The notes beneath the pieces are model-generated. The model was given only the letters and a program-made list of their open reading frames with translations, ran no database searches and had not been told where the DNA came from. The position numbers and the translations under genes are program-made. A DNA stretch of 64,000 nt. Origin: Novosphingobium sp. SG751A (GTDB lineage: Bacteria > Pseudomonadota > Alphaproteobacteria > Sphingomonadales > Sphingomonadaceae). The stretch spans positions 248,001-312,000 of the forward strand of contig NZ_JABGCB010000001.1 in the NCBI RefSeq assembly GCF_013149295.1, read 5' to 3'. Every line of letters starts with the position of its first letter. The stretch's first letter is position 1. Positions 1-64,000 of the stretch are shown piece by piece.

Positions 1-2
1 AG

Positions 3-305
3 ATGATCTACGAGGCGGCCGAGAACAGCCAGCCCTGCCCGGTCAACATCGATTTCGAAGTCGCTGCGGGTTTCAATTCCAGCAGCATGGGTTCCGTCAC
101 GGTCGCGCGGCTTGAGGCCAAGGGCCTGATCAAGGTCGAGCGTTTTCAGAAATTCAGGGAGGTTGAAGTGATTGCAACGGGTAAGCGCACGGCGCGCGCA
201 TCGAACATGCATGTGGTTCGCCCGCATGTGGCGCGTGGCTTTGGCGCCGGGTCGCGCGCACCGCGTCCGACCGACCGCAAGGGCTATAAGCGGGGGAGGC
301 TCTGA
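3..305 (+). CDS. Small winged-helix-like protein upstream of terminase
   Basis: A 100-residue reading frame that ends two bases before the terminase small subunit start, so it belongs to the same transcription unit. Residues about 25-63 read like a winged helix-turn-helix: a helix with VARLEAKGLIKVERF followed by a beta wing (FREVEVIATGKRTA). The last 30 residues are basic and low in complexity. A DNA-binding role, perhaps regulating late genes or assisting packaging, is inferred from this shape and position only; I do not recognise a named family. The ATG lies at base 3 of the window, so the true start may be further upstream and the gene may be truncated here. Confidence 0.55.
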   Translation: MIYEAAENSQPCPVNIDFEVAAGFNSSSMGSVTVARLEAKGLIKVERFQKFREVEVIATGKRTARASNMHVVRPHVARGFGAGSRAPRPTDRKGYKRGRL

Positions 306-307
306 GC

Positions 308-847
308 GTGGCTGAACTGAACGACAAGCAGCTTCGCTTTGTCGAGGAATATCTTGTGGACCTCAACGCCACGCAAGCGGCGATCCGCGCGGGCTACAGC
401 GCGAAAACGGCTTATTCGCAGGGGGAGCGCCTGTTGAGGCATGTTGAGGTTGCCAGAGCCATTACAGAGCGGAAAACGGACAGGTCGGTCAAGACCGGCA
501 TTGATGCGCAATGGGTACTGATGCGCCTTGCCGGTGATGCCGAGGCGGATCTGGCCGACCTGTATGATGATGCGGGCGGGCTCAAGCCTATCCACGAATG
601 GCCGGTTGCGTTTCGCAAGGGGCTGGTCGCCGGTGTAGAGGTTGAGGAACTGTTTGAAGGGCAAGGCGAGAACCGCACGCAGATTGGCCGGGTTCGCAAG
701 ATCCGCCTCGCTGACCGCCTCAAGGTGGTGGAACTGATTGGCAAGCATGTCGATGTGCAGGCGTTCAAGGAGCGGATCGACCATGGCCTGACCGATGACC
801 TTGCCGCCGCGATCATGGCGGGCAATGCGCGGGTGGCGGGCGCCTGA
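308..847 (+). CDS. terS: Terminase small subunit
   Basis: A 179-residue protein with the Terminase_2 signature at its N-terminus: LNDKQLRFVEEYLVDLNATQ followed by an AAIRAGYS segment and an RLLRHVEVARAITE helix. In this family the N-terminal helix-turn-helix recognises the packaging site on phage DNA and recruits the large subunit. It starts at GTG 308, and its stop overlaps the ATG of the large subunit as TGATG, so the two are translationally coupled. The length is normal for the family. It is the first gene of the DNA-packaging block and fixes the direction of the late operon. Confidence 0.9.
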   Translation: MAELNDKQLRFVEEYLVDLNATQAAIRAGYSAKTAYSQGERLLRHVEVARAITERKTDRSVKTGIDAQWVLMRLAGDAEADLADLYDDAGGLKPIHEWPVAFRKGLVAGVEVEELFEGQGENRTQIGRVRKIRLADRLKVVELIGKHVDVQAFKERIDHGLTDDLAAAIMAGNARVAGA

Positions 848-2349
848 TGGCAGAGGTCAGCCCCAAGATGGAATTGGCGCGGCGGATTGGCGAGTTTCGC
901 TATTCGCCGCGCAGCCATGCCCTGTTCGCCTATCCGTGGGAGAGCGAACGCTTGCCGTCCTCCGGGCCGCGCACATGGCAGAATGAAATGTTCCTGCAAA
1001 TCGAGGAGCATTTGAGCAGCCCGGCCACGCGGCACACGCCCTGCCGGATCGCGGTTGCATCAGGCCATGGTATCGGCAAGTCGGCCGGTATCTCGATGGT
1101 GAACAAGTGGGCGCTCGACACCTGTGTCGATACGCGCGTGGTGGTGACGGCCAACACCGAGGGCCAGCTTCTGACCAAGACCGGGCCGGAACTGACCAAG
1201 TGGTGCCAGTTGGCGCTGACCTCAGATTGGTTCAAGCCCAGCGCCACCAGCATCGCCTCGCTGATGCGCGGGCATGACAAGGCATGGCGCACGGACCTTG
1301 TGACCTGGAGCGAGAACAACACCGAGGCTTTCGCTGGCCTGCACAATCAGGGCAAGCGCATCGTCCTGATTTTCGACGAGGCATCGGGCATCGCGGCGAA
1401 GGTCTGGGAGGTGGCGCTGGGCGCGCTGACCGACGAGGACACCGAAATCCTGTGGCTGGCGTTCGGCAACCCGACCCAGAACACCGGGGCTTTCCGCGAG
1501 TGCTTTGGCAAGGCGCGCAATCTCTGGAAAACCAAGCAGATCGACAGCCGCACGGTGGAAGGCACGAACAAGGCCTATCTGGATGAACTGGTGCGGACCT
1601 ATGGTGAGGAAAGCGATATTGCTAAGGTGCGTGTGCGCGGGCTGTTCCCCTCGGCCTCCTCGATGCAGTTTATCGCGCTGGATGCGGTAGAGGCCGCCCA
1701 GAAGCGCCAGCCCTTTGATGCGCTTGGCTCTGAGCCGGTGATCTTCGGCGTGGACTGCGCGCGCATGGGCGATGACGAGAGCGTGTTGGCGATCCGCTGC
1801 GGGCGCGATGCCGTGTCGCGGCCGTGGAAGCGCTGGACCAAGATGGACAGCATGACGCTGGCCGGTGACATTGCGCTGGAGGCGGACAAATATCACCCCG
1901 ATATGATATTCGTCGATGCGGGCAACATCGGGGCGGCCATCGTGGATCGCCTGCGCCAGTTGCGCCCCGATGTGCCGGTGGTCGAGGTATGGTTTGGCGC
2001 CGAGGGGCGCGATGCCGAACTGGAGCCGGGGGTGCGCGTCCACACCGCCAACAAGCGCGCCGAAATGTGGACCAAGATGCGCCATTGGCTGCGCGGCGCC
2101 AGCATCCCGCAAGAGGATCGCCTGCGGGACGATCTGATCGGGCCGACCTATTCATTTGGTGGTGACGACACCTCGATCCTGCTGGAGCGCAAGAAGGACA
2201 TGAAGAAGCGCGGACTTCCCTCGCCAGATTGGGGCGATGCGCTGGCCTGCACCTTTGCCGAGCCGGTGATGCCGCGCGCGGTGCCGGGGTATCTCAATCC
2301 TGACAATTACGGGGAAAGCGGAGGGGATCGGTATGCGGAACTCGACTGA
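847..2349 (+). CDS. terL: Terminase large subunit (ATPase/nuclease)
   Basis: A 500-residue packaging motor protein. The Walker A motif ASGHGIGKS is at residues 71-79, Walker B (IVLIFDE) at 172-178, and a coupling-type motif GNPTQNTG at 207-214. The C-terminal half is an RNase H-like nuclease with acidic residues visible at D303 (GVDCARMG), D357 (MIFVDAGN) and D461/D464 (PDWGDAL). It cuts concatemeric phage DNA and pumps it into the prohead using ATP. It overlaps the small subunit stop by one base. The sequence appears intact, so packaging in this prophage could be functional. Confidence 0.93.
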   Translation: MAEVSPKMELARRIGEFRYSPRSHALFAYPWESERLPSSGPRTWQNEMFLQIEEHLSSPATRHTPCRIAVASGHGIGKSAGISMVNKWALDTCVDTRVVVTANTEGQLLTKTGPELTKWCQLALTSDWFKPSATSIASLMRGHDKAWRTDLVTWSENNTEAFAGLHNQGKRIVLIFDEASGIAAKVWEVALGALTDEDTEILWLAFGNPTQNTGAFRECFGKARNLWKTKQIDSRTVEGTNKAYLDELVRTYGEESDIAKVRVRGLFPSASSMQFIALDAVEAAQKRQPFDALGSEPVIFGVDCARMGDDESVLAIRCGRDAVSRPWKRWTKMDSMTLAGDIALEADKYHPDMIFVDAGNIGAAIVDRLRQLRPDVPVVEVWFGAEGRDAELEPGVRVHTANKRAEMWTKMRHWLRGASIPQEDRLRDDLIGPTYSFGGDDTSILLERKKDMKKRGLPSPDWGDALACTFAEPVMPRAVPGYLNPDNYGESGGDRYAELD

Positions 2350-2515
2350 TGGCTATGAGGCTTTCATCCATGGCATGATTGCCTTGGGGCATGATAGGCA
2401 TTGGCTGCGGCGCAATGAGGCGGCGCTGCGGCGCAGGTTTGCGCGGGATGGGATGCCGTTTCCGCCGCTGCCTGAGCCGGAGCCGAGGGGGCGGGATCGG
2501 TATGAGGGGCTTTGA
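2333..2515 (+). CDS. Small hypothetical phage protein
   Basis: A 60-residue frame whose ATG overlaps the last 17 bases of the terminase large subunit gene. Its N-terminal part (YEAFIHGMIALGHDRHWLRR) is helical and its C-terminus is proline-rich (PFPPLPEPEP). Tight coupling to terL and the same strand support it as a real gene of the packaging block, but I do not recognise a family. It is the last phage gene before the first cargo island. The GC content matches the phage genes and not the AT-rich insert that follows. Confidence 0.5.
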   Translation: MRNSTDGYEAFIHGMIALGHDRHWLRRNEAALRRRFARDGMPFPPLPEPEPRGRDRYEGL

Positions 2516-2663
2516 GAGTAAGCGTGTATTGGCCGCATGGTTGGGCATTGGACAAGAATTTGCTCGATAGACTTTAGACATCTAACTGAAATTTCGAAAA
2601 CTTTAATACATTTATACCAATGAAAACAGAATAAATTACAAGCATCATTGAAAATTTTCAAAT

Positions 2664-3548
2664 TTATCCGACATTAACACCAACATCACCGACTACAACG
2701 CAATGTACAGGGGTCTTAAATTCAGGGAACAACTGGATAAAAACCAGAACCAAATTAGCATATCGCCCATCTGGATCTAACTTGAGTCTAATGTTGAACC
2801 ATCCTTTGGCTTCGTCGTCGCACTTGAATTCAATGTTCCTATCTTTATGACTAGAAGTATCTCCCACGTATTTTTCAATTTCCTGTGTGCGATTTAGAAT
2901 AATATCTTGCAGAAACGGCTTAAATTTATCCAGTCCAAGTTGTGCAACGGCAAATGCATGCGCCGTCTTCGCCAGCCATCGCAGATACATGTCTCGAGAA
3001 ATACTTCCTATTTGGGCCTTCACAAATTTTGCGCCTTTATCTCTTCCTACTTCTTGGCAAATAGAATCTATTGCAGCACGATCTCCAGTGTCCCACAAGC
3101 GCCCTTTTTCGAAACCAGGCGCTACTGGAAGCCCAAAAATCGCTGGCGGAGGTGATTCCCAAAGCACAATATACCATGGGGCTTGGGCAAGCGGAATTTT
3201 CTTGTAACCCAGATCACGGAGTTGTTGGCCATGTTTGTCAATTTCCGTGAAGGTAATCCTCATTTCACTGGGGCGATCTTTTGGTTTTGTCCTTGAAGGT
3301 GCTCCAAATTTCGCACGAAAGGTTCCAAGCTGCTTTTTTAGAACTTCTTGCTCATAACGCTGGATAATTGCCTGACACTTTACACAACATGCGTCCTTAA
3401 TGCTGATAACATGGGCACCAAGGGCATACGGAATGACGTGCTCATCAGTAAGATTTTCCGAATGATTATTGCAATAAATACAACAACCAGGACTGGTTAT
3501 TTTAATAGGCTTGAAATTATCTAGACTAATTATAGTAGAATTCATCAT
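2664..3548 (-). CDS. HNH endonuclease-like cargo protein
   Basis: A 294-residue protein read against the phage late operon. The N-terminus has a zinc-binding HNH-type core: C23-x2-C26, then E36-H37 in the sequence TDEHVIP, then C55-x2-C58, the spacing seen in HNH families with an EHxIP centre. The remaining 230 residues are not recognised. The gene is visibly AT-rich (sampled lines near 40% GC, against well over 60% in neighbours) and its codon use differs, which indicates recent acquisition. Its position between the terL block and the portal block, and its reverse orientation, fit a phage moron or defence cargo gene. Nuclease activity is inferred from the motif; a regulatory or anti-phage role is a guess. 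Confidence 0.65.
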   Translation of the reverse strand: MMNSTIISLDNFKPIKITSPGCCIYCNNHSENLTDEHVIPYALGAHVISIKDACCVKCQAIIQRYEQEVLKKQLGTFRAKFGAPSRTKPKDRPSEMRITFTEIDKHGQQLRDLGYKKIPLAQAPWYIVLWESPPPAIFGLPVAPGFEKGRLWDTGDRAAIDSICQEVGRDKGAKFVKAQIGSISRDMYLRWLAKTAHAFAVAQLGLDKFKPFLQDIILNRTQEIEKYVGDTSSHKDRNIEFKCDDEAKGWFNIRLKLDPDGRYANLVLVFIQLFPEFKTPVHCVVVGDVGVNVG

Positions 3549-3668
3549 TCATCCTAATTGTCTAAATTTTTAAATTTATTAGTTTATATTAATTTTTACT
3601 AAAATATCAGCATCTGCCGAATCTTAGAAAATCCGAGATAGGGAGGCAAGCTCATTTCCCTCCCACCC

Positions 3669-3678
3669 CGCGATTCAA
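3669..3678 (+). repeat. Copy 1 of the CGCGATTCAA motif
   Basis: This exact 10-mer lies between the HNH cargo gene and the next phage gene, 58 bases before its start codon. The same 10-mer occurs at the right edge of the other three cargo islands. It may be a late-promoter element or a mark of insertion; the sequence alone does not decide. Confidence 0.6.
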
Positions 3679-3726
3679 GCCCCACCCCATAAACGATAGC
3701 CAGCCTCCTAACCACAGGAGGCTCCT

Positions 3727-3909
3727 ATCTGTTCCACCCCTGATATTTCGACGCCAGCGGAGCGGCAGGCCACAAAGGTTCCCGATGGCGGGGCGACCAA
3801 CATTGGCGTTGATACCGCCAAGATGCGGCGCGCGGCGCTTGCGGGCCTGATGACCAGCCCGGCCGGGACGCTGAGCGCGCCCACCGTGGCCAAGCCGACC
3901 CTTGGCTGA
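3727..3909 (+). CDS. Small phage protein with apparent AUC start
   Basis: A 60-codon frame ending in the TGATG overlap with the portal gene. It has no ATG, GTG or TTG after the upstream in-frame stop until codon 32. However, a perfect AGGAGG (3716-3721) sits 5 bases before ATC TGT TCC, so the likely start is a non-standard AUC at 3727. The product then begins MCSTPDISTPAERQATKV and ends APTVAKPTLG, a pattern like short podovirus proteins beginning MC and ending in a Thr-Leu-Gly motif. The function is unknown. An ATG-to-ATC mutation or a sequencing error is the alternative; starting at the internal ATG near 3820 would leave only about 30 residues. Confidence 0.55.
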   Translation: MCSTPDISTPAERQATKVPDGGATNIGVDTAKMRRAALAGLMTSPAGTLSAPTVAKPTLG

Positions 3910-5582
3910 TGGATCAGGCCAAAGCCCAGACCCTGCGCCAGAGCCTGCAAACGCAGCTTGAGGGCATGAAATCCATTCGGACCGATTATGAGGGCGAATG
4001 GAACGATATTGCGCGCTTTGCCCAGCCTGCGCGCTCCCGCTTCCTGACCAATGCGCGGGACCGTGGCGGGCGGCGGCGCATCCGCAACAACCGCCTGCTT
4101 GACCCCAAGGGCATCGAGGCGTTCCGCACGCTGACCAACGGCATGACCTCCGGCCTGTCGAGCATTTCGCGGCCTTGGTTCCTGTTGACCATTGGCGACC
4201 CGGAATTGGCCCAGCATCCCGAAGTCAAGGCGTGGCTGGCTGAGGTCGAGAAGCGCCTCTACGACTTCCTCGCCTTCACGAACTTCTATGGCGCGCTCAA
4301 GGCGGGCTATGCCGAGTTGGGCCTGTTCGGGACTGAGGCCTGCGTGATGGTCGAGGATCGCCAATTCGGCGCGGTCTGCCATGCCATGACGGCGGGTGAA
4401 TACTGGATCGCCATCAGCGCCTCGCTCAAGCCTGACACGCTGTTCCGCTATTGCCCGATGGACGTTCGCCAGGCGGTGCAGACCTTCGGCGCCCGCGTGG
4501 CGCCATGGGTGCGCCAAGCCTACAACGCCTCGAACTATACCCAGCTTGTCGAATATTATCAGGCGATCCAGCCCAACCCGGACTATAACCCGGAGAAGCT
4601 GGGCTCCAAGCCCTATCGCTCGGTCTATTGGGATCAGGGCGACACCCGCGCCGATGGGCTGACGCGGGTTTCTGGCTATGACGAGCAGCCCTTTTGGGCG
4701 CCGCGCTGGGATGTGGTGGGCGGCGATACCTATGGCGTCTCGCCGGGCATGGACGCCCTGCCCGCGCTGCGCGAATTGCAGATGCAGACCAAGCGCCGGA
4801 ACGAAGCCATCGACGGCATGGTCAAGCCGGAGAAGATCGCGCCGCCCTCGGTGCGCCTGACCGGAGAGCCGGGGCGCACGGTACGCGGCACCGGTATTAC
4901 TGCCGATCAGATCATCATCCCCTACCAGATACCCCATCAGGCGGTGCTGGCCATCGGCGGCGAGATCGACAAGCTCTATGTGCAGATCGACGCGCTTTCC
5001 TATGCCGACCTGTTCAACGCCATCACCAACATGCAGGGCATCCAGCCGCGCAACATGGAGGAGATCGCCTCGCGCAATGAGGAAAAGCTGACCCAGCTTG
5101 GCCCGGTGATCGAGCGCGTTTCGGATGAGAAGCTGCAACCGGCCATCGACCGCGCCTTTGGCATCATGGATCGCGGCGGGATGCTGCCGCCTGTGCCGTC
5201 TGTTCTGGCCCAAATGGCGGGGATGCCGATCAAGGTCGAGTTTATCTCGATCCTCCACCAGATGCAGCGCATGATCGGCATTGGCCAGATGGAGCGCGTG
5301 GTGGGCTTCATCGGCAATCTGGCAGGGGCCGACCCGACCGCGCTCGACAAGCTCGATACGGACGCCACGATTGACGAATATGCCTATCGCGTGGGCGCGC
5401 CGGTCAAGATGCTGCGTTCGGACGAGGATGCGCAGAAGATCCGCCAGCAGCGCGCCCAGCAGCAGCAAGCCCAGATGGCGGCCATGGCGCCAGCGGCGCA
5501 GCAGGGCGCGCAGGCCGCGCGTCTGCTCTCCGAAACCGATGCCGGGGGCCAGTCGATGCTTGATCGGCTTATCCAGCCATGA
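3909..5582 (+). CDS. Portal (head-tail connector) protein
   Basis: A 557-residue protein of the podovirus head-to-tail connecting (T7-type portal) family. Recognisable segments are the N-terminal DYEGEWNDIARFAQPARSRF, the TNGMTSGLSSISRPWF stretch near residue 80, YGVSPGMDALPALRELQMQ in the middle, and the C-terminal MQGIQPRNMEEIASRNEEK. Twelve copies normally form the ring at the capsid vertex through which DNA is packaged and ejected. The C-terminus is rich in Gln and Ala. The gene is coupled to the AUC-start gene by TGATG and to the next gene by ATGA. It looks complete. Confidence 0.9.
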   Translation: MDQAKAQTLRQSLQTQLEGMKSIRTDYEGEWNDIARFAQPARSRFLTNARDRGGRRRIRNNRLLDPKGIEAFRTLTNGMTSGLSSISRPWFLLTIGDPELAQHPEVKAWLAEVEKRLYDFLAFTNFYGALKAGYAELGLFGTEACVMVEDRQFGAVCHAMTAGEYWIAISASLKPDTLFRYCPMDVRQAVQTFGARVAPWVRQAYNASNYTQLVEYYQAIQPNPDYNPEKLGSKPYRSVYWDQGDTRADGLTRVSGYDEQPFWAPRWDVVGGDTYGVSPGMDALPALRELQMQTKRRNEAIDGMVKPEKIAPPSVRLTGEPGRTVRGTGITADQIIIPYQIPHQAVLAIGGEIDKLYVQIDALSYADLFNAITNMQGIQPRNMEEIASRNEEKLTQLGPVIERVSDEKLQPAIDRAFGIMDRGGMLPPVPSVLAQMAGMPIKVEFISILHQMQRMIGIGQMERVVGFIGNLAGADPTALDKLDTDATIDEYAYRVGAPVKMLRSDEDAQKIRQQRAQQQQAQMAAMAPAAQQGAQAARLLSETDAGGQSMLDRLIQP

Positions 5583-5935
5583 GCGGCTTTGACGGCGATG
5601 ATGCCGAATATCTCCTGAATCGCCCGGAGTTTCTGCGCTTCCTGTTCGCCGCGATTCAAGGCGCGGGCATCCTCGGCCAATACGCTCCTGCCAATGGGCA
5701 AATGGGGCGCGATCTCGGCCATTTCGAGGGGCGCCGAAGCCTGGGGTTTGAATTGCTCATGCTTGCCGATGCTGGACAGCCTGAGCCGCTGCGTTCGCCC
5801 GAAGCGCTGGCAACGCTCGATCTGATCCTGCGCGAAGCCCTGAACCCCAAGCCCAAACCCAAGGACAAGCAACGTGACCACCGAAAGCCCGACCCCAGCC
5901 TCGACCGATACGCCGCCCTCGGCGGGGACGACTGA
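5579..5935 (+). CDS. Bbp19-like phage structural-module protein
   Basis: A 118-residue protein overlapping the portal stop by four bases. The segment FLRFLFAAIQGAGILGQY followed by FEGRRSLGFELL matches the pattern I know from the Bbp19 family of Bordetella phage BPP-1-type podoviruses, where the gene lies between portal and capsid genes. The molecular role is not established; position suggests a head-assembly accessory. The C-terminus (KPKPKDKQ) is basic, and the last 62 bases overlap the next gene in another frame. The 10-mer CGCGATTCAA also occurs inside this gene at 5650-5659, apparently by coding coincidence. Confidence 0.7.
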   Translation: MSGFDGDDAEYLLNRPEFLRFLFAAIQGAGILGQYAPANGQMGRDLGHFEGRRSLGFELLMLADAGQPEPLRSPEALATLDLILREALNPKPKPKDKQRDHRKPDPSLDRYAALGGDD

Positions 5936-6614
5936 TGCACCGCCCGCCGCCGCGCCGGAGGTTGCCCCTGTCGCGCCCGCAGCCAGTGAGGAAGGCGACC
6001 TTGAAACCGTGCTGGGCGGTGCGGCGCCCGAAGCAGGCGGCGAAGGCAAGGTAGAGGGCGAAGGTGAGGCCAAGCCCGAAGGCGAGGAGGCCCCGCCCGC
6101 TGGTGCGCCGGAAGCCTATGAATTGTCGCTGGAAGGCGTGACGCTCGACACGGAACTGGTCGCAGCGGCGGAACCGATTTTCCGCGAACTGAACCTGACC
6201 AACGATCAGGCCAATGCCCTGTTGCCGCTGGCCCCGCAGATCATGGAAAAGGCGCAGGCGTCCGTGGTGCAGCACCTGATCGAACAGGGCGCGTCCCAGC
6301 GCAAGGGCTGGCATGACGCCTTCAAGGCTGATCCCGACATTGGCGGGGCCAAGATGGAAGAAAGCGCCCATCTGGCCGCCAAGGGGCTGGATGGGCTCGG
6401 CTTCAAGGCCACCGGCTTTGGCGAGGGCGGCAAAGACCCCCACCCCTTCCGCGCCGCGCTCAACGAAACCGGGTTTGGCAACCACCCCGATATGATCCGC
6501 GCCTTTCGCGCCATTGGCGAAATGATGGGCGAGGATGGCCTGTTCCCCCGCGAAGGCGCCGCGCCGCGCGAGAATATTCCCGCCCACAAGGCCCTCTACC
6601 CCAACGAAACCTGA
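5874..6614 (+). CDS. Scaffold-like head assembly protein
   Basis: A 246-residue acidic protein immediately upstream of the major capsid gene. Residues 1-80 are low-complexity and rich in Pro, Ala, Glu and Thr. The C-terminal part is helical (LNLTNDQANALLPLAPQIME) and resembles capsid scaffolding proteins of podoviruses. It starts with GTG after AAGGA at suitable spacing and overlaps the preceding gene by 62 bases. A scaffold would guide procapsid assembly and then leave the shell. The assignment rests on composition and position, with no catalytic motif visible; a head protease is less likely. Confidence 0.65.
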   Translation: MTTESPTPASTDTPPSAGTTDAPPAAAPEVAPVAPAASEEGDLETVLGGAAPEAGGEGKVEGEGEAKPEGEEAPPAGAPEAYELSLEGVTLDTELVAAAEPIFRELNLTNDQANALLPLAPQIMEKAQASVVQHLIEQGASQRKGWHDAFKADPDIGGAKMEESAHLAAKGLDGLGFKATGFGEGGKDPHPFRAALNETGFGNHPDMIRAFRAIGEMMGEDGLFPREGAAPRENIPAHKALYPNET

Positions 6615-6628
6615 AAGGAGTGTGATCC

Positions 6629-7645
6629 ATGGCCATTCTCGGCTCCACCTATTGGAATTTGATCGATGCGTTGAAGGCGCAGGACCTGAACGCCGAGGCC
6701 GCCGTAGCCGAGGTGCTGCATCAGTTCACGCCCTTCCTCAAGGACGCGAATGTGCAGTCCTGCAACAAGGGGACCAAGCACGCGATTTCGATCCGTTCCG
6801 GCCTGCCTTCGGTTTCGTGGGGTGCGCTCTATCAGGGCATCGCCCAGAGCAAGGGCAACTATACGACCGTCGAGGAAACGACCGGCTTTGTCGAAGGCCT
6901 CTCGAGCGTCGATACGCGCCTGCTTGGCCTCTATCCGAACGAAACCGGCAAGCTGCGCCTGATGGAGGCGCAAGGCTTTATCGAAGCCATTGCGCAGGCC
7001 TTGAGTAGCGCGATCTGGTATTCGGACGTTCGCACCTCGCCCACGCAGTTCCACGGCATGGCCCCGCGCTATAACTCGCTGGCCAACAAGAACGTCATCA
7101 ACGGCGGCGGTTCCGGTTCGGACAATATGTCGATCTGGTTTGTCACCCATGGCGACATGCAGACCTCGATGCTGACCCCGCAGAGCATTGCGGCCGGTCT
7201 GCGCCGTGAGGACAAGGGCGAGCAGCGCGTTCTCGACGGCAATGGCAACCCCTATTACGTTAAGGAAGAAATGTTCTGCCAGCACGCGGGCATTGGCGTG
7301 AAGGATTGGCGCTGGAATACGCGCATCGCCAATATCGACGTGTCCGATGTGGTGGCTGGCACGGTCGTCCTGAACCCGTTGCTGCGCAAGGCCTATCACA
7401 AGCTGCAAGGCACCCATGCCTATCAGATGGACAAGCCGGGCGTGGCAGCGCCGGGCCGCACGGTCATTTACATGAACCGCACGGCCTTTGAGGCGCTGGA
7501 TGCGGAAAGCACCAATTCGCGCGCCACGGACAATTTCATTCGCCTGACGCCGATGGAGATCCAGGGCGAAGAAGTCCAGACGTGGCGCGGCATTCCGATC
7601 CGCCGCGACGACACGCTGGTCGAAACCGAAACGCTTGTGGCATAA
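6629..7645 (+). CDS. Major capsid protein
   Basis: A 338-residue protein of the GP7/Bbp17-type major capsid family. Features include the N-terminal LGSTYWNLIDALKAQD, the LYQGIAQSKGNYTTVEETTG loop, GFIEAIAQALSSAIWYSD in the middle, and a C-terminal ETQ-like tail (RRDDTLVETETLVA) typical of this fold. It has a strong ribosome site, AAAGGAG, before its ATG, as expected for the most abundant virion protein. Neighbours are the scaffold upstream and the cement protein downstream. It is full length with no visible defect. Confidence 0.88.
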   Translation: MAILGSTYWNLIDALKAQDLNAEAAVAEVLHQFTPFLKDANVQSCNKGTKHAISIRSGLPSVSWGALYQGIAQSKGNYTTVEETTGFVEGLSSVDTRLLGLYPNETGKLRLMEAQGFIEAIAQALSSAIWYSDVRTSPTQFHGMAPRYNSLANKNVINGGGSGSDNMSIWFVTHGDMQTSMLTPQSIAAGLRREDKGEQRVLDGNGNPYYVKEEMFCQHAGIGVKDWRWNTRIANIDVSDVVAGTVVLNPLLRKAYHKLQGTHAYQMDKPGVAAPGRTVIYMNRTAFEALDAESTNSRATDNFIRLTPMEIQGEEVQTWRGIPIRRDDTLVETETLVA

Positions 7646-7657
7646 GGAGCAAAGGCC

Positions 7658-8101
7658 ATGATCTGGGATAACACCCTCATTTTCAGCACCAATCAGGCTG
7701 TTACTGCCGATGCTGCATCGACCAATGTTCTCGACCTTGGCAAGACGGGCGCGCCCTTTGGCGGCTCGGCCATTGTGCGCGATTTGGGCGTGGGCAACGA
7801 GGTGCCGATTTCGGTTCTGGTGACGGAAACCTTCAACAACCTGACCTCGATGAACGTCAAGGTGGACCGTTCGCCGGACAATGCCACGTGGACGACCGTC
7901 TATCAGTCGGGCGAAGTGCCGCTGGCTAACCTTGTCGCGGGCTATCAGTTCAAGTGCCCGGCTGAACTCGATCTGGGTGTCAACGCGCGCTATGTGCGCC
8001 TGTATTACGACATCACCGGCACCGCGCCGACCACCGGCAAGATCACGGCGGGCGTGGTGGCTGCGCGTCAGACCAACAGCGCCATGGGCGTGGCAATCTA
8101 A
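7658..8101 (+). CDS. Bbp16-like capsid cement protein
   Basis: A 147-residue protein starting MIWDNTLIFSTNQAVTADAA, a typical opening of the Bbp16 family, which decorates and stabilises the capsid of BPP-1-like phages. The body is a predicted beta-sandwich with LDLGVNARYVRLYYDITG near the C-terminus and an ITAGVVAARQTN ending. It follows the major capsid gene by 12 bases with an AAGGAG ribosome site. The order capsid-cement matches related podoviruses, supporting a structural role on the shell surface. Confidence 0.8.
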   Translation: MIWDNTLIFSTNQAVTADAASTNVLDLGKTGAPFGGSAIVRDLGVGNEVPISVLVTETFNNLTSMNVKVDRSPDNATWTTVYQSGEVPLANLVAGYQFKCPAELDLGVNARYVRLYYDITGTAPTTGKITAGVVAARQTNSAMGVAI

Positions 8102-8107
8102 GGAAGC

Positions 8108-8332
8108 ATGACGATGGCAACCTATCGCGCCAATGGCAGTCCGATCTATCTGTGCGACGAAGGCCGCATGGTGGCCGATGGTGATCTGTTCACCACCAAG
8201 GCCATCCCCGGCAAGTTCTGGGAACCGCAGGACGATGAGGCGCAGGCCGCCTGCAAAGCCCGGTTCCCCGAAAATTACACCGCCGACGAGGCTCCGGCTG
8301 ACGAGGCAAAAACCGGCCGCAAGACTTCCTGA
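8108..8332 (+). CDS. Small hypothetical phage protein after capsid genes
   Basis: A 74-residue frame six bases after the cement gene, with AAGGA before its ATG (an alternative ATG is two codons later). The sequence contains AIPGKFWEPQDDEAQAA and ends in an acidic/basic tail (DEAPADEAKTGRKTS). I do not recognise a family, but the location, spacing and GC content support it as a real late gene, perhaps a minor head protein. A clear intrinsic terminator follows ten bases later, so it closes the head operon. Confidence 0.6.
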   Translation: MTMATYRANGSPIYLCDEGRMVADGDLFTTKAIPGKFWEPQDDEAQAACKARFPENYTADEAPADEAKTGRKTS

Positions 8333-8341
8333 ACTTGGGGA

Positions 8342-8370
8342 GGGGCTGGGAGCAATCCCGGCCCCGTTTT
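8342..8370 (+). terminator. Intrinsic terminator closing the head-gene block
   Basis: GGGGCTGGGA pairs with TCCCGGCCCC across a four-base GCAA loop (ten pairs, one G-T), followed directly by GTTTT. It lies ten bases after the last head gene and before the second cargo gene, so tail genes further down probably need their own promoter or read-through. Confidence 0.75.
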
Positions 8371-8389
8371 CTATGGTGCGTTGCGCGCC

Positions 8390-8417
8390 TTGAAAATACT
8401 TTTCCCAAATGTATTCT
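8390..8417 (+). promoter_or_regulatory. Sigma-70-like promoter of the DUF7662 cargo gene
   Basis: TTGAAA (8390-8395) and TATTCT (8412-8417) are separated by 16 bases and lie about 30 bases before the cargo start codon, in a locally AT-rich stretch. Terminator, own promoter and single gene is the classic layout of a phage moron expressed from the dormant prophage. Confidence 0.5.
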
Positions 8418-8448
8418 CAAAGAAAGTTGCGCACCAAAGGCTACAGCA

Positions 8449-8694
8449 ATGCCGAAATATGATCCGTTGCAGGAATTTCTTGAAAATTGCGGTTCGGATC
8501 GAATTTCATTGAGCTTCGATCAAATAGGAAGAATGGTCGGCGGCCTGCCGCCCACTGCATACAAAAACGATGAATGGTGGGCCAACGAGGATGTGCGCAC
8601 CACTCGACATTCGCAGTGCAAATCCTGGCAAGGCGCAGGCTTCCGAGCTTCGGCACACCGCAATTCTAGGACAGTTGAATTCGTTCGGATATAA
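8449..8694 (+). CDS. DUF7662-like cargo protein
   Basis: An 81-residue protein starting MPKYDPLQEFLENC. The pattern KYDPL near the N-terminus, LSFDQIGRMVG in the middle, LPPTAYKNDEWWANE, then QCKSWQGAGFRASA near the end matches the DUF7662 family as I know it, a small domain of unknown function often found alone or fused to nucleases. The ATG at 8449 is preferred over the longer frame because a promoter sits just upstream and homology begins there. It lies between a terminator and the tail genes, with its own promoter, so it is cargo and not a structural gene. Confidence 0.6.
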   Translation: MPKYDPLQEFLENCGSDRISLSFDQIGRMVGGLPPTAYKNDEWWANEDVRTTRHSQCKSWQGAGFRASAHRNSRTVEFVRI

Positions 8695-8771
8695 CATTCT
8701 GCAATATGGCATTGAGTTTGCCCATTTACCTGCCTTCCATCGTTCTCTCGATTTTTCCGACTTAATGAGCC

Positions 8772-8781
8772 CGCGATTCAA
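8772..8781 (+). repeat. Copy 2 of the CGCGATTCAA motif
   Basis: Exact 10-mer between the DUF7662 cargo gene and tail tubular protein A, 71 bases before the tail gene start. Together with the terminator at 8342-8370 upstream, its place fits a promoter element for the tail block. Confidence 0.6.
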
Positions 8782-8797
8782 TCGCCGCTGAACTGAG

Positions 8798-8831
8798 CCT
8801 AGCAGGGGAACAACCCCCACCTCTGCTTAGG
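8798..8831 (+). promoter_or_regulatory. Hairpin that could mask the tail-gene ribosome site
   Basis: CCTAGCAG (8798-8805) can pair with CTGCTTAGG (8823-8831) with one bulged base, enclosing a GGGG/CCCC core. The 3' arm includes the first part of the Shine-Dalgarno AGGAG (8829-8833) of the next gene, which also uses a weak TTG start. This could lower or regulate translation. Confidence 0.35.
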
Positions 8832-8842
8832 AGCCCGCCGCC

Positions 8843-9478
8843 TTGGCCTCTCTCATCACCCTCTGCAATGAGGCGCTGTCCACCATCGCGGCCGGGCAGA
8901 TCTCCATGATCGACGAGCCATCCATCGAGGCCCGCGAATGCAAGCGCTGGGCGCCGACCGTGTTGGCGGAAATGGCCGATTGGACATCGTGGTCCAGCGC
9001 CATCAAGCGGGCGCCGCTGGCCCGCACGCTCAATGATCGCGGCGCGGAATGGCTTTGCGCCTATGCAGCCCCTGCCGATATGGCCGATCCTGTTGCCCTG
9101 CGAGAGCCTGAGGCGGATGCAGAATGGTTGCCGCCCTATGGCCCCGGCACCTTTCCCGCGCAGGACGCCATGGCCATTCCCTTCATTTATGAGGGCGGCA
9201 AGATCTATGCGAACATCGTCGGCGCGATCCTCGTTTACACCTCAAGCACTATGGACCCCGGCCTTATCCGCCCGCTGGTGCGCCGCGCCTTTGTGCTGGA
9301 ACTGGCCGCGCGCCTTGCGCTGCCCATCAAGAAGGACGCGAAGCTGGCGCAGGCCATCAGCCAGCAAGCCGAGGTCGCGCGCAATCGCGCCATTGCCGAC
9401 GAGGAAAACAAGAACCCACGCCGCGATCCTGAATATGTCTCGCAAGCCGAATGGGCGCGCATGGGGGTCGGCCTGTGA
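8843..9478 (+). CDS. Tail tubular protein A (T7 gp11-like)
   Basis: A 211-residue homologue of the podovirus adaptor protein that sits between portal and nozzle. The N-terminal MASLITLCNEALSTIAAG and DEPSIEARECKRWAP, the central PYGPGTF and YEGGKIYAN segments and the LVRRAFVLELAARLALPI helix are characteristic. It starts with TTG at 8843 after AGGAG, nine bases away. Its stop overlaps the GTG of the next gene. It is the first tail gene, after cargo island 2, and appears intact. Confidence 0.82.
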   Translation: MASLITLCNEALSTIAAGQISMIDEPSIEARECKRWAPTVLAEMADWTSWSSAIKRAPLARTLNDRGAEWLCAYAAPADMADPVALREPEADAEWLPPYGPGTFPAQDAMAIPFIYEGGKIYANIVGAILVYTSSTMDPGLIRPLVRRAFVLELAARLALPIKKDAKLAQAISQQAEVARNRAIADEENKNPRRDPEYVSQAEWARMGVGL

Positions 9479-11575
9479 GTTTCCGGGTTGGCCAGGTCAG
9501 TTTCAGCCGCGGCGAAATCGCGCCCCCACCTCTATGCCCGCTTTGATGTGGAGGCATGGCAGTCGGGCCTGAAAACCGTGCTCAATGTGTTCGTTCTGAA
9601 ATATGGCGGCGTGTGCAAACGCCCCGGCACCCAGCTTGTGGCCGAGGTCATCGACGCCAGCGGCGACAATCGCCTGATGCCGTTCCAGTTCTCGCTGACG
9701 CAGGCCTATGCGCTGGAATGGGGCAACCACTATGTTTCGCCCTGCGCCTTTGGCGGGCGCGTTCTGGATGGCACCACGCCCTATCAATGCCCCTCGCCCT
9801 ATGCCGCCTCTGAACTGGCCGATCTGGATTATGAGCAAACCACCGATACGGTCTATCTGGCCCATATCGACCATGTGCCAAGCAAGCTGACCCGCAGCGG
9901 CAACACCGATTGGGCGGTGTCGGGGGTCAGTTTTGCGCCAACCATTTCAGCGCCGACCGGCCTGGGCGTTACCGCCTACATCCCCAATCAGGACCAAGGA
10001 AACAGCGGCGCGGCCTATTATCCTGTTCGCCAGACCTATGTCGTTACCGCCGTCAATGACGACACCGGCGAGGAAAGCCGGGCCAGCGCATCGATCGAGG
10101 TTCAGAACGATCTGAGCCTCAAGCGCAATTACAACTATCTGACATGGACAGCGGTGGACGGGGCGAGCCGTTACAAAGTCTATAAGGCTGATGAAAGCCA
10201 GTGGTTTGGCTATATCGGTACGACCGAAAAGCTGTGGTTCACGGATAACAACATCGGGCCCGCGCTCGATGAGGCGCCCCCTCAGGCCTATAACCCCTTC
10301 CCCGGCGCGGGGGATTATCCCTCCTCGGTCACGCTGTTTGAGCAGCGCTCCGTCTGGGGTCGAACCGCCAATGTCCCGCATGGCATCTGGGGCTCACGCA
10401 CCGGGCGCATGGAAAATATGGACCGGTCGCGCCCGCTACAGGCCGATGACTGCTTTTCGCTGGCCATCGCCGGGGGCAAGGTCAACGCCATCAATCATGT
10501 GGTGGCCACTTCGGGCCTTGTGGCGCTGACCTCAGACGCGATCTGGTCGGTCGATGGGGATGGACAAGGCGGCGCGATCTCGGCGGCCTCTGCGCCCTCT
10601 GTGCGGCGCCAGAGCGGGCGCAGCGCCTCGCGCCTGAAACCGCTGCTGGTCGATAACGTGATTTTCTACACGCCTGCTGCCGGTTCAGCCGTCCGCACGA
10701 TTGGCTATGACTTCTCGATTGATGGGCTCAAGACCAATGACGTCTCAATCTTCTCGCCCCATTTCCTTGAACAACATCGCATCGTGTCATGGTGCCATGC
10801 TCAAGAGCCGCGCTCTCTGATCTGGGCCGCCCGCGAGGATGGTGCGCTGCTGTGCTTTGCATGGGAGCAGGAGCAGAACGTGTGGGGCTGGACCCTGTGC
10901 GAGACGGACGGGCTTGTGAAGTCGGTCTGCTCGATCTTTGAGGATGGCGAGGACCGGGTTTATCTGATCGTCGAGCGCGTAATCGCTGGAGTGACGCGGC
11001 GCTTCGTCGAGCGCATGGCCTCGCATTGGTGGAGCGATGTGGCCGATACCTGCTTTGTCGATTGCGCCGTCTCGGCATCCTTCGATGAGCCTCGCCGCAC
11101 CTTTACCGGCCTCGACCATCTGAACGGGCGAACCGATATTGCCGGGGTTGCCGATGGCTTTGTGGTGACGGGTCTGACCGTGACCGATGGCGCGGTGACG
11201 CTGCCCACCTCCCTGCCCGCCTGCCGCAAGGCTTGCTTTGGCATCCCCTATCGCGTGGCCGTCGAAACCCTGCCCTATCGCGCCAATCTGCAAGGGATCG
11301 GCATGAATGTGGGGCGGTCGCACAATGTCGGTGAGGCGGTGCTGATCCTGCGCAATTCGCGCCAGATCCTTGCCGGCATCGATGCGGATCATCTGTTCAT
11401 GGTCAAATCGCGCATGACCGAAGCCTATGCCCAGCCCGACGAGCTGATGAACGGCGAATATACCGTCAACATGGACAATAAGGTTTCGGACAATGCGGCC
11501 GTCAGGATCGAGCAGACCGCCCCCCTGCCCTTCACGCTGCTGGGCGTGGCCTACGATCCGGTGATTAATGGCTAG
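9475..11575 (+). CDS. Large podoviral tail protein, frameshifted near codon 17
   Basis: The expected gene starts at GTG 9475 (overlapping the previous stop) as MSFRVGQVSFSRGEIAP, then breaks at a run of five C (9523-9527). In the +1 frame the protein continues HLYARFDVEAWQSG for almost 700 residues to 11575. It has a tail-nozzle-like beta-propeller style with an internal fibronectin III-like segment around TYVVTAVNDDTGEESRAS. In podoviruses this position holds the tail tubular protein B/nozzle-type protein. Removing one C restores a single frame. A sequencing error, a disabling mutation or +1 ribosomal slippage at CCC-C are all possible. The downstream frame alone could start at TTG 9488. Confidence 0.75.
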
Positions 11576-12029
11576 GGCCGTCACCATCGTTCCGGCCCGC
11601 CATGCCCATATCGGGGCCATTGTGCGGCACATGCGCGCCATCGATGCGCTGGAATGCCGCGCCTTTGGCCGGGAGCCCAAGACCGCGCTGCGCGTGGGAC
11701 TGGCCAACAGTGCAAAGGCGTGGACGGCGCTGGTCGATGGGCGCCCTGCGGCGATGTTCGGCGTGGTGGTCAATTCGGTGCTGACCGGCGATGCGGTGCC
11801 GTGGTTCCTCGGCACGGATGAGGTCTATCGCCATGGCCGGGAATTGCTGGCGTGGGGGCCGGGCCTGATCGAGCGCCTGTGCGATTCAACGCTGACCCTG
11901 CGCAATCTAGTGTCGGTCCACAACACCAAGGCCATCCGCTTGCTGGAGCGGTGGGGCTTTTCAGTGCGAAGGGAGGTGATCTTGTCCGCCGGGGTTGAGT
12001 TCTATCCGTTTGAAAAGGTGCCAGGCTGA
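11568..12029 (+). CDS. T7 gp13-like internal virion protein (GNAT fold)
   Basis: A 153-residue protein overlapping the tail gene by eight bases. It has a GNAT acetyltransferase-like layout: an N-terminal strand-helix (ITIVPARHAH-type opening), a central WTALVDGRPAAMFGVV sheet region, and C-terminal NTKAIRLLERWGFSVRRE, which resembles the A-motif end of GNAT enzymes. T7 gp13-type proteins with this fold sit in the internal virion gene block. Whether it acetylates anything is unknown. The stop is coupled to the next gene through TGATG. Confidence 0.72.
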   Translation: MARAVTIVPARHAHIGAIVRHMRAIDALECRAFGREPKTALRVGLANSAKAWTALVDGRPAAMFGVVVNSVLTGDAVPWFLGTDEVYRHGRELLAWGPGLIERLCDSTLTLRNLVSVHNTKAIRLLERWGFSVRREVILSAGVEFYPFEKVPG

Positions 12030-12601
12030 TGTGCGATCCCCTCACGCTTACCGCCGCGGCTGCGGCAACAGCGGCCATCGGCACAGGCGTCGGCGCCGTG
12101 CAGGCCTCCAGCATGGCCAACTATCGCGCGCAGATTGCCGACCGCAACGCCACGCTGGAAATGCAGGCGGCGCAGACCGAGCAGGAAAACACCCGTCAGG
12201 CCGCGCTCGACCATTACCGCAAGGTGGCCCAGCTCAAGGGTCAACAGATCGTCGGCGCTGCGGGCAATGGCGTGTCGGTCGATTTCGGGACTGCGGCCGA
12301 TACGGTGAGCGACACCAACATGCTGGCCGCCGAGGACGCCAACCGGATCTATCGGCAGGGCTTTCAGGCGGTGCGTAATCACGACATCAACGCGGCGAAC
12401 TATAGCGCCGAGGCAGCTTCACAGCGCTCAGAGGCGGGCGCGTCTCTGCTCAAGGGGGCCTTCGATATGAGCGGGACCGTGCTGGGCGGGGCATCGCAAT
12501 ATTCCAAGCTGAAGGCCGGTATAAATTTGGCGAACAACGCCCGGTCGGCGGCAAGCGGCATTCGTGTGACGAATGGTGCGGCGTCTGGGTGGGGGTTCTA
12601 A
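12029..12601 (+). CDS. Internal virion protein B-like (gp14-like)
   Basis: A 190-residue Ala-rich helical protein starting MCDPLTLTAAAAATAAIG, a common opening for podovirus internal virion proteins of the gp14 class. The N-terminal hydrophobic helix is followed by a long coiled region (ATLEMQAAQTEQENTRQAAL) and a Gly/Ser-rich tail. In T7 the equivalent is ejected and forms part of the channel across the outer membrane. Start and stop are tightly coupled to neighbours (one-base gap to the next GTG). Confidence 0.7.
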   Translation: MCDPLTLTAAAAATAAIGTGVGAVQASSMANYRAQIADRNATLEMQAAQTEQENTRQAALDHYRKVAQLKGQQIVGAAGNGVSVDFGTAADTVSDTNMLAAEDANRIYRQGFQAVRNHDINAANYSAEAASQRSEAGASLLKGAFDMSGTVLGGASQYSKLKAGINLANNARSAASGIRVTNGAASGWGF

Positions 12602-12602
12602 C

Positions 12603-14729
12603 GTGCCGCACATCCCAACCTATCAGCCCGGCCAAGTCGGCCCTGTTCAGCCCACCACGGCGCGGTTCCGCGCGCCGGACAGCCGGGGCGGCATCGGCGG
12701 GGCTCTTGCGGCGGGCGCGCAGCAGTTTGGTCAGGCGATGGGCTCCTTTGCCGAAATGCAGGACCACATCAACGCGCAGAACGACGACACCCAGGCGCGC
12801 AAGATGGCGGTGGATTTTGCCGCCAAGGCCAATGCGATCAAGACCGACTTTAGCGCGCTGATGGGCGGCAATGCGCGCAGCGGACAGCAGGCGGCGCTGG
12901 ACGGCCTGACGCAATACCGTGATGACCTGGTGAAGCAGGCCGCCAACCCGCGCATGGCCGCGCTGTTGCAGGAGCGCATCGCGCCGGTGTTTGCCGATGG
13001 GCAGCAGGCGATCTTTGGCCATGCGCTCAAGCAATCGCAGGTCGAGCGGGCCGGGGCGTTGAAAAGCGAACTCGACCTTGCTCAGAGCGAGGCCAGCCCT
13101 CTTTTCGGCAACCCGGAAAAATTCGGCGTCGCTTTGGGCAAGGTCCGTGCGGCGGCTCAGGCCTATGCTGATTTTACCGGTGCGGGCGATGGCGCTGGGC
13201 TGATGGTGCGCGAGGCAACCGGCTCCGTCTATTCGACCGCCATTGGCAGCGCGCTTGGGTCTGGCGATGTGGAAATGGCCAAGACCATTTTCGACGCGCA
13301 TCACGATGAAATGACGTTCGACCAGCGCAACCGCGCGTTCTCGACGCTACAGAAGCCGTTGCTGGAGCATCAGGGCCGAATGGACGCTTTTGCCTCCCTT
13401 CCCGCATCAGGAGGCGCCGGGGCGGCCTCTGGCGGGAGCGGCTTTGCTATGCCAGTTGATGGCAAAGTGACTTCGCCCTTTGGCGCCAAGCGCGGCGCTG
13501 AAACGCACTCAGGCATGGATATTGCCGCACCCACGGGCAGCGCCGTGCATCCGATGGCGGGCGGCGTGGTGGTCGATGTGGCGCAGGATGACCGATCCGG
13601 CCTCTATGTCCGCATCAAGCATGATGATGGGCATATCTCCTCCTATGCCCATCTTGGGGCGCAATCGGTCAAGAAGGGGGAGCAGGTCGAAGCCGGAACC
13701 GTGATCGGCACGATTGGCATGACCGGCCATACGACCGGGCCGCACGTCCATCTGCGCGTGAAAGATGGGGCAGGCAATGACGTAGATCCCGCAAGCCTGA
13801 TGGGCGGCAAGGCCGGGGCGCAAAAGGTGATCGGCGGGACCGATGCGCCGCGCAATTGGGATCTGAATGCCTGGATTACCGGCATCCGTGCCAATGGCAC
13901 CAAGCAGGGCTGGAGCGAAGGGCGCATCCGGACCGCAGAGGATCAGGCGCGCTCTATCGCCTCGGTGGACCGGGCGGCGCTGGAAGATCAGTATCGCGAT
14001 GCCACGGACAAGGTTTCCGAATGGGTCGGCAATTATCAGGCCAGCCACGGCGGAAAGAACCCACCGCCCGATGCTGTCCCGTCTGCCTTGCTTTCTCGCA
14101 TGGAGCCGGGGCGCGCGGCGTCATTGCGCGGCGATCTGGCCCGGTCGCAAAGGGCCGAGTCGGATGCAGCCGTGGGCAAGGCGCAGGACACAGCCTATCT
14201 CAACGCGCAGTTGCGCATGTATGATGAGCCATCCGCCTTCCTGCAGGCCGATATTGGCAAGGAATACATGGGCAAGGTTTCGGGCGCGCAATTTGCCAGC
14301 CTCAAGCTGGATCAGGCCCGTATGCGACAGCAGGCCAGCAAACCGCAAAGCTGGGACCCTTATGCGGATTCTTCGAAGGCGCTTGGCTGGTATACCTCAT
14401 TCAACGGTTTGAAGCTGGAGGACGCGCAGCGGGCGACCGTTCTGCAAACCATAAAGGCGCAGGCAGATGAATTGGTGAAAAAGAAGGGCGCGCCGCCCAG
14501 CGATACCGAATGGTTTGACATTGCCCGCCGTGCAGCCCGCCCGGTTGGGATGACCGGCCTCTTTGGCCGCAGCGAAAAGCCAGTTTACGATGTGAAGGCA
14601 GGCGATATTGATGCTGGCCGACGAGAGCGTGTCAGCGCTGCGTTCAGGCAGACATTCCGGCGCGATCCGACTGACGACGAACTGGCGGCGTGGTATCGCA
14701 AGGAGCAGGCGGGCGCGCCAATGAAGTGA
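12603..14729 (+). CDS. Internal virion protein with M23 peptidase domain
   Basis: A 708-residue protein from GTG 12603, one base after the previous stop. Residues 1-270 are helical. A complete LytM/M23 zinc peptidase domain follows: H302-x3-D306 in THSGMD, H344 and H350 in the HISSYAHLG strand, and H381-x-H383 in GPHVHLR. The remaining 300 residues are helical. By position this is the gp15-class ejection protein, with an added peptidoglycan-cutting domain to open the cell wall during DNA entry. All zinc and catalytic residues are present. It is the last gene before cargo island 3. Confidence 0.85.
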   Translation: MPHIPTYQPGQVGPVQPTTARFRAPDSRGGIGGALAAGAQQFGQAMGSFAEMQDHINAQNDDTQARKMAVDFAAKANAIKTDFSALMGGNARSGQQAALDGLTQYRDDLVKQAANPRMAALLQERIAPVFADGQQAIFGHALKQSQVERAGALKSELDLAQSEASPLFGNPEKFGVALGKVRAAAQAYADFTGAGDGAGLMVREATGSVYSTAIGSALGSGDVEMAKTIFDAHHDEMTFDQRNRAFSTLQKPLLEHQGRMDAFASLPASGGAGAASGGSGFAMPVDGKVTSPFGAKRGAETHSGMDIAAPTGSAVHPMAGGVVVDVAQDDRSGLYVRIKHDDGHISSYAHLGAQSVKKGEQVEAGTVIGTIGMTGHTTGPHVHLRVKDGAGNDVDPASLMGGKAGAQKVIGGTDAPRNWDLNAWITGIRANGTKQGWSEGRIRTAEDQARSIASVDRAALEDQYRDATDKVSEWVGNYQASHGGKNPPPDAVPSALLSRMEPGRAASLRGDLARSQRAESDAAVGKAQDTAYLNAQLRMYDEPSAFLQADIGKEYMGKVSGAQFASLKLDQARMRQQASKPQSWDPYADSSKALGWYTSFNGLKLEDAQRATVLQTIKAQADELVKKKGAPPSDTEWFDIARRAARPVGMTGLFGRSEKPVYDVKAGDIDAGRRERVSAAFRQTFRRDPTDDELAAWYRKEQAGAPMK

Positions 14730-14778
14730 GCAAGGGGCCGCCGCTCTTGCCATAAACCGCTTGTGTATCGTATCGCGT

Positions 14779-14794
14779 GGTGATACGTATCACC
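14779..14794. promoter_or_regulatory. Palindromic operator candidate upstream of higB
   Basis: GGTGATACGTATCACC is a perfect 16-base palindrome ending two bases before the higB ATG. HigA antitoxins are helix-turn-helix autorepressors that bind palindromes at their own promoter, so this is the natural operator. A related GTATCGTATC stretch lies just upstream (14764-14774). Confidence 0.65.
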
Positions 14795-14796
14795 TT

Positions 14797-15078
14797 ATGA
14801 TACAAAGCGTCATCGGGGATCTGATACCGCAAGTGCTTGCCGGTAAACCCGGCAAAGGCTTCCCGACAGACGTGTTCCGCGTTGCGGTTCGCAAGGTGGC
14901 CATGCTGGAGGCTGCCGTGAAATTGAGCGATCTGCGTTCGCCGCCAGGCAATCGGCTTGAGGCGCTGTCTGGTGATCGAGACGGGCAGCATTCAATCCGG
15001 ATCAACGACCAGTGGCGGATCTGCTTTGTTTGGACCGATAATGGTCCTGAAAATGTTGAAATGGTTGACTATCACTAA
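14797..15078 (+). CDS. higB: HigB-like toxin (RelE/HigB mRNA interferase)
   Basis: A 93-residue protein with the hallmark C-terminal block of HigB host-killing toxins: LRSPPGNRLEALSGDRDGQH followed by SIRINDQWRICFVW and ending VEMVDYH. The family cleaves mRNA on the ribosome. The ATG at 14797 is chosen because the operator palindrome ends two bases before it; a longer frame from 14761 would run through the operator. The toxin precedes the antitoxin by 12 bases, the usual HigBA order. The pair forms the first part of cargo island 3, where it may stabilise the prophage or act against infection. Confidence 0.85.
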   Translation: MIQSVIGDLIPQVLAGKPGKGFPTDVFRVAVRKVAMLEAAVKLSDLRSPPGNRLEALSGDRDGQHSIRINDQWRICFVWTDNGPENVEMVDYH

Positions 15079-15090
15079 GAGGACACCGCT

Positions 15091-15378
15091 ATGACCATGC
15101 TGCAAGTGCCGGTCCATCCCGGTGAAATTCTGCGCCATGAATTTCTGGAGGAATTGGGGATCAGCGCCGGGGCGCTGGCGAAGCGCCTGAATGTCCCTCG
15201 CACGAGGATCGAGCGTCTTTGCGCGGGCGAAACCTCAATGACCGTTGATACAGCCAAGCGCTTGGCCGCTGTATTCAGCATGACGCCGGAGTTCTGGCTC
15301 AATCTCCAGACCCACTATGACCTGCTGATGACGAAGGTTGAGGGCATTGAGGCAATTGAGCCGCTGATCGCTGCCTAA
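15091..15378 (+). CDS. higA: HigA-like antitoxin
   Basis: A 95-residue helix-turn-helix protein of the HigA family: VHPGEILRHEFLEELGISAG, the recognition region LAKRLNVPRTRIERLCAGE and the closing FWLNLQTHYDLL are typical. It neutralises HigB by binding it and represses the operon. A GAGGA ribosome site precedes its ATG. It is intact and complete, so with higB it forms a plausible working toxin-antitoxin module. Confidence 0.88.
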   Translation: MTMLQVPVHPGEILRHEFLEELGISAGALAKRLNVPRTRIERLCAGETSMTVDTAKRLAAVFSMTPEFWLNLQTHYDLLMTKVEGIEAIEPLIAA

Positions 15379-15457
15379 GCGGCGTGGGCGAGTTCGGTGC
15401 TGAATGAGCGACTGGTTTCGGGAAGCGCGGAAGGCCGCCTGATTGTCAGAGAAGTTA

Positions 15458-15470
15458 GGGGGAGCGGACG
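15458..15470. repeat. 13-mer repeat at the 3' end of the immunity-like gene
   Basis: GGGGGAGCGGACG sits directly next to the stop codon of the minus-strand immunity-like gene. An identical 13-mer occurs at 15892-15904, five bases beyond the stop of the NADAR gene, so both minus-strand cargo genes carry the same downstream sequence. Confidence 0.55.
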
Positions 15471-15797
15471 CTATTTTTCGTGAATAATACTCAAAACTGT
15501 TCCATTACGTCGGCAGAGGCGAATGACTGCCACGCCACCAAGCTTTCCACGCGGAAGATTACCCTCCACCGTCCAAACGCCATCTTGAATTTTTGCGGTA
15601 AGGGGAAATTCCGCTCGAATTGTCTGTGCGCCATAAACCTCGCTAAGATATGTATTCGCGATATTTTTGGCGATAGCATCTGAAGGGATGACGCCGCCCT
15701 CAGGTTGATAGAGCGAAACAGCTTTCTTGCACTCAACAGGCTCGGCTTGCGCTGTTTGCGGTAGCAGCAACATTGATGCCCAGAGTATTTTCTTCAC
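15471..15797 (-). CDS. Exported NTF2-fold immunity-like protein (YbbC/YhhH type)
   Basis: A 108-residue protein with an N-terminal signal peptide (MKKILWASMLLLPQTAQAEP, cleavage after AQA) and a C-terminal NTF2-fold immunity-type domain: AIAKNIANTYLSEVYG, then FPLTAKIQDGVWTVEGNL, then GGVAVIRLCRRNGTVLSI. Such domains (Imm-NTF2-2 type, YbbC/YhhH) usually protect against polymorphic toxins, but no toxin gene is adjacent, so this is an orphan, periplasm-directed version. It lies antisense to the phage operon in cargo island 3, between two copies of a repeat. Function in the prophage is unknown; self-protection or lysogenic conversion is possible. Confidence 0.6.
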   Translation of the reverse strand: MKKILWASMLLLPQTAQAEPVECKKAVSLYQPEGGVIPSDAIAKNIANTYLSEVYGAQTIRAEFPLTAKIQDGVWTVEGNLPRGKLGGVAVIRLCRRNGTVLSIIHEK

Positions 15798-15841
15798 TCG
15801 CTTCCCCTGCTCTCAAGCGCTATTTGGCATGGGGAAAGAAC

Positions 15842-15883
15842 GTCCGCAACAGCACCGTGTCCGGAAAGGCGTTTTTCGTCGAA
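15842..15883. repeat. 42-bp imperfect repeat, copy A (upstream of immunity-like gene)
   Basis: Begins GTCCGCAACAGCACCGTGTC and aligns over 42 bases with 16475-16516 with roughly three quarters identity and no gaps. On the minus strand it lies 45 bases upstream of the immunity-like gene start, so it may carry that gene's promoter. Confidence 0.6.
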
Positions 15884-15891
15884 ATTGTGGT

Positions 15892-15904
15892 GGGGGAGCG
15901 GACG
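15892..15904. repeat. 13-mer repeat at the 3' end of the NADAR gene
   Basis: Exact second copy of GGGGGAGCGGACG, five bases past the stop codon of the NADAR gene as read on the minus strand. The first copy is at 15458-15470. Confidence 0.55.
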
Positions 15905-15909
15905 TTCCG

Positions 15910-16458
15910 TCAATGCCCCAGCAGGTCCATACGCACCTTGGTCAATATTAGGCCGAGCAGGTTTTCACCTCGCCAAACAGTTGGCGAGTGCCCGCCTGGG
16001 TAATCGATCTCTCGCCCGTTGCCCCAAATCCAGTCACGGGGATTGGCCTCGACAAGCAAGGCGTTTCCTGTGGTGCGAAGTTGCCTTTTGGCGCCTTCAT
16101 TCTGGGAAAATTTGGCAAGATTACCGCGATAGACAATGTTGATTTTCCATTGATCCCACAGGTCTTGGTCAAAGCCTCGAACTTGCTGCCCCAGTCGCTT
16201 TTGCGCAGCCGGATCAACTTCGGCGGCAATTTGCTCTGCTACGTCAAGGTCGTGAAACAACAGCGCCTTCGCGTGCATCATCCATTGTTCGGCCGTTACA
16301 AACCGCATCCCGTCCAGTTGAAAGGGTGTGTGATGCCACTGACTGAAAACCCCTTTGATGAAAGGCACAAATTCGGAATAGTCCAAGGGATCAGGCAAAC
16401 TGGTTTTACTCAGTGACGGCATCAACTGTGGTTCTTCAGCGTTCATGCCTAAATCCAT
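15910..16458 (-). CDS. NADAR family protein (YbiA/DUF1768-like)
   Basis: A protein of about 182 residues with the NADAR/YbiA signature: FSQWHHTPFQLDGMRFVTAE then QWMMHAKALLFHD, then IVYRGNLAKFSQNEGAKRQL, and WIWGNGREIDYPGG near the end. NADAR enzymes act on N-glycosidic bonds of riboflavin intermediates or ADP-ribosyl groups, and are found in NAD/ADP-ribose-linked conflict systems. Start ATG 16458 is used; 16446 is an alternative, and the much longer frame on this strand is spurious since it runs through the large phage gene. It is read against the phage operon and is bracketed by the same two repeats as the immunity-like gene. Confidence 0.75.
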   Translation of the reverse strand: MDLGMNAEEPQLMPSLSKTSLPDPLDYSEFVPFIKGVFSQWHHTPFQLDGMRFVTAEQWMMHAKALLFHDLDVAEQIAAEVDPAAQKRLGQQVRGFDQDLWDQWKINIVYRGNLAKFSQNEGAKRQLRTTGNALLVEANPRDWIWGNGREIDYPGGHSPTVWRGENLLGLILTKVRMDLLGH

Positions 16459-16474
16459 AGCCGACAAAACCAAG

Positions 16475-16516
16475 GTCCGCAAAAGCACCGTGTCCGAAAT
16501 GGCATTTTTTGCTGAA
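16475..16516. repeat. 42-bp imperfect repeat, copy B (upstream of NADAR gene)
   Basis: Begins GTCCGCAAAAGCACCGTGTC, matching copy A at 15842-15883. On the minus strand it lies 17 bases before the NADAR start, so each of the two minus-strand cargo genes has this block upstream and the GGGGGAGCGGACG block downstream. Confidence 0.6.
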
Positions 16517-16529
16517 TAGTGCCGAAGGA

Positions 16530-16539
16530 CGCGATTCAA
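16530..16539 (+). repeat. Copy 3 of the CGCGATTCAA motif
   Basis: Exact 10-mer between cargo island 3 and the giant ejection protein, 40 bases before the ATG chosen for that gene. Confidence 0.6.
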
Positions 16540-16569
16540 TACCGCGTCATCGCGGCGTACCGCTGCCCC

Positions 16570-19500
16570 ATGCCCGATCAGATCATCCCGTTCCAGCCGT
16601 GGAAACAACCCCAGCCCGCCGTCCAGCAGCAGGATAAAGACCCGCTGATTGCCGCGATGGAGCGAGAGCGGGACGAGCGCATCCGATCCAACCTGATGAT
16701 GGCGCAAAGCCCGGAACAGGTAGCGCAGGCCAGCACGCTGGCGCGGCAAATGGGCGTTTCCCCCGCCCAGATCGACGGCCTTTTGCCCGAAGCCGCTCAG
16801 GCGCAAAAGACCAAGGCGCTGGTGCAGGTCGCGCGGGATCACCCCGACATTGGCGCACATCTTGCCAACAACCCGCGAACGGCGGCGGTGGCGCAGGGCG
16901 ATCATGCATCGCTGGGCGTGATGGGCGAGGCATGGCGTGTTCTCAAGGAAACCTATAATCCCGTACTGGCCTTTGGCGCCGGGCTCGATGCTTTCGACCG
17001 GGCAGACGTCGGGAGCCAAACGGCGGGCGTAGCTGCGCCGTTCATGGCGGGCACGGCGGCGCTGATGGGCGATGCAACGGCGCGGCAAGCCTTGCGCCGC
17101 GCTGCGCCCTATTCCGGCTCGGCACTGGCCGCAGGCGTTGCGGGGCTATATTCAGGCGCAGCCGGTTTTGGCCGAATGGCGGCTGATGGCGTTGGCTGGC
17201 AGAGCGCGAGCGATCTGCTCAACAGCCAGCGGCAGAATGCAGAGGCCTATCAGAAGCGCGCTATGCCCAAGACCGGGGATTGGGTGGCCGATCAGGTGTT
17301 GGGCGGCATCAGCAACTTCCCTTCAACGCTGCTGGCTCTGGGGACGAGCATGACGGGCCGGGCCCTTGGCCTTGGCATGAAGGGAGCGGCGGCGCTGGGC
17401 GCTGGCATCGGGGGCATTGTTCAGGGCGGTCAGACCTATAATCAGGCGACCGATGCGGGCCTGCCCTATCGCACGGCGGCAACCTATGCGCTGCTCGATA
17501 GCGCCTCCGAAGTCGCAGGCGAATACGTGGGCGACCTTTCGTTCCTGCGGGCCATGGAAGGTGGTGGCTCGATCCTGACGCGGTTCCTGCGCAGCCAGAT
17601 TGGCGAGCAGGCGGGCGAACAGTTTTCGACCATCGCGCAGGACTTCACGCAATGGGCCTATATGCCCGAAAACCGCGACAAGCCCTTCTCCGCATTTCTG
17701 GAGAAACTGCCGGGCGACATGGCCGCCACGGCTGTTCAAACGCTTGTTGCCGGGGGCCTGTCCAACATCACGATTGGCGGGCTGGAAAAGGCAGTCGATG
17801 CCGGGATGCGCCGGATCGCCAAGACGGCGGCGCCCGATCTGCTGGCAGCGGATCAGGCGCTTTCCGCATCGGCCGCCATCGACGCCTTTGGCCGGGCGGC
17901 GGAACAATCCTCAATGCGCAAGCTCGACCCGCAGGCCTATCAGGACCTCATACGCTCCGTGGGCGAGAGCAGCGGCGTGTCGCATGTGTTCGTGCCGGGC
18001 GAGGCCGCGCAGGCCTACATGCAGTCGGAAAGCTACGACCAATACACCGACCCCCTGCGCCAGTTTGCCGCCGATGTGGCCGAGGCGGTGCAGACCGGGG
18101 GCGATCTGGTGCTGCCGGTGGAGTTTGCTTTTGGCGCCCTGCCTGGCACTTCGGCTTGGGGGGCGCTCAAGGATGACATGCGCCTTGCGCCGGGCGGCAT
18201 GTCAGCGCGCGAGGCCGCCGAATTTCGGAACACGATCAGCCAGAAGCTGGATGATGTTCTGGCCCGCGTCGATGAGGGCAACGCCCAGCAGGACGGCGCG
18301 CGTCAGCAGATTGTCGAGCGTGTCCGCAAGATGCTGATGGATGCGGGCTATACCCCGGATCTGGCAAATGTTCATGCCGAACTCTTTGCCACGCGCGAGG
18401 CCGTTCGGGCGGCGCGCTTGGGGCAGGAACTGACCGGGCTGGAGTTTGACACGCGGATCGAGCAGGTTCTTCCCCCTGCCCTTGCCGCTGCGCGCAAGGC
18501 CGATGCGACCGACATGGTTATCAACGCCATGCGCAAGGGCAAGCCCGCCACGGTGCAGCAGGGCGACAGCCTGCTGGAATGGATCGCCAAGCGCGGCGGC
18601 CTGAATGACAGCGGCGGCGATCTGAAATCCATGGGGCTCGATAGCTGGCATTTGCGGACGCCTGCGCCGGGCAAGAAGGACAAGAAGGGCCGCCCTGCCC
18701 GCCCCACCCCCATTCGCGGGCGCAAGCAGATCTTGCGCGATTTCGATCCTCGGCAGGCCAGCATGGGCGGGCCGACCGGCGCGGGCGACTATGGGCTGGA
18801 CACCACCCTGCGCTCAGCCATTGAGGCGGGCTATTTCCCCGAATTGCAGGGTATGGCCGATCAGGCCGGTGTCGATCAGTTGGACAGCCAGATGCTCCTC
18901 GATGCGATTGGCGAGGAACTTGCCGGCAATGCGCGCTATACCGAGGAGGCCAAGACCGACCCCATGCGCGCGGCAGCCGAGGAATTGCAGCAGCTTCTGG
19001 CCGAGCGCGGGCTTGACCCCGAAGGCATGAGCGATGCGGAATTGCGCGCGGCGATCAACCAGCTTTCGACTGAGGCGGTTGGCGCGGGTTATGACCAATC
19101 CACCAAACCCATCGCCTCAATAACCGGCGAGGAAATCGCCCCCAAGGCCACGCCGACGAAGGATCTTCGCGCCAAGGTACGCGATTGGTTCGCCGCCCAT
19201 CTGCGCGGCACATCGGTTCGCAGCGAGGCCCTTGGCAAGGATGTGACCTTTGCATCGCCCAAGAAGATGCTCAGCTTCACCGCTGATCGTGAAAAACTGT
19301 TGGCGGTGGCTGGCCTGCGCGATCTGATCGCCAAGGGAGAACTGCTTTCGTCGCGGCCATCTTATGACACGGCCGAGGGCAACGCCATCAAGGCCTATCA
19401 CCAGATCGGCGGCGCCCTGAACATCGCGGGAAAGGACCGGTATGTCCGCGTCACCATCCGCGAGGCGACGGACGGCACCTTCTTCTACGATCACGTAATT

Positions 19501-22500
19501 CCGGAGAACGCTACCCGAATCGACCCAGCCCCCGGCAACAAATCCGGACTTAAGGAAACGGGTAGCGCGCTGAAGCAATTACCAGAATCCTCACCCGTGT
19601 TCAATATGGAGATCGAAAGCGGGAAGGCAGCCAAGGACACCGGCCCGCGCGGGCGCATCATCTTCACCCCCGGCCAGCGCCCGGTCATCCAGCTTTTTCA
19701 GAGCCGCAATCTCTCCACCCTGCTGCATGAAATCAGCCACCAGTGGCTTGAGGAATTGCGGGCCGATGCCCTGCACGCCGATGCGCCCGATCAGTTGAAG
19801 GCGGATTGGCAGGCGGTGCAGGACTGGTTTGCCGCCAATGGCCACGCGATCAGCGATGATGGCGTGATCCCGGTTGATGCCCATGAACTGTTCGCGCGCG
19901 GTGGTGAGCGATACCTGATGGAGGGCAAGGCCCCCTCCTCTGCGCTGCAAGGCATGTTTGACCGTTTCCGATCCTGGCTGCTGGCGATTTACAAGACGGT
20001 GGCCGATCTGCGTTCGCCCATCACGCCGGAGATCCGCGAGGTGTTCGACCGCCTGCTGGCGACCGATGAGGAAATCGGCGCCGCGCGTGAAAGGCTGGCG
20101 CTGAACCCGCTGTTCAAGGATGCGGCGCAGGCGGGCATGGCCGGGGCCGAGTTTACCGCCTATTCCGCGCAGGTCCAGACCGCGCGCGACAAGGCCAGCG
20201 GCGATCTTCTGGCCAAGACCATGAAGGCGATCCGCCGCCGAGAGGAAGCCCGCTATGCAGCCGAGCGCCGCGAAGTTGTGGCCGAGGAAACTGACCGACT
20301 GATGCAGTCGCCCATCCTGCAATCGCTGGAACTGATGAAGGCCGACCCGATCAGCAAGGAATGGCTGCAAGGGGAATTTGGCCTTGATGCGGTCGATCTG
20401 ATGCCCAAGCGCGTGCCTCCGCTCTACAAGCCGGGCGGCGCCCATCCCGACATGATTGCCGAAATGGCGGGCTTTGACAGCGGCCGGGCCATGCTCGAAG
20501 CCCTGTTTGGCCTTGAAGCCGACCACCGCCAGGCGCGCGAGGGCGGCGACAAGCGGACCATGCGCCAGCGGATGATCGACGCGGCGGCCGATGAAGAAAT
20601 GGCGCGGCGCTGGGGTGAAGATCCGTTCAATGACGGCTCTATCGAGCGCGAGGCCATGGAGGCGATCAACAGCGACCGGCAGGGAGAAGTCATCGCTTCG
20701 GAGGTCCGTGTGCTGGCGCGCTCGACCGGCAACCGGCCAACGCCCTATCGATTGGCGCGCGATTGGGCGCGGCAGAAGGTGCGCGGCGGCACGGTGGCAC
20801 AGGAGGCCAGCCCGGCAGCGGTACAGCGCCACACGCGCGCGGTGCAGAAGGCCGGGCGCGCGGCGGAAGAAGCATTCCTGAGAGGCGACCGGGAAGCAGC
20901 CTTCCGCGCCAAGCAGCAGCAGATGATTGCCTCGGCGCTTCTGGCCGAGGCCAAGGAGGCCATGGACGAGGTGCAGGCGGCGCAGGCACGCATGGCCAAG
21001 GTGGCGACCGCCAAGACCTCCAAGAGCGTGGATCAGGACTATCTCGAACGCGCGCAAGACCTGCTTGAAGCGGTGGATCTGCGCCCGCGTTCGCAGCGCT
21101 CCATCGACCGGCAGGCGAAATGGGAGGCATGGGCGCAGGACCGGCGCGCCGAGGGGCATGATGTGGTTGTGCCGGACAGCTATGCCGCCACGCTGGAGGG
21201 GCAGCACTGGACGCGCCTTTCGGTTGAGGGGCTGCTGGGGCTGGATGAAACGGTCAAGCAGGTCATGCACCTTGGCCGCCTGAAACAGACCTTGCTCGAC
21301 AATCAGGAAGAGCGGGAATTTGATGCGGTGGTGGCCGAGGCCATCGCGGCGGCGGGCAGCATCGAGGGGCCCGCGCCAAAGGGACTGCAAGAGCAAGGCT
21401 GGTGGGATGCGCTCAAGGGCAAGGTGCTGAGCGCGGATGCATCGCTGCTCAAGATGGAAACCGTGTTTGATTGGCTCGATGGCGGCGATCCCAACGGCGT
21501 GTTCAACCGGATCGTTTTCCGCCCCATTTCGGCTGCGCAGGGCCGCGCGCAGGACATGCAGAAGGATTACATGGGGCGCATCCGCGATCTGTTCGCCGCA
21601 ATCCCGGCCGAGCAAGTCTCGCGCTGGGCCGACAAGGTGCAAACGCCCTTCTTCGACAAGTTCAGCGGCAAGCCCTATTCTCCCATGCGCCACAAGCTGA
21701 TCGCCATGGCGCTGAACATCGGCAACGAGGGCAACATGCAGCGCCTTGCCGATGGCTATGGCTGGAATGCCGGGGCCATTGAGGCCTTCCTGACCGACAC
21801 GCTGAGCGCCGAGGAATGGCAATTCGTGCAGGGCGTGTGGGACAGGATTGAATCGCTCTGGCCGGAAATGGCCGCGCTGGAGCGCCGCGTGAATGGGGTT
21901 GAGCCGGAAAAGGTGGAGCCGCGCGCCTTCACCACCCCGCATGGCGAAATGCGCGGGGGCTATTATCCGGCGATCTATGACAGCAGCCTGTCGAGCATGG
22001 CCGAGGATCGCAGCGCCTCGCCTGAAAGCGTCCTGCTTGAGCCGATGGCCACCAAGGCGACCACGCGCGCGGGCGCGACCAAAGCCCGCGCGCAGAAGGT
22101 GTCCGAGCCGATCCTGCTCGACCTGGGCGTGATCCAGCGGCACCTGGGCGAGGTGATCCACGATCTGACGCACCGCGAGGCGGTCATGCAGGCTTGGAAA
22201 TTCCTGTCTAACCGGCGCGTGTCATCCGCCATCGACGATGCGCTGGGCCAGCAGATCCGGCGCCAGCTTCGCCCATGGGTCAAGTTTGTCGCCAATAGCT
22301 GGGCGATGGAACGCGCGGGCAATGAGGGCATGGGGCGGTTCTTTGCGCTGGCCCGCACGAATGCCACGATTGTCGGCATGGGCCTGCGCATCACAACTAT
22401 GGTGACGCAGCTTGCGGGTTATTCCAACTCGATTGAGGTGGTGGGCGAGGCGGCCATGGCCAAGGCGATTGCCCAGACCTACAAGGCGCCTATCGAAACT

Positions 22501-23439
22501 GCCCGCTTCGTCTTTGAGCGTTCGGCCGAAATGCGTCACCGCATGGACACGCTGGACCGGGATCTGCGCAATGAACTGGCCAAGATCGAGGCAACCAACG
22601 CGCTGACTAAGAGCGCGCAGGCGTTGCAGGATGGCAAGCGGCTCTTCTTCCACGGCATCGGCATGATGGATCGCGCGGTGGCGGTTCCCACTTGGATCGC
22701 GGCCTATAACGAAGCGCTGGCGCAGGGCATGACCGAGGAGGATGCCGCCTATGCCGGGGATAAGGCGGTGCGCGTTTCGCAAGGTGCGGGGTCTCCCAAG
22801 GATCTTGCCGCCGTCCAGCGCGGGACCGGGAAGCATGGCGAAGCGCTCAAGCTGTTCACCACCTTCTACAGCTATTTCTCGGCCATGTATCAGCGCGAAA
22901 GGACGCTGGCCCGCGATGTGCGCGGCAAGGATGCGCGCCAACCTCGCGCAACGCCTAAGCTGGTTGCGCGGGCTTTCTGGCTATTGATCGTGCCGCCCCT
23001 GCTCACCGAGGTTTTGCGCATGGTGGCGGGCGGGAACGCCGGGCCGGATGATGACGAATGGTGGCTGCAATGGACGATGCGCAAGCTGCTGGCCAATGCC
23101 ATCGGCCCCATCCCCTTTGCGCGCGATGTGTTTGAGCCTGCATGGAACAAGGCGATCAAGGGCAAGGCGTATAGCTCAGGCATGACGCCTATCCAGCGCG
23201 CCGCCGAATCCTTTGAGCAATCGGCGGGCGACTTGGGCAATCTGGCGCGCGGCGAGCCCACCAAGCACGCGACCAAGGATCTGCTGGAAACGGCAGGCTA
23301 TGTGACCGGGCTTGTGCCGGGACAGGTGGCCAGTTCGATCCAGTTCCTTGTCGATGTGGCGCGGGGGGATCAGCACCCGCAGTCGGCGTATGAGGTTTGG
23401 CGGGGGCTCTCAACAGGGAGGGCGGAGAGGGAACGCTAG
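16570..23439 (+). CDS. Giant internal virion/polyvalent ejection protein with HEISH motif
   Basis: A 2,289-residue protein in the position of T7 gp16, the largest ejection protein. Residues 1-430 are Ala/Gly-rich and helical. Around 890-985 is a segment (YVRVTIREATDGTFFYDHVI) like the large polyvalent protein-associated domains (LPD3-like). A zinc-peptidase-type HEISH motif is at 1053-1057. Long charged coiled regions follow, and a hydrophobic segment (FWLLIVPPLLTEVL) near 2135 could insert in the membrane. Such polyvalent proteins enter the cell with the DNA and may block restriction or process host proteins. ATG 16570 is preferred over GTG 16519, which would make the 10-mer motif coding. 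Confidence 0.75.
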   Translation: MPDQIIPFQPWKQPQPAVQQQDKDPLIAAMERERDERIRSNLMMAQSPEQVAQASTLARQMGVSPAQIDGLLPEAAQAQKTKALVQVARDHPDIGAHLANNPRTAAVAQGDHASLGVMGEAWRVLKETYNPVLAFGAGLDAFDRADVGSQTAGVAAPFMAGTAALMGDATARQALRRAAPYSGSALAAGVAGLYSGAAGFGRMAADGVGWQSASDLLNSQRQNAEAYQKRAMPKTGDWVADQVLGGISNFPSTLLALGTSMTGRALGLGMKGAAALGAGIGGIVQGGQTYNQATDAGLPYRTAATYALLDSASEVAGEYVGDLSFLRAMEGGGSILTRFLRSQIGEQAGEQFSTIAQDFTQWAYMPENRDKPFSAFLEKLPGDMAATAVQTLVAGGLSNITIGGLEKAVDAGMRRIAKTAAPDLLAADQALSASAAIDAFGRAAEQSSMRKLDPQAYQDLIRSVGESSGVSHVFVPGEAAQAYMQSESYDQYTDPLRQFAADVAEAVQTGGDLVLPVEFAFGALPGTSAWGALKDDMRLAPGGMSAREAAEFRNTISQKLDDVLARVDEGNAQQDGARQQIVERVRKMLMDAGYTPDLANVHAELFATREAVRAARLGQELTGLEFDTRIEQVLPPALAAARKADATDMVINAMRKGKPATVQQGDSLLEWIAKRGGLNDSGGDLKSMGLDSWHLRTPAPGKKDKKGRPARPTPIRGRKQILRDFDPRQASMGGPTGAGDYGLDTTLRSAIEAGYFPELQGMADQAGVDQLDSQMLLDAIGEELAGNARYTEEAKTDPMRAAAEELQQLLAERGLDPEGMSDAELRAAINQLSTEAVGAGYDQSTKPIASITGEEIAPKATPTKDLRAKVRDWFAAHLRGTSVRSEALGKDVTFASPKKMLSFTADREKLLAVAGLRDLIAKGELLSSRPSYDTAEGNAIKAYHQIGGALNIAGKDRYVRVTIREATDGTFFYDHVIPENATRIDPAPGNKSGLKETGSALKQLPESSPVFNMEIESGKAAKDTGPRGRIIFTPGQRPVIQLFQSRNLSTLLHEISHQWLEELRADALHADAPDQLKADWQAVQDWFAANGHAISDDGVIPVDAHELFARGGERYLMEGKAPSSALQGMFDRFRSWLLAIYKTVADLRSPITPEIREVFDRLLATDEEIGAARERLALNPLFKDAAQAGMAGAEFTAYSAQVQTARDKASGDLLAKTMKAIRRREEARYAAERREVVAEETDRLMQSPILQSLELMKADPISKEWLQGEFGLDAVDLMPKRVPPLYKPGGAHPDMIAEMAGFDSGRAMLEALFGLEADHRQAREGGDKRTMRQRMIDAAADEEMARRWGEDPFNDGSIEREAMEAINSDRQGEVIASEVRVLARSTGNRPTPYRLARDWARQKVRGGTVAQEASPAAVQRHTRAVQKAGRAAEEAFLRGDREAAFRAKQQQMIASALLAEAKEAMDEVQAAQARMAKVATAKTSKSVDQDYLERAQDLLEAVDLRPRSQRSIDRQAKWEAWAQDRRAEGHDVVVPDSYAATLEGQHWTRLSVEGLLGLDETVKQVMHLGRLKQTLLDNQEEREFDAVVAEAIAAAGSIEGPAPKGLQEQGWWDALKGKVLSADASLLKMETVFDWLDGGDPNGVFNRIVFRPISAAQGRAQDMQKDYMGRIRDLFAAIPAEQVSRWADKVQTPFFDKFSGKPYSPMRHKLIAMALNIGNEGNMQRLADGYGWNAGAIEAFLTDTLSAEEWQFVQGVWDRIESLWPEMAALERRVNGVEPEKVEPRAFTTPHGEMRGGYYPAIYDSSLSSMAEDRSASPESVLLEPMATKATTRAGATKARAQKVSEPILLDLGVIQRHLGEVIHDLTHREAVMQAWKFLSNRRVSSAIDDALGQQIRRQLRPWVKFVANSWAMERAGNEGMGRFFALARTNATIVGMGLRITTMVTQLAGYSNSIEVVGEAAMAKAIAQTYKAPIETARFVFERSAEMRHRMDTLDRDLRNELAKIEATNALTKSAQALQDGKRLFFHGIGMMDRAVAVPTWIAAYNEALAQGMTEEDAAYAGDKAVRVSQGAGSPKDLAAVQRGTGKHGEALKLFTTFYSYFSAMYQRERTLARDVRGKDARQPRATPKLVARAFWLLIVPPLLTEVLRMVAGGNAGPDDDEWWLQWTMRKLLANAIGPIPFARDVFEPAWNKAIKGKAYSSGMTPIQRAAESFEQSAGDLGNLARGEPTKHATKDLLETAGYVTGLVPGQVASSIQFLVDVARGDQHPQSAYEVWRGLSTGRAERER

Positions 23440-23615
23440 GGGGCGGAATAGCAAGTTTCGACCAATTTGCGACATTCGCTTCCAAAGACGCGAACGTCGT
23501 AGTCTGACGACACCGGTCATTCGTTGATCCGCTTAAGCCCTTTTTGCACGTCCGGCCTGTTGGAGGTTAGATACTTTCCAGTTTACGGTTTAGACGCGGG
23601 AAAATAGCCCTTCGT

Positions 23616-25538
23616 TCAGACAGGCAGAGGGAGCAGAGTATCTACGATCACCGTCAGTTCCATTCGCGCGATTTCTGGCAATTGCTCCCAGAAATCATCG
23701 AGGTCCAGAAGCTTGATGACGTTCTCCACGTCCTTGGATTTGAATGTCTTGGGCAGATAATCCTCGAGCGCACCGAGGCCTAAAACGAACACGTTTTCCG
23801 TGCGCTTTCGTGCGAGAAAAGTCTCAAGACAAGCCTTTTGCTCATCCGTGAGAGCTGGATTAAGCTTGACCCGCTTTGACTTGATGTAGGTCCAGAGACC
23901 GCTGGCGCTCTCCCAAGAGCCTGTGGCGAGAGCTGTCTCGATCGCATCGACAAGTGTCTTGCCGTCGGTACTTTTAGGATTGTCAATTACATCCTTTTTG
24001 ATCTCAGTGGTATTGACGACAAACAATCCCTTGACCGATTGGTCACCGATTTGCTCGATGTAATCGAGATCCGCGATCATTGCTGAGGGCACTTTGCAGG
24101 TTTCGAGCAATTGAGCATAGGCAGCAAAAAGGCCCTTTCCGCCTACGCTCACGATTTCCAGCGTTTCCGCGCCCTTGTCCCGATCGGGGCGTAGGTGAGC
24201 GATAACCTTCTCAAAAAAAATTCGATCGCTCAGACCTTCCACCAATAGTACGCGATCGGCGAAGAAAATACTCTCGTTGTTCTGGCTGTTGACGACATTG
24301 AACAAATGCCTGGCATTCGGAAGGCCCGCTGAGTTGAGTCTGATTACCCGGCTACGCTGTGCGTCGCTGTAAACCCTCGAAACATATTGGATCGACTTGG
24401 GTGATACGAATGTCGGGGAATGCGTCGCCAAAACAAATTGGTTGCCCGTGGATACCGACAGTCGCTCGAAGAGCCGATATAGGGAACGCTGCCAACGGGG
24501 ATGCAGGTGCAGCTCGGGCTCATCAACGACGATGACTGCATCTCTGACATTCAGTGCATAAACAGCAAACAGGTAGGTTAGCAGCTCTTTCTCACCGGAC
24601 GATGCTTCGCTGACGAGGAATTTTGAGCCCTGCTTTTCCAGCTCAATATCGTAATGATTGGCCAAGGCATTGATGGTTTTGAGCTTCCAATCATATCCCA
24701 AGCTTTTAAGGTCGGCCGTTAGCGCCTTGATGTTGGGATCGCTGTAGAATGCCATCTTAGCGCTTTGGTTATCTTCTTCCTGGAGAAGACGGAACTTTCC
24801 GGCAAGACGGCCCACCGCGAGCTGGATGATATTCGTGCCAGTGCGCGAGCTTGTTGCATCGGTTCCTTTCTTGAATTCGAGGTCATTGTAGCCTGCAAGC
24901 TGGATCGAAGACTGGAACTGGACACTCGCACGGTTGACGGGAAGATAGACCATCGGCATCTGAAGCGAGGCTAGTTTCAGATCCGACCGCGTCATATTGT
25001 CGATTTCGAAAAGCTGGAGATACTCTAAAAAGTGCTTCGAGTGCTGGTCTGCTGCAGGTTCCAAACTGCCATTGCGCCAGATGTAAGTGAAGCGTTCGCC
25101 AGCATTGATAGCTGCAATGTCCCATTGCCCAGAGATTTTCCAAGGGTCTTGGATCAGAGTCTTACCTATTTTCGTGACGATCTCGGTTGCCTGTTCCTTG
25201 ATTCGCTTCATGTTTTCCAGATCTGTGGCGGAAGCTTCCACTTCGATCTCCACATACTGCTGCTTATCGAGGCCGGATGTATGCTTGGGAAATGCGAGTT
25301 GATTCAAATTCTGATTATAATCTAAGTTGTAGCGTTCAATTCCATCGCCGTGATCAACCCGCATCAAGTATCTGGTCGCCAATAGGTAGCGCCGAAGCAT
25401 GATGACAACGGTATCCAGCAGGTTGGTTTTGCCACCACCATTTGGCCCGATGATGATCGTGATAGGCCCATCAAACAGCACTTCCTGGCGCTCAAGGAAG
25501 CTGCGCACATTTTCAATGGCAATCCTGCGGAGAAGCAT
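23616..25538 (-). CDS. OLD-family ATPase with TOPRIM nuclease domain
   Basis: A 640-residue protein antisense to the phage operon. The N-terminal SMC/ABC-type ATPase is complete: Walker A GPNGGGKT at 31-38, signature SSGEKE at 313-318, Walker B AVIVVDE at 334-340 with PELHLHP after it, and an H-loop ATHSP at 371-375. The C-terminal TOPRIM domain has E434 (LLVEGLSD), G466-G467 and the acidic pair D490/D492 (ADLD). This is the layout of overcoming-lysogenization-defect (OLD) nucleases, with no UvrD-like partner next door, so a class 1 stand-alone type. P2 Old excludes lambda, so superinfection exclusion is the likely role. All motifs are intact. Confidence 0.85.
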   Translation of the reverse strand: MLLRRIAIENVRSFLERQEVLFDGPITIIIGPNGGGKTNLLDTVVIMLRRYLLATRYLMRVDHGDGIERYNLDYNQNLNQLAFPKHTSGLDKQQYVEIEVEASATDLENMKRIKEQATEIVTKIGKTLIQDPWKISGQWDIAAINAGERFTYIWRNGSLEPAADQHSKHFLEYLQLFEIDNMTRSDLKLASLQMPMVYLPVNRASVQFQSSIQLAGYNDLEFKKGTDATSSRTGTNIIQLAVGRLAGKFRLLQEEDNQSAKMAFYSDPNIKALTADLKSLGYDWKLKTINALANHYDIELEKQGSKFLVSEASSGEKELLTYLFAVYALNVRDAVIVVDEPELHLHPRWQRSLYRLFERLSVSTGNQFVLATHSPTFVSPKSIQYVSRVYSDAQRSRVIRLNSAGLPNARHLFNVVNSQNNESIFFADRVLLVEGLSDRIFFEKVIAHLRPDRDKGAETLEIVSVGGKGLFAAYAQLLETCKVPSAMIADLDYIEQIGDQSVKGLFVVNTTEIKKDVIDNPKSTDGKTLVDAIETALATGSWESASGLWTYIKSKRVKLNPALTDEQKACLETFLARKRTENVFVLGLGALEDYLPKTFKSKDVENVIKLLDLDDFWEQLPEIARMELTVIVDTLLPLPV

Positions 25539-26049
25539 TTGTGTCCCTTCAATAGCTGCACCGAGACTATACAGTGGGTGCGCGAAGAAAAGGAATAATT
25601 GTGCGGGCGGGGGGACTTGCCCCCCACGGGCAAAGCCCCACGGATTTTTACGCCGGCTACGACTTTTGCCGCCGCCCTGATGGGGGTCTGTGGTCTGGAC
25701 TATCCAATTCTCACAGTCGGATCGCTAACGAGCTAATCGCTGAACGGCAGCTATTGGGAGAGCAAACTCGCGTCGGCAGCGTCGGCTTTGTCGGCGGGTT
25801 CCGCCGCACAGCCTCACGAGATCCGAACGGCTGCTTTCGGCGTAAGCAGACACTGCCAGTTGCCGCGCCAACCGGCACCAATGTCCCATAAATCACAGCA
25901 AAACGACCAGAGCAAATGACCGCCCTCCCCCATCAGGCCTAAAAGGCCACGATCATCACCCACCGAACCTGATCAAAGCCGCCTAACCCCCGCGCGATTC
26001 AAGCCCGCCCGCTCCCCCCGTAAGCCCACCGGGCAAGGAGCGCGCGAAC
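25539..26049. other. Non-coding stretch right of the OLD gene
   Basis: About 510 bases without a convincing gene. It holds the OLD gene's upstream region, a strong G/C hairpin (GGGGGG-acttg-CCCCCC near 25610-25626), two loosely related 17-base strings (GAACGGCAGCTATTGGG at 25742 and GAACGGCTGCTTTCGGC at 25825), and finally the CGCGATTCAA motif and ribosome site (AAGGAG) of the tail spike gene. The short frames across it have no recognisable protein pattern. Confidence 0.5.
25993..26002 (+). repeat. Copy 4 of the CGCGATTCAA motif
   Basis: Exact 10-mer between the OLD cargo gene and the tail spike, 57 bases before the tail spike ATG, almost the same spacing as copy 1 (58 bases). Confidence 0.6.
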
Positions 26050-29013
26050 ATGCCAATCGGAACGACCAATGCCATTTCAGGCCCTTATTATGGCGATGGG
26101 GTGGTCACGGCGTTCCCGTTCGATTTTCAGGTCCTGACCGGCGACCAGGTGTCAGTCTATGTCGATGGGGTTGAGCAGAATCGCTCGGCGTTCTCGGTTG
26201 CTATGGCTGGCGCCGCCCCTTCGATTGGCACGGTGCTGTTCATTGCAGCCCCGCCCGCTGGCACAGTCATTCAGCCGGTTCTTGCCCCGTCCTTCAAGCA
26301 GGACATCGAATTTGCCGATGGAGCCGCATGGTTGGCCGATCCGGTCAACCGGGGCTATGACGAAAGTGCGCTCCGCGATCAGGCTTTGGCCCGCGATATT
26401 GCTCGGTCGGTCCGAGTTCCGATGGGCGAAGATGGCATCAGCCTGCCCGCCTCCAGCGACCGGGCCGGAAAAGTTTTCACTTTCGGGGAGGACGGCGATG
26501 CCGATCCGCAAGACCCTCAGGAGTGGATCCAGCCGCTGGCTCAGCCCTATGTTGATGCAGCGCAGGACGTGTTGGCCAGCACAAGGGCCGTTGCTGCCAC
26601 GCTGCCCTATCCGTTGTACGCCAGCACGGCAGCGGCGCAGGCTGACAGCGGCCTCTTGTCAACGCGGCAATATACCGTGCTGTCGGGCACGCAAATCCTG
26701 ATTTACACCAAAAATTCAGGCACGGCCTCGACGCTCTTCGGCGTCATCCCGACCCAGCCCTATGTTGACCGGCTCAAAAACCGCTCGGCTGTCCCGACCA
26801 TCGACTTCGGGGCCTATGGTGACGGCGCGCATGCGGTGGCTGATCAGGCGGGCCTTGCCGCTGCCATGGCTTATGCGCAAGGGACTGCCGCGCTGCCTCT
26901 GGGCGCAGGCGATACGGTGTTCAACGATGTGGGCATCGTCTTGGAGCCGGGCGTTTATGATGCCGGTGCCTTTGTCTATGCCGGAAAGCCCATCAATATT
27001 CGGGCGCGCGTCCCCCATACGGTTGTGATCCGCATCCCTGCCGGTCAGTATTTTATGGTGCAATCCGGCAACCCGACCACTGTTTGCATGGACGGGCTCA
27101 TTTTCGTCGGCGGCCTCGGCGCCTACAAAAACACCAATACCGGCACCAATGTGTCCTGGCGCGTCGAGTTTACGCGGTGCGATTTCCACAAATATACCGA
27201 ATGCGCGATCCAGAATGCCGCATCGGACAGCCCCGCGCTGCACGTCAAGAATTGCCGCTTTGGCGGCGGGATGCCGACCGGACTGCAAACGGTGGGCATC
27301 TGCTGGCGCGGCATGGCCGACCAGACGATTATCGAAGATTGCTACATGGGCGGCAATCACTTTCACATCATCATCGGCCCTTACATGGGCAGCCATGTTA
27401 CGATCCAGCGTTGCTATTTTCAGGGCGGCAACGACAGCTCTGTTCCGCGCACCCGCGCTGACATTTGGCTCAAGCCGAATGCCAACGGGGTGGAAACCAA
27501 CAGCGGCCACAATTCGTTCGTCTTCAATAACCGCTTTGGCGGCGAATTGATGAACAGCGCCTATCCCACGCCGCGCATCCTGATTGCCAATGAAGACACC
27601 TCCATCGGCGGGAGCAATTCGCAATATCCGCCCTCGACCACCAACAGCGCCGGTGCGATTTCCGGCTTCAAGATTTTCGACAACCATGTAGGCAATCCCT
27701 CGCCGTTCAATGCGCCGTTCATCCGCTCGTATGTGAACGATGTTCGCTATTTCCATGGGCGCGGCAACACGTTCGTTGGCGGCACGCTGAGCAAATTCAT
27801 CGAGTTCCCCAACGGGCGAAGCGTCAACTATTCGAACAATAACAACCGCTTTGAATTGGATGACACGGCATCGAATATCCCGCTGGCCCTGTCCAATGTT
27901 CCGGTTGGCCGCCTTGAGGATCGAAGCGGGGCTTGGCTTGGCGATATCAATTCCGTGCCGATCTTCCCTGTCAGCGATGATCCGCTGGTGGTTCCGGTGG
28001 CGGTGGGCTTGTCCGGCTATGATTTGTCCTATGCTTCGGGAACGACCTCGGTGGCCGTGGCCGATCCTTACGGCACCAATGAATATGCGGCTGTCACCGG
28101 CCTGGCCTTGCTGGCTTTCACCGATCCCTATGCCGGGGCGGGCGGGCCGATGTTCCTGGAGGTGAGCCTTTCCAAGGCCGCCGCCAACACGCTGTCCTAT
28201 GTGACGGTCGATGTCGTGAACACCTCGAACAGCTACTATTCATTCCTGCGCACCTTCCCGCTTCCGGCCAATGGCTCACCGGCCAAGCTGATGCTGCCGT
28301 TCTACCTTGCCCCCAATGCCAATCCCGGTTCGTGGCAGTTCCGCGTCTATGGCAGCGGCATTGTGGCGGGCAGCGCCGACACCTTTGTCATGGGCGACAT
28401 GATCCTTACCAAGGGAACGGGGCGCACCGGGCGCGACAAGGCCCTGACGCGCTTCGGCGGTGTCCAGCCCGCCAACCGTCGCCTTGTCGGCGGCGCGGCG
28501 GCAACGCTGCCGAGCGGCTGGTCAATGAGCGGCACCCCGTCGGGCGCGACCATCACCGTCACCAAGGTCGGCACCGACAAATATGGTGACTTTACCGAAT
28601 TCTCGCACACCGGCACCACCACCGGCTCAGGCGGTTGGGTGCTGCGCCCGGCCCCGCAAAAATCCATGAGCTATGAGGCAGGCTCCAACTATCGCTGCAT
28701 CTGGCCCGTCCGCATCATCAGCGGCGATTTCTCGGCGGCCACCACGCAAACCGGTTACGACGGCTCGTCGGGCAAGCTCACCATGCAGGTCGGCAGCTAC
28801 AGCGCGGCGGACGGTCTGCTGGTGCAGCGCGGCATCGCCTTCACCCCGTCCAGCGCCTTCGCCCTCTACGGGCGCACGCTCACCGAGGGCGCGGCCTATT
28901 TCCACAATACCGCCGATTACCTCTGGCCGCTGCTCAACATCAACTACGCCAGCGGCGTCACGCTGAACACGGTTTTCCGCGTTTACGCCCCCATTTTCAA
29001 CCGCACCAAATAA
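26050..29013 (+). CDS. Tail spike / tail fibre protein
   Basis: A 987-residue protein. Residues 1-150 carry a T7 tail-fibre-like virion attachment domain (GPYYGDGVVTAFPFDFQVLT, then RSVRVPMGEDG). From about 250 to 640 the sequence has the repetitive short-strand character of a pectate-lyase-like beta-helix, with many Asn/Gly turns (SHVTIQRCYFQGG, NSFVFNNRFGG). The C-terminal third is beta-rich and likely trims the trimer or binds the receptor. Such spikes bind and often degrade surface polysaccharide. No catalytic residues can be assigned by eye. A strong ribosome site (AAGGAG) precedes the ATG. Confidence 0.82.
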   Translation: MPIGTTNAISGPYYGDGVVTAFPFDFQVLTGDQVSVYVDGVEQNRSAFSVAMAGAAPSIGTVLFIAAPPAGTVIQPVLAPSFKQDIEFADGAAWLADPVNRGYDESALRDQALARDIARSVRVPMGEDGISLPASSDRAGKVFTFGEDGDADPQDPQEWIQPLAQPYVDAAQDVLASTRAVAATLPYPLYASTAAAQADSGLLSTRQYTVLSGTQILIYTKNSGTASTLFGVIPTQPYVDRLKNRSAVPTIDFGAYGDGAHAVADQAGLAAAMAYAQGTAALPLGAGDTVFNDVGIVLEPGVYDAGAFVYAGKPINIRARVPHTVVIRIPAGQYFMVQSGNPTTVCMDGLIFVGGLGAYKNTNTGTNVSWRVEFTRCDFHKYTECAIQNAASDSPALHVKNCRFGGGMPTGLQTVGICWRGMADQTIIEDCYMGGNHFHIIIGPYMGSHVTIQRCYFQGGNDSSVPRTRADIWLKPNANGVETNSGHNSFVFNNRFGGELMNSAYPTPRILIANEDTSIGGSNSQYPPSTTNSAGAISGFKIFDNHVGNPSPFNAPFIRSYVNDVRYFHGRGNTFVGGTLSKFIEFPNGRSVNYSNNNNRFELDDTASNIPLALSNVPVGRLEDRSGAWLGDINSVPIFPVSDDPLVVPVAVGLSGYDLSYASGTTSVAVADPYGTNEYAAVTGLALLAFTDPYAGAGGPMFLEVSLSKAAANTLSYVTVDVVNTSNSYYSFLRTFPLPANGSPAKLMLPFYLAPNANPGSWQFRVYGSGIVAGSADTFVMGDMILTKGTGRTGRDKALTRFGGVQPANRRLVGGAAATLPSGWSMSGTPSGATITVTKVGTDKYGDFTEFSHTGTTTGSGGWVLRPAPQKSMSYEAGSNYRCIWPVRIISGDFSAATTQTGYDGSSGKLTMQVGSYSAADGLLVQRGIAFTPSSAFALYGRTLTEGAAYFHNTADYLWPLLNINYASGVTLNTVFRVYAPIFNRTK

Positions 29014-29023
29014 GGGCTTCGCC

Positions 29024-29263
29024 ATGTCCACTCCCTTCGCCTTCTCGCTTTCCGGCCTGATGAAAGACGCCCGCACCGATCTGGCCGCGCGGCCCGCCAA
29101 TGACCCCAGCTTCCCGCAGACCTGCGCCGATTTCATCCTCGGCCAGCTCGAAGCCATCCCCGAGGACAAGTCGGTCACCCTGACCATTCAGGGCACGCTG
29201 GGCTGGCAGGAAGGCCAGATCGCCGGGCCGCTGGCCTTCAGCGTCTTTGGCAATGTGGCCTGA
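29024..29263 (+). CDS. Small hypothetical phage protein
   Basis: A 79-residue frame ten bases after the tail spike gene. It reads FSLSGLMKDARTDLAARPAN at the start, a helical centre (TCADFILGQLEAIPEDKSV) and a beta-rich end (VTLTIQGTLGW). The same strand, tight spacing and matching composition make it a likely gene of the spike/lysis block, perhaps a spike chaperone or minor structural protein. I do not recognise a family. Confidence 0.55.
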   Translation: MSTPFAFSLSGLMKDARTDLAARPANDPSFPQTCADFILGQLEAIPEDKSVTLTIQGTLGWQEGQIAGPLAFSVFGNVA

Positions 29264-29273
29264 GCCGTGCCCC

Positions 29274-29531
29274 ATGGCTGACCTCTCGCCCCTGCCATCC
29301 CCCGCGCTGGCAACCGCAACGCTGGCCGCGCCGCATGCGCGCGGCTGGTGGGACACAATCCTTGCCCTGATGGTGATGGCCTTGGCGAATTTCTGGGAGG
29401 CCCTGCCTCACCTCATCCAATTGGGCGGCCTTGTCGTGGTCTGCCTCACCGCTGTGCAGAAGCTGATCGAGCTGGGCTGGATCAGCAACCCTCTGCGCCG
29501 CAAAAAGGAGCAATCCGATGACCTTGGTTGA
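29274..29531 (+). CDS. Small membrane protein of the lysis block
   Basis: An 85-residue protein with two hydrophobic segments (TILALMVMALANFWEAL at about 26-42 and LIQLGGLVVVCLTAVQKLIE at about 45-64) and a basic C-terminus (NPLRRKKEQ). ATG 29274 is used; the frame also allows an earlier start inside the previous gene. It overlaps the holin gene start by 14 bases. A role in lysis (holin partner or antiholin) is inferred only from its membrane segments and place. Confidence 0.55.
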   Translation: MADLSPLPSPALATATLAAPHARGWWDTILALMVMALANFWEALPHLIQLGGLVVVCLTAVQKLIELGWISNPLRRKKEQSDDLG

Positions 29532-29760
29532 TGATGCGCGCGCGTGCTGGCGCTGGTGGTCGGTGCGCATGGCCGCGCTGGCCGGTGTGGTGGCGGGCGC
29601 GCTGGTCGCCCAGCCCCAGATCCTGACCGGGCTGGTGGCCTATGTGCCCGAACCATGGCGCCCCGCCGCCTCGGCGCTGGCCGGGCTGGTGGTGTTTGCC
29701 GCGCCCACCATGGCGCGGCTGATCCAGCAAGGGAGCAAGGCCAATGGCCAGTCTGCCTGA
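29518..29760 (+). CDS. Putative holin
   Basis: An 80-residue protein with two hydrophobic helices (RMAALAGVVAGALVAQP near 17-33 and PAASALAGLVVFAAPTMARL near 48-67) and an N-terminal RACWRWWSVR motif common in small phage holins of this class. It starts with ATG after an AAAGGAG ribosome site and overlaps the endolysin gene by 17 bases. A holin forms membrane lesions that time lysis and, with an anchored endolysin, may act as a pinholin. The identity is inferred from topology and gene order. Confidence 0.65.
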   Translation: MTLVDDARACWRWWSVRMAALAGVVAGALVAQPQILTGLVAYVPEPWRPAASALAGLVVFAAPTMARLIQQGSKANGQSA

Positions 29761-30346
29761 AACCGCCCAGCCCAAACGCGGCGGCGTGGTGGTGTCGATA
29801 ATGGCGCTGCTGGCCCTGATCGGCTCGGCCACGACGCAACTGGTGCTGACCGAGGTGCCCAAGGAAGAAAGCGGGCGCAAGGTGGCGGTCGCCGTCTCGC
29901 CTCAAGCCGGGACCGCCACGATCACAAATATCAGCGGCAAGCAGTATTTGCGAGTCTACCTCGATATGATCGGCGTGGCGACCGCCTGCGACGGGCTGAC
30001 CGGCGAAGGCATCAAGGTGGGCAAGAGCTTCACCGAGGCCCAATGCGCGCAAATGCTGGTGGACCGGCTGACGGCGGACGGCGCGCATATCATGGCCTGC
30101 ACGCCCGGCCTCGCCCTCTCGATCCCGCGCCGGGATAATGTCCGCTATGCCGCGCTCAGTCTGGGCCATCATGTGGGCTGGCCAACCTATTGCCGCTCGA
30201 CCATGCGCCGCCGGATCAACGCCGGGAATATCCGCGGGGCCTGCACCTCGCTCACATGGTTCAACCGCGCCGGTGGCCGCGTCGTGCCCGGCATCGTCGC
30301 GCGCCGCAAAAGGGAGCAGGCGATTTGCCTGAGGGATGCCGCATGA
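29744..30346 (+). CDS. Membrane-anchored GH24-like endolysin
   Basis: A 200-residue lysozyme-like protein. Residues 14-35 form a hydrophobic, weakly polar segment as in signal-anchor-release endolysins. The T4-lysozyme-like core follows: YLRVYLDMIGVATACDG, then FTEAQCAQMLVDRL, then WFNRAGGRVVPGIVARRKRE. The Asp (D74) and Thr (T80) of the usual Glu-8-Asp-5-Thr triad are in place, but the position of the catalytic Glu, nine residues before the Asp, is Gly65. It either belongs to a subgroup with altered chemistry or has reduced activity. It overlaps the holin and the spanin gene (GCATGA), the normal lysis-cassette arrangement. Confidence 0.75.
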   Translation: MASLPETAQPKRGGVVVSIMALLALIGSATTQLVLTEVPKEESGRKVAVAVSPQAGTATITNISGKQYLRVYLDMIGVATACDGLTGEGIKVGKSFTEAQCAQMLVDRLTADGAHIMACTPGLALSIPRRDNVRYAALSLGHHVGWPTYCRSTMRRRINAGNIRGACTSLTWFNRAGGRVVPGIVARRKREQAICLRDAA

Positions 30347-30885
30347 TCCGCAAGATCCTCTCCCTCGCCCTTTCCCTGCTCACCGGCTCGCTCTGGCGCT
30401 GGCCGCTGGCGCTCCTGCGCTGGATTACCGCCACGCCTGCGCGGGCTTGGGCGGCAACAGCCATCCTCGCACTGGCGGCGGCTGGACTGCAGCACCGCCG
30501 CGCCGACCATTGGGAAGAGATCGCGCACCAGACCCAAACCTCATGGGATGCTCAAAACGCCCGCATCTTGGCGGCCGCACGCGCCGCCAATGCCCAATCG
30601 AACAAGGATGCCGCCCATGCCGACACGAACCACACCGCGCTTGCCGCTGGCGGCAATGGCCGCTTTGCTGCCTATGCTGCTGATCACGGGGTGCGCCAAA
30701 ACACACCCCATCGCCCCGGCCCCGTTCAGGCCGACCCTCCCGCACTTCCTGAAAGCCCCGCCCCCGACGCCATCATGGCGGACATCTCCCGCGTCTGGAT
30801 CACCCGCTCCGACTGGCTGACCTGTGACGCCGATTGGGCCTATGCGCGCGCCGCGCATGATTGGGGCCAAGGGATCGGCGAATAG
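30343..30885 (+). CDS. Inner-membrane spanin (Rz-like)
   Basis: A 180-residue protein starting in the endolysin stop (ATGA overlap). It has a hydrophobic N-terminal anchor (ARAWAATAILALAAAGL, about 33-49) and a polar Ala/Gln-rich helical periplasmic part (QTSWDAQNARILAAARAANA). This is the shape of an i-spanin, which joins an outer-membrane lipoprotein to disrupt the envelope at the end of lysis. The gene contains a second gene, the Rz1-like lipoprotein, in another frame, which strongly supports the assignment. Confidence 0.7.
   Translation: MIRKILSLALSLLTGSLWRWPLALLRWITATPARAWAATAILALAAAGLQHRRADHWEEIAHQTQTSWDAQNARILAAARAANAQSNKDAAHADTNHTALAAGGNGRFAAYAADHGVRQNTPHRPGPVQADPPALPESPAPDAIMADISRVWITRSDWLTCDADWAYARAAHDWGQGIGE
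30617..30820 (+). CDS. Outer-membrane lipoprotein spanin (Rz1-like), nested
   Basis: A 67-residue frame entirely inside the Rz-like gene in a different frame. It has a lipoprotein signal: hydrophobic LAAMAALLPML, lipobox LITG and Cys26, followed by a 42-residue mature part very rich in proline (APAPFRPTLPHFLKAPPPTP). Small size, lipobox, proline content and embedding in the i-spanin gene are the defining marks of Rz1-type o-spanins. A longer frame on the same strand starts at 30548, but ATG 30617 gives a normal signal peptide. Confidence 0.72.
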   Translation: MPTRTTPRLPLAAMAALLPMLLITGCAKTHPIAPAPFRPTLPHFLKAPPPTPSWRTSPASGSPAPTG

Positions 30886-31006
30886 GCATAATGATATGGC
30901 GGTGCCCGCGCCCCCCAGCGCAGACACCGCCACATGCGATCCCGATGGCTCAATCGGCCAAACCGAGACCATCTTTTTATATGAGTTTTTTATACAATCA
31001 ACCCGA

Positions 31007-31043
31007 CACTATCGCGAAGATCAGCTTTAACTGAGCGATAGTG
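31007..31043. repeat. Inverted repeat at the edge of the baseplate fragment
   Basis: CACTATCGC (31007-31015) and GCGATAGTG (31035-31043) are perfect 9-base inverted copies separated by 19 bases. The right arm runs into the first codon of the truncated baseplate V fragment, so it marks, or lies near, the junction between the podovirus prophage and older phage debris. It lacks a T-run and is not a convincing terminator. Confidence 0.45.
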
Positions 31044-31351
31044 CCGAGCCTCAACAATGACAACAACCCGGCCCCCGCCAACACGCTGGCCGAGCTGATC
31101 GCCTTCGCCGATGGCGCGATCCTGTCTTACGATCCCGAAACCCACCATCTGGCCGCCACCCTGCCCGATGGCGCCACGGCCACGATCAAGGCCACCACCT
31201 CACGCTGGACGCGGAAACGGTCCGCGCCACCGGCGACATTACCGCCAATGGCGATGTGGTTGCGGGTGGGATCAGCCTTAAGGGGCAAAGGCATGGTGGA
31301 GTTCAGGCGGGGGGGAGCGCAATGTGGCCCGGCAGTTTAGACCGAAGTTAG
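31041..31351 (+). pseudogene. Truncated, frameshifted baseplate assembly protein V fragment
   Basis: The first 53 codons read LAELIAFADGAILSYDPETH and DGATATIKATT; then at about 31199 the frame is lost by one base, and the next frame continues LTLDAETVRATGDITANGDV and VVAGGISLKGQRHGGVQAGG to a stop at 31349-31351. Joined, this is the C-terminal region of P2-type baseplate protein V, including the GGISLK-RHGGVQ-GG metal-binding tip. The N-terminal two thirds are missing because an in-frame stop lies directly upstream. It comes from a contractile-tail phage, not from the podovirus to its left. Confidence 0.7.
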
Positions 31352-31522
31352 CTTGATCCAATCACATAGGGGTCGAAGAATGATAAAATGAAGTAATGTA
31401 AGCCGCATGGGTTACGTTGGGTCTGCCACAGCCTATCATGACAAGCTGGGCGAATTCATTGCTCTGCTGAACAAGCTAGCGGCAAATCTCGTAAAACGAT
31501 CTTAATGCGACCGTGTTACCAG

Positions 31523-32017
31523 ATGACGATGGCAAAGCTAGAGATCCTGTCCGGCGTGGTCGAGAACCTGAACGTGACACGAGAATCGCGGGGCAAATAC
31601 GGCTCGATTCATACCGGTCGTTTTACGGTTACGAGCGTGCCCATTGAATATCAGGTCCAGTTCGGCGTTCTCCAGAAGGAGACGTTTCCCATCGCGGAGG
31701 GAGATAAGATAACCGTGGTCGGCCATATGCGCGATGCGACAGGAATGGTTGGCAAGGCGGTCCACATCGAACGAACAAACCAGTTTCTCGGCCAAAACTG
31801 GCTGTTGCCTGCATGCTTCATGGTTCCGTGCGCGATGGGAACATTGTTTGTCGCTGCTTCATCTCTTGGGCCGTCAGCTAGGTCCGCGCCCGGACATTGG
31901 GATGCATATGCTCTGGGCATTGTTGGAGTGGCGCTTGCTGCTGCCGGGCTTTGGCTGACTTTTCAAGCATGGCGGACATCCGCGATGTTGAGGGCTGCGC
32001 TGAACGACAAGTATTAA
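31523..32017 (+). CDS. Hypothetical two-helix membrane protein
   Basis: A 164-residue protein (longer starts at 31505 and a later ATG at 31529 are possible). Residues 1-85 are soluble and beta-rich (GRFTVTSVPIEYQVQFGVL, DKITVVGHMRDATGMVG), an OB-like pattern. Two membrane helices follow: LLPACFMVPCAMGTLFVAA and ALGIVGVALAAAGLWLTFQ. I do not recognise a named family. It lies in the debris zone between prophage and tRNA-Pro; a 32-codon frame (31407-31505) precedes it and ends exactly at its longest start. Its composition is less GC-rich than the host genes to the right. Confidence 0.5.
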   Translation: MTMAKLEILSGVVENLNVTRESRGKYGSIHTGRFTVTSVPIEYQVQFGVLQKETFPIAEGDKITVVGHMRDATGMVGKAVHIERTNQFLGQNWLLPACFMVPCAMGTLFVAASSLGPSARSAPGHWDAYALGIVGVALAAAGLWLTFQAWRTSAMLRAALNDKY

Positions 32018-32061
32018 GGCGCAAAGCCCCACCTCCCTAACCCTCCCCGGTAAACCGCCCC

Positions 32062-32296
32062 CTACCCCATCCGCCCCCTTATCGCCTGCGCCAGTTCAGT
32101 CAGGCCCGGCCCCATGCCCACACCTGTCACCGCCCGAATGTCGGCCAGTACGGCGCACAGAACCGTGGTGTCGGTCAGGTCTGCACGGACATAGGTGGTT
32201 CCCCATCAAACGGCTCGGCAGACCTTTTACGGATGGTGCCGAGGTCAGTCAGGGCAATGTGGATTTGGCCGGGCCAGTTCGGGACTATTCCGGGAC
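32062..32296 (-). pseudogene. Broken minus-strand gene fragment beside tRNA-Pro
   Basis: On the minus strand one frame reads [20 protein letters not shown] and stops, and the frame shifted by one from about 32190 continues [20 protein letters not shown], then GPGLTELAQAIRGRMG to a stop at 32062-32064. The join looks like one protein's C-terminal half with a single indel. No start codon exists upstream before the tRNA, so it is also 5'-truncated. I do not recognise the family; a phage or hypothetical chromosomal gene cut by an old integration event is possible. Confidence 0.4.
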
Positions 32297-32394
32297 TCCC
32301 TGTGCATGTCCCCGATTCGTTCTGCCTTTCGCTGCCCTTCTTGTCTTTTTCCCCTTGCGCTAAATGCCCAGCAATTCTAGGGGCGTGGCGGTGT

Positions 32395-32471
<77 letters not shown>

Positions 32472-32477
32472 TTTCCC

Positions 32478-33053
32478 TTAATTTTCCAGCATCTCCGTCA
32501 GCGCTCGCCGCGCGCGATAAAGGCGCGTTTCCACCGCTTTGCCCGTAATGCCCAGCAAAGCGGCCACTTCGGCCTCCGCCATGCCTTCTACCCCGCGCAG
32601 CACCAGAACCTCGCGCTGCGAGGCGGGCAGGCGCGCCATGGCGGCCATAGCGCGCGCCAGTTCCTGCCGGTCGGCCAGAACATCATCGGCCCCCACCGCC
32701 GGATCGGGCATGTTGGGCTCGTGATCCTCGGGCATGGCGAAGGAGAAGAACGCGCGCAATTTTCGGCGGCGCGCCCGGTCGCGGCATTTGTTCAGAGCGA
32801 TCCGCGCGATCCAATGCGCAAAGGGCCGCGTTTGGTCATAGCGGCCAAGCGCGGCAAAGGCGCTGATGAAACTCTGCTGGGTGATGTCCAATGCGGCATC
32901 CTCATCACCGCAGGAGGCGCGCGCGATGCGGAACACCGCGTCGCGGTGGCGATGCAGCAAGGCGCTATAGGCCGCCTGCCGCCCGCCCAGCGCCAGCGCG
33001 GCCAGATCGCCATCGCTCAAGGCTTCCGGGCTCCAGGCTTCGGGTGCGGGCAT
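32478..33053 (-). CDS. ECF-type RNA polymerase sigma factor (CnrH-like)
   Basis: A 191-residue sigma-70 family protein with region 2 (YSALLHRHRDAVFRIARASC, DITQQSFISAFAALGRYD, then RPFAHWIARIALNKCRDRAR) and region 4 (LPASQREVLVLRGVEGM, then AEVAALLGITGKAVETRLYR). It is the last gene of a three-gene minus-strand operon: membrane anti-sigma, periplasmic sensor, sigma factor, as in the CnrYXH/NccYXH metal-responsive systems. Its start overlaps the sensor stop by one base. The likely targets are the divergent copC and other metal-resistance genes. Confidence 0.85.
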   Translation of the reverse strand: MPAPEAWSPEALSDGDLAALALGGRQAAYSALLHRHRDAVFRIARASCGDEDAALDITQQSFISAFAALGRYDQTRPFAHWIARIALNKCRDRARRRKLRAFFSFAMPEDHEPNMPDPAVGADDVLADRQELARAMAAMARLPASQREVLVLRGVEGMAEAEVAALLGITGKAVETRLYRARRALTEMLEN

Positions 33054-33502
33054 CAGCGGGGCTGATCCGCCTCCGTGGCCGTCAGCATCCGGGCAACCCC
33101 GGCATCGAAGCGCGCCGCCTGATCGGGGCGCAGCACCGCGCGCATGGCAAAGACATGCTCCAGCGTAGCCTTTTGCAGCGCGCCCATCGCATGATGCGCA
33201 TGATCGACGGCGGCGGCCACGCGCGGGCCATAGGAATGTTCATCGTGCAAGGCCGCCGCAAGGTCGGCGTTGGCCGCGCGCTGCTGGACCACCAGTTGCG
33301 CCTTTTGCACGGCAAAGCGGGCGTTCATTTCCGCGATCTGCTTTTGCTGCGATGCATCGAGCGCCAATTCGTCATGCAGCAATTGGTGCAGCGCGGTTTC
33401 ATCGCGCGCGCCGTGCGGCATCATGCGCCCCACCATCGCCCCGCCCAGCGCCCCGACAAAGCCCAGCGCCAGCGCCAGAAGCAAAGAACCCTTGCGGTTC
33501 AC
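33053..33502 (-). CDS. Periplasmic heavy-metal sensor (CnrX-like)
   Basis: A 149-residue protein starting at GTG 33502, overlapping the upstream gene's stop as GTGA. It has an N-terminal membrane anchor (LLLALALGFVGALGGAMVG) and a four-helix, His- and Met-rich periplasmic domain (LHQLLHDELALD, LHDEHSYG, VDHAHHAMGAL). This matches the heavy-metal resistance/CnrX type of sensor, which detects Ni, Co or Cu and frees the sigma factor by acting on the anti-sigma protein. The metal cannot be told from the sequence, though the neighbouring copC suggests copper. Confidence 0.72.
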   Translation of the reverse strand: MNRKGSLLLALALGFVGALGGAMVGRMMPHGARDETALHQLLHDELALDASQQKQIAEMNARFAVQKAQLVVQQRAANADLAAALHDEHSYGPRVAAAVDHAHHAMGALQKATLEHVFAMRAVLRPDQAARFDAGVARMLTATEADQPR

Positions 33503-33762
33503 AGCGCCCGCTCCAGCAAGGTGGACGGCGCCAGCGCCAAGCCCTGCCCCAGCGGATCGGCCGGCGCGCGCCGCGCGGCGCCTCCACCCACCAAAGCGCC
33601 CGAAACCAACGCCAGCGCCGCAATCCCGGCCAGCATCGGCGCCGAGAGCGCCGGTTGGCGGGCACGTTCGGCGCCTTCCAGCACCGCCGCCTCGATCATC
33701 TCCAGCCGCGGATCGGGGCCCGCCGCGCCCAGCTGCGCCAGCAGATCGTCGATTTGCACCAT
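33499..33762 (-). CDS. Small membrane anti-sigma factor (CnrY-like)
   Basis: An 87-residue protein with a short cytoplasmic part (VQIDDLLAQLGAAGPDPRLE) that could clasp the sigma factor, one membrane helix (PMLAGIAALALVSGALVGGG, about 42-61) and a short periplasmic tail. It is the first gene of the operon and overlaps the sensor by four bases. Size, topology and gene order match CnrY/NccY-type anti-sigma proteins, which are too short for confident sequence comparison by eye, so the call depends mainly on context. Confidence 0.62.
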   Translation of the reverse strand: MVQIDDLLAQLGAAGPDPRLEMIEAAVLEGAERARQPALSAPMLAGIAALALVSGALVGGGAARRAPADPLGQGLALAPSTLLERAL

Positions 33763-33913
33763 TATCCTTGCCTCGCCTTTCGCAACTGACCTTGCCCTCT
33801 ATACGCGCCGCATTGCCCCACCCCTCACCATATCTGCGAGGGACAGCGCCGCGCCATGCGTATCGGTCCATGTGTCACTCAAACATGCCTATCCCCAAGT
33901 GGAGAATTTGCCC

Positions 33914-34294
33914 ATGCGTTTCCTGATCCTCCCCCTGATCGCTATTGCCACGCCCGCTATTGCCACGCCCGCTATGGCCACCCCGGCGCTCACCTCGGCC
34001 TCTCCCGCCGAAGGCAGCGACACCGCCAATATCACCCGCATCACGCTGAATTTCAGCGAAGCGGTCGATCCGGCAGCATCGGGCGTTGATGTGATGATGA
34101 CCGGCATGCCCGGCATGGACCATCATGATCCGATGAAGATGGCGGGCGTCAAGGTCGCCGTCTCGCCCGATGGCCGGTCGCTGGTCGCCACACTGGCCCG
34201 TCCGCTGTCCGAGGGGACCTATGTCGCGCGCTGGCATGTGGCCGACAAGAGCGCACAGAAGGCCGACGGCGCGCTGACCTTCAACACGCACTAA
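33914..34294 (+). CDS. copC: CopC-like periplasmic copper-binding protein
   Basis: A 126-residue exported protein. The signal peptide ends in an odd near-tandem repeat (IATPAIATPAMATPA). The mature CopC domain shows ALTSASPAEGSD, TRITLNFSEAVDPAASGV, a Met/His-rich copper-site segment (MPGMDHHDPMKM), LVATLARPLSEGTYVARWHV, and ends ADGALTFNTH. CopC binds copper in the periplasm; the usual partner CopD is not adjacent. It is divergent from the metal-sensing sigma operon, sharing a 150-base intergenic region where an ECF promoter could lie. Confidence 0.82.
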   Translation: MRFLILPLIAIATPAIATPAMATPALTSASPAEGSDTANITRITLNFSEAVDPAASGVDVMMTGMPGMDHHDPMKMAGVKVAVSPDGRSLVATLARPLSEGTYVARWHVADKSAQKADGALTFNTH

Positions 34295-34423
34295 TACCGA
34301 GAAGACCCACCCCAACGCGACACTCTGCCGCCAGACCTATCAATTTCGGCAAAGTAATGTGCGTTTCTGTCATAAGCTCGTCATAACGCAGGGCCGTCTG
34401 GCGGCCTTGCTGAAGGGGGCCGC

Positions 34424-34593
34424 ATGATGATGAAACTGCCGCTGTTCGCGTTGGGGTGCGCGGCGATGGGGGCGACGATACTCGCCTCGCGCGCCAAACA
34501 TCTTGCGCTGATCCATGGCGAGGGGCGCGGAAATATGACTTTACCGAGCACCTGCCCAAGCTGAGTTTTATTCTGCCCAGCGTGCCGGAATAA
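34424..34593 (+). pseudogene. Possible broken small gene
   Basis: After a good ribosome site (AAGGGGG) and ATGATGATG, a frame reads KLPLFALGCAAMGATILASR and AKHLALIHGEGRG, then, shifted by one base near 34533, YDFTEHLPKLSFILPSVPE to a stop at 34591. Both parts look coding and join into one 56-residue exported or anchored protein. I do not recognise it. A one-base indel or chance are the alternatives. The rest of the 360-base gap between copC and the next gene shows nothing else. Confidence 0.35.
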
Positions 34594-34653
34594 GGGACAG
34601 GCCCTGTATCACGGCTTGACCGCGGAAGAATGACCTCGATAAGAGGATATAAC

Positions 34654-35814
34654 ATGACACAGAAACCTTCCTCATCCACGCGCCTGATCGCCATCGACGC
34701 CCTGCGCGGGCTGGTGATGGCCTTCATGCTGGTCGATCATGTGCGCGAAACCTTTTTCCTGCATTTGCAGGTCAGTGATCCGGTCGACGCCAACACCGTC
34801 GATCCGGGCCTGTTCTTTACGCGCCTGCTATCCACCTTCTGCGCGCCCACCTTTGTCGCGCTGACCGGGCTTTCGGCATGGCTCTATGGCCAATCGCACA
34901 GCAAGGGCGAGGTCAGCACCTTCCTCATCAAGCGCGGCCTGTTCCTGATCGCGCTCGAACTCTCGGTCGTATGCTATGCATGGCCCACGCAGGCGAACCA
35001 TTTCCCCCCGCCCACCGTCTGGTTTCAGGTGATGTGGGCGATCGGTGGGTCGATGCTGGCGCTGGCGGCGCTGCTCCATCTGCCGCGCGCGGTGCTGGTG
35101 GCGCTGGGTCTGGGGATAGTCACGCTGCACAATCTGCTCGACCCGATCCGGCTGGCCGAGGGCGACGCATGGTATGTGCCTTGGGCCTTGCTGCACCAGC
35201 GCGCAGCGATCCATGCCGCCGACTGGATGACGGTCAAGATCACCTATCCCATTCTGCCGTGGATCGGGGTAATCGCGCTTGGCTATGGTATGGGGCCGTG
35301 GTTTGCGCGCGGGAGTGATCCTGCGCCGCGCATCCGGCGTCTGGCGCTGCTGGGGCTTGGACTTGTGCTGGGCTTTGCCCTGCTGCGCTTTGCCAATGTC
35401 TATGGCGACAAGCCGTGGTTCGTGGCGCAGACCCCGCTGCGCACCGTGATGAGCTTCCTTGCGCTGACCAAATATCCGCCCAGCCTGCTGTTCCTGATGC
35501 CTACTCTTGGCGCGGGATGCCTGCTCCTGGCGTGGTTTGAACGGCTGGGCGATCATCGCGCGATGCCGATGCTGGCCTGCCTTGGGGGTGCGCCGCTCTT
35601 CTATTACGTGCTGCATCTCTATACGCTCAAACTCATCTATAATGTCGCCATGGCGCTTTATGGTCCGGTCAAAGGGCAGTTCTTCGGCGTCGATCACCTC
35701 TCGACGGTGTGGATCTGGGTGGCGATCCTGCTGCCGGTGCTCTACCTGCCCACGCGCTGGTTTGCCGGGCTGAAACAGCGCCGCCGCGATCTGGCCTGGC
35801 TCAAATATCTGTGA
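34654..35814 (+). CDS. DUF1624 / heparan-alpha-glucosaminide acetyltransferase-like membrane protein
   Basis: A 386-residue integral membrane protein with about ten hydrophobic segments. The N-terminus RLIAIDALRGLVMAFMLVDH is the DUF1624/acyltransferase opening with the conserved Arg-Gly, and APTFVALTGLSAWLYGQ follows in the second helix region. The family resembles eukaryotic lysosomal N-acetyltransferase HGSNAT and probably moves acetyl groups across the membrane to sugars; bacterial substrates are mostly unknown. Start ATG 34654 has AGAGGA upstream and replaces an earlier in-frame ATG. It appears to be a single-gene unit with its own terminator. Confidence 0.75.
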   Translation: MTQKPSSSTRLIAIDALRGLVMAFMLVDHVRETFFLHLQVSDPVDANTVDPGLFFTRLLSTFCAPTFVALTGLSAWLYGQSHSKGEVSTFLIKRGLFLIALELSVVCYAWPTQANHFPPPTVWFQVMWAIGGSMLALAALLHLPRAVLVALGLGIVTLHNLLDPIRLAEGDAWYVPWALLHQRAAIHAADWMTVKITYPILPWIGVIALGYGMGPWFARGSDPAPRIRRLALLGLGLVLGFALLRFANVYGDKPWFVAQTPLRTVMSFLALTKYPPSLLFLMPTLGAGCLLLAWFERLGDHRAMPMLACLGGAPLFYYVLHLYTLKLIYNVAMALYGPVKGQFFGVDHLSTVWIWVAILLPVLYLPTRWFAGLKQRRRDLAWLKYL

Positions 35815-35827
35815 CCCGGCGGGCCAA

Positions 35828-35868
35828 GGGGGGGCTGCGCAGCAATCGTGCCGCGCCCCCCTTCTTTT
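35828..35868 (+). terminator. Probable terminator after the DUF1624 gene
   Basis: A run of seven G plus C (35828-35835) can pair with GCGCCCCCC (about 35853-35861) across a mostly unpaired loop, followed by TTCTTTT. It lies 14 bases after the stop codon. Confidence 0.5.
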
Positions 35869-36045
35869 CGACATGATCGTCCGTCAAGTCGGCCCGCTTC
35901 GACTAAAGATTCCTTATAAAGGGCATAGCCTCACAATTGTCACAAAAGAGACCGGCCGCCGCGAAATGGACGTAAAAAATATGCGGCAGGATCGGTCCGA
36001 CACCCAAGCAGGTTGAGAACAAGCATTCATCAGGGGGATTTCAGA

Positions 36046-38178
36046 ATGATCGACCGATCCGCTATCAAACCCGTGCTGCTGGCAACAGCCGCGCTGCTCT
36101 CGACACCCGTTTTTGCCGCCGACGATCCCAGCTCGATTGTCGTCACCGGCCAGCGTCAAGCCTATCGCGGCGATGTTCCGGTCAAGGAATTGCCGCAAAC
36201 GATCCAGTTGATCGACGCCAAGATGATGGACGTGGTCAACATGACCAAGATGGAGGCCATCACCGACATCGCCAGCGGCGTTGTCCGCCAGAACAATTTC
36301 GGCGGCCTGTGGGACAGTTTCGCCATCCGCGGCTTTGCGGGCGACGAGAATTTCCCTTCGGGCGTGCTGGTCAACGGGTTTAACGGCGGGCGCGGCTATG
36401 GCGGTGCGCGCGATGCGTCCAACGTGGAAACCATCGAAGTGCTCAAAGGCCCCAATGGCGCGGTCTTTGGCCGGGGCGAGCCGGGCGGCACGATCAACAT
36501 CATCACGAAAAAGGCCAAGATCGGCAAAACCTTCGGCAAGATCGGCGCGCAGGCCGGTTCCTTCGACACCTATCGCGGCGAAGGCGATCTCAACCTTGGC
36601 ATTTCCGACAAGCTGGCCATTCGTGTCAATGGTGCGATCGAGGATGCCCATTCGTTCCGCAACACGGTAAAATCGAACAAGGAAGTCATCAATCCTTCGA
36701 TCCTGTGGCAGCCGACCGACAAGACCTCGCTGTCCTATGAAATGGAATATGTCGGGCTGGCAACGCCGTTTGATCGCGGCATTGTGGCCATCAACGGGCA
36801 ATTGGGCGCAGTCTCGCGCAACACCTTCCTTGGCGAGCCCGGCGACGGTCCGACCCGCGTGAAGGTCTTTGGCCATCAGGCCCAACTGCAGCAAAAGCTG
36901 GGCGGCGACTGGGTGGCGATCCTTGGCTTTGGCCTGCGCGAAACCAGCATGATCGGTTTCTCGGAAGATGCCGAACTGGCCACCGGCCGCCAGCCCTTCT
37001 TCAGCACCGGCACGATGCTGGCCCGCCAGCGCCGCTTTCGCGATTTCCGCACCCGCAACATCACCGGCCGCGCCGAAATTTCGGGCCGGATCACCACCGG
37101 GCCGATCCTGCACCATGTCATGCTGGGCGCGGATATGGATGAATTCGACATCAACACCTGGCAGACCCGCTATCGCCCCGTCGCCTATACGCCGGGCAAC
37201 CCGGTGACCGCGGCCAGCAATGCCATCAACGTCTTTGCGCCGGTCTATGGCCAGATGCCGACACCCACGGCAATCGTGCTCAACTCTCTGGAAAAGCAGA
37301 AGAGCTGGGGCATCTATTTTCAGGACCAGATGGACATCGGCGAAAAGGTCAAGATCCGCTTCGGCGGCCGCTTTGACCATTTCAACCAGTTGATCGGCGC
37401 CCGCGTGGGCAATTACAACCCCACCGTCAACACGGTCAAGGAACGCTTCAGCCCGACCGTCGGCCTGCTTTATGACATGACGCCGCGCATGGGGCTGTAT
37501 GCCGCATGGGGCAACGGTTTCCGCCCCAACAGCGGTCAGGACTTTTCCGGCCAGCCCTTTGCCCCGGAAACCAGCAAGTCCTATGAAGTGGGCGCGCGCT
37601 ATACCAGCAAGGTGATCTCGGCCTCGCTGGCCGTATTCACCATGACCAAGGCCAATGTGCTGACCCAAGATCCCGATCCCGCGCATCAGGGCTTTTCCAT
37701 CGCGGGCGGCAGCGCTCGCAGCACCGGCGTCGAGGCCGGCGTGGACGCCCACCTGCCGGGCCAGATCGAGGTTCACGGCACCTATGCCTATACCGACGCG
37801 CATTGGACCAGCACGTCGAAGGACTTCAACTTCGGCCTTGCCATCACGCCGGGGTCCAAGCTCATCAACATTCCGGCCCACACGGCCAACCTGTTGGTGA
37901 CCAAGGGCTTTGACCTTGGCGAAAAGGGCAAGGTGACGGTGGGCGCGGGCGTCAATTACGTCTCCTCGCGTCTGGGCGAAACGGCGACCAGCTTCATCCT
38001 GCCCGCCTATACGCTGACCCGCGCGCTGATGACCTATGAGCCGACCAAGCGGATCCGTTTGGGCGTTGATGTCACCAACCTGTTCGATGTGACGTGGTAC
38101 GCCTCGTCCTATTCGACGCTGTGGGTGGCGCCGGGCGCGCCGCGCACGATCACGGGGCGCATCAGCTACGCGTTCTAA
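36046..38178 (+). CDS. TonB-dependent siderophore receptor
   Basis: A 710-residue outer-membrane receptor. A signal peptide (VLLATAALLSTPVFAADD) is followed by a TonB-box-like SSIVVTGQR, a plug domain (KELPQTIQLIDAKMM; SFAIRGFAGD; VEVLKGPNGAVFGRGEPGG-type signature at about 135-155) and a 22-strand barrel ending ...RTITGRISYAF with the C-terminal aromatic residue. Siderophore receptors of this FhuA/FpvA-like class import Fe(III)-chelates. The next gene encodes a PepSY protein that may reduce the imported iron complex. The start ATG 36046 has GGGGGA upstream; no clear Fur box was found. Confidence 0.88.
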   Translation: MIDRSAIKPVLLATAALLSTPVFAADDPSSIVVTGQRQAYRGDVPVKELPQTIQLIDAKMMDVVNMTKMEAITDIASGVVRQNNFGGLWDSFAIRGFAGDENFPSGVLVNGFNGGRGYGGARDASNVETIEVLKGPNGAVFGRGEPGGTINIITKKAKIGKTFGKIGAQAGSFDTYRGEGDLNLGISDKLAIRVNGAIEDAHSFRNTVKSNKEVINPSILWQPTDKTSLSYEMEYVGLATPFDRGIVAINGQLGAVSRNTFLGEPGDGPTRVKVFGHQAQLQQKLGGDWVAILGFGLRETSMIGFSEDAELATGRQPFFSTGTMLARQRRFRDFRTRNITGRAEISGRITTGPILHHVMLGADMDEFDINTWQTRYRPVAYTPGNPVTAASNAINVFAPVYGQMPTPTAIVLNSLEKQKSWGIYFQDQMDIGEKVKIRFGGRFDHFNQLIGARVGNYNPTVNTVKERFSPTVGLLYDMTPRMGLYAAWGNGFRPNSGQDFSGQPFAPETSKSYEVGARYTSKVISASLAVFTMTKANVLTQDPDPAHQGFSIAGGSARSTGVEAGVDAHLPGQIEVHGTYAYTDAHWTSTSKDFNFGLAITPGSKLINIPAHTANLLVTKGFDLGEKGKVTVGAGVNYVSSRLGETATSFILPAYTLTRALMTYEPTKRIRLGVDVTNLFDVTWYASSYSTLWVAPGAPRTITGRISYAF

Positions 38179-38193
38179 ACTCCACCCTGACCG

Positions 38194-38231
38194 GCCACCG
38201 CCTGCACTCCCATGCAGGCGGTGGCTTTTTT
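38194..38231 (+). terminator. Intrinsic terminator after the TonB receptor
   Basis: GCCACCGCCTGCA and TGCAGGCGGTGGC are a perfect 13-base-pair stem with a six-base loop (CTCCCA), followed by six T. It separates the receptor from the PepSY gene, which starts 26 bases further on, so the two may be partly uncoupled. Confidence 0.9.
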
Positions 38232-38256
38232 GTGCCCCCCGCTTCCAAAAGAAGGC

Positions 38257-39246
38257 ATGAAGGCCGGAATGAACCGCAAAAGCCTGCTGATCTGGCATCG
38301 GCGCATCGCGCTTGCCTTTGCCCCCCTGTTCCTGTTGCAAGCGCTGACGGGGCTGTTCCTGCTGCTCCCCTCGCCCCGCATGACCATCGCGCCGGGACCC
38401 GCCCTGCCCCCCTCGGCGCTGGTGGAAAGCGCGATGCGGGCCGCGCCCGGCTTTCGTGCCTTCCGCCTCGACTATCCGCCCGATGCCCCGGTGGTGGCGC
38501 GGATGAGCAATGCGCAGGGCCGGCGCATCTTTGTGACCATCGACCCGGCCACTGCGCATGTGCTGGACAGCGGCACGCTTTGGCACGACCCGTGGCGCGT
38601 GGCGCAGGAATGGCACAACAGCCTGTTTTCCGGGGCGTTTGGTTCAACTCTGGTCGCGCTCGAAGCCACCGCCCTGCTGGCGCTGGGCATCAGCGGGATC
38701 ATCTTCTGGTGGCCCGGCAAGACCCGCCTGCGTCAGGGCCTGTCCATCCCCGCCCGCGCGCCCAAGCGGTTGAAACTACGCCTGTGGCATCGCTCGACCG
38801 GGGTGATTGCCTCGGCGCTGCTGGGGATGATGGCGATAACGGGGCTGCTGCTGGTCTGGCCGCTGATCGCGCCGCCCGCCGCCGCGCCCGCGCGCGCCGA
38901 TCCCGCTCCCATGCTGGACGCCGCCTATGCCCGCGCCGCCCTGCCGGGTCAGTCCCTGCGCGATATTCGCCTTGCGCCCTCGGGCCATGCGACATTCCAT
39001 TTTGCCGCCCATAGCCGCAATCACTGGGATCTCGATACGGTGGTGCTCGGCCCCGATGGTCGCCCGCGCATCACCCGCGCCGCCGATGCGCCCGCCCTGT
39101 GGATGCGGCTGCTGCCCTTGCATACGGGCGATGCGCTGGGCATTTTCGGGCAAATTCTCATCGCGCTGGTCGGCAGCGCGCTCCTCTTTCTCACCATCAG
39201 CGGCGTGATCGCATGGAACCGCGCCCGCAAAGGAAAAAGCAAATGA
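38257..39246 (+). CDS. PepSY-associated transmembrane protein (iron reductase-like)
   Basis: A 329-residue membrane protein of the PepSY_TM family: first helix HRRIALAFAPLFLLQALTG, a periplasmic domain, the conserved WHNSLFSGAFGSTLVALEAT, then IISGIIFWWPGK-type helix, a second WHRSTGVIASALLGMMAITG and a final helix. Paired His in the helices could bind haem. Such proteins next to siderophore receptors are thought to reduce ferric complexes. ATG 38257 is used; 38269 is an alternative. The stop overlaps the ATG of the next gene (ATGA), although that gene has a different role. Confidence 0.75.
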   Translation: MKAGMNRKSLLIWHRRIALAFAPLFLLQALTGLFLLLPSPRMTIAPGPALPPSALVESAMRAAPGFRAFRLDYPPDAPVVARMSNAQGRRIFVTIDPATAHVLDSGTLWHDPWRVAQEWHNSLFSGAFGSTLVALEATALLALGISGIIFWWPGKTRLRQGLSIPARAPKRLKLRLWHRSTGVIASALLGMMAITGLLLVWPLIAPPAAAPARADPAPMLDAAYARAALPGQSLRDIRLAPSGHATFHFAAHSRNHWDLDTVVLGPDGRPRITRAADAPALWMRLLPLHTGDALGIFGQILIALVGSALLFLTISGVIAWNRARKGKSK

Positions 39247-40169
39247 CAATCGTACATTGCGGCGACCCCAAGCGCGGCGCGGCATGGGCCGAAATCTTCG
39301 CCCGAGATCTGCCGCAGGTTCCTTTCCGCTGCTGGCCCGAGATTGGCGATGCGCAGGACGTGCGCTATCTGATCGCATGGACGCTGTCCGAAGAGGTCAT
39401 CAGCGCCCTGCCCAATCTGGAGGTGCTGTTTTCCATCGGCGCGGGGGTGGATCAGCTCGACCTCTCGATCCTGCCGCCCCATGTCCGCGTCATCCGCATG
39501 ATCGAACCGGGCATCACCACCACCATGGCCGAATATGTCACCATGGCGGTGCTGGCGCTGCACCGCGATCTGCCCGCGCTGGTGGCGGGGCAACGCGCGG
39601 GGACGTTTCCCTATATGCCGGTCAAGATGGCGCGCGAACGCCGTGTGGGGATCATGGGATTGGGAGAGCTGGGACAGGCCGCGCTCCGCATGCTGGCCCC
39701 CATCGGCTTTCGTCTCTCGGGCTGGAGCCGCAGCGGACGCGAAATCGAAGGCGTGGAGACATTCGCAGGCGAAGAGGGCATGGACGCCTTTCTGGGCGGG
39801 CTCGACATCCTCGTCTGTCTGCTGCCGCTGACGCCGGAAACGCGCGGCATTCTGTGCCGCGAAACCTTTGCCAAAATGCCGCGCGGCGCCGCGCTCATCA
39901 ATGTCGCGCGCGGCGGGCATCTGGTGCAGGAGGATCTGCTGTCTGCGCTTGATGAAGGAGCCATAAGTGCTGCCTTCCTCGATGTCTCGACCCCAGAACC
40001 CCTGCCCGAAACCCACGCTTTACGCAGCCATCCCGCGGTTTTCCTCACCCCACATATCGCGGGCGTCACCCGCATCGACACAGCGGTCTACGCCCTGATC
40101 GACGCGCTCAAAGGCGTGATGGCGGGCCGGAGCGTGGCGGGCGACATCGACCGCAGCAGGGGTTATTAA
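39243..40169 (+). CDS. D-2-hydroxyacid dehydrogenase (GhrA-like)
   Basis: A 308-residue NAD(P)-dependent dehydrogenase similar to glyoxylate/hydroxypyruvate reductase A. The Rossmann motif GIMGLGELGQAAL is near residue 140, and catalytic-type Arg (LINVARGGHLVQ), Glu (DVSTPEPLPETH) and His (LTPHIAGVTR) are present in order. It would reduce 2-keto acids such as glyoxylate to 2-hydroxyacids. It overlaps the PepSY gene by four bases and may be the first gene of the catabolic region or a separate housekeeping gene. Confidence 0.82.
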   Translation: MTIVHCGDPKRGAAWAEIFARDLPQVPFRCWPEIGDAQDVRYLIAWTLSEEVISALPNLEVLFSIGAGVDQLDLSILPPHVRVIRMIEPGITTTMAEYVTMAVLALHRDLPALVAGQRAGTFPYMPVKMARERRVGIMGLGELGQAALRMLAPIGFRLSGWSRSGREIEGVETFAGEEGMDAFLGGLDILVCLLPLTPETRGILCRETFAKMPRGAALINVARGGHLVQEDLLSALDEGAISAAFLDVSTPEPLPETHALRSHPAVFLTPHIAGVTRIDTAVYALIDALKGVMAGRSVAGDIDRSRGY

Positions 40170-40225
40170 GAGCGCAGCATAGTGTGCCGAAAGGCCCGCT
40201 TAAAAAACCGTATGCGCCCCCTTGG

Positions 40226-40251
40226 GCCGATGCCAATCGGCTTCTTCTTCC
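40226..40251 (+). terminator. Weak hairpin after the dehydrogenase gene
   Basis: GCCGAT-gcca-ATCGGC (40226-40241) followed by a T-rich TTCTTCTTC tail, about 57 bases after the stop. The stem is only six pairs, so it is a possible rather than a firm terminator. Confidence 0.35.
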
Positions 40252-40316
40252 GGCGCGGCGGTGGCCTATTATGAGGGTGTTCGGTGCCGATCGCGCACCT
40301 TTTTCAGGATGGACCC

Positions 40317-40985
40317 ATGACCATTTTCACTCCCAAGTTCATCAGCTTCGACTGCTATGGTACGCTGATCAAGTTTCACATGAGCGACATGGCGCGCGAT
40401 TTTTACGAAGGCGTGATCGGCGCGGAAAACATGCCCGCTTTCAACCGCGACTTCTCGGCCTATCGCCTTGATGAAGTGCTGGGCGCGTGGAAGCCCTATC
40501 GTGAGATCATTGGCAATGCCCTGTCGCGCACCGCCAAGAAATGGGGCGTTGCCTATGATGAAGCCTATGGCGAGGCCATCTATAACGCCGTGCCCACCTG
40601 GGGCCCGCATCCGGACGTGCCTGGCGGCCTGAGCAAAATCGGCACCAAGATCCCGCTGGTGATCCTCTCCAACGCGATGAACAGCCAGATCCACGACAAT
40701 GTGGCCAAGCTGGGCGCGCCTTTCTACGCCGTCTATACCGCCGAGAGCGCACAGGCCTACAAGCCGCGCATGCAGGCCTTTGAATATATGTTCGACCAGC
40801 TCGGCTGGGGGCCTGAGGTGGGCATGCATGTCTCCTCCAGCTTCCGCTATGACCAGAACACCGCGACCGACCTTGGCTTTGGCACGCGCGTTTTCGTGGG
40901 TCGTGGGCATGAGCCTTCGAACGCGAACTATCGCGATGTCGAAATTCCGCACATCGGCTGCCTGCCCGCGCTGGTGGGCCTCTGA
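40317..40985 (+). CDS. Haloacid dehalogenase type II-like hydrolase
   Basis: A 222-residue HAD-superfamily protein. Motif I is FISFDCYGTLIKF with the nucleophilic Asp near residue 11, motif II is VILSNAMNS, motif III carries the Lys in AYKPRMQAF, and a motif IV-type acidic stretch follows (SSSFRYDQNTATDLGFG). Type II haloacid dehalogenases hydrolyse 2-haloacids to 2-hydroxyacids, but many relatives in amine and opine gene clusters act on other substrates. In motif IV the usual GxxxxD pattern is altered (FRYDQN). It precedes the amine oxidase gene by five bases, so it shares its operon. Confidence 0.78.
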   Translation: MTIFTPKFISFDCYGTLIKFHMSDMARDFYEGVIGAENMPAFNRDFSAYRLDEVLGAWKPYREIIGNALSRTAKKWGVAYDEAYGEAIYNAVPTWGPHPDVPGGLSKIGTKIPLVILSNAMNSQIHDNVAKLGAPFYAVYTAESAQAYKPRMQAFEYMFDQLGWGPEVGMHVSSSFRYDQNTATDLGFGTRVFVGRGHEPSNANYRDVEIPHIGCLPALVGL

Positions 40986-40990
40986 TCCTG

Positions 40991-42271
40991 ATGCGCGCCG
41001 CCCCTTCCCTCTGGCAAGCGACAGCCCCCGGTTTTGCCTCCGGCATGACCGGGCCTGTCGAAGGCCAATATGACGTGGCCATCATCGGCGGCGGGTTTAC
41101 CGGCCTGTCGGCGGCGCTGGCTCTGGCCAAAGGCGGCGCGCGCGTTGCCCTGCTGGAAGCGGGCGCGGTGATCGGGGCGGCATCGGGGCGCAATGGCGGG
41201 CAATGCAATTCGGGCACTGCGCATGATTTCGGCGCGCTGGCCTCGGCCCATGGCGTGGACAAGGCGCGGCGTTGGTATCTGGCCCATTGTGACGCGGTGG
41301 ACACGGTCGAACGCCTCGCCCGCGAGGAAGGCATCGACTGCGACTTCCGCCGCGCGGGCCGCGCCAAACTGGCCGCCAAACCGGAACATTTCACCAAGAT
41401 CGAGGCGGCTTACAAGCTGCTCTCCTCCGAGGTGGACCCCAATGTCTCGCTGGTGGATGCCGATGGCCTGGCGCAGGAAATTCGCGCCGATGGATTTTAC
41501 GGCGCACTGATCCAGCATACCAGCGCGCAATTGCATGTGGGCCGGTTCGGGGTGGGCCTTGCCCATGCCGCCGCCCGTGCGGGCGCGCATATCTGGGAAC
41601 AGGCCGCCGTCACCGGCATCAACCGCGAGGGCGCGGCCTATCGTGTGGAAACCCCGCGCGGCGCACTTTCGGCATCGCAGGTGCTGGTCGCCACCGGCGG
41701 GGCCAGCCCGCAGGCGCCCTTCGGCTGGTTCCGCCGCCGCATCGTCACCGTGGGCAGCTTTGCCATCGCCACCGCGCCCATCGACGCCGCGTTGGTCGAT
41801 CACCTGTTTCCGGGCCGCCGCAATTACGTCACCAGCCGGATCATCGGCAATTACTTCCGCCTGACCGCCGACAACCGGCTGGTGTTTGGCGGAAGGGCGC
41901 GCTTTGCCCTGTCCAATCCGGCCTCGGATCTGAAGGGCGCGGATATTCTGGAAAGGGCCATGCTGGGCCTGTTTCCCGATCTGGCGGGCGTGGGCATTGA
42001 CCATCGCTGGGGCGGCGCGATCGACCTGACGCAGGACCGCCTGCCCCGCGCCGGGCAGCATGAGGGCCTCTATTACGCCATGGGCTATTCGGGCCATGGG
42101 GTGCAGATGGCCACCCATATGGGCGGACAGATGGCCAAGGTGATGGGCGGCGATGCCGATGCCAATCCCTTTGCCGATCTCAACTGGCCCGCCATTCCCG
42201 GCCATCTGGGCAAGCCATGGTTCCTGCCCTTTGTGGGCGCCTATTATCGCGTGCTGGATTATTTCCAATGA
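40991..42271 (+). CDS. FAD-dependent amine oxidase (PuuB/DAO-like)
   Basis: A 426-residue flavoprotein of the DAO family. The FAD-binding motif VAIIGGGFTGLSAALALAKG is at about 29-48, followed by ASGRNGGQC, and the C-terminal YYAMGYSGHGVQMATHMGG completes the flavin site. The closest functional type I recognise is gamma-glutamylputrescine oxidase (PuuB), which oxidises a secondary or primary amine to an aldehyde with release of ammonia and peroxide. It overlaps the ABC binding-protein gene by four bases, so oxidation and uptake of the substrate are coupled. Confidence 0.82.
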   Translation: MRAAPSLWQATAPGFASGMTGPVEGQYDVAIIGGGFTGLSAALALAKGGARVALLEAGAVIGAASGRNGGQCNSGTAHDFGALASAHGVDKARRWYLAHCDAVDTVERLAREEGIDCDFRRAGRAKLAAKPEHFTKIEAAYKLLSSEVDPNVSLVDADGLAQEIRADGFYGALIQHTSAQLHVGRFGVGLAHAAARAGAHIWEQAAVTGINREGAAYRVETPRGALSASQVLVATGGASPQAPFGWFRRRIVTVGSFAIATAPIDAALVDHLFPGRRNYVTSRIIGNYFRLTADNRLVFGGRARFALSNPASDLKGADILERAMLGLFPDLAGVGIDHRWGGAIDLTQDRLPRAGQHEGLYYAMGYSGHGVQMATHMGGQMAKVMGGDADANPFADLNWPAIPGHLGKPWFLPFVGAYYRVLDYFQ

Positions 42272-43788
42272 TGGACTTTTCACGCCGTGCCATGATGCTG
42301 GGCGGATTAAGCGCGGGTCTGATCGGCATGCCCGCGATGGGCGCCGCCCTGCCCAAACGCGGCGGTTCGATCCGCGTGGCCACGCAATCGGTCTCCACCG
42401 CCGACACCCTCGATCCGGCCAAGGGCGCGCTTTCGACCGATTATGTGCGTCATTACATGCTCTATTCGGGCCTGACGCGGATCGGGCACGACCTGCTCGC
42501 GCATCTTTCACTCGCCGAACGGCTCGAAAGCGCCGACCGCATCACATGGCATGTCGCGCTGCGCCGGGGCGTGCATTTCCATCATGGCGGCGAACTGACC
42601 AGCGCCGATGTCGTTTTTTCGCTGCTGCGCCATAAAGACCCCAAGCTGGGCAGCAAGATGGCCAGCATCGCCGGGCAATTCGTCGATGTGCGTGCCGATG
42701 GCCGCTATGGCGTGGTCATCCGCCTTTCGGGCCCCAATGCCGATTTGCCGGCCATGCTGGCGCAGTCGCATTTCCTGATCGTGCGCCATGGGGTTGACCG
42801 GCCCGACGGCAATGGCACGGGCCCGTTCCGCCTTGCCGATTTCAAACCGGGCATCCGCACCGTGGTGGTCCGCAATCCCGACTATTGGGTGCCGGGCAAG
42901 CCCTATCTCGACCGTATCGAACTGATCGCCATTCCCGATGAGGTCAGCCGGGTCAACGCGCTGCTGGCGGGCGATGTGCAACTGGTCAATGCGGTGGCGC
43001 CGCATTCCACCCGGCGCGTCGAAGCATCGCCCACCCATGCCATCGCCACCGCGCCATCCGCGCTTTATTCCAATCTGATCACCCGGATGGATCGCCTGCC
43101 CAGCGGCAACCCCGATTTCATCGCCGCGCTCAAACATCTGATCGACCGCCCGCTGGTCAAACGCGCGCTGTTTCGCGGCTATGCCACCATCGGCAATGAT
43201 CAGCCGATCCCGCCGTTCCACCCCTATTACAACCCCGCCATTCCCCAGACCGCGCTCGATCTGGACCGCGCGAAATGGCATGTGCAGCGCGGTGGGTTGC
43301 AGAATGTGCGCCTGCCGATCTTTTGCGGCCCGGCGGTCGAAGGCTCGGTCGATATGGCCTCGGTGCTTCAGGAATATGGCGCGCGCGTCGGCCTCGATCT
43401 GGCGATCACGCGGGTTCCCTCGGACGGATACTGGTCCACACACTGGATGCGCCATCCGCTTTCCTTTGGCAGCACCAATCCGCGCCCGACCGCCGATCTG
43501 ATCTTCTCACTCTTCTACAAATCCGACGCTGCATGGAACGAGACGGGATGGAAAAACCCGCGCTTCGACCAACTTCTGCTGGCCGCGCGGGGCGAGACCA
43601 ACGAGGCAAACCGCAAGGCCATGTATGGCGAGATGCAACAGATCGTCCATGACCGATGCGGATCGATCATCCCGGTCTTCATCAGCCTGATCGACGGCCA
43701 TGACCGGCGTTTGCAGGGGCTGAACCCGCTGCCGATGGGGGGATTGATGGGCTATCAATTTGCCGAACACGTATGGTGGGCGGCATGA
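42268..43788 (+). CDS. Peptide/opine ABC transporter substrate-binding protein
   Basis: A 506-residue family 5 extracellular solute-binding protein. The N-terminus FSRRAMMLGGLSAGLIG looks like a twin-arginine (Tat) signal, so it may be exported folded. The mature part has the DppA/OppA layout: SVSTADTLDPAKGALSTDY, WHVALRRGVHFHHGGEL with TSADVVFSL, and GTGPFRLADFKPG. Proteins of this class bind dipeptides, oligopeptides, opines or similar small molecules. It is the first gene of a complete ABC importer with two permeases and a fused ATPase, all overlapping by four bases. Confidence 0.85.
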   Translation: MMDFSRRAMMLGGLSAGLIGMPAMGAALPKRGGSIRVATQSVSTADTLDPAKGALSTDYVRHYMLYSGLTRIGHDLLAHLSLAERLESADRITWHVALRRGVHFHHGGELTSADVVFSLLRHKDPKLGSKMASIAGQFVDVRADGRYGVVIRLSGPNADLPAMLAQSHFLIVRHGVDRPDGNGTGPFRLADFKPGIRTVVVRNPDYWVPGKPYLDRIELIAIPDEVSRVNALLAGDVQLVNAVAPHSTRRVEASPTHAIATAPSALYSNLITRMDRLPSGNPDFIAALKHLIDRPLVKRALFRGYATIGNDQPIPPFHPYYNPAIPQTALDLDRAKWHVQRGGLQNVRLPIFCGPAVEGSVDMASVLQEYGARVGLDLAITRVPSDGYWSTHWMRHPLSFGSTNPRPTADLIFSLFYKSDAAWNETGWKNPRFDQLLLAARGETNEANRKAMYGEMQQIVHDRCGSIIPVFISLIDGHDRRLQGLNPLPMGGLMGYQFAEHVWWAA

Positions 43789-44759
43789 GCGGGGCCTCAA
43801 CCGGAAAGGCCAGCCTGTGGCCACTGCTGACCCGGCGGGTGGGATCGGCCCTGCTCACGCTGCTGCTGGTCTCGATGGTGATTTTCGGCATTGCGGGCCT
43901 ATTGCCCGGCGACGCGGCGCAGGAGGCCCTTGGCCAGTCGGCCACGCCCGAGCAGGTGGCCGCGCTGCGCCACGAGATGGGGCTGGATCAGCCTGCCCCG
44001 GTGCGTTACGCGCATTGGCTTTCGGGCATGGTTCAGGGCGATGCGGGCCAATCGCTGGTGGCCGGGATGCCGGTGGGCGCGATCATTGCCGAACGCCTGC
44101 CCAACACGCTGATGCTGGCGGGTATGACGGCGGTGCTGGCGGTGCCTCTTGCCTTGGCGATGGGCATCACGGCGGCGATCCGGCGCGGCACATGGATCGA
44201 CCGGGCGATCAATCTGGCGTCCTTGTCCATGGTGGCCCTGCCCGAATTTCTGGTGGCGACGGTGGGCGTCCTGATCTTTTCGGTCAAGCTCATGTGGCTA
44301 CCCTCGATCGCGATGGTGTCTGCGGAGGCTTCGTGGAGCGATACGCTGCGCTCCTGCGCGCTGCCGATCCTGTCGCTGACGGTGGTGGTGGTGGCGCAAA
44401 TGGCGCGCATGACGCGCGCCGCCATCGCGGACCAGCTTGACCGGCCCTATGTCGAAATGGCGCGTTTGAAGGGCGCATCGCTCTCGCGGGTGGTGCTGGG
44501 CCATGTGCTGCCCAATTGTCTGGGGCCGATTGTCAATGCGATGGCGCTCTCGCTTTCCTATCTGATGGGCGGGGCGATCATTGTCGAAACCATCTTCAAC
44601 TTCCCCGGTCTGGCCAGCCTGATGGTCAATGCCGTGACCAGCCGCGACATGCCCTTGCTGCAGGCCTGCGCCATGATCTTCTGCTCGGCCTATCTCCTCT
44701 TGATGCTGGTGGCCGATATGGTCGCGCTGCTGGCCAACCCAAGGTTGCGTGCGCAATGA
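43785..44759 (+). CDS. ABC transporter permease (DppB-like)
   Basis: A 324-residue inner-membrane permease with six helices. After the first helix (LLTLLLVSMVIFGIAGLLPG) comes the family-typical EALGQSATPEQVAALRHEMG segment. The EAA loop that docks on the ATPase is RPYVEMARLKGASLSRVVLG. It forms the translocation channel with the next gene product. ATG 43785 overlaps the binding-protein stop (ATGA) and is preferred to an in-frame ATG 12 bases earlier. Confidence 0.87.
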   Translation: MSGASTGKASLWPLLTRRVGSALLTLLLVSMVIFGIAGLLPGDAAQEALGQSATPEQVAALRHEMGLDQPAPVRYAHWLSGMVQGDAGQSLVAGMPVGAIIAERLPNTLMLAGMTAVLAVPLALAMGITAAIRRGTWIDRAINLASLSMVALPEFLVATVGVLIFSVKLMWLPSIAMVSAEASWSDTLRSCALPILSLTVVVVAQMARMTRAAIADQLDRPYVEMARLKGASLSRVVLGHVLPNCLGPIVNAMALSLSYLMGGAIIVETIFNFPGLASLMVNAVTSRDMPLLQACAMIFCSAYLLLMLVADMVALLANPRLRAQ

Positions 44760-45577
44760 AACGCTCGATCTCCCTTTTGGCCAAGGCGCCTTTGGCCACG
44801 CGCATTGCGGCAGGATTCGTCGGCTTCTGGCTGGTGCTGGCCGTGGCCGGACCTTGGGTCGCGCCGCATCCGGTGGGCGCCTTCGTCGATCAGGACGTGT
44901 TTTCCGGCCTGTCCTCTCGCTTATGGCTGGGCAGCGACTATCTGGGCCGCGATGTGTTCTCGCGCCTGCTCTATGGCGCGCGCTATACGGTGTTTCTGGG
45001 CCTGGGCGCAGCGCTGCTGGCGGCCTGCTGCGGCACCAGCCTCGCGCTCTGGGCCACTTTGTCGGGCGGGGCAGTGGACGAGGTGATCTCGCGCCTGATG
45101 GATACGCTGATCTCGATCCCGTCCAAAATCCTCGCGCTGGTGCTGGTGGCGGCCTGCGGCTCGTCCTTGCCGCTCCTGCTGCTGATTTGCGCTCTCACCT
45201 ATGTGCCGGGCAATTTCCGCATTGCGCGCGCGCTGGCGATGAACCTTGCCGCGCTGGATTTCGTGGCGGCGGCGCGGGCGCGGGGCGAGCGCAAATTCGC
45301 CATCGCCCTCCATGAGGTGCTGCCCAATATGGTCCACCCGCTGCTGGCCGATCTGGGGCTGCGGTTTGTGTTCGTGGTGCTGTTGCTCTCGGGCCTGTCG
45401 TTCCTTGGCCTTGGGGTACAGCCGCCCTATGCCGACCTCGGCTCGCTGGTGCGCGAGAATATCTCGGGCCTCACCGAGGGCGCGCCCGCCATTCTTGCCC
45501 CCGCGCTGGCGATTGCGGTGCTGACGGTGGGGACCAACCTTCTGATTGACGCCCTCAAGCCCGAGGACAAACGATGA
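44756..45577 (+). CDS. ABC transporter permease (DppC-like)
   Basis: A 273-residue second permease. The N-terminal helix region (IAAGFVGFWLVLAVAGPWVA), the HPVG...GSDYLGRDVFSRLLYGAR segment and the EAA loop (LDFVAAARARGERKFAIALH) are typical of DppC-type proteins; it ends in FLGLGVQPPYADLG and a final helix. It overlaps both neighbours by four bases. With the DppB-like subunit it completes the membrane part of the importer. Confidence 0.87.
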   Translation: MKRSISLLAKAPLATRIAAGFVGFWLVLAVAGPWVAPHPVGAFVDQDVFSGLSSRLWLGSDYLGRDVFSRLLYGARYTVFLGLGAALLAACCGTSLALWATLSGGAVDEVISRLMDTLISIPSKILALVLVAACGSSLPLLLLICALTYVPGNFRIARALAMNLAALDFVAAARARGERKFAIALHEVLPNMVHPLLADLGLRFVFVVLLLSGLSFLGLGVQPPYADLGSLVRENISGLTEGAPAILAPALAIAVLTVGTNLLIDALKPEDKR

Positions 45578-47346
45578 GCGCGCCCCATATCGAGGTTTCC
45601 GGCCTGACCGTGGCCGTGGGCGATGTGCCGATTGTTTCGGACATTTCCTTTGCGGTTCAGCGGGGCGAGGTGCTGGCGCTGATCGGCGAGTCCGGTTCGG
45701 GCAAAAGCACCACCGCGCTGGCCCTGATGGGATGGTGCCGCCATGGCGGGCGGATCGCCGCAGGCGAAATCCGCGTGGGCGGCATGGTGATCGAGGGCAA
45801 GAGCGAGGAAGCGCTCTCCGCGATCCGGGGCCGCCACATCGCCTATATCGCCCAGAGCGCGGCGGCGGCCTTCAACCCTTCGCGCCGGATCATGGCGCAG
45901 GTGATCGAACCGGCCATCATCCACCGCATCATGACGCGCGAGGAGGCCGAGGCCAAGGCGGTGGACCTGTTCCGCGCGCTGGCCCTGCCCACGCCCGAAA
46001 CCATCGGGGATCGCTATCCTCATCAAGTCTCGGGCGGGCAGTTGCAGCGCCTGATGGCGGCGATGGCGCTCATCACCGATCCCGAACTGGTGATCCTTGA
46101 CGAACCGACCACCGCGCTCGACGTGACCACGCAGGTCGAGGTGCTCAAATGCTTCAAGGCGGCGCTGGCTCAGTGCAACCATGGCCGGGGCGCCACCGCG
46201 ATCTATGTCAGCCATGACCTTGCCGTGGTGGCTCAGATGGCCGACCGGATCGCCGTGCTTTTGAAAGGGCGGCTGGTCGAGGAAGGCCCCGCCGAGCAGA
46301 TCCTGACCGCGCCGCGCGATGCCTATACGCAGGTGCTGGTCAACGCCCCGCGCCCGGTGCCTGCAGCACCCGTGGGTGACGATGGCGCGCCGGTGCTATC
46401 GGTGCGCGCGCTGACGGCGGGCTATGGGCGCGTGGTTGATGGGATGCCGCAAATCCCGGTGCTGCGCGATGTGGCATTTGATCTGCCGCCGGGCGGCGCG
46501 CTGGGCATCATTGGCGAGAGCGGTTCGGGCAAATCGACGCTGGCCCGCGTGATAGCCGGACTGCTGCCCGCCGCGCAGGGCGAGGTCTTGCTCAACGGCA
46601 GCGCCCTGCCGCCACGGCTGGAAGACCGCAGCCTCGACCAGTTCCGCACCGTGCAACTGGTTTTTCAGAACGCCGATACCGCGCTCAATCCGGCGCATAG
46701 CGTGCGCCGTATCCTTGCCCGCCCCTTGCAGCATTACCATGGGCTGACGGGCGCGGCGGCGGATCGGCGGGTGGCCGAATTGCTGGATCTGACGCGCCTG
46801 CCCGCCGAAGTGATCGACCGGCCGGTGACGAAACTGTCGGGCGGCCAGAAGCAGCGCGTCAACCTCGCCCGCGCGCTGGCCGCCGAGCCTAAGGTGTTGC
46901 TCTGCGATGAAGTGACATCCGCGCTCGATACGGTCGTTGGCGCGGCGATCCTCTCGCTGATCGAGGATCTGCGCCGCGATCTGGGTCTGGCCACGGTGTT
47001 TATCAGCCATGACATTCATGCCGTCTCGGCCGTGTGCGAAAAGGTGCTGGTGCTTTATGGCGGCACGCCGGTCGAACTGGCCACGCGCGCGGCGTTCAAC
47101 GGCCCGCGCCACCATCCTTATACCAGCCTGCTCCAATCCAGTCTGCCTACGATGGACCGCGCATGGCTGGACACCACGCGCCCGCCGATCCTGCGCGGTT
47201 TCCGCGTCGAAGGCCTTTGCCCGTTTCAGCCGCGCTGTGCCGATGCCGTCCCCGGCCTGTGCGACGCCGTGCCCGCGCCCTTGCGCGAAGGCGATGGCAT
47301 GCGCTGGCTGTGCCACCATTCTCCCAGCATCAAGGAACCTGCATGA
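45574..47346 (+). CDS. Fused dipeptide-type ABC transporter ATPase (DppD-DppF-like)
   Basis: A 590-residue protein with two complete ATPase domains in one chain. Domain 1 has Walker A GESGSGKS at 38-45, signature VSGGQLQR and Walker B LVILDEPTTALD. Domain 2 has GESGSGKS near 314, signature LSGGQKQR and LLCDEVTSALD, and ends with the oligopeptide-transporter C-terminal Cys-rich segment (GLCPFQPRCADAVPGLC). Fusion replaces the usual separate DppD and DppF. It powers the importer encoded just upstream and overlaps the next gene by four bases. Confidence 0.9.
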   Translation: MSAPHIEVSGLTVAVGDVPIVSDISFAVQRGEVLALIGESGSGKSTTALALMGWCRHGGRIAAGEIRVGGMVIEGKSEEALSAIRGRHIAYIAQSAAAAFNPSRRIMAQVIEPAIIHRIMTREEAEAKAVDLFRALALPTPETIGDRYPHQVSGGQLQRLMAAMALITDPELVILDEPTTALDVTTQVEVLKCFKAALAQCNHGRGATAIYVSHDLAVVAQMADRIAVLLKGRLVEEGPAEQILTAPRDAYTQVLVNAPRPVPAAPVGDDGAPVLSVRALTAGYGRVVDGMPQIPVLRDVAFDLPPGGALGIIGESGSGKSTLARVIAGLLPAAQGEVLLNGSALPPRLEDRSLDQFRTVQLVFQNADTALNPAHSVRRILARPLQHYHGLTGAAADRRVAELLDLTRLPAEVIDRPVTKLSGGQKQRVNLARALAAEPKVLLCDEVTSALDTVVGAAILSLIEDLRRDLGLATVFISHDIHAVSAVCEKVLVLYGGTPVELATRAAFNGPRHHPYTSLLQSSLPTMDRAWLDTTRPPILRGFRVEGLCPFQPRCADAVPGLCDAVPAPLREGDGMRWLCHHSPSIKEPA

Positions 47347-47681
47347 CCGCCCGTTTCCGCCGCCTCGTCGAAACCGACCGGCCACCGGTCAGCCTGACCA
47401 TTGATGGCGTAGGTGTGACCGCGCTTTTGGGCGATACGCTGATGGTGGCGATGCTGACCCATGGCGATGCCTTGCGCACCAGCGAATTTGCCGGGAGCGA
47501 ACCGGCCGCCCCGGAACCCAGTGATGGCCGCCGCGCGGGCTTCTGCCTGATGGGCGCTTGTCAGGACTGCTGGGTCTGGACCGCGTCGGGCGCGCGGCTG
47601 CGTGCCTGTTCGACGCCGGTGCAAAACGGCATGACTATTTCCACCCGGCAGCCGGAGGCCACATGGGCGAACATCGCGTAA
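47343..47681 (+). CDS. [2Fe-2S] subunit of opine/D-hydroxyproline dehydrogenase-type enzyme
   Basis: A 112-residue ferredoxin-like protein. It opens FRRLVETDRPPVSLTIDGVG, and the cluster ligands are visible in GFCLMGACQDCWVW (C-x4-C-x2-C) and a later RLRACSTPV cysteine. In three-component opine oxidases and D-hydroxyproline dehydrogenases (OoxA/OoxB, HcnA-C type) this small subunit carries electrons between two flavoproteins. The two flavoprotein genes follow directly, and this gene overlaps the next by 19 bases. Confidence 0.78.
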   Translation: MTARFRRLVETDRPPVSLTIDGVGVTALLGDTLMVAMLTHGDALRTSEFAGSEPAAPEPSDGRRAGFCLMGACQDCWVWTASGARLRACSTPVQNGMTISTRQPEATWANIA

Positions 47682-49033
47682 TCATCGTCGGCGCAGGCCC
47701 TGCCGGGGTGCGCGCGGCGCAGGCGGTGGTGCGCGCCGGCTTGCGCCCCATCGTCATCGACGAGGCCGCCCGCGCCGGGGGCCAGATCTATCGCCGCCCG
47801 CCCGAAAACTTCAAACGCGACCATGACGCGCTTTACGGCACCGAGGCGGCGCGTGCCCGCGCGATCCATGAGGATTTCGCCGCCCTCCTTCCCCATATCG
47901 ACTATCGCCCCGAAACGCTGGTGTGGAATGTGGCCGAGGGCCATGTCTGGGCCGCGCATGAAGGCGAGACGCAGCCGCTTCCCTATGACGCGCTGATCGT
48001 GTGCAGCGGGGCCAGCGACCGCGTGGCCCCGATCAAGGGCTGGCAGGCGGCGGGGTGCTATTCGCTGGGCGGGGCGCAGATTGCGCTTAAGGCTCAGGGC
48101 TGCGCCATCGGGCATCGGGTGATCTTCCTCGGCTCCGGCCCGCTGCTCTATCTGGCTGCCGCGCAATATGTGAAGGCGGGGGCCGAAGTCGCCGCCGTGC
48201 TGGACACCTCGCCTTTCTGGCTGAGGGTGAAGGCCGCGCCGAAACTCGCCGCCATGCCCGGTCTGTTGTGGCAGGGAGTGAAACTGCTGCGCGATCTGAA
48301 GCGCGCGGGCGTGCCGGTGCTGACCGGGGTGACGCCCATCGAGATCGAGGGCGATCCGCAGACCGGCGTCTCGGGCGTGACCGTCCGCCACAAGGGCGCG
48401 GTCAAGCATTTCGCTGGCGATGCCGTGGCGATGGGCTGGCATGTGAAGCCCGAGGCGCAGATTGCCGACCTTGCCCGCGCGACTTTCGCCTTTGACGAGG
48501 CTACGCGCCAATGGTTGCCCCAGACCGACGCCGATGGGCGGGCGGGCAACGCGCTCTATCTGGGCGGCGATGGCGCCCGCGTGCTGGGCGCGCGCAGCGC
48601 CGAGGTGACGGGCGAACTGGCCGCGATGGCGGCGCTGGCCGATCTGGGCCTGACGATGGATGCCGATCGCCGCCGCTGGCTGCTGGCCGAAAAGGCCAAT
48701 TACGCAAAGTTCGCCAAGGGGTTGGCGCAGGCCTTCCCATGGCCCCATGAACTGGTGGCCGCCATCCCCGATGAGGCCATCGTCTGCCGATGTGAGGCCG
48801 TCACCGCCGCCACGCTGCGCGCCAGCGTGAACACCGCCCATGCGCAGGAAGCCAACCGCGCCAAGGCCTTTAGCCGGGTCGGCATGGGTCGGTGTCAGGG
48901 GCGCTATTGCGGCCATGCCAGCGCCGAAATCATCGCGGCGGCGCGCAGCGTGTCGTTGGAGAAAACCGGCCGCCTGCGCGGACAGGCTCCCGTCAAACCC
49001 ATCCCCGTAGCCCTGAAGCGGAACGACCTATGA
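47663..49033 (+). CDS. FAD/NAD subunit with BFD-like [2Fe-2S] domain (OoxA/HcnB-like)
   Basis: A 456-residue flavoprotein. The N-terminal dinucleotide fold is VIIVGAGPAGVRAAQAVVRA; the second is RVIFLGSGPLLYLAAAQYV. The C-terminal domain has the BFD-like cluster site IVCRCEAVTAATLRA and MGRCQGRYCGH (C-x-C and C-x4-C). This is the alpha subunit pattern of octopine/nopaline oxidase and D-hydroxyproline dehydrogenase, which passes electrons to the respiratory chain. Its stop overlaps the next ATG. Confidence 0.8.
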   Translation: MGEHRVIIVGAGPAGVRAAQAVVRAGLRPIVIDEAARAGGQIYRRPPENFKRDHDALYGTEAARARAIHEDFAALLPHIDYRPETLVWNVAEGHVWAAHEGETQPLPYDALIVCSGASDRVAPIKGWQAAGCYSLGGAQIALKAQGCAIGHRVIFLGSGPLLYLAAAQYVKAGAEVAAVLDTSPFWLRVKAAPKLAAMPGLLWQGVKLLRDLKRAGVPVLTGVTPIEIEGDPQTGVSGVTVRHKGAVKHFAGDAVAMGWHVKPEAQIADLARATFAFDEATRQWLPQTDADGRAGNALYLGGDGARVLGARSAEVTGELAAMAALADLGLTMDADRRRWLLAEKANYAKFAKGLAQAFPWPHELVAAIPDEAIVCRCEAVTAATLRASVNTAHAQEANRAKAFSRVGMGRCQGRYCGHASAEIIAAARSVSLEKTGRLRGQAPVKPIPVALKRNDL

Positions 49034-50166
49034 CCCAGATCCACCAGAGCGATGTCGCCATCATCGGCGGCGGGTTGATGGGATGCAGCGCGGCATTTTT
49101 CCTTCGCCAGCGCGGCATGTCGGTCACCGTGCTGGAAACCGACAAGGTGGGGCGGCAGGCCAGCGGCACCAATTTCGGCAATGTCCGCCGTCAAGGCCGC
49201 CCGATCTTTCAGCTTCCCCTAGCCAATCGCGCAATCCGCATCTGGCGCGATTCCCCGCAACTGCTGGGTTCGGATGTGGAATATCTGCAATCCGGCCATA
49301 TCCGCGTTTGCTTTCGCGAGCGCCCGGAAAACATCGGCAAGATGGAGGAATATGCCGCCCTTGCCCGCGAGGAAGGGCTGGACCTCGAATTGCTGTCCGC
49401 CAATGCCCTGCGGGAGAAATTCCCATGGCTGGGGCCGGATGTGCTGGCCGGGTCTTATTCGGCCACCGATGGTCATGCCAACCCGCGCCTTGCTGCGCCC
49501 GCCTTTGCGCGGGCGGCGGCGCGGCTAGGGGCCTCGATCGTCGAAGACACCAAGATCGTCCATGCCGAAAAGGTCGGTGAGGATTTCCGCCTGACTGCCG
49601 AAGATGGTCGCCAGTTTGCCGCGCCGATCCTGCTGATCACGGCGGGCGCATGGGCGGGCAAGATCGCCGGCTGGTTTGGCGAGGAGATCCCCCTCACCCC
49701 CCGCGCGCCGACGATGAGCGTGACCGAGCCGGTGCCCTATGCCATTGCGCCCGCCGTGGGCGTGATGACGCCGGAGGAGGTGGAAACCGTCTATTTCCGG
49801 CAGGTGGCGCGCGGCAATATCGTGCTGGGCGGATCGACGCGGGCGGCGTCCTACCCGGATGATTACCGCTCCTATGTCCTGCCGCAAAACACGATGACGC
49901 AGTTTGAGCATCTGCGCCGTCTGGCCCCCGCACTTGCCAATTTGCAGGTGATCCGCGTGTGGAGCGGCATCGAGGGCTATACCGATGACGCCCTGCCGAT
50001 CATGGGGCCGAGCGCCAAGGTTTCAGGCCTGTTCCACGCTTTCGGCTTTTCGGGCAGCGGGTTTCAGATCGGGCCGGGCGTGGGCGAAACCATGGCCGAA
50101 TTGATCGCCACCGGCGCGACCGACATTCCGCTGGAACATTATGCGGTGACGCGGTTTACCAAATAA
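49030..50166 (+). CDS. FAD-dependent oxidase subunit (OoxB/HcnC-like)
   Basis: A 378-residue DAO-family flavoprotein: DVAIIGGGLMGCSAAFFLRQ at 8-27, RQASGTNFGNVRRQG for flavin attachment contacts, and FHAFGFSGSGFQIGPGVGET near the C-terminus. It is the catalytic beta subunit that oxidises the C-N bond of an opine or D-amino acid. With the two preceding genes it forms a complete three-subunit dehydrogenase in the same operon as a peptide/opine-type importer, so the transported substrate is probably the one oxidised. A strong terminator follows. Confidence 0.82.
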   Translation: MTQIHQSDVAIIGGGLMGCSAAFFLRQRGMSVTVLETDKVGRQASGTNFGNVRRQGRPIFQLPLANRAIRIWRDSPQLLGSDVEYLQSGHIRVCFRERPENIGKMEEYAALAREEGLDLELLSANALREKFPWLGPDVLAGSYSATDGHANPRLAAPAFARAAARLGASIVEDTKIVHAEKVGEDFRLTAEDGRQFAAPILLITAGAWAGKIAGWFGEEIPLTPRAPTMSVTEPVPYAIAPAVGVMTPEEVETVYFRQVARGNIVLGGSTRAASYPDDYRSYVLPQNTMTQFEHLRRLAPALANLQVIRVWSGIEGYTDDALPIMGPSAKVSGLFHAFGFSGSGFQIGPGVGETMAELIATGATDIPLEHYAVTRFTK

Positions 50167-50170
50167 GCAA

Positions 50171-50203
50171 GGGGGCAAAGGTATCGAACCTTTGCCCCCT
50201 TTT
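50171..50203. terminator. Bidirectional terminator between convergent genes
   Basis: GGGGGCAAAGGT and ACCTTTGCCCCC form a perfect 12-base-pair stem with a five-base loop (ATCGA) followed by TTTT. It lies four bases after the oxidase stop and two bases before the end of the convergent aldehyde dehydrogenase gene. Confidence 0.88.
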
Positions 50204-50205
50204 CG

Positions 50206-51675
50206 TTACAGCCCGATCAGAACCGTCTTGCTCTTGCAGCTTGCCAGATAGGCCTCGCGCCCCAGATCCTTGCCCAGCCCCGATTGCTTGAAGCCGCCGG
50301 TGGGCAGGATGAAATCATCCGAGCGACCATAGCGGTTGACCCAGACCGTGCCCGCCTCAAGCGCCCGCGTGGCGCGGATCGCGCGGCTCAGGTTCTGCGT
50401 ATGAACCCCCGCCGCCAGACCATAGCGCGTGCCATTGGCCAGCGCATAGGCTTCCTCGTCATCGGCAAAGCTCTGCACCGTCAGCACCGGGCCGAAGATC
50501 TCACTCTGCACCGCGGTGGCGTCGGCGGAAAGGCCCGCGATCAGCGTGGGTTCGTAGAAAGTCCCCGCCCGTTCGACCCGCGCGCCGCCGGTGATCGCTT
50601 CGCCGCCCTCGGCGCGGGCGGTTTGGACGATGGCGTCGATGCCCGACAATTGCTTTTCCGAAACGATCGGCCCCATCGTCGTGCCATCGGCCCATGTCTC
50701 GCCCAATTGATGCGCGCGGAACAGGGCGGCGATGCGGTCGGTCACCTCATCGGCCACGCTGGCCTCAACCAGCAGGCGCGAACCGGCCACGCAGACCTGC
50801 CCGGCATTGAGCGTAATCGCGCGGGCCACAATCGCGCAGGCCTTGTCCATATCGGCATCGGCAAAGATGATTTGCGGGCTCTTGCCGCCCAGCTCGAGCG
50901 TACAGGGCTTGGGTCCGGTGGCGGCGCAGGCGCTCATGATCGCACGGCCCGTGGCGGTCGATCCGGTAAAGCTGACCTTGCCAACCTGCTCGGCGCGCAC
51001 AAGGCCGTCGCCAATATCGTGGCCCATGCCCTGAACCACATTGAAGATGCCGGCCGGCACGCCTGCCGCCACCGCCAGTTCGGCCAGACGCACGACCGAG
51101 AAGGGCGTGAGTTCGGAAGGCTTGAGCACCACCGCATTGCCCGCCGCCAGCGCCGGGCCCAATTTCCACGCCGCCATCACCAGCGGCAGGTTCCACGGCG
51201 CAATCGCGCCGACCACGCCATAAGGCTCATTGGCGGTGAAACCAAAACGGTCATCGGCGGTTGCGCCCACCTCACCGCCATGCTTATCAGCAAATTCGGC
51301 GAAAAAGCGGATGCATTCGGCAGTATAGGGTAGATCCCATGCCAAAATCTCGGCCAGCGTCCGCGTCGAGCCGACCGCCTCCAGCGGGGCCAGCACCGCG
51401 CGGTCGGCATCAATCGCATCGGCCCAGCGGCGCAGGATGCGGGCGCGGGCGCGCGGGTCCATCCGGCCCCATCCGCTGCTTTTCTGCGCGGCGGCGGCAC
51501 CTTCTGCCGCTTGACTCATCTGGTCCATGCTGGCCGCGTGCAGGGGCGAGAGCAGCCCGCCATCGGAAGGCCGCAGCACATCGAACACCGCGCCAGCACC
51601 CAGAATTTTGCGCCCACCGATGAAATTGGCCGCCAGATCGGGCCGGATGGAATCGGGGTTGAATGCAATTGTCAT
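50206..51675 (-). CDS. NAD-dependent aldehyde dehydrogenase (PuuC-like)
   Basis: A 489-residue aldehyde dehydrogenase with all catalytic residues: N162-type motif IAPWNLPLVM, general base E261 (LELGGKSPQ) and nucleophile C295 (AGQVCVAGS), then EIFGPVLTV near residue 390. The nearest functional group is gamma-glutamyl-gamma-aminobutyraldehyde and related aldehyde dehydrogenases, which would oxidise the aldehyde made by the PuuB-like oxidase at 40991. It is the only minus-strand gene in this cluster and is divergent from the GNAT gene, with two palindromes between them. Confidence 0.85.
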   Translation of the reverse strand: MTIAFNPDSIRPDLAANFIGGRKILGAGAVFDVLRPSDGGLLSPLHAASMDQMSQAAEGAAAAQKSSGWGRMDPRARARILRRWADAIDADRAVLAPLEAVGSTRTLAEILAWDLPYTAECIRFFAEFADKHGGEVGATADDRFGFTANEPYGVVGAIAPWNLPLVMAAWKLGPALAAGNAVVLKPSELTPFSVVRLAELAVAAGVPAGIFNVVQGMGHDIGDGLVRAEQVGKVSFTGSTATGRAIMSACAATGPKPCTLELGGKSPQIIFADADMDKACAIVARAITLNAGQVCVAGSRLLVEASVADEVTDRIAALFRAHQLGETWADGTTMGPIVSEKQLSGIDAIVQTARAEGGEAITGGARVERAGTFYEPTLIAGLSADATAVQSEIFGPVLTVQSFADDEEAYALANGTRYGLAAGVHTQNLSRAIRATRALEAGTVWVNRYGRSDDFILPTGGFKQSGLGKDLGREAYLASCKSKTVLIGL

Positions 51676-51782
51676 GGGGCATGGCTCCGCAGTGGTTCTT
51701 CGGGGGTTCTGGGGGCAAGATTATTGCCCTGCGGCAGAATCGACTGGGCAAAGCGGGGCGCTCAACGCCATAATCTTCTGAT

Positions 51783-51794
51783 CTTATGCATAAG
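51783..51794. promoter_or_regulatory. Palindrome in the divergent aldehyde dehydrogenase/GNAT region
   Basis: CTTATGCATAAG is a perfect 12-base palindrome about 110 bases upstream of the aldehyde dehydrogenase start and 120 bases upstream of the GNAT start. It is AT-rich in a GC-rich region, as expected of a regulator site; the Lrp-type regulator at 56782 is a candidate. Confidence 0.4.
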
Positions 51795-51840
51795 GCAGCA
51801 GCCTATTCCATTCGCGCGGCGCTAACCCATTATCAGGACT

Positions 51841-51868
51841 GGCGCATCCCATCCCCTGTGGATGCGCC
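51841..51868. repeat. Inverted repeat upstream of the GNAT gene
   Basis: GGCGCATCC and GGATGCGCC are perfect nine-base inverted copies separated by ten bases, about 45 bases before the GNAT start. It may be an operator, or a weak terminator for transcription entering this region. Confidence 0.4.
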
Positions 51869-51912
51869 GACACACCAATCCGGTTGGTGGGGCAAAGAGA
51901 AGGAGTGCGGCG

Positions 51913-52767
51913 ATGGGCGAGCTGGTGACCAGCGGCGTGAGTTTTCGAGCGATGCGGCATGAGGACATCGAGCGTGCGGTGGAAATGTCGCGCGCGCTGT
52001 TCTGGCCGCACCGCGAAGAGGACTGGGCGCTGTTCCTGGCATTGGGCGACGGCATCGTGGCGCAGGTCGATGGAGAGGTGATCGGCACCATCATCGGCTT
52101 TCCCTATGGCGAGCGCGTCGCCACGCTGGGCATGGTGATCGTCGATGATGCGCATCAGGGCAAAGGCTATGGCCGCCAGTTGATGCAGGCTATGCTCGAC
52201 CATCTGGGCGACCGGACCGTGCTGCTTCAGGCCACTGTCGAGGGCGCGCCGCTGTATGAAAAGCTGGGCTTTGTCGACATCGGCACCCTGTACCAGCATC
52301 AGGGCACGATCCCGCTGGCCCCGCTGGCAGCGCTGCGCAGCGGCGAGCGCATCCGCCCGCTCGGCTCATCCGAACAGACGCCGGGCGAATTGTACAGCAA
52401 AGCCACCGGCAGCGATCGCCATGCGATGATGCGCGCGCTGACCGCGCTGGACAGCGCGGTGGTGCTGACCCATGACGATATTCCGGTGGGCTTTGCCCTG
52501 CTGCGCCGATTTGGCCGGGGATGGTCGGTCGCCCCCGTGGTGGCGCCCGACACCGATGGCGCCAAGGCGCTGATCCTGCACTGGCTGGCCCAGAATGCGG
52601 GCAATTTCACCCGCCTCGACGTTACTGAAGAGAGCGGACTTTCGCCATGGCTTGAAGGGCTTGGCCTACCGCGCGTCGATACGGTACGCATGATGGCGCG
52701 CGGGCCGGTGCCGGAAACTTCGGGCGATGCCACGCTCTTCGCTCTCACCACCCAAGCACTGGGGTAA
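51913..52767 (+). CDS. GNAT-family N-acetyltransferase
   Basis: A 284-residue acetyltransferase. Residues 1-140 form a clear GNAT domain: FRAMRHEDIERAVEMSRALF, GMVIVDDAHQGKGYGRQLMQ with the acetyl-CoA loop (Q/R-x-x-G-x-G/A type), and VEGAPLYEKLGFVDIGTLYQ. The second half resembles the C-terminal partner domain seen in longer GNAT proteins. ATG 51913 follows an AAGGAG ribosome site; an earlier in-frame ATG at 51862 has none. It starts the plus-strand unit leading to gabD-like and tartrate dehydrogenase-like genes, so it may acetylate an amine intermediate. Confidence 0.8.
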   Translation: MGELVTSGVSFRAMRHEDIERAVEMSRALFWPHREEDWALFLALGDGIVAQVDGEVIGTIIGFPYGERVATLGMVIVDDAHQGKGYGRQLMQAMLDHLGDRTVLLQATVEGAPLYEKLGFVDIGTLYQHQGTIPLAPLAALRSGERIRPLGSSEQTPGELYSKATGSDRHAMMRALTALDSAVVLTHDDIPVGFALLRRFGRGWSVAPVVAPDTDGAKALILHWLAQNAGNFTRLDVTEESGLSPWLEGLGLPRVDTVRMMARGPVPETSGDATLFALTTQALG

Positions 52768-52770
52768 ACC

Positions 52771-54231
52771 ATGCAACTTTCCGATTCCACCCTTTTGAAG
52801 CAGGCCGCGCTGATTGGCGGACAATGGCTTGACGCCTCCTCACGCGATGCGCTGGCGGTGAAGGATCCGGCCGATGGTGCGGTGCTTGGCGCGGTGCCCG
52901 ATTGCACGGGCGACGACACGCAGGACGCCATTGCCGCGGCCAATGCGGCATGGCCGGCATGGCGCGCGCGCACGGCGGGCGAACGCTGCGCCCTGCTGGA
53001 GGCATGGCATGCGCTCGTGCTGGCCAATCTGGATGATCTGGCCCTCATCATGACCGCCGAACAGGGCAAGCCGCTGGCCGAAGCGCAAGGCGAGATCCGC
53101 TATGCCGCCAGCTTTATCAAATGGTTTGCCGAGGAAGGCCGCCGCACCGGCGCGCGCAATGTCGTTTCGCCCGAACGCGACCGGCGCATCATCGTGCTGA
53201 CCGAGCCGGTGGGTGTTTCGGCCGCCATCACGCCGTGGAATTTCCCCGCCGCGATGATTACCCGCAAATGCGCGCCCGCGCTGGCGGCCGGTTGTCCGGT
53301 GGTGATCAAGCCTTCGGAAATGACGCCTTTCACCGCGCTGGCGCTGGGCGAACTGGCGCTGCGGGCAGGTTTTCCTGAGGGCGTCATCAATATCGTGACG
53401 GGCCTGCCCACCGCGATTGGCGCGGCTATCACCGGCAGCCCGCTGGTGCGCAAACTGTCCTTTACCGGATCGACCCGCGTGGGCGCGCTGCTGCTCGAAC
53501 AATGCGCCAAGACGATCAAGCGGACCAGCATGGAACTGGGCGGCAATGCGCCGCTGATCGTGTTTGCAGATGCCGATCTCGATCTGGCGGTGAAGGCGGC
53601 GATGGCCAGCAAGTTCCGCAATGCGGGCCAGACCTGCGTGTGTGCGAACCGGATGCTGGTGGCCGATGAAATCTATGATGCCTTTGCAGAAAAGCTCTCC
53701 GCAGCCGTTGCCGGATTGAACGCCGCGCCGGGGATGGAGGCGGATTCCACCGTTGGCCCGCTCATCAACGCCGCCGCCGTCGAGAAAGTCTCCGCCCATC
53801 TGGAGGACGCTCTGGGCAAGGGCGGCAAGATTCTTGGGCAGGGCAAGGGCCGCAGCGATGACCGCTTTGTCCGCCCGGTCATCATTGGCGATGCCAACCC
53901 CGAGATGCGTCTGGCGTCGGAGGAAACCTTCGGTCCCCTCGCCCCGCTGTTCCGCTTTACCAGCGAGCGTCAGGCGATCGAGATGGCCAATGACACACCT
54001 TTCGGCCTTGCCGCCTATTTCTACACCCGCGACCTCTCGCGCTCGTTCCGCGTGGCCGAGGCGTTGGAGGCCGGGATGATCGCGCTCAATACCGGCGGGA
54101 TCGCGATGGAAATGGCGCCCTTTGGCGGGGTCAAGCAATCGGGCCTTGGCCGCGAAGGCGGGCATCAGGGCATCGAAGAATATCTGGAAACCAAGGCCTT
54201 CCACATTGGCGGGCTGGAATTGGGGGCGTGA
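52771..54231 (+). CDS. gabD: Succinate-semialdehyde dehydrogenase (GabD-like)
   Basis: A 486-residue aldehyde dehydrogenase close to NAD(P)-dependent succinate-semialdehyde dehydrogenase: NWFAEEGRR-type motif reads FIKWFAEEGRRTGARNV, followed by TPWNFPAAMITRKCAPALAA, E255 in MELGGNAPL, C289 in NAGQTCVCANR, and the GGVKQSGLGREGG ending. It would convert succinate semialdehyde, from GABA or putrescine breakdown, to succinate for the TCA cycle. It starts three bases after the GNAT gene and is followed by the dehydrogenase gene at 54237. Confidence 0.85.
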   Translation: MQLSDSTLLKQAALIGGQWLDASSRDALAVKDPADGAVLGAVPDCTGDDTQDAIAAANAAWPAWRARTAGERCALLEAWHALVLANLDDLALIMTAEQGKPLAEAQGEIRYAASFIKWFAEEGRRTGARNVVSPERDRRIIVLTEPVGVSAAITPWNFPAAMITRKCAPALAAGCPVVIKPSEMTPFTALALGELALRAGFPEGVINIVTGLPTAIGAAITGSPLVRKLSFTGSTRVGALLLEQCAKTIKRTSMELGGNAPLIVFADADLDLAVKAAMASKFRNAGQTCVCANRMLVADEIYDAFAEKLSAAVAGLNAAPGMEADSTVGPLINAAAVEKVSAHLEDALGKGGKILGQGKGRSDDRFVRPVIIGDANPEMRLASEETFGPLAPLFRFTSERQAIEMANDTPFGLAAYFYTRDLSRSFRVAEALEAGMIALNTGGIAMEMAPFGGVKQSGLGREGGHQGIEEYLETKAFHIGGLELGA

Positions 54232-54236
54232 CATCC

Positions 54237-55304
54237 ATGCGCAATTACAAAATCGCCGTTCTGGCCGGTGACGGCATCGGCAAGGAAGTCATGCCCGAGG
54301 GCCTGCGCGCGCTGGAACAGGCGTCGAGCCGCTATGGCTTTGGGCTCGACCTGCAAGTCCACCAATTTGCCGATTGCGATTACTATGCCCAGCATGGCCG
54401 CATGATGCCCGAGGATTGGAAGGATCAGATCGGGCGCCCCGATGCGATCTTCTTTGGCGCGGTGGGCTGGCCCGCAACGGTGCCCGATCACATTTCGCTG
54501 TGGCAATCGCTGCTGCAATTCCGCCGCGAATATGACCAGTATGTCAACCTGCGCCCCGTGCGCCTGATGCCGGGCGTGCCCTGCCCGCTGGCCGGACGTG
54601 AGCCGGGCGATATCGACTTCTGGGTCGTGCGCGAAAACACCGAGGGCGAATATTCCAGCGTCGGCGGCCATATGTTCCCCGGCACCGACCGCGAAATCGT
54701 CATTCAGGAAACCGTGATGACGCGCCAGGGCGTGGACCGCGTGCTGCGCTTCGCCTTCGATCTGGCGCAAAAGCGCGAGCGCAAGCACCTGACCAGCGCG
54801 ACGAAATCCAATGGCATCGCCATCACCATGCCGTTCTGGGACAAGCGCGTCGAGGCGATTGGCGAAGAGTTCCCCGATGTGACCCATGACAAATATCACA
54901 TCGACATCCTGACCGCGCAATTCGTGATGAACCCCCAGCGTTTCGACGTGGTGGTGGCCTCCAACCTGTTCGGCGACATCCTGTCCGACCTTGGCCCGGC
55001 CTGCACCGGCACGATCGGCATCGCGCCATCGGGCAACATCAACCCCACCGGCGAGCATCCCAGCCTGTTCGAGCCTGTGCATGGTTCGGCCCCGGATATT
55101 GCGGGCAAGGGCATCGCCAATCCGGTGGGCCAGATCTGGTCGGCCGCGATGATGCTCGAACATCTGGGCGAGGCGGAAGCCGCCGCCGGGATCATGCGCG
55201 CCATCGAGGATGTGCTTTCCACCCCCACGGGCCGCACCGGCGACCTCAAGGGCAGCGCCAACACCGTGGAATGCGGCAAGGCGATTTCCGAAGCCATCGG
55301 CTGA
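54237..55304 (+). CDS. Tartrate/D-malate dehydrogenase-like enzyme
   Basis: A 355-residue member of the isopropylmalate/isocitrate dehydrogenase family: YKIAVLAGDGIGKEVMPEGL at the N-terminus, FWVVRENTEGEYSSVGG, and the metal/NAD segment NLFGDILSDLGPACTGTIG followed by EPVHGSAPDIAGKGIANPVG. The sequence best fits the tartrate dehydrogenase/decarboxylase (TtuC) or D-malate dehydrogenase branch. A GTG nine bases upstream overlaps the gabD-like stop, but ATG 54237 gives the normal start. The substrate in this pathway cannot be fixed from sequence. Confidence 0.8.
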   Translation: MRNYKIAVLAGDGIGKEVMPEGLRALEQASSRYGFGLDLQVHQFADCDYYAQHGRMMPEDWKDQIGRPDAIFFGAVGWPATVPDHISLWQSLLQFRREYDQYVNLRPVRLMPGVPCPLAGREPGDIDFWVVRENTEGEYSSVGGHMFPGTDREIVIQETVMTRQGVDRVLRFAFDLAQKRERKHLTSATKSNGIAITMPFWDKRVEAIGEEFPDVTHDKYHIDILTAQFVMNPQRFDVVVASNLFGDILSDLGPACTGTIGIAPSGNINPTGEHPSLFEPVHGSAPDIAGKGIANPVGQIWSAAMMLEHLGEAEAAAGIMRAIEDVLSTPTGRTGDLKGSANTVECGKAISEAIG

Positions 55305-55378
55305 ACCACGGCATAAAATGCCGCGCCCCTGCCCCTGTTTGGCGAAACACGCCTGAACCGCTAGCATAGGTTTGCCTC

Positions 55379-56767
55379 ATGACCGAAACCCTGACCAACC
55401 GCTCGCTGATCGACCTTGACCGCGATCACCTGATCCACCCGGTGGCTTCTTTCCGTGGCCACGAGGCGCATGGCGCGCGCGTTTTGGCCAGCGGGGACGG
55501 CATGTGGCTGACCGATATAGAGGGCAAGCGGGTGATCGACGCCTTTGCCGGCCTGTGGTGCGTCAATGTCGGCTATGGTCAGGAAAGCGTGGTCGAAGCC
55601 GCGGCCGATCAGATGCGCCGCCTGCCCTATGCCACCGGCTATTTCCACTTTGCCAGCGAACCGGCCATCCGGTTGGCGGCAGAATTGACCGCACTGACGC
55701 CCGAGGGCCTCAATCACGTCTATTTCACGCAAGGCGGCTCGGAATCGGTGGACAGCGCGGTGCGCTATATCGTCCACTATTTCAACGCCATCGGCAAACC
55801 GGACAAGAAAGAGTTCATCGCGCTGGAATGGGGCTATCACGGCTCCTCGGCCACCGGGGCGGGCCTGACGGCGCTGGCCAATTTCCATCGCGGTTTCGAT
55901 CTGCCCTATAAGTGGCAGCATCATATCGCCTCGCCCTATCCCTATCGCCACCCGCAGGGCCATGACGATGCCGCCGTGATCGCCGGCACCATTTCGGCGC
56001 TGGAGGCCAAGGTGGCGGAAATCGGCGCGGACAAGGTTGCCGCCTTCTGCTGCGAACCCATTCAGGGCAGCGGCGGGGTGATCGTGCCGCCGGTGGGCTG
56101 GCTCAAGGCCATCCGCGAGGCTTGCGACCGGCTGGGCATCCTGCTGCTGGTGGACGAGGTCATCACCGGTTTTGGCCGCACCGGGCCTTTGTTCGCCTGC
56201 GAGGCCGAGGGCGTGACCCCCGATTTCATGACCACCGCCAAGGGCCTGACCGCAGGCTATGCCCCGATGGGCGCGCTGTTCATGGCCGATCATATCTATC
56301 AGGCGATTGCCGACGCCAGCCCGCTGCCGGTGGGCCATGGCGGCACCTATTCGGGCCATCCGGTTTCGGCGGCGGTGGGGCTGGAGGTGCTGCGCCTCTA
56401 TCGCGAGGGCGGCGTGCTGGCCAATGGCGTGATGGTGGGCGAACGCTTTGCCGCGCGTATGGAGGCAATCCGCAGCCACCCGCTGGTGGGCGATGTGCGC
56501 TATCGCGGGTTGCTGGGCGCAATTGAGCTGGTGGCCAACAAGGACACCAAGGCGCCTTTCGCCGCCGATCTGGCCATTGGCGACCGCCTCTCGCAGATGA
56601 CGTGGGACAATGGCGTGATCGCGCGCTGTTTTGCCAATGCGGTCATCGGTTTCGCCCCGGCGCTGACCTGTACGCCCGACGAAATGGACATCATCTTCGA
56701 CCGCGTGCAATTGTGCCTCGACCAATTGCTTGATCAGGCCGATATTCGCGCCGCAATCGGCCAATAA
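55379..56767 (+). CDS. Class III aminotransferase (putrescine/beta-alanine:pyruvate type)
   Basis: A 462-residue omega-transaminase. Landmarks are VIDAFAGLWCVNVGYGQ, the PLP-phosphate loop TQGGSESVDSAVR, FCCEPIQGSGGVIVPP, LLVDEVITGFGRTG, the Schiff-base lysine K288 in TTAKGLTAGY, and GHGGTYSGHPVSAA. The family transfers terminal amino groups from polyamines or omega-amino acids to pyruvate, giving semialdehydes for the GabD-like enzyme. It lies 74 bases after the previous gene with its own leader, and is followed by a Lrp-type regulator 14 bases downstream. Confidence 0.87.
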   Translation: MTETLTNRSLIDLDRDHLIHPVASFRGHEAHGARVLASGDGMWLTDIEGKRVIDAFAGLWCVNVGYGQESVVEAAADQMRRLPYATGYFHFASEPAIRLAAELTALTPEGLNHVYFTQGGSESVDSAVRYIVHYFNAIGKPDKKEFIALEWGYHGSSATGAGLTALANFHRGFDLPYKWQHHIASPYPYRHPQGHDDAAVIAGTISALEAKVAEIGADKVAAFCCEPIQGSGGVIVPPVGWLKAIREACDRLGILLLVDEVITGFGRTGPLFACEAEGVTPDFMTTAKGLTAGYAPMGALFMADHIYQAIADASPLPVGHGGTYSGHPVSAAVGLEVLRLYREGGVLANGVMVGERFAARMEAIRSHPLVGDVRYRGLLGAIELVANKDTKAPFAADLAIGDRLSQMTWDNGVIARCFANAVIGFAPALTCTPDEMDIIFDRVQLCLDQLLDQADIRAAIGQ

Positions 56768-56781
56768 GAGGAAAACGCCCC

Positions 56782-57276
56782 ATGATGCCCGGCCCCAAAC
56801 TCGACCGCATCGATCTCAAGATCCTTGCCAAGCTGCAACAGGCCGGACGCGTCACCAATGTCGAACTGGCCGATGCGGTGGGCCTGTCGCCCAGCCCTTG
56901 CCTGACGCGGGTGAAACGGCTGGAACAGGCAGGCTATATCACCGGCTATGGGGCGCATTTGAACCTCGGCAAGCTGGGCGAATTTCTGACGGTTTTCACC
57001 GAGGTCACGCTGTCCGAACACCGGCGCGGCGATTTCTCGCGATTTGAAAGCCGGATCGTCAAACTGGACGAGATCGTCGAGTGTCATCTGGTGTCGGGCG
57101 GCTATGACTATCTGCTCAAATTCGTGACGCGCGGCGTGTCGCATTATCAGTCGATCATCGAGGGGATGCTGGAAAGCGATTACGGGATCGAGAAGTACTT
57201 CTCCTATGTCGTGATCAAATCGCCCTTCATCAAACATCATTTCCCGATCCAGAGCCTGTTCGGCAACTCGCTTTAA
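56782..57276 (+). CDS. Lrp/AsnC family transcriptional regulator
   Basis: A 164-residue regulator. The N-terminal helix-turn-helix is LDRIDLKILAKLQQAGRVTN then VELADAVGLSPSPCLTRVKR, and the C-terminal RAM ligand-binding domain includes VECHLVSGGYDYLLKFVTRG. Lrp-family proteins respond to amino acids and often control the adjacent catabolic genes. Here it sits between the transaminase and amidohydrolase genes and is the best candidate for control of the whole 39-59 kb region. Confidence 0.88.
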   Translation: MMPGPKLDRIDLKILAKLQQAGRVTNVELADAVGLSPSPCLTRVKRLEQAGYITGYGAHLNLGKLGEFLTVFTEVTLSEHRRGDFSRFESRIVKLDEIVECHLVSGGYDYLLKFVTRGVSHYQSIIEGMLESDYGIEKYFSYVVIKSPFIKHHFPIQSLFGNSL

Positions 57277-57288
57277 GGCCTCCGACCC

Positions 57289-58458
57289 ATGACAGACATA
57301 GCTGCGCTCTTGGCGCCATTGGTGGCGCTGCGCCATGATATCCATGCTCACCCGGAACTGGGCTTTGCCGAACATCGCACCGCGCGGGTGATTGCCGATG
57401 CTCTGCGCGCGGCGGGGCTGGAGGTGCATGAGGGCATAGGCGGCACCGGGGTCGTGGGCGTTTTGCGCGCCGGTAATGGCCCGCGCAAAATAGGCCTGCG
57501 CGCCGATATGGACGCGTTGCCCATCGATGAAAAAACCGGCCTGCCCTATGCAAGCCGCCACGAGGGATGCTTTCACGGCTGCGGCCATGATGGGCATATG
57601 GCGATGCTGCTGGGCGCGGCCCAAGCGCTGGCAGCTTCTTTGGCGGCTGATCCTTCGGGGATCGACGGCACGGTCCATTTCATCTTCCAGCCTGCCGAGG
57701 AAGGCCAGGGCGGCGCGCGCGCGATGATCGAGGACGGTCTGTTTGAGCGCTTTCCCTGCGACCGGGTCTATGCGCTGCATAACTGGCCCGCTCTGCCCGC
57801 CGGGACGATCGCCACCCGCGCGGGCGCGATCATGGGCGCGGCGGACAAGTTTCACATCACTCTGCGCGGGCGCGGCGGCCATGCTGCGGTTCCGCATGAC
57901 ACGAATGACACGTTGCTGGCCGCAGCATCGCTGGTGCAGCAATTGAACACGATCATTGCGCGCAATACCCCCGCCAGCGCCAATGCAGTCCTGTCCGTCA
58001 CGCAGATCCACGGCGGCCACGCGCACAACGTCATCCCCGGAGAGGCGATGGTAGCCGGCACCGTGCGCACATTCGATCCCGTGGTTCAGGACCGGATCGA
58101 GCAGCGGATGCGCCAGATCATCGCCGGGATCGAGGCCGGTTTCGAGGTCAGCGCCCAGCTGGACTATGACCGCTATTACCCCGCCACGATCAATGACGCC
58201 GATGCCGCCGAAGATGCCCTGATCGTCGCGGCAACAGTCGGCACGGCACAACGCGCGCCGGAGCCGGCGGCCACATCGGAGGACTTTTCCTTCATGCTGC
58301 AGGCCCGCCCCGGCGCCTATATCTGGCTAGGGCAAGGTGTCGGAGAAAACCCGCCCCCGCTGCACAATCCGCATTATGATTTCAACGACGCGGTGCTGGA
58401 AACCGGCCTGCGTCTCCATCTCGCGCTGGCCCGCCACTGGCTGGCCCCGCAGGAGTGA
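57289..58458 (+). CDS. M20 family amidohydrolase (hippurate hydrolase-like)
   Basis: A 389-residue metallo-amidohydrolase. Motifs are LRHDIHAHPELGFAEHRTA, the metal-site segment GCGHDGHMAMLLGAA, HFIFQPAEEGQGGARAMIED and the dimerisation-domain GRGGHAAVPHDTND. M20D enzymes remove acyl groups from N-acyl amino acids (hippurate, N-acetyl or indole-acetyl amino acids). In this operon it could deacylate a product of the GNAT enzyme or an imported N-acyl substrate. It overlaps the bicupin gene by one base. Confidence 0.85.
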   Translation: MTDIAALLAPLVALRHDIHAHPELGFAEHRTARVIADALRAAGLEVHEGIGGTGVVGVLRAGNGPRKIGLRADMDALPIDEKTGLPYASRHEGCFHGCGHDGHMAMLLGAAQALAASLAADPSGIDGTVHFIFQPAEEGQGGARAMIEDGLFERFPCDRVYALHNWPALPAGTIATRAGAIMGAADKFHITLRGRGGHAAVPHDTNDTLLAAASLVQQLNTIIARNTPASANAVLSVTQIHGGHAHNVIPGEAMVAGTVRTFDPVVQDRIEQRMRQIIAGIEAGFEVSAQLDYDRYYPATINDADAAEDALIVAATVGTAQRAPEPAATSEDFSFMLQARPGAYIWLGQGVGENPPPLHNPHYDFNDAVLETGLRLHLALARHWLAPQE

Positions 58459-59156
58459 TGACCATGACCACTTGCCCCTCCTTCATTGACATTGCCGCCT
58501 TTGCCCAGAGCGCCCAGCCGGGCGCGGAACCGTTTGGCGCAGATGCGGCGCTGCTGCCCCTGCGCGGCGGGCCGGTTGAATTGCTGGCCTGCGCCCTTTC
58601 CGGCAGCGGCAGCGCGCAGACGCAAACCGGCGACACGATGCTGATCGTGGCCGAAGGCGAAGCGCAGATCACCTCGGGCGGCCAGACCCACACCTTGGCC
58701 AAGGGGGGCAGCCTCGTCCTCTCCGGCCCGCAAGGCTTTGACTGGAGCGCGGACAAGGCCCGCATTGTCACCATGCGCTATACCGGCGGGGCTGGCGAAG
58801 CGGCGGGCGTCACCGCCATCGACCCGACCACGCAGCGCGTCCCCTCGGGCGCGCCTCTGGCAGAATTGCTGATCGGCCCCACGCCGCAATGCCATAATCA
58901 CACGCAGTTCCTGTCCGCCGATGGCGAATTCATGGTGGGTGTCTGGGATTCCAGCCCCTATCACCGTCGCGCGATGCCCTATCGCCATTTCGAACTGATG
59001 TATCTGCTGGACGGCAGCGTCACCTTCATCGACGAGGAAGGCCGCGAGGGCACATTCCGCAAGGGCGACCTGTTCCTTGTCGAACAGAATGCCCAGTGCA
59101 GTTGGGAAAGCCGCGAGGACGTGACCAAGATCTTTGCGATCTATCGCCCCAAGTAA
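58458..59156 (+). CDS. Bicupin protein
   Basis: A 232-residue protein with two cupin barrels. The first covers about 30-115 (TMLIVAEGEAQITSGGQTHT, LAKGGSLVLSGPQGFDW); the second covers about 150-232 (YRHFELMYLLDGSVTFIDEE, FRKGDLFLVEQNAQCSWES), in the DUF861/EutQ-like style that is common next to amine catabolism genes. Metal ligands are only partly preserved in the second barrel (H/E in YRHFELMY). The enzymatic role is unknown; it may be an isomerase, a binding protein or a detoxifier. GTG 58455 and ATG 58464 are alternative starts. Confidence 0.75.
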   Translation: MTMTTCPSFIDIAAFAQSAQPGAEPFGADAALLPLRGGPVELLACALSGSGSAQTQTGDTMLIVAEGEAQITSGGQTHTLAKGGSLVLSGPQGFDWSADKARIVTMRYTGGAGEAAGVTAIDPTTQRVPSGAPLAELLIGPTPQCHNHTQFLSADGEFMVGVWDSSPYHRRAMPYRHFELMYLLDGSVTFIDEEGREGTFRKGDLFLVEQNAQCSWESREDVTKIFAIYRPK

Positions 59157-59177
59157 GGCAAGCGCAGGTTCCGGGCG

Positions 59178-59210
59178 GGGTTCTGGGCGATCAATGTTCG
59201 CCCAGAACCC
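59178..59210. terminator. Hairpin enclosing the DUF3422 stop codon
   Basis: GGGTTCTGGGCGA and TCGCCCAGAACCC form a perfect 13-base-pair stem; the seven-base loop contains the TCA that is the stop codon of the minus-strand DUF3422 gene. It lies between convergent genes and probably terminates both transcripts, but neither side has a good T-run. Confidence 0.55.
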
Positions 59211-60426
59211 GCGCCTTCATCCGGTGCAACCCCATCCACATGCCCACCACCACCATGGGCACCATCACGCCCATGATCTCGGCCGCCGGGAAATGCTCGA
59301 AACGATGCTCGGCGGCTTTCAGCATATAGCCGATCAGGCTGATGCCATAATAGCTGAGTGCGACGACCGACAGGCCCTCGACCAGTTGTTGCAGCCGCAA
59401 TTGCAGGCTGGATGACCGCTCCATCGAACGCAGCAATCGCCCGTTCTGATTCTCGATCCGCGTTTCCACGCGGGTGCGCAGCAGCGAGGTGAAATGCGCC
59501 GCACGCCCGGTCAGATCCTCCAGCCGCCGCGAATAGGCCTGCGCGGTGCGGATCGCGGGCAAGAGGCGGCGCTGGGTGAAATCCTCAAGACTGGGGTGGC
59601 CGGGGATCGGGCGCGGGGCCAGCGCGGCAAGCCGCTCCTCGACCAGTTGCGCATAGGCAGAGGTCGCGCTCATCCGGTAATGCGTCTCGGTCGACAGCGA
59701 CATCAGATCGAGGCTGAGAACCGAAACCCGTTCGAGCAAAGCATCGTCGGTCGTATCGGGGTTGGCCACATCGGCGGCCAATTCGCGCAAGGTTGCCTCG
59801 GCCGCGTCCAGCCTTGGCCAATAGGCCTGCGCCATCGGCAGGCCCATCAGCGCCAGATTGCGGTAATTGCCAAGCTCCTGAAACCTTTGCAGCAATCGCG
59901 CCAGATCGGCAGGCGCCGCGCCATTGGCCGAAACCAGCGCAATGCCCAGCCCCTCGACCCCGATGCGGAAATCCGACCACAGCCTCACACCCGAAGCCCC
60001 GATCATACAGGAAACGAGATCGGAGCCGACAAAGCCCATCTGTGGCAAAAGGTCGCGCGCCTGCGCCTGATTTTCAACGACATGGATGCGGGTGGCACGT
60101 ATGGTCTGGCCGGGAAAACGCTCGATCCATGCCAGCGCATCGGCAGGATCGGCATGGGGTTCGTGCATGAACAGGGTAATACCGCAGGCCTCGCTATGCT
60201 GTTCCCAGACAAAGGAAATGCCGGGGCCAAGTTCGCCCTCGGCATGACGCGGATTGTCCGATTGGCCCAGCCAGTTTTCCAGCATCGCCCTTTGCCCCGC
60301 CCGCTCCTCGGGCGAGACAAGGCGCAGCACCTGAAGGATCTGCGTCGGCGCATGGATCGCGGGCCAGCGCCGCAGATGCATCTCGCCCACCACCTGCCGC
60401 CGCAGCGGATGTTCGTCGAGCCTCAT
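59191..60426 (-). CDS. DUF3422 family membrane protein
   Basis: A 411-residue protein of the DUF3422 family: N-terminal HPLRRQVVGEMHLRRWPAIH and LVSPEERAGQRAMLENWLGQ, a central helical region with many Arg and Glu (ERLAALAPRPIPGHPSLEDF), and two membrane helices at the C-terminus (GLSVVALSYYGISLIGYML and IMGVMVPMVVVGMWMGLHRM). Function is unknown; the topology resembles a membrane-anchored coiled-coil protein. It follows hypF on the minus strand with a four-base overlap. Confidence 0.78.
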   Translation of the reverse strand: MRLDEHPLRRQVVGEMHLRRWPAIHAPTQILQVLRLVSPEERAGQRAMLENWLGQSDNPRHAEGELGPGISFVWEQHSEACGITLFMHEPHADPADALAWIERFPGQTIRATRIHVVENQAQARDLLPQMGFVGSDLVSCMIGASGVRLWSDFRIGVEGLGIALVSANGAAPADLARLLQRFQELGNYRNLALMGLPMAQAYWPRLDAAEATLRELAADVANPDTTDDALLERVSVLSLDLMSLSTETHYRMSATSAYAQLVEERLAALAPRPIPGHPSLEDFTQRRLLPAIRTAQAYSRRLEDLTGRAAHFTSLLRTRVETRIENQNGRLLRSMERSSSLQLRLQQLVEGLSVVALSYYGISLIGYMLKAAEHRFEHFPAAEIMGVMVPMVVVGMWMGLHRMKARVLGEH

Positions 60427-62666
60427 TCACCCCTCTCCCTTAATGCGGCGATTATCCCCTGCCCCAGCGACAAGCCGCCATCATTGGCCGGCACCTGTTT
60501 GTGGGCCACCGGCACCATGCCCCGCGCGCGGATTTCCCGGCGCAAACCGGCCAGCAGCACACGGTTCTGCATCACCCCACCCGACAGGATGACATACCCG
60601 CCCGGCGCCCCCGCAGCCGCCGCCTGATGCGCCAGCACCCTTGCCAGTGTGGCATGAAACCGCGCCGCAATCCGCCCCGGCGCCACGCCTGCGTTCAAAT
60701 CACCCAGCAGCGCCCGCCACAATCCGCCCCATGCCAGATCGGGCGCAATATCCCACGCCGCCTCATCATAGGGCCGGGCCAAAGCCTCCAGCGCCATGGC
60801 CGCCTGCCCCTCGTGGCTGATCCGCGCAGGGTAGATCCCCAAGGCCGCCGCCACCGCATCGAACAACCGCCCTGCCGATGAGCATGGCGGACAATTCGTG
60901 CCGCTGTCGATCATGCTTTCGGCCAAGCGCAACCGGGGCTCATCGGGCAGATACGGCATGACCGGCCCCGTCACCGCTCGCCAATCCGCCCCGAAAGCCG
61001 CGCGCAAATGGGCGAGCAGATTACGCCATGGCTCCTTCATCGCAGCGACCCCGCCGACCAGGGGCACCGGCACGAAACCGCCCACACGCTCCACCCCGCG
61101 ATAGCCCCCGCGCAGCACTTCCCCGCCCCACAGCGCTCCGTCCGGACCCAGCCCCAAGCCATCGAGCAACAGGCCAATATACTCGCCATCGCCCATGCCA
61201 TTATCGGCAAGGCATGAGGCCATATGGGCATGATGATGCGCCACGCGGACCAGACACGCACCGGTTTCCTGCGCAATCCGCTCGCCCATCTGGGTGGAAA
61301 GATAGCCCCCATGGGCATCGACCGCGACGATCGCAGGTGTGAAATCGAACAGGCGGCGATAGAGATCGAGCATCGCCCGGTAATCCCCCAGCGCCGCCGC
61401 CTGCTCCAGATCACCAATATGCGGGCCGACCATCGCCTCGCCGCCACGGATCAGAGTGAAGGTCGCCTTCAACTCGCCCCCGCAGGCCAGCACCGGCGGC
61501 AAGCCATCGAAGGGCAGTGCGATGGGCGCGGGCGCAAACCCGCGCGCGCGGCGGATGGGGATCGACGCCCCCGCCTCATCCATCGCCAGCACACTGTCAT
61601 CCAACCGGTTTTCGATGGCGCGGTCATGCATCACAAAAGCATCGGCAATCCCCGACAAAACCTCACGCGCCTGCGCATTGTCGATAACCTGCGGCTCGCC
61701 GCTGCGGTTGCCTGAGGTCATCACCAAAGGCCCGCCAAATTCCACCAGCAGCAGATGGTGCAGCGGCGTTGCAGGCAGCATCACCCCCAGATGATCCTGA
61801 TCGGGCGCCAGCGCCTCAGGCGCCGCCGCCCGGCGCGGCAACAGCACAATCGGCGCCGCCGCGCTTTCCAGCAGCGTGCGCGCCGCGGCGCTGACCTCGC
61901 ACAGATCCGCCGGCCGCGTCGTCATCACCGCAAAGGGCTTGGCATCACGCGCCTTGCGGCAGCGCAATTCCGCCACCGCCTGCGCATTCATCGCATCGCA
62001 GGCCAGATGAAACCCGCCCAGCCCTTTAACCGCCACAATCGCCCCGCCGCGCAGCAATTTCACGGCGGCGGCGATGGGCTCTCCTTCGGCCCCCTCGATC
62101 CACAAGCGCGGCCCGCAAGCGGCGCAGGCGATCGGCTGGGCATGAAAGCGCCGGTCCGCCGGGTCGCCATATTGCTCTGCGCAATCCGCGCACATCGGGA
62201 AATCACCCATGCTGGTCTGCGCCCGGTCCCACGGAATGGCGCGAGCGATGGTCAGGCGCGGGCCGCAATGGGTGCAATTAGTGAAAGCATACTTATGCCG
62301 CCGCTCACCCGGATCGCGGATTTCGGCCAGGCAGGCCGGGCAGGTGGCCGCATCGGGCGGGATGGCGGTGGTGGTGGCGCCCTGCCCGCTCTCGACAATT
62401 TTGAATGCGCCCCAGCCTTGCCCATTGGGCCCATCGCAGACTTCGACCCCGGCCACGCGGGCCAAGGGGGGAGCTTCATCCCGGATGCGCCGGGCCAGTT
62501 CGTCAAGCTCCGCCTCATCGCCCCATGCCGCGATGCGCACGCCCTGGCCATCGTTCGACACCTCGCCCGTCAGGCCCAATTCGCGCGCCAGACGCCAGAC
62601 GAAGGGGCGAAAGCCCACACCCTGCACCGTCCCGCGCACACGGATGCTGCGCCCTTTGGCCGACAT
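60423..62666 (-). CDS. hypF: Carbamoyltransferase HypF
   Basis: A 747-residue hydrogenase maturation protein. Domains in order: acylphosphatase (IRVRGTVQGVGFRPFVWRLA, 7-27), two zinc fingers with C109/C112/C131/C134 and C159/C162/C181/C184, a YrdC-like carbamoyl-adenylate domain (about 200-380), and the Kae1-like carbamoyltransferase domain with the VAHHHAHMAS metal site near 460. HypF activates carbamoyl phosphate to make the CN ligands of the [NiFe] centre. ATG 62666 overlaps the hydrogenase large-subunit stop (TGATG), so the two are co-translated. All cysteines and histidines expected are present. Confidence 0.93.
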   Translation of the reverse strand: MSAKGRSIRVRGTVQGVGFRPFVWRLARELGLTGEVSNDGQGVRIAAWGDEAELDELARRIRDEAPPLARVAGVEVCDGPNGQGWGAFKIVESGQGATTTAIPPDAATCPACLAEIRDPGERRHKYAFTNCTHCGPRLTIARAIPWDRAQTSMGDFPMCADCAEQYGDPADRRFHAQPIACAACGPRLWIEGAEGEPIAAAVKLLRGGAIVAVKGLGGFHLACDAMNAQAVAELRCRKARDAKPFAVMTTRPADLCEVSAAARTLLESAAAPIVLLPRRAAAPEALAPDQDHLGVMLPATPLHHLLLVEFGGPLVMTSGNRSGEPQVIDNAQAREVLSGIADAFVMHDRAIENRLDDSVLAMDEAGASIPIRRARGFAPAPIALPFDGLPPVLACGGELKATFTLIRGGEAMVGPHIGDLEQAAALGDYRAMLDLYRRLFDFTPAIVAVDAHGGYLSTQMGERIAQETGACLVRVAHHHAHMASCLADNGMGDGEYIGLLLDGLGLGPDGALWGGEVLRGGYRGVERVGGFVPVPLVGGVAAMKEPWRNLLAHLRAAFGADWRAVTGPVMPYLPDEPRLRLAESMIDSGTNCPPCSSAGRLFDAVAAALGIYPARISHEGQAAMALEALARPYDEAAWDIAPDLAWGGLWRALLGDLNAGVAPGRIAARFHATLARVLAHQAAAAGAPGGYVILSGGVMQNRVLLAGLRREIRARGMVPVAHKQVPANDGGLSLGQGIIAALRERGE

Positions 62667-64000
62667 CAATGCACCGTGCAGACCATGCAGGGATCGAAGC
62701 TGCGCACGATATGCTGGACCGAAACCGGCTCGGTCTCGCCGGGGCGGATGGGTGCGCCGACAAGCGCCTGCTCCAGCGGACCGGGGATGCCGTTGCTGTC
62801 TCTGGGCGAGAAGTTCCACGTTGTCGGCGCAATGATCTGATAATGGCTGATCCGCCCGCCATCCAGCCGCAGCCAGTGGCCCAGACTGCCCCGCGCCGCC
62901 TCGGTCAGGCCCATGGCATCGCCCGTGTCCAGACGCGGGCGCGTGTCCTGAAAGGGCGAGGCCGGGTCGATGACGGCGATCCAATGCTCCATGGCCATCA
63001 CCACCAGCGCGACCTCGATGATGCGCGCCACCACGCGGGCCTCAACGCTGGCACCATCGCGCGCGACATAATCGCGCAGCAGCGGATGGCCCGCCACCAA
63101 TTGCCGCGAGAGCGCGCCCACCTCGGCGACATTTCCGCCAAGGCGCGGGGCCTTGCACCAGCTATAGGCATCCGGGTTGCTCATGTCGGGCACAGGGGCG
63201 GCATGGCGCGGCGCGCCGCCATGCCCGGCATACCAGGCGTGTGAAACATCCTCGGTGATCGCGCCGATAGGCAATGGCCCCGCAGCCCCGATCCCGGCAT
63301 CGAACATCCCGCGCGGAAACAGCGGTCCGTCCCCGCCGGCATAGGCGCCAAAGGCGATATGGCGCAGGCGCGTCACCCCAGCGCGGGCGAGATCAAGCCT
63401 TTGCGCAATCTTCAGGAAATGAGCAAAATCGCCCCCATTCCCCTGCGCAAAGGCATAAAGCGCATCGCGGCTGGAAATCGCGGCCACCGCCTCCAGCGGC
63501 GCGTCGAACAGGACATTTTCGCAAAAGCTGCGAAAGCCCGCCAGCATCAGCCGCAGCCGGGCCTGTTCGGCCCGCGTGATGGCCCGCGTCGATCCGCCCG
63601 GCTGGATGGAGAGCGTATGGGGCCATTTGCCCGCCAGCACGCCCATCATGTTCATCAACCCGGCCCGCGCAGGCAGCATCTGGGTTGCCGCGCTGCCCTT
63701 CAGGGCGGTGAAACGGTCCGCCGCTGCCTGATGCCATGGCTCGCCCGCATAGGCGGCGCGGGCGAAATCGGGCATGAAGAACAGATAGAAATGGGTGATA
63801 TGATCCGCGATATTTTCCACCGCATGGACCAGATTGATCGCATGTTGGCCATTGGCAGGGGGCAAGCGCCGCTCCAGCCCGGCGGGGCGCACCCCGGCCA
63901 GCGCGCGAGCCGCCGCCACGCTTTGCGAGACCGAACAGATGCCGCAGATGCGCGGGGCATAGGTAAGCGCATCGGCGGCAGGGCGCCCCACCAGCATCGC
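62666..64000 (-). CDS. [NiFe]-hydrogenase large subunit, HupV/HoxC-like, 5'-truncated by window
   Basis: The C-terminal 444 residues of a hydrogenase large subunit; the N-terminus lies beyond the window. The first nickel motif is RICGICSVSQS and the second DPCMVCTVH. The reading frame stops directly after this His, so there is no C-terminal extension for a maturation endopeptidase, a trait of H2-sensing group 2b enzymes (HupV, HoxC) rather than of energy-yielding uptake hydrogenases. Phrases such as HFYLFFMPDFARAAYAG and VQHIVRSFDP also fit that group. The sensor controls uptake-hydrogenase genes in response to H2. It is followed by hypF. Confidence 0.82.
   Translation of the reverse strand, partial: AMLVGRPAADALTYAPRICGICSVSQSVAAARALAGVRPAGLERRLPPANGQHAINLVHAVENIADHITHFYLFFMPDFARAAYAGEPWHQAAADRFTALKGSAATQMLPARAGLMNMMGVLAGKWPHTLSIQPGGSTRAITRAEQARLRLMLAGFRSFCENVLFDAPLEAVAAISSRDALYAFAQGNGGDFAHFLKIAQRLDLARAGVTRLRHIAFGAYAGGDGPLFPRGMFDAGIGAAGPLPIGAITEDVSHAWYAGHGGAPRHAAPVPDMSNPDAYSWCKAPRLGGNVAEVGALSRQLVAGHPLLRDYVARDGASVEARVVARIIEVALVVMAMEHWIAVIDPASPFQDTRPRLDTGDAMGLTEAARGSLGHWLRLDGGRISHYQIIAPTTWNFSPRDSNGIPGPLEQALVGAPIRPGETEPVSVQHIVRSFDPCMVCTVH

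Follow-up and report, generated by a model that had tools for sequence, protein, structure and literature searches.

Why does one 10-mer, CGCGATTCAA, recur at the right edge of four groups of low-GC accessory genes in a prophage of Novosphingobium sp. SG751A? A preliminary description had offered two answers, a late-promoter element that restarts transcription after each insert or the scar of site-specific cargo insertion. We analyzed the 64,000-bp stretch (the window) together with related prophages. Judged by its genes, the host element is a temperate podovirus of about 44 kb whose portal, capsid, and tail genes resemble those of epsilon15 and BPP-1; portal, capsid, and head protein are homologous to that group (PF12236, PF20911, PF21190), and the portal is 38.7% identical to that of epsilon15, with 40.6% for the best phage-record match. 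The best explanation as a whole, to which we assign a probability of about 0.8, is a late promoter, (N)GCGATTCAA-N18-TA, which would head the late transcription units of this temperate podovirus, with the cargo placed upstream. The relevant features of the window are as follows.

1-305, plus: gene for a 127-aa winged-helix DNA-binding protein, proposed late activator, just before terminase; starts 79 bp upstream of the window
2350-3668: island 1, HNH_5 endonuclease gene (2664-3548, minus) and a 102-aa ORF
3669-3698, plus: predicted late promoter P1, box CGCGATTCAA 3669-3678, N18, TA 3697-3698; predicted +1 at 3709; the gene preceding portal starts at ATC 3727
3702-3723, plus: inverted repeat AGCCTCCT(aaccac)AGGAGGCT, SD in the 3' arm; the 5' arm ends at the predicted +1
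5650-5659, plus: fifth copy, inside the gene after portal, in rare codons GCG-ATT-CAA
8342-8370, plus: intrinsic terminator, end of the head transcription unit
8371-8771: island 2, about 400 bp, 47.9% GC; terminator on its left, P2 on its right
8772-8801, plus: predicted late promoter P2, box 8772-8781, TA 8800-8801; predicted +1 at 8812; the tail gene starts at TTG 8843
11880-11909, plus: TGCGATTCAA with TA, possible further site inside an internal-virion-protein (IVP) gene (phrog_308)
14730-16529: island 3, toxin and HigA antitoxin genes (14761-15378), small ORF, NADAR gene (15910-16416, minus)
16530-16559, plus: predicted late promoter P3, box 16530-16539, TA 16558-16559; leaderless, ATG 16570 coinciding exactly with the predicted +1
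16570-23439, plus: first gene of P3, 2289-aa giant protein (phrog_9880, LPD3/LPD22 domains; matches scanned on the longer ORF 16519-23439)
23440-25992: island 4, OLD-family ATPase/TOPRIM nuclease gene (23616-25538, minus) and a small ORF
25993-26022, plus: predicted late promoter P4, box 25993-26002, TA 26021-26022; predicted +1 at 26033; the 987-aa gene starts at ATG 26050

The repeated word and the islands

A scan of the whole window re-found five exact copies of the 10-mer on the plus strand (3669, 5650, 8772, 16530, and 25993) and none on the minus strand. Not one of 100 dinucleotide shuffles reached five copies, and the recomputed chance mean was 0.35 per window instead of the 0.1 or so expected previously. 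The four copies said to lie 40 to 71 bp before phage genes were measured at 58, 71, 40, and 57 bp from the next start codon (ATC 3727, TTG 8843, ATG 16570, ATG 26050). Likewise, the terminator described before P2 does fold as one (-24.8 kcal/mol, with a T-run), and the left island edges, reported to lack a copy, hold no exact partner of the word. A one-mismatch copy at 11880, not listed in the preliminary description, has a downstream TA at the same spacing as P1 to P4. Elsewhere in the 5.73-Mb genome there are four further copies of the 10-mer; none has TA at the fixed spacing, and three have the A alone.

The DNA left of the boxes has a GC content of 43.1, 47.9, 53.8, and 52.1%, against 62.8 to 64.6% in the phage blocks. 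Islands 1, 3, and 4 carry non-structural genes, as described before; in island 2, the single scanned ORF matched no family.

A bipartite element at conserved junctions

A longer element on the late-gene strand, with the consensus GCGAT(T/C)CAA-N18-TA, has this word as its core. Across 17 prophage stretches (489,634 bp), GCGATYCAA occurs 56 times on the plus strand versus 8 times on the minus strand. Among 39 non-coding or IVP sites, the A at the fixed position is invariant (39/39) and is preceded by T in 35, and the N18 spacer is mostly unconserved; these sites were hand-placed according to gene junction, the TA being visible beforehand, and the set omits the coding copies downstream of portal (tabulated separately) as well as lone coding hits and any hit lying outside the late block. 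Unselected counts are the strand tally, the junction distances, and the unfiltered site listing, which contains duplicates among the relatives (L096 = G043, L089 = L088, L100 = L099; G046 is nearly G047). The A alone is also found at 5 of the 8 minus-strand GCGATYCAA sites. A C occupies the T-7 position in 24 of the 39 sites, so that the conserved T-7 is missing, unlike in a sigma70 -10 element.

Related phages with the same gene order, which the preliminary description had named as a check, carry the motif at the same junctions, cargo-free relatives included, and a P1-like element also precedes their portal. In cargo-free relatives the giant gene-fibre gene gaps are 6, 2, 5, and 2 bp versus 2554 bp here; the terminase-portal gaps in relatives are 15, 5, 18, and 70 bp versus 1320 bp. 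At seven cargo-free junctions the element lies 2 to 18 bp past the upstream stop codon, and the distance from a like terminator stem to the box core is 11 nt in G053 and 409 nt here. On the downstream side, the box-to-gene distance is 40 bp at 8 of 12 tail/giant-gene junctions (counting one box for G051, where a second, more distant box would give 13) and 57 to 61 bp at all five fibre junctions, and two giant genes have their ATG 55 bp from the box. Exceptions are G053, where 751 bp separate the box from the giant gene, and G062, G051, and G043, which carry extra genes between box and portal. Given that cargo-free relatives keep the element, and that the right-hand distance is nearly fixed while the left-hand distance ranges from 2 to 2554 bp, the cargo was almost certainly inserted upstream of a pre-existing element, predicted to be a late promoter. 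On this comparison the association of element and cargo is secondary, with insertions sitting upstream of the promoter, where neither operon nor promoter is broken. Cargo genes would settle directly upstream of late promoters, once the preceding unit has ended in its terminator or stop codon.

The fifth copy had been set aside as coding, a view that we do not share. It has C-A and not T-A at the fixed spacing, as do the coding copies of relatives. All 17 prophages have a coding copy (with GCG in every case, CAA in 16, and CAC in one, G009a), and CAA and ATT, although 16% codons, are conserved in it (tested on the 15 coding copies matching CGATYCAA, leaving out G046 and G009a). It also varies together with the other copies: CGATCCAA is found at both the junction and the coding sites of G066, G065, G163, and G165 as well as at the single site of G168, the two sites of G009a end in CAC, and both L090 sites read CTCGATTCAA. 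By its sequence, the coding copy is not accidental and belongs with the junction copies, and it is a candidate internal promoter or activator site.

Seven of 17 more distant loci, none of which except L043 had been used for the consensus, contain eight sites with the box (at most one mismatch) plus TA, all eight on the plus strand. The L040/L091/L092 lineage has GTGATTCAA at every site, and both its tail-gene sites read TA-N10-ATG. The other 10 loci, some of them short, have no such site. The element is missing from eight prophages whose portal is about 25% identical, which have GCGATYCAA twice on the plus and never on the minus strand in 310,001 bp. A k-mer search of these eight stretches for another direct word plus TA gave nothing convincing; this search is weak, since it recovered the known word in only two of four control genomes (OWN and G051, but not G064 and G043). 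IMG/VR relatives (portal 28 to 29%) have GGCGATCCAA plus TA before portal, and Acinetobacter prophages have AACGATTCAA plus TA; each is one site, apparently through common descent, and was left uncounted. G011 holds a 55-residue portal fragment.

Predicted start sites and a candidate activator

At 8 of 12 tail/giant-gene sites, an ATG lies exactly 12 nt past the T of the TA (TA-N10-ATG). Taking the A of this leaderless ATG as +1 gives T-12/A-11 for the TA and -39 to -31 for the box, so that the -35 region would be replaced by a phage-specific site. On these sequence grounds, the 10-mer very probably serves as the upstream box in a late promoter of the phage. Of the 24 leadered sites that have a stem, 17 have a 5' arm ending at index 37 to 41 (predicted +1 = 38). 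Predicted SD accessibility in read-through RNA is at most 0.21 at 20 of 25 leadered sites and higher for G066, G065, G163, the G051 fibre gene, and the L088 tail gene; before the portal of the first three, masking is weak or absent. A rise in accessibility is weak evidence alone, because shortening an RNA invariably removes pairing partners, and several hairpin sites are similar through descent. We lean slightly toward a leaderless/hairpin start gate, in which transcripts would begin at the AUG or near where the 5' arm of the SD-masking hairpin ends, so that read-through RNA would be translated poorly and locally begun RNA well. More tentatively, translation of late units may depend mainly on RNA initiated at the promoter of each unit, and such insulation from read-through would make the slots just upstream safe for defence genes active in lysogeny.

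What might read the box? The winged-helix gene, which emerged from clustering of all ORFs, is present in 15 of 16 genomes with this portal, and it directly precedes terminase in the 13 prophages in which the region was read. Residues 21 to 90 are predicted to form a winged helix (mean pLDDT 88 to 94 in ten-residue blocks). In four members scanned, the LexA DNA-binding domain (PF01726, 12.9 bits) and MarR (PF01047, at most 12.6 bits) stayed below their cut-offs of 23.7 and 24.6, and Foldseek against PDB gave nothing at E <= 0.001, for which reason we claim no named structural family. The box with TA (at most one mismatch) occurs in none of eight stretches holding only a weak winged-helix homologue (G020, G080, G022, G143, G066:C1, G017, G150, and G029). 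Motif and protein co-vary, a pattern confounded with common descent. Co-occurrence and co-variation leave the chances evenly balanced that this protein is the late-promoter factor; if so, it would recruit host RNA polymerase to the box.

Rival readings and known systems

A scar or target of site-specific cargo insertion would explain a box on the right edge of four out of four islands. The same element in the same place at cargo-free junctions rules this out as the primary cause, and the conserved copy within a coding gene, the left edges without an exact partner, and the promoter-like TA that follows the box at a fixed distance make it very unlikely in any form. Equally unlikely is a role for the box (reverse complement TTGAATCGCG) as operator or -35 element of cargo genes on the minus strand, which point away from it in three islands: we rejected a promoter or operator of this cargo because the element exists without cargo, at a nearly fixed distance to phage genes.

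The strand specificity, the intergenic position, and the succession of box and hairpins would suit an RNA-level signal in the late transcript (a nut-like antitermination or processing site) just as well. Yet a promoter, not an RNA site, accounts for a fixed N18-TA across a mostly unconserved spacer and for an ATG exactly on the TA-predicted +1 at 8 of 12 sites, and some boxes come right after terminators; an RNA signal is improbable. Less probable again is that the element is a promoter for a single-subunit RNA polymerase of the phage, with its +1 at the invariant A. T7-type phages have several near-identical directional promoters per genome, as seen here, and the hairpin 5' arms, which mostly start 4 to 8 nt past the A, would then be transcribed. 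However, no polymerase gene was recognized among the families present in at least 10 of 14 prophages or among the window ORFs scanned (a part of all ORFs), and TA-N10-ATG without SD would go unexplained. The late-promoter reading has gained a second box, strand bias, a near-fixed gene distance, leaderless geometry, and conservation in relatives, but restarting transcription after inserts is not the purpose of the motif, which predates them.

The literature searched yielded no description of a promoter for this prophage group. For this group our analysis provides a promoter signal that can be read, together with predicted start sites and a candidate for the activator. It also suggests a testable explanation for the gathering of defence cargo at certain points of a packed late operon, which would lie just upstream of insulated late promoters. 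Morons and defence cargo in prophages are low-GC accessory genes between conserved genes; the islands share the deviant base composition and are absent from relatives at these slots, but each slot has a late promoter directly to its right. T4 MotA-type middle promoters carry an activator box of about 9 bp in place of -35, plus a -10 part. Here, too, a box replaces -35, but it spans -39 to -31, is separated from the TA by 18 bp, and serves late genes.

RinA/ArpU are late transcriptional regulators of Gram-positive temperate phages. Another, Ltr of phi13, is encoded upstream of a late promoter serving packaging, capsid, and lysis genes, with four direct repeats upstream of one promoter as proposed sites, according to PMC13123087. 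Our prophages also encode a DNA-binding protein, with a predicted winged helix, just before the packaging genes; unlike in phi13, several promoters here have one box in the -35 region in common. In the T4 late genes e, soc, 49, and I-TevI, as described in PMC3014915 and PMC2988022, the late promoter lies within an SD-masking hairpin, such that long transcripts mask the SD and late transcripts without the 5' strand of the stem are translated. At most of the present leadered sites the SD is likewise predicted to lie in a stem of read-through RNA, and the 5' arm mostly stops close to the predicted +1. The sites differ in that T4 late promoters are of the TATAAATA type, read with gp55/gp33, whereas the consensus here is GCGATTCAA-N18-TA with its box at -35, and in that this phage is temperate, with many late units hairpin-built and others leaderless.

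Copies of the word and the prophage that carries them

Within the window the word CGCGATTCAA (the box) occurs in five copies on the + strand and in none on the - strand, a number reached by 0 of 100 shuffles of the window. The preliminary description placed four copies 40 to 71 bp before phage genes, in agreement with the distances that we find (58, 71, 40, and 57 bp). To the left of these junction copies (P1 to P4) lie cargo islands 1 to 4, as follows.

Junction copies of the box and the islands to their left
P1, + strand, 58 bp to start codon ATC 3727 of the phage gene (portal side); island 1, HNH_5 endonuclease gene
P2, + strand, 71 bp to start codon TTG 8843 of the phage gene (tail); island 2, stretch of ~400 bp, the single ORF scanned there giving no family match
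P3, + strand, 40 bp to start codon ATG 16570 of the phage gene (giant); island 3, toxin/HigA pair and NADAR gene
P4, + strand, 57 bp to start codon ATG 26050 of the phage gene (fibre); island 4, OLD-family ATPase/TOPRIM gene

The GC content left of the junction copies is 43.1 to 53.8%, and that of the phage blocks 62.8 to 64.6%. The NADAR gene is flanked by imperfect direct repeats of ~40 bp (window 15842-15882 and 16475-16518), possibly traces of a separate insertion. A sixth copy, with one mismatch and with TA, lies within the internal-virion-protein gene (11880-11909); its counterparts in G047, G046, and G052 read CACGATTCAA, likewise with TA.

The surrounding DNA is a prophage, in which portal (PF12236), capsid (PF20911), and Bbp16 were recognised. 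Its portal is 38.7% identical to that of epsilon15 (best match among phage records, 40.6%) and 92% identical to that of its nearest named relative, Novosphingobium sediminicola DSM 27057. An exact direct repeat of 91 bp overlaps tRNA-Pro at 32347-32437 and has its partner ~44 kb leftward, ~11.5 to 11.6 kb outside the window, next to an integrase-like protein recognised by eye; judged from sequence, the two copies probably mark the attachment sites and thus the ends of a ~44-kb prophage.

The element in related prophages and the arrival of cargo

A search of 195 genomes from the genus gave portal matches in 28. The 17 prophage loci with a portal 56 to 100% identical, the window's included and a 55-residue portal fragment of G011 left aside, were read together with their flanking DNA, a scan of related phages that the preliminary description had proposed. 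The word or a lineage variant of it recurs in them at matching junctions on the late-gene strand. These sites lie before the small gene and portal, directly after the portal, and before the tail gene (phrog_394), the giant gene (phrog_9880), and the fibre gene, although some prophages lack the full set. For L149, a further viral contig from the same IMG genome has a fibre gene 88% identical over residues 169 to 987 without the motif, likely reflecting fibre exchange between prophages.

From 39 hand-placed sites the element reads (G)CGAT(T/C)CAA, then 18 mostly unconserved bases, then TA; the A is found at its fixed position after the box in 39/39, the preceding T in 35/39, and a C two bases earlier in 29/39. 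Among unselected CGATYCAA copies, with some duplicate loci included, the A is in place at 85/96 on the + strand and 7/28 on the - strand. In 489,634 bp of prophage stretches GCGATYCAA was counted 56 times on + and 8 times on -, with TA at the fixed spacing in 32 and 2 of these, respectively; of the word's four copies in the rest of the host genome, none has the TA and three have the A. Of 17 more distant loci (portal identity 38 to 62%), 16 of which lay outside consensus building, seven carry the box with at most one mismatch plus TA, at eight sites, all on +; the other 10, several of them short, have none.

Comparison with cargo-free relatives indicates that the cargo arrived after the element, which these relatives retain. 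The giant-gene stop lies 6, 2, 5, and 2 bp from the box in cargo-free G064, G062, G051, and G043 versus 2554 bp in the window, and the TerL stop 15, 5, 18, and 70 bp from it in G066, G009a, G163, and G009b versus 1320 bp. The motif persists without cargo, 2 to 70 bp after the upstream stop codon, which answers the other comparison that the preliminary description had proposed. Similarly, between the end of the stem of the head-unit terminator and the box core there are 11 nt in G053 and 409 nt in the window, where the intervening DNA is low-GC. Terminator stems were also seen to end 18, 23, and 43 nt ahead of box cores in G051, G009b, and G052, and no similar terminator was found near most remaining sites. 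Downstream, the spacing is nearly constant, being 40 bp to the gene in 8 of the 12 tail/giant cases and 57 to 61 bp to the fibre gene in all five, the exceptions being the window's tail gene (71 bp), two giant genes (55 bp), and the G053 giant gene (751 bp). In G062 and G051, and likewise on the G043 map, additional genes lie between the box and the portal. Among the genes found upstream of the element in relatives are one resembling chemotaxis receptors (G047) and one for a TetR-like regulator (G065); six of ten scanned upstream ORFs had no match in either of two libraries.

Concerted change and a candidate factor

The copy inside coding sequence after the portal spells Ala-Ile-Gln. In 15 tabulated prophages, selected by presence of the word, the codons are GCG and CAA throughout, with ATT for Ile in ten and ATC in five; neighbouring synonymous sites vary, and CAA and ATT are rare (16%) codons in these genomes. 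Over all 17 prophages, GCG is found in 17 and CAA in 16. The five genomes with ATC are precisely those in which any other boxes present read CGATCCAA. In the exception to CAA, G009a, the coding copy and the pre-portal box both end in CAC, changing Gln to His, while both boxes of L090 are CTCGATTCAA and both of L040 GTGATTCAA. Since the boxes of one genome change together, a single factor appears to read all of its sites.

When all ORFs of 14 prophages were clustered, the families present in at least 10 genomes were, where identified, virion/packaging genes, antisense shadow ORFs, the small pre-portal gene, and one other, a protein of 114 to 163 aa encoded directly upstream of the terminase genes in 13 prophages. 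At E < 1e-19 it is found in 16 genomes. Fifteen of these are among the 16 that have this portal (the exception, G168, has an assembly 81% complete), and the other is G035, a rearranged prophage likewise with box and TA. Its predicted structure contains a winged helix (residues 21 to 90; block means of pLDDT, 88 to 94); matches in the PDB were weak and MarR/LexA-like, none at E <= 0.001. Among viral proteins the top match, at 50% identity and E 1e-12, is a phage protein annotated as LexA-repressor DNA-binding-domain protein. We infer that this protein binds the box. The wing is FHRAR in G009a, of the CAC lineage, and (F/W/Y)Q(R/K)(F/Y)R in other genus members of the close group, a co-variation with the box that is confounded with descent. 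In G046, G047, and G052 (loci L184, L050, and L053), minus-strand copies, (N)GCGATTCAA, lie ahead of the winged-helix gene and are a possible autoregulatory site. Divergent homologues (L166, L168, L169, and L176) end in CxxCxxRxDIGCxH, a cysteine motif absent from the close family; the homologue of L168 shares a contig with a portal of a second group.

Predicted starts, leaders, and hairpins

TA-N10-ATG is exact at 8 of 12 tail/giant junctions, with unrelated intervening letters, and recurs at the portal-side gene in L099 and at the tail gene in both L040 and L091. With the A of these ATGs taken as +1, TA would occupy T-12/A-11 and the box -39 to -31. Placing +1 likewise at the leadered sites predicts leaders of 15 to 31 nt, mostly 15 to 24, with an SD-like sequence. 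Most leadered sites have an inverted repeat, constant in position and different in sequence (GCCTCCT/AGGAGGC, GCACCTT/AAGGTGC, CTCCTGG/CCAGGAG, and CCTTGCC/GGCGAGG), whose 3' arm contains or adjoins the SD. At 17 of the 24 sites with a stem, the best stem has a 5' arm that stops at index 37 to 41 (predicted +1, 38); one further leadered site had no stem.

Computed SD accessibility in read-through RNA is <=0.21 at 20 of 25 sites. In RNA from the predicted +1 it rises from 0.00 to 0.52 in G062, from 0.01 to 0.19 at P1, and from 0.20 to 0.74 at P4; there is no gain in G066 (0.44, 0.37) or G065 (0.48, 0.46) and barely any in L088. Any shortened RNA has fewer pairing partners, so more weight attaches to the match between the end of the 5' arm and the predicted +1. 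Ahead of the portal, the conserved small gene has an apparent AUC start after AGGAGG in the window (3727-3729), G054, G064, G009a, L043, and L088, and starts with AUG in other prophages; in the window no in-frame ATG, GTG, or TTG lies between the upstream stop and this codon.

In the portions of the literature covered, on this phage group, sphingomonad prophages, late promoters and regulators, and leaderless starts, we found no account of the element, nor a description of the word itself among the covered papers that contain the 9-mer. The combination of parts and the signal appear new, but the constituent parts are of known kinds: an activator-box promoter, a T4-like gate, and a moron. In particular, a hairpin that holds the SD and whose 5' arm ends near the predicted +1 corresponds to the arrangement described for T4 gene e and I-TevI (PMC3014915, PMC2988022).
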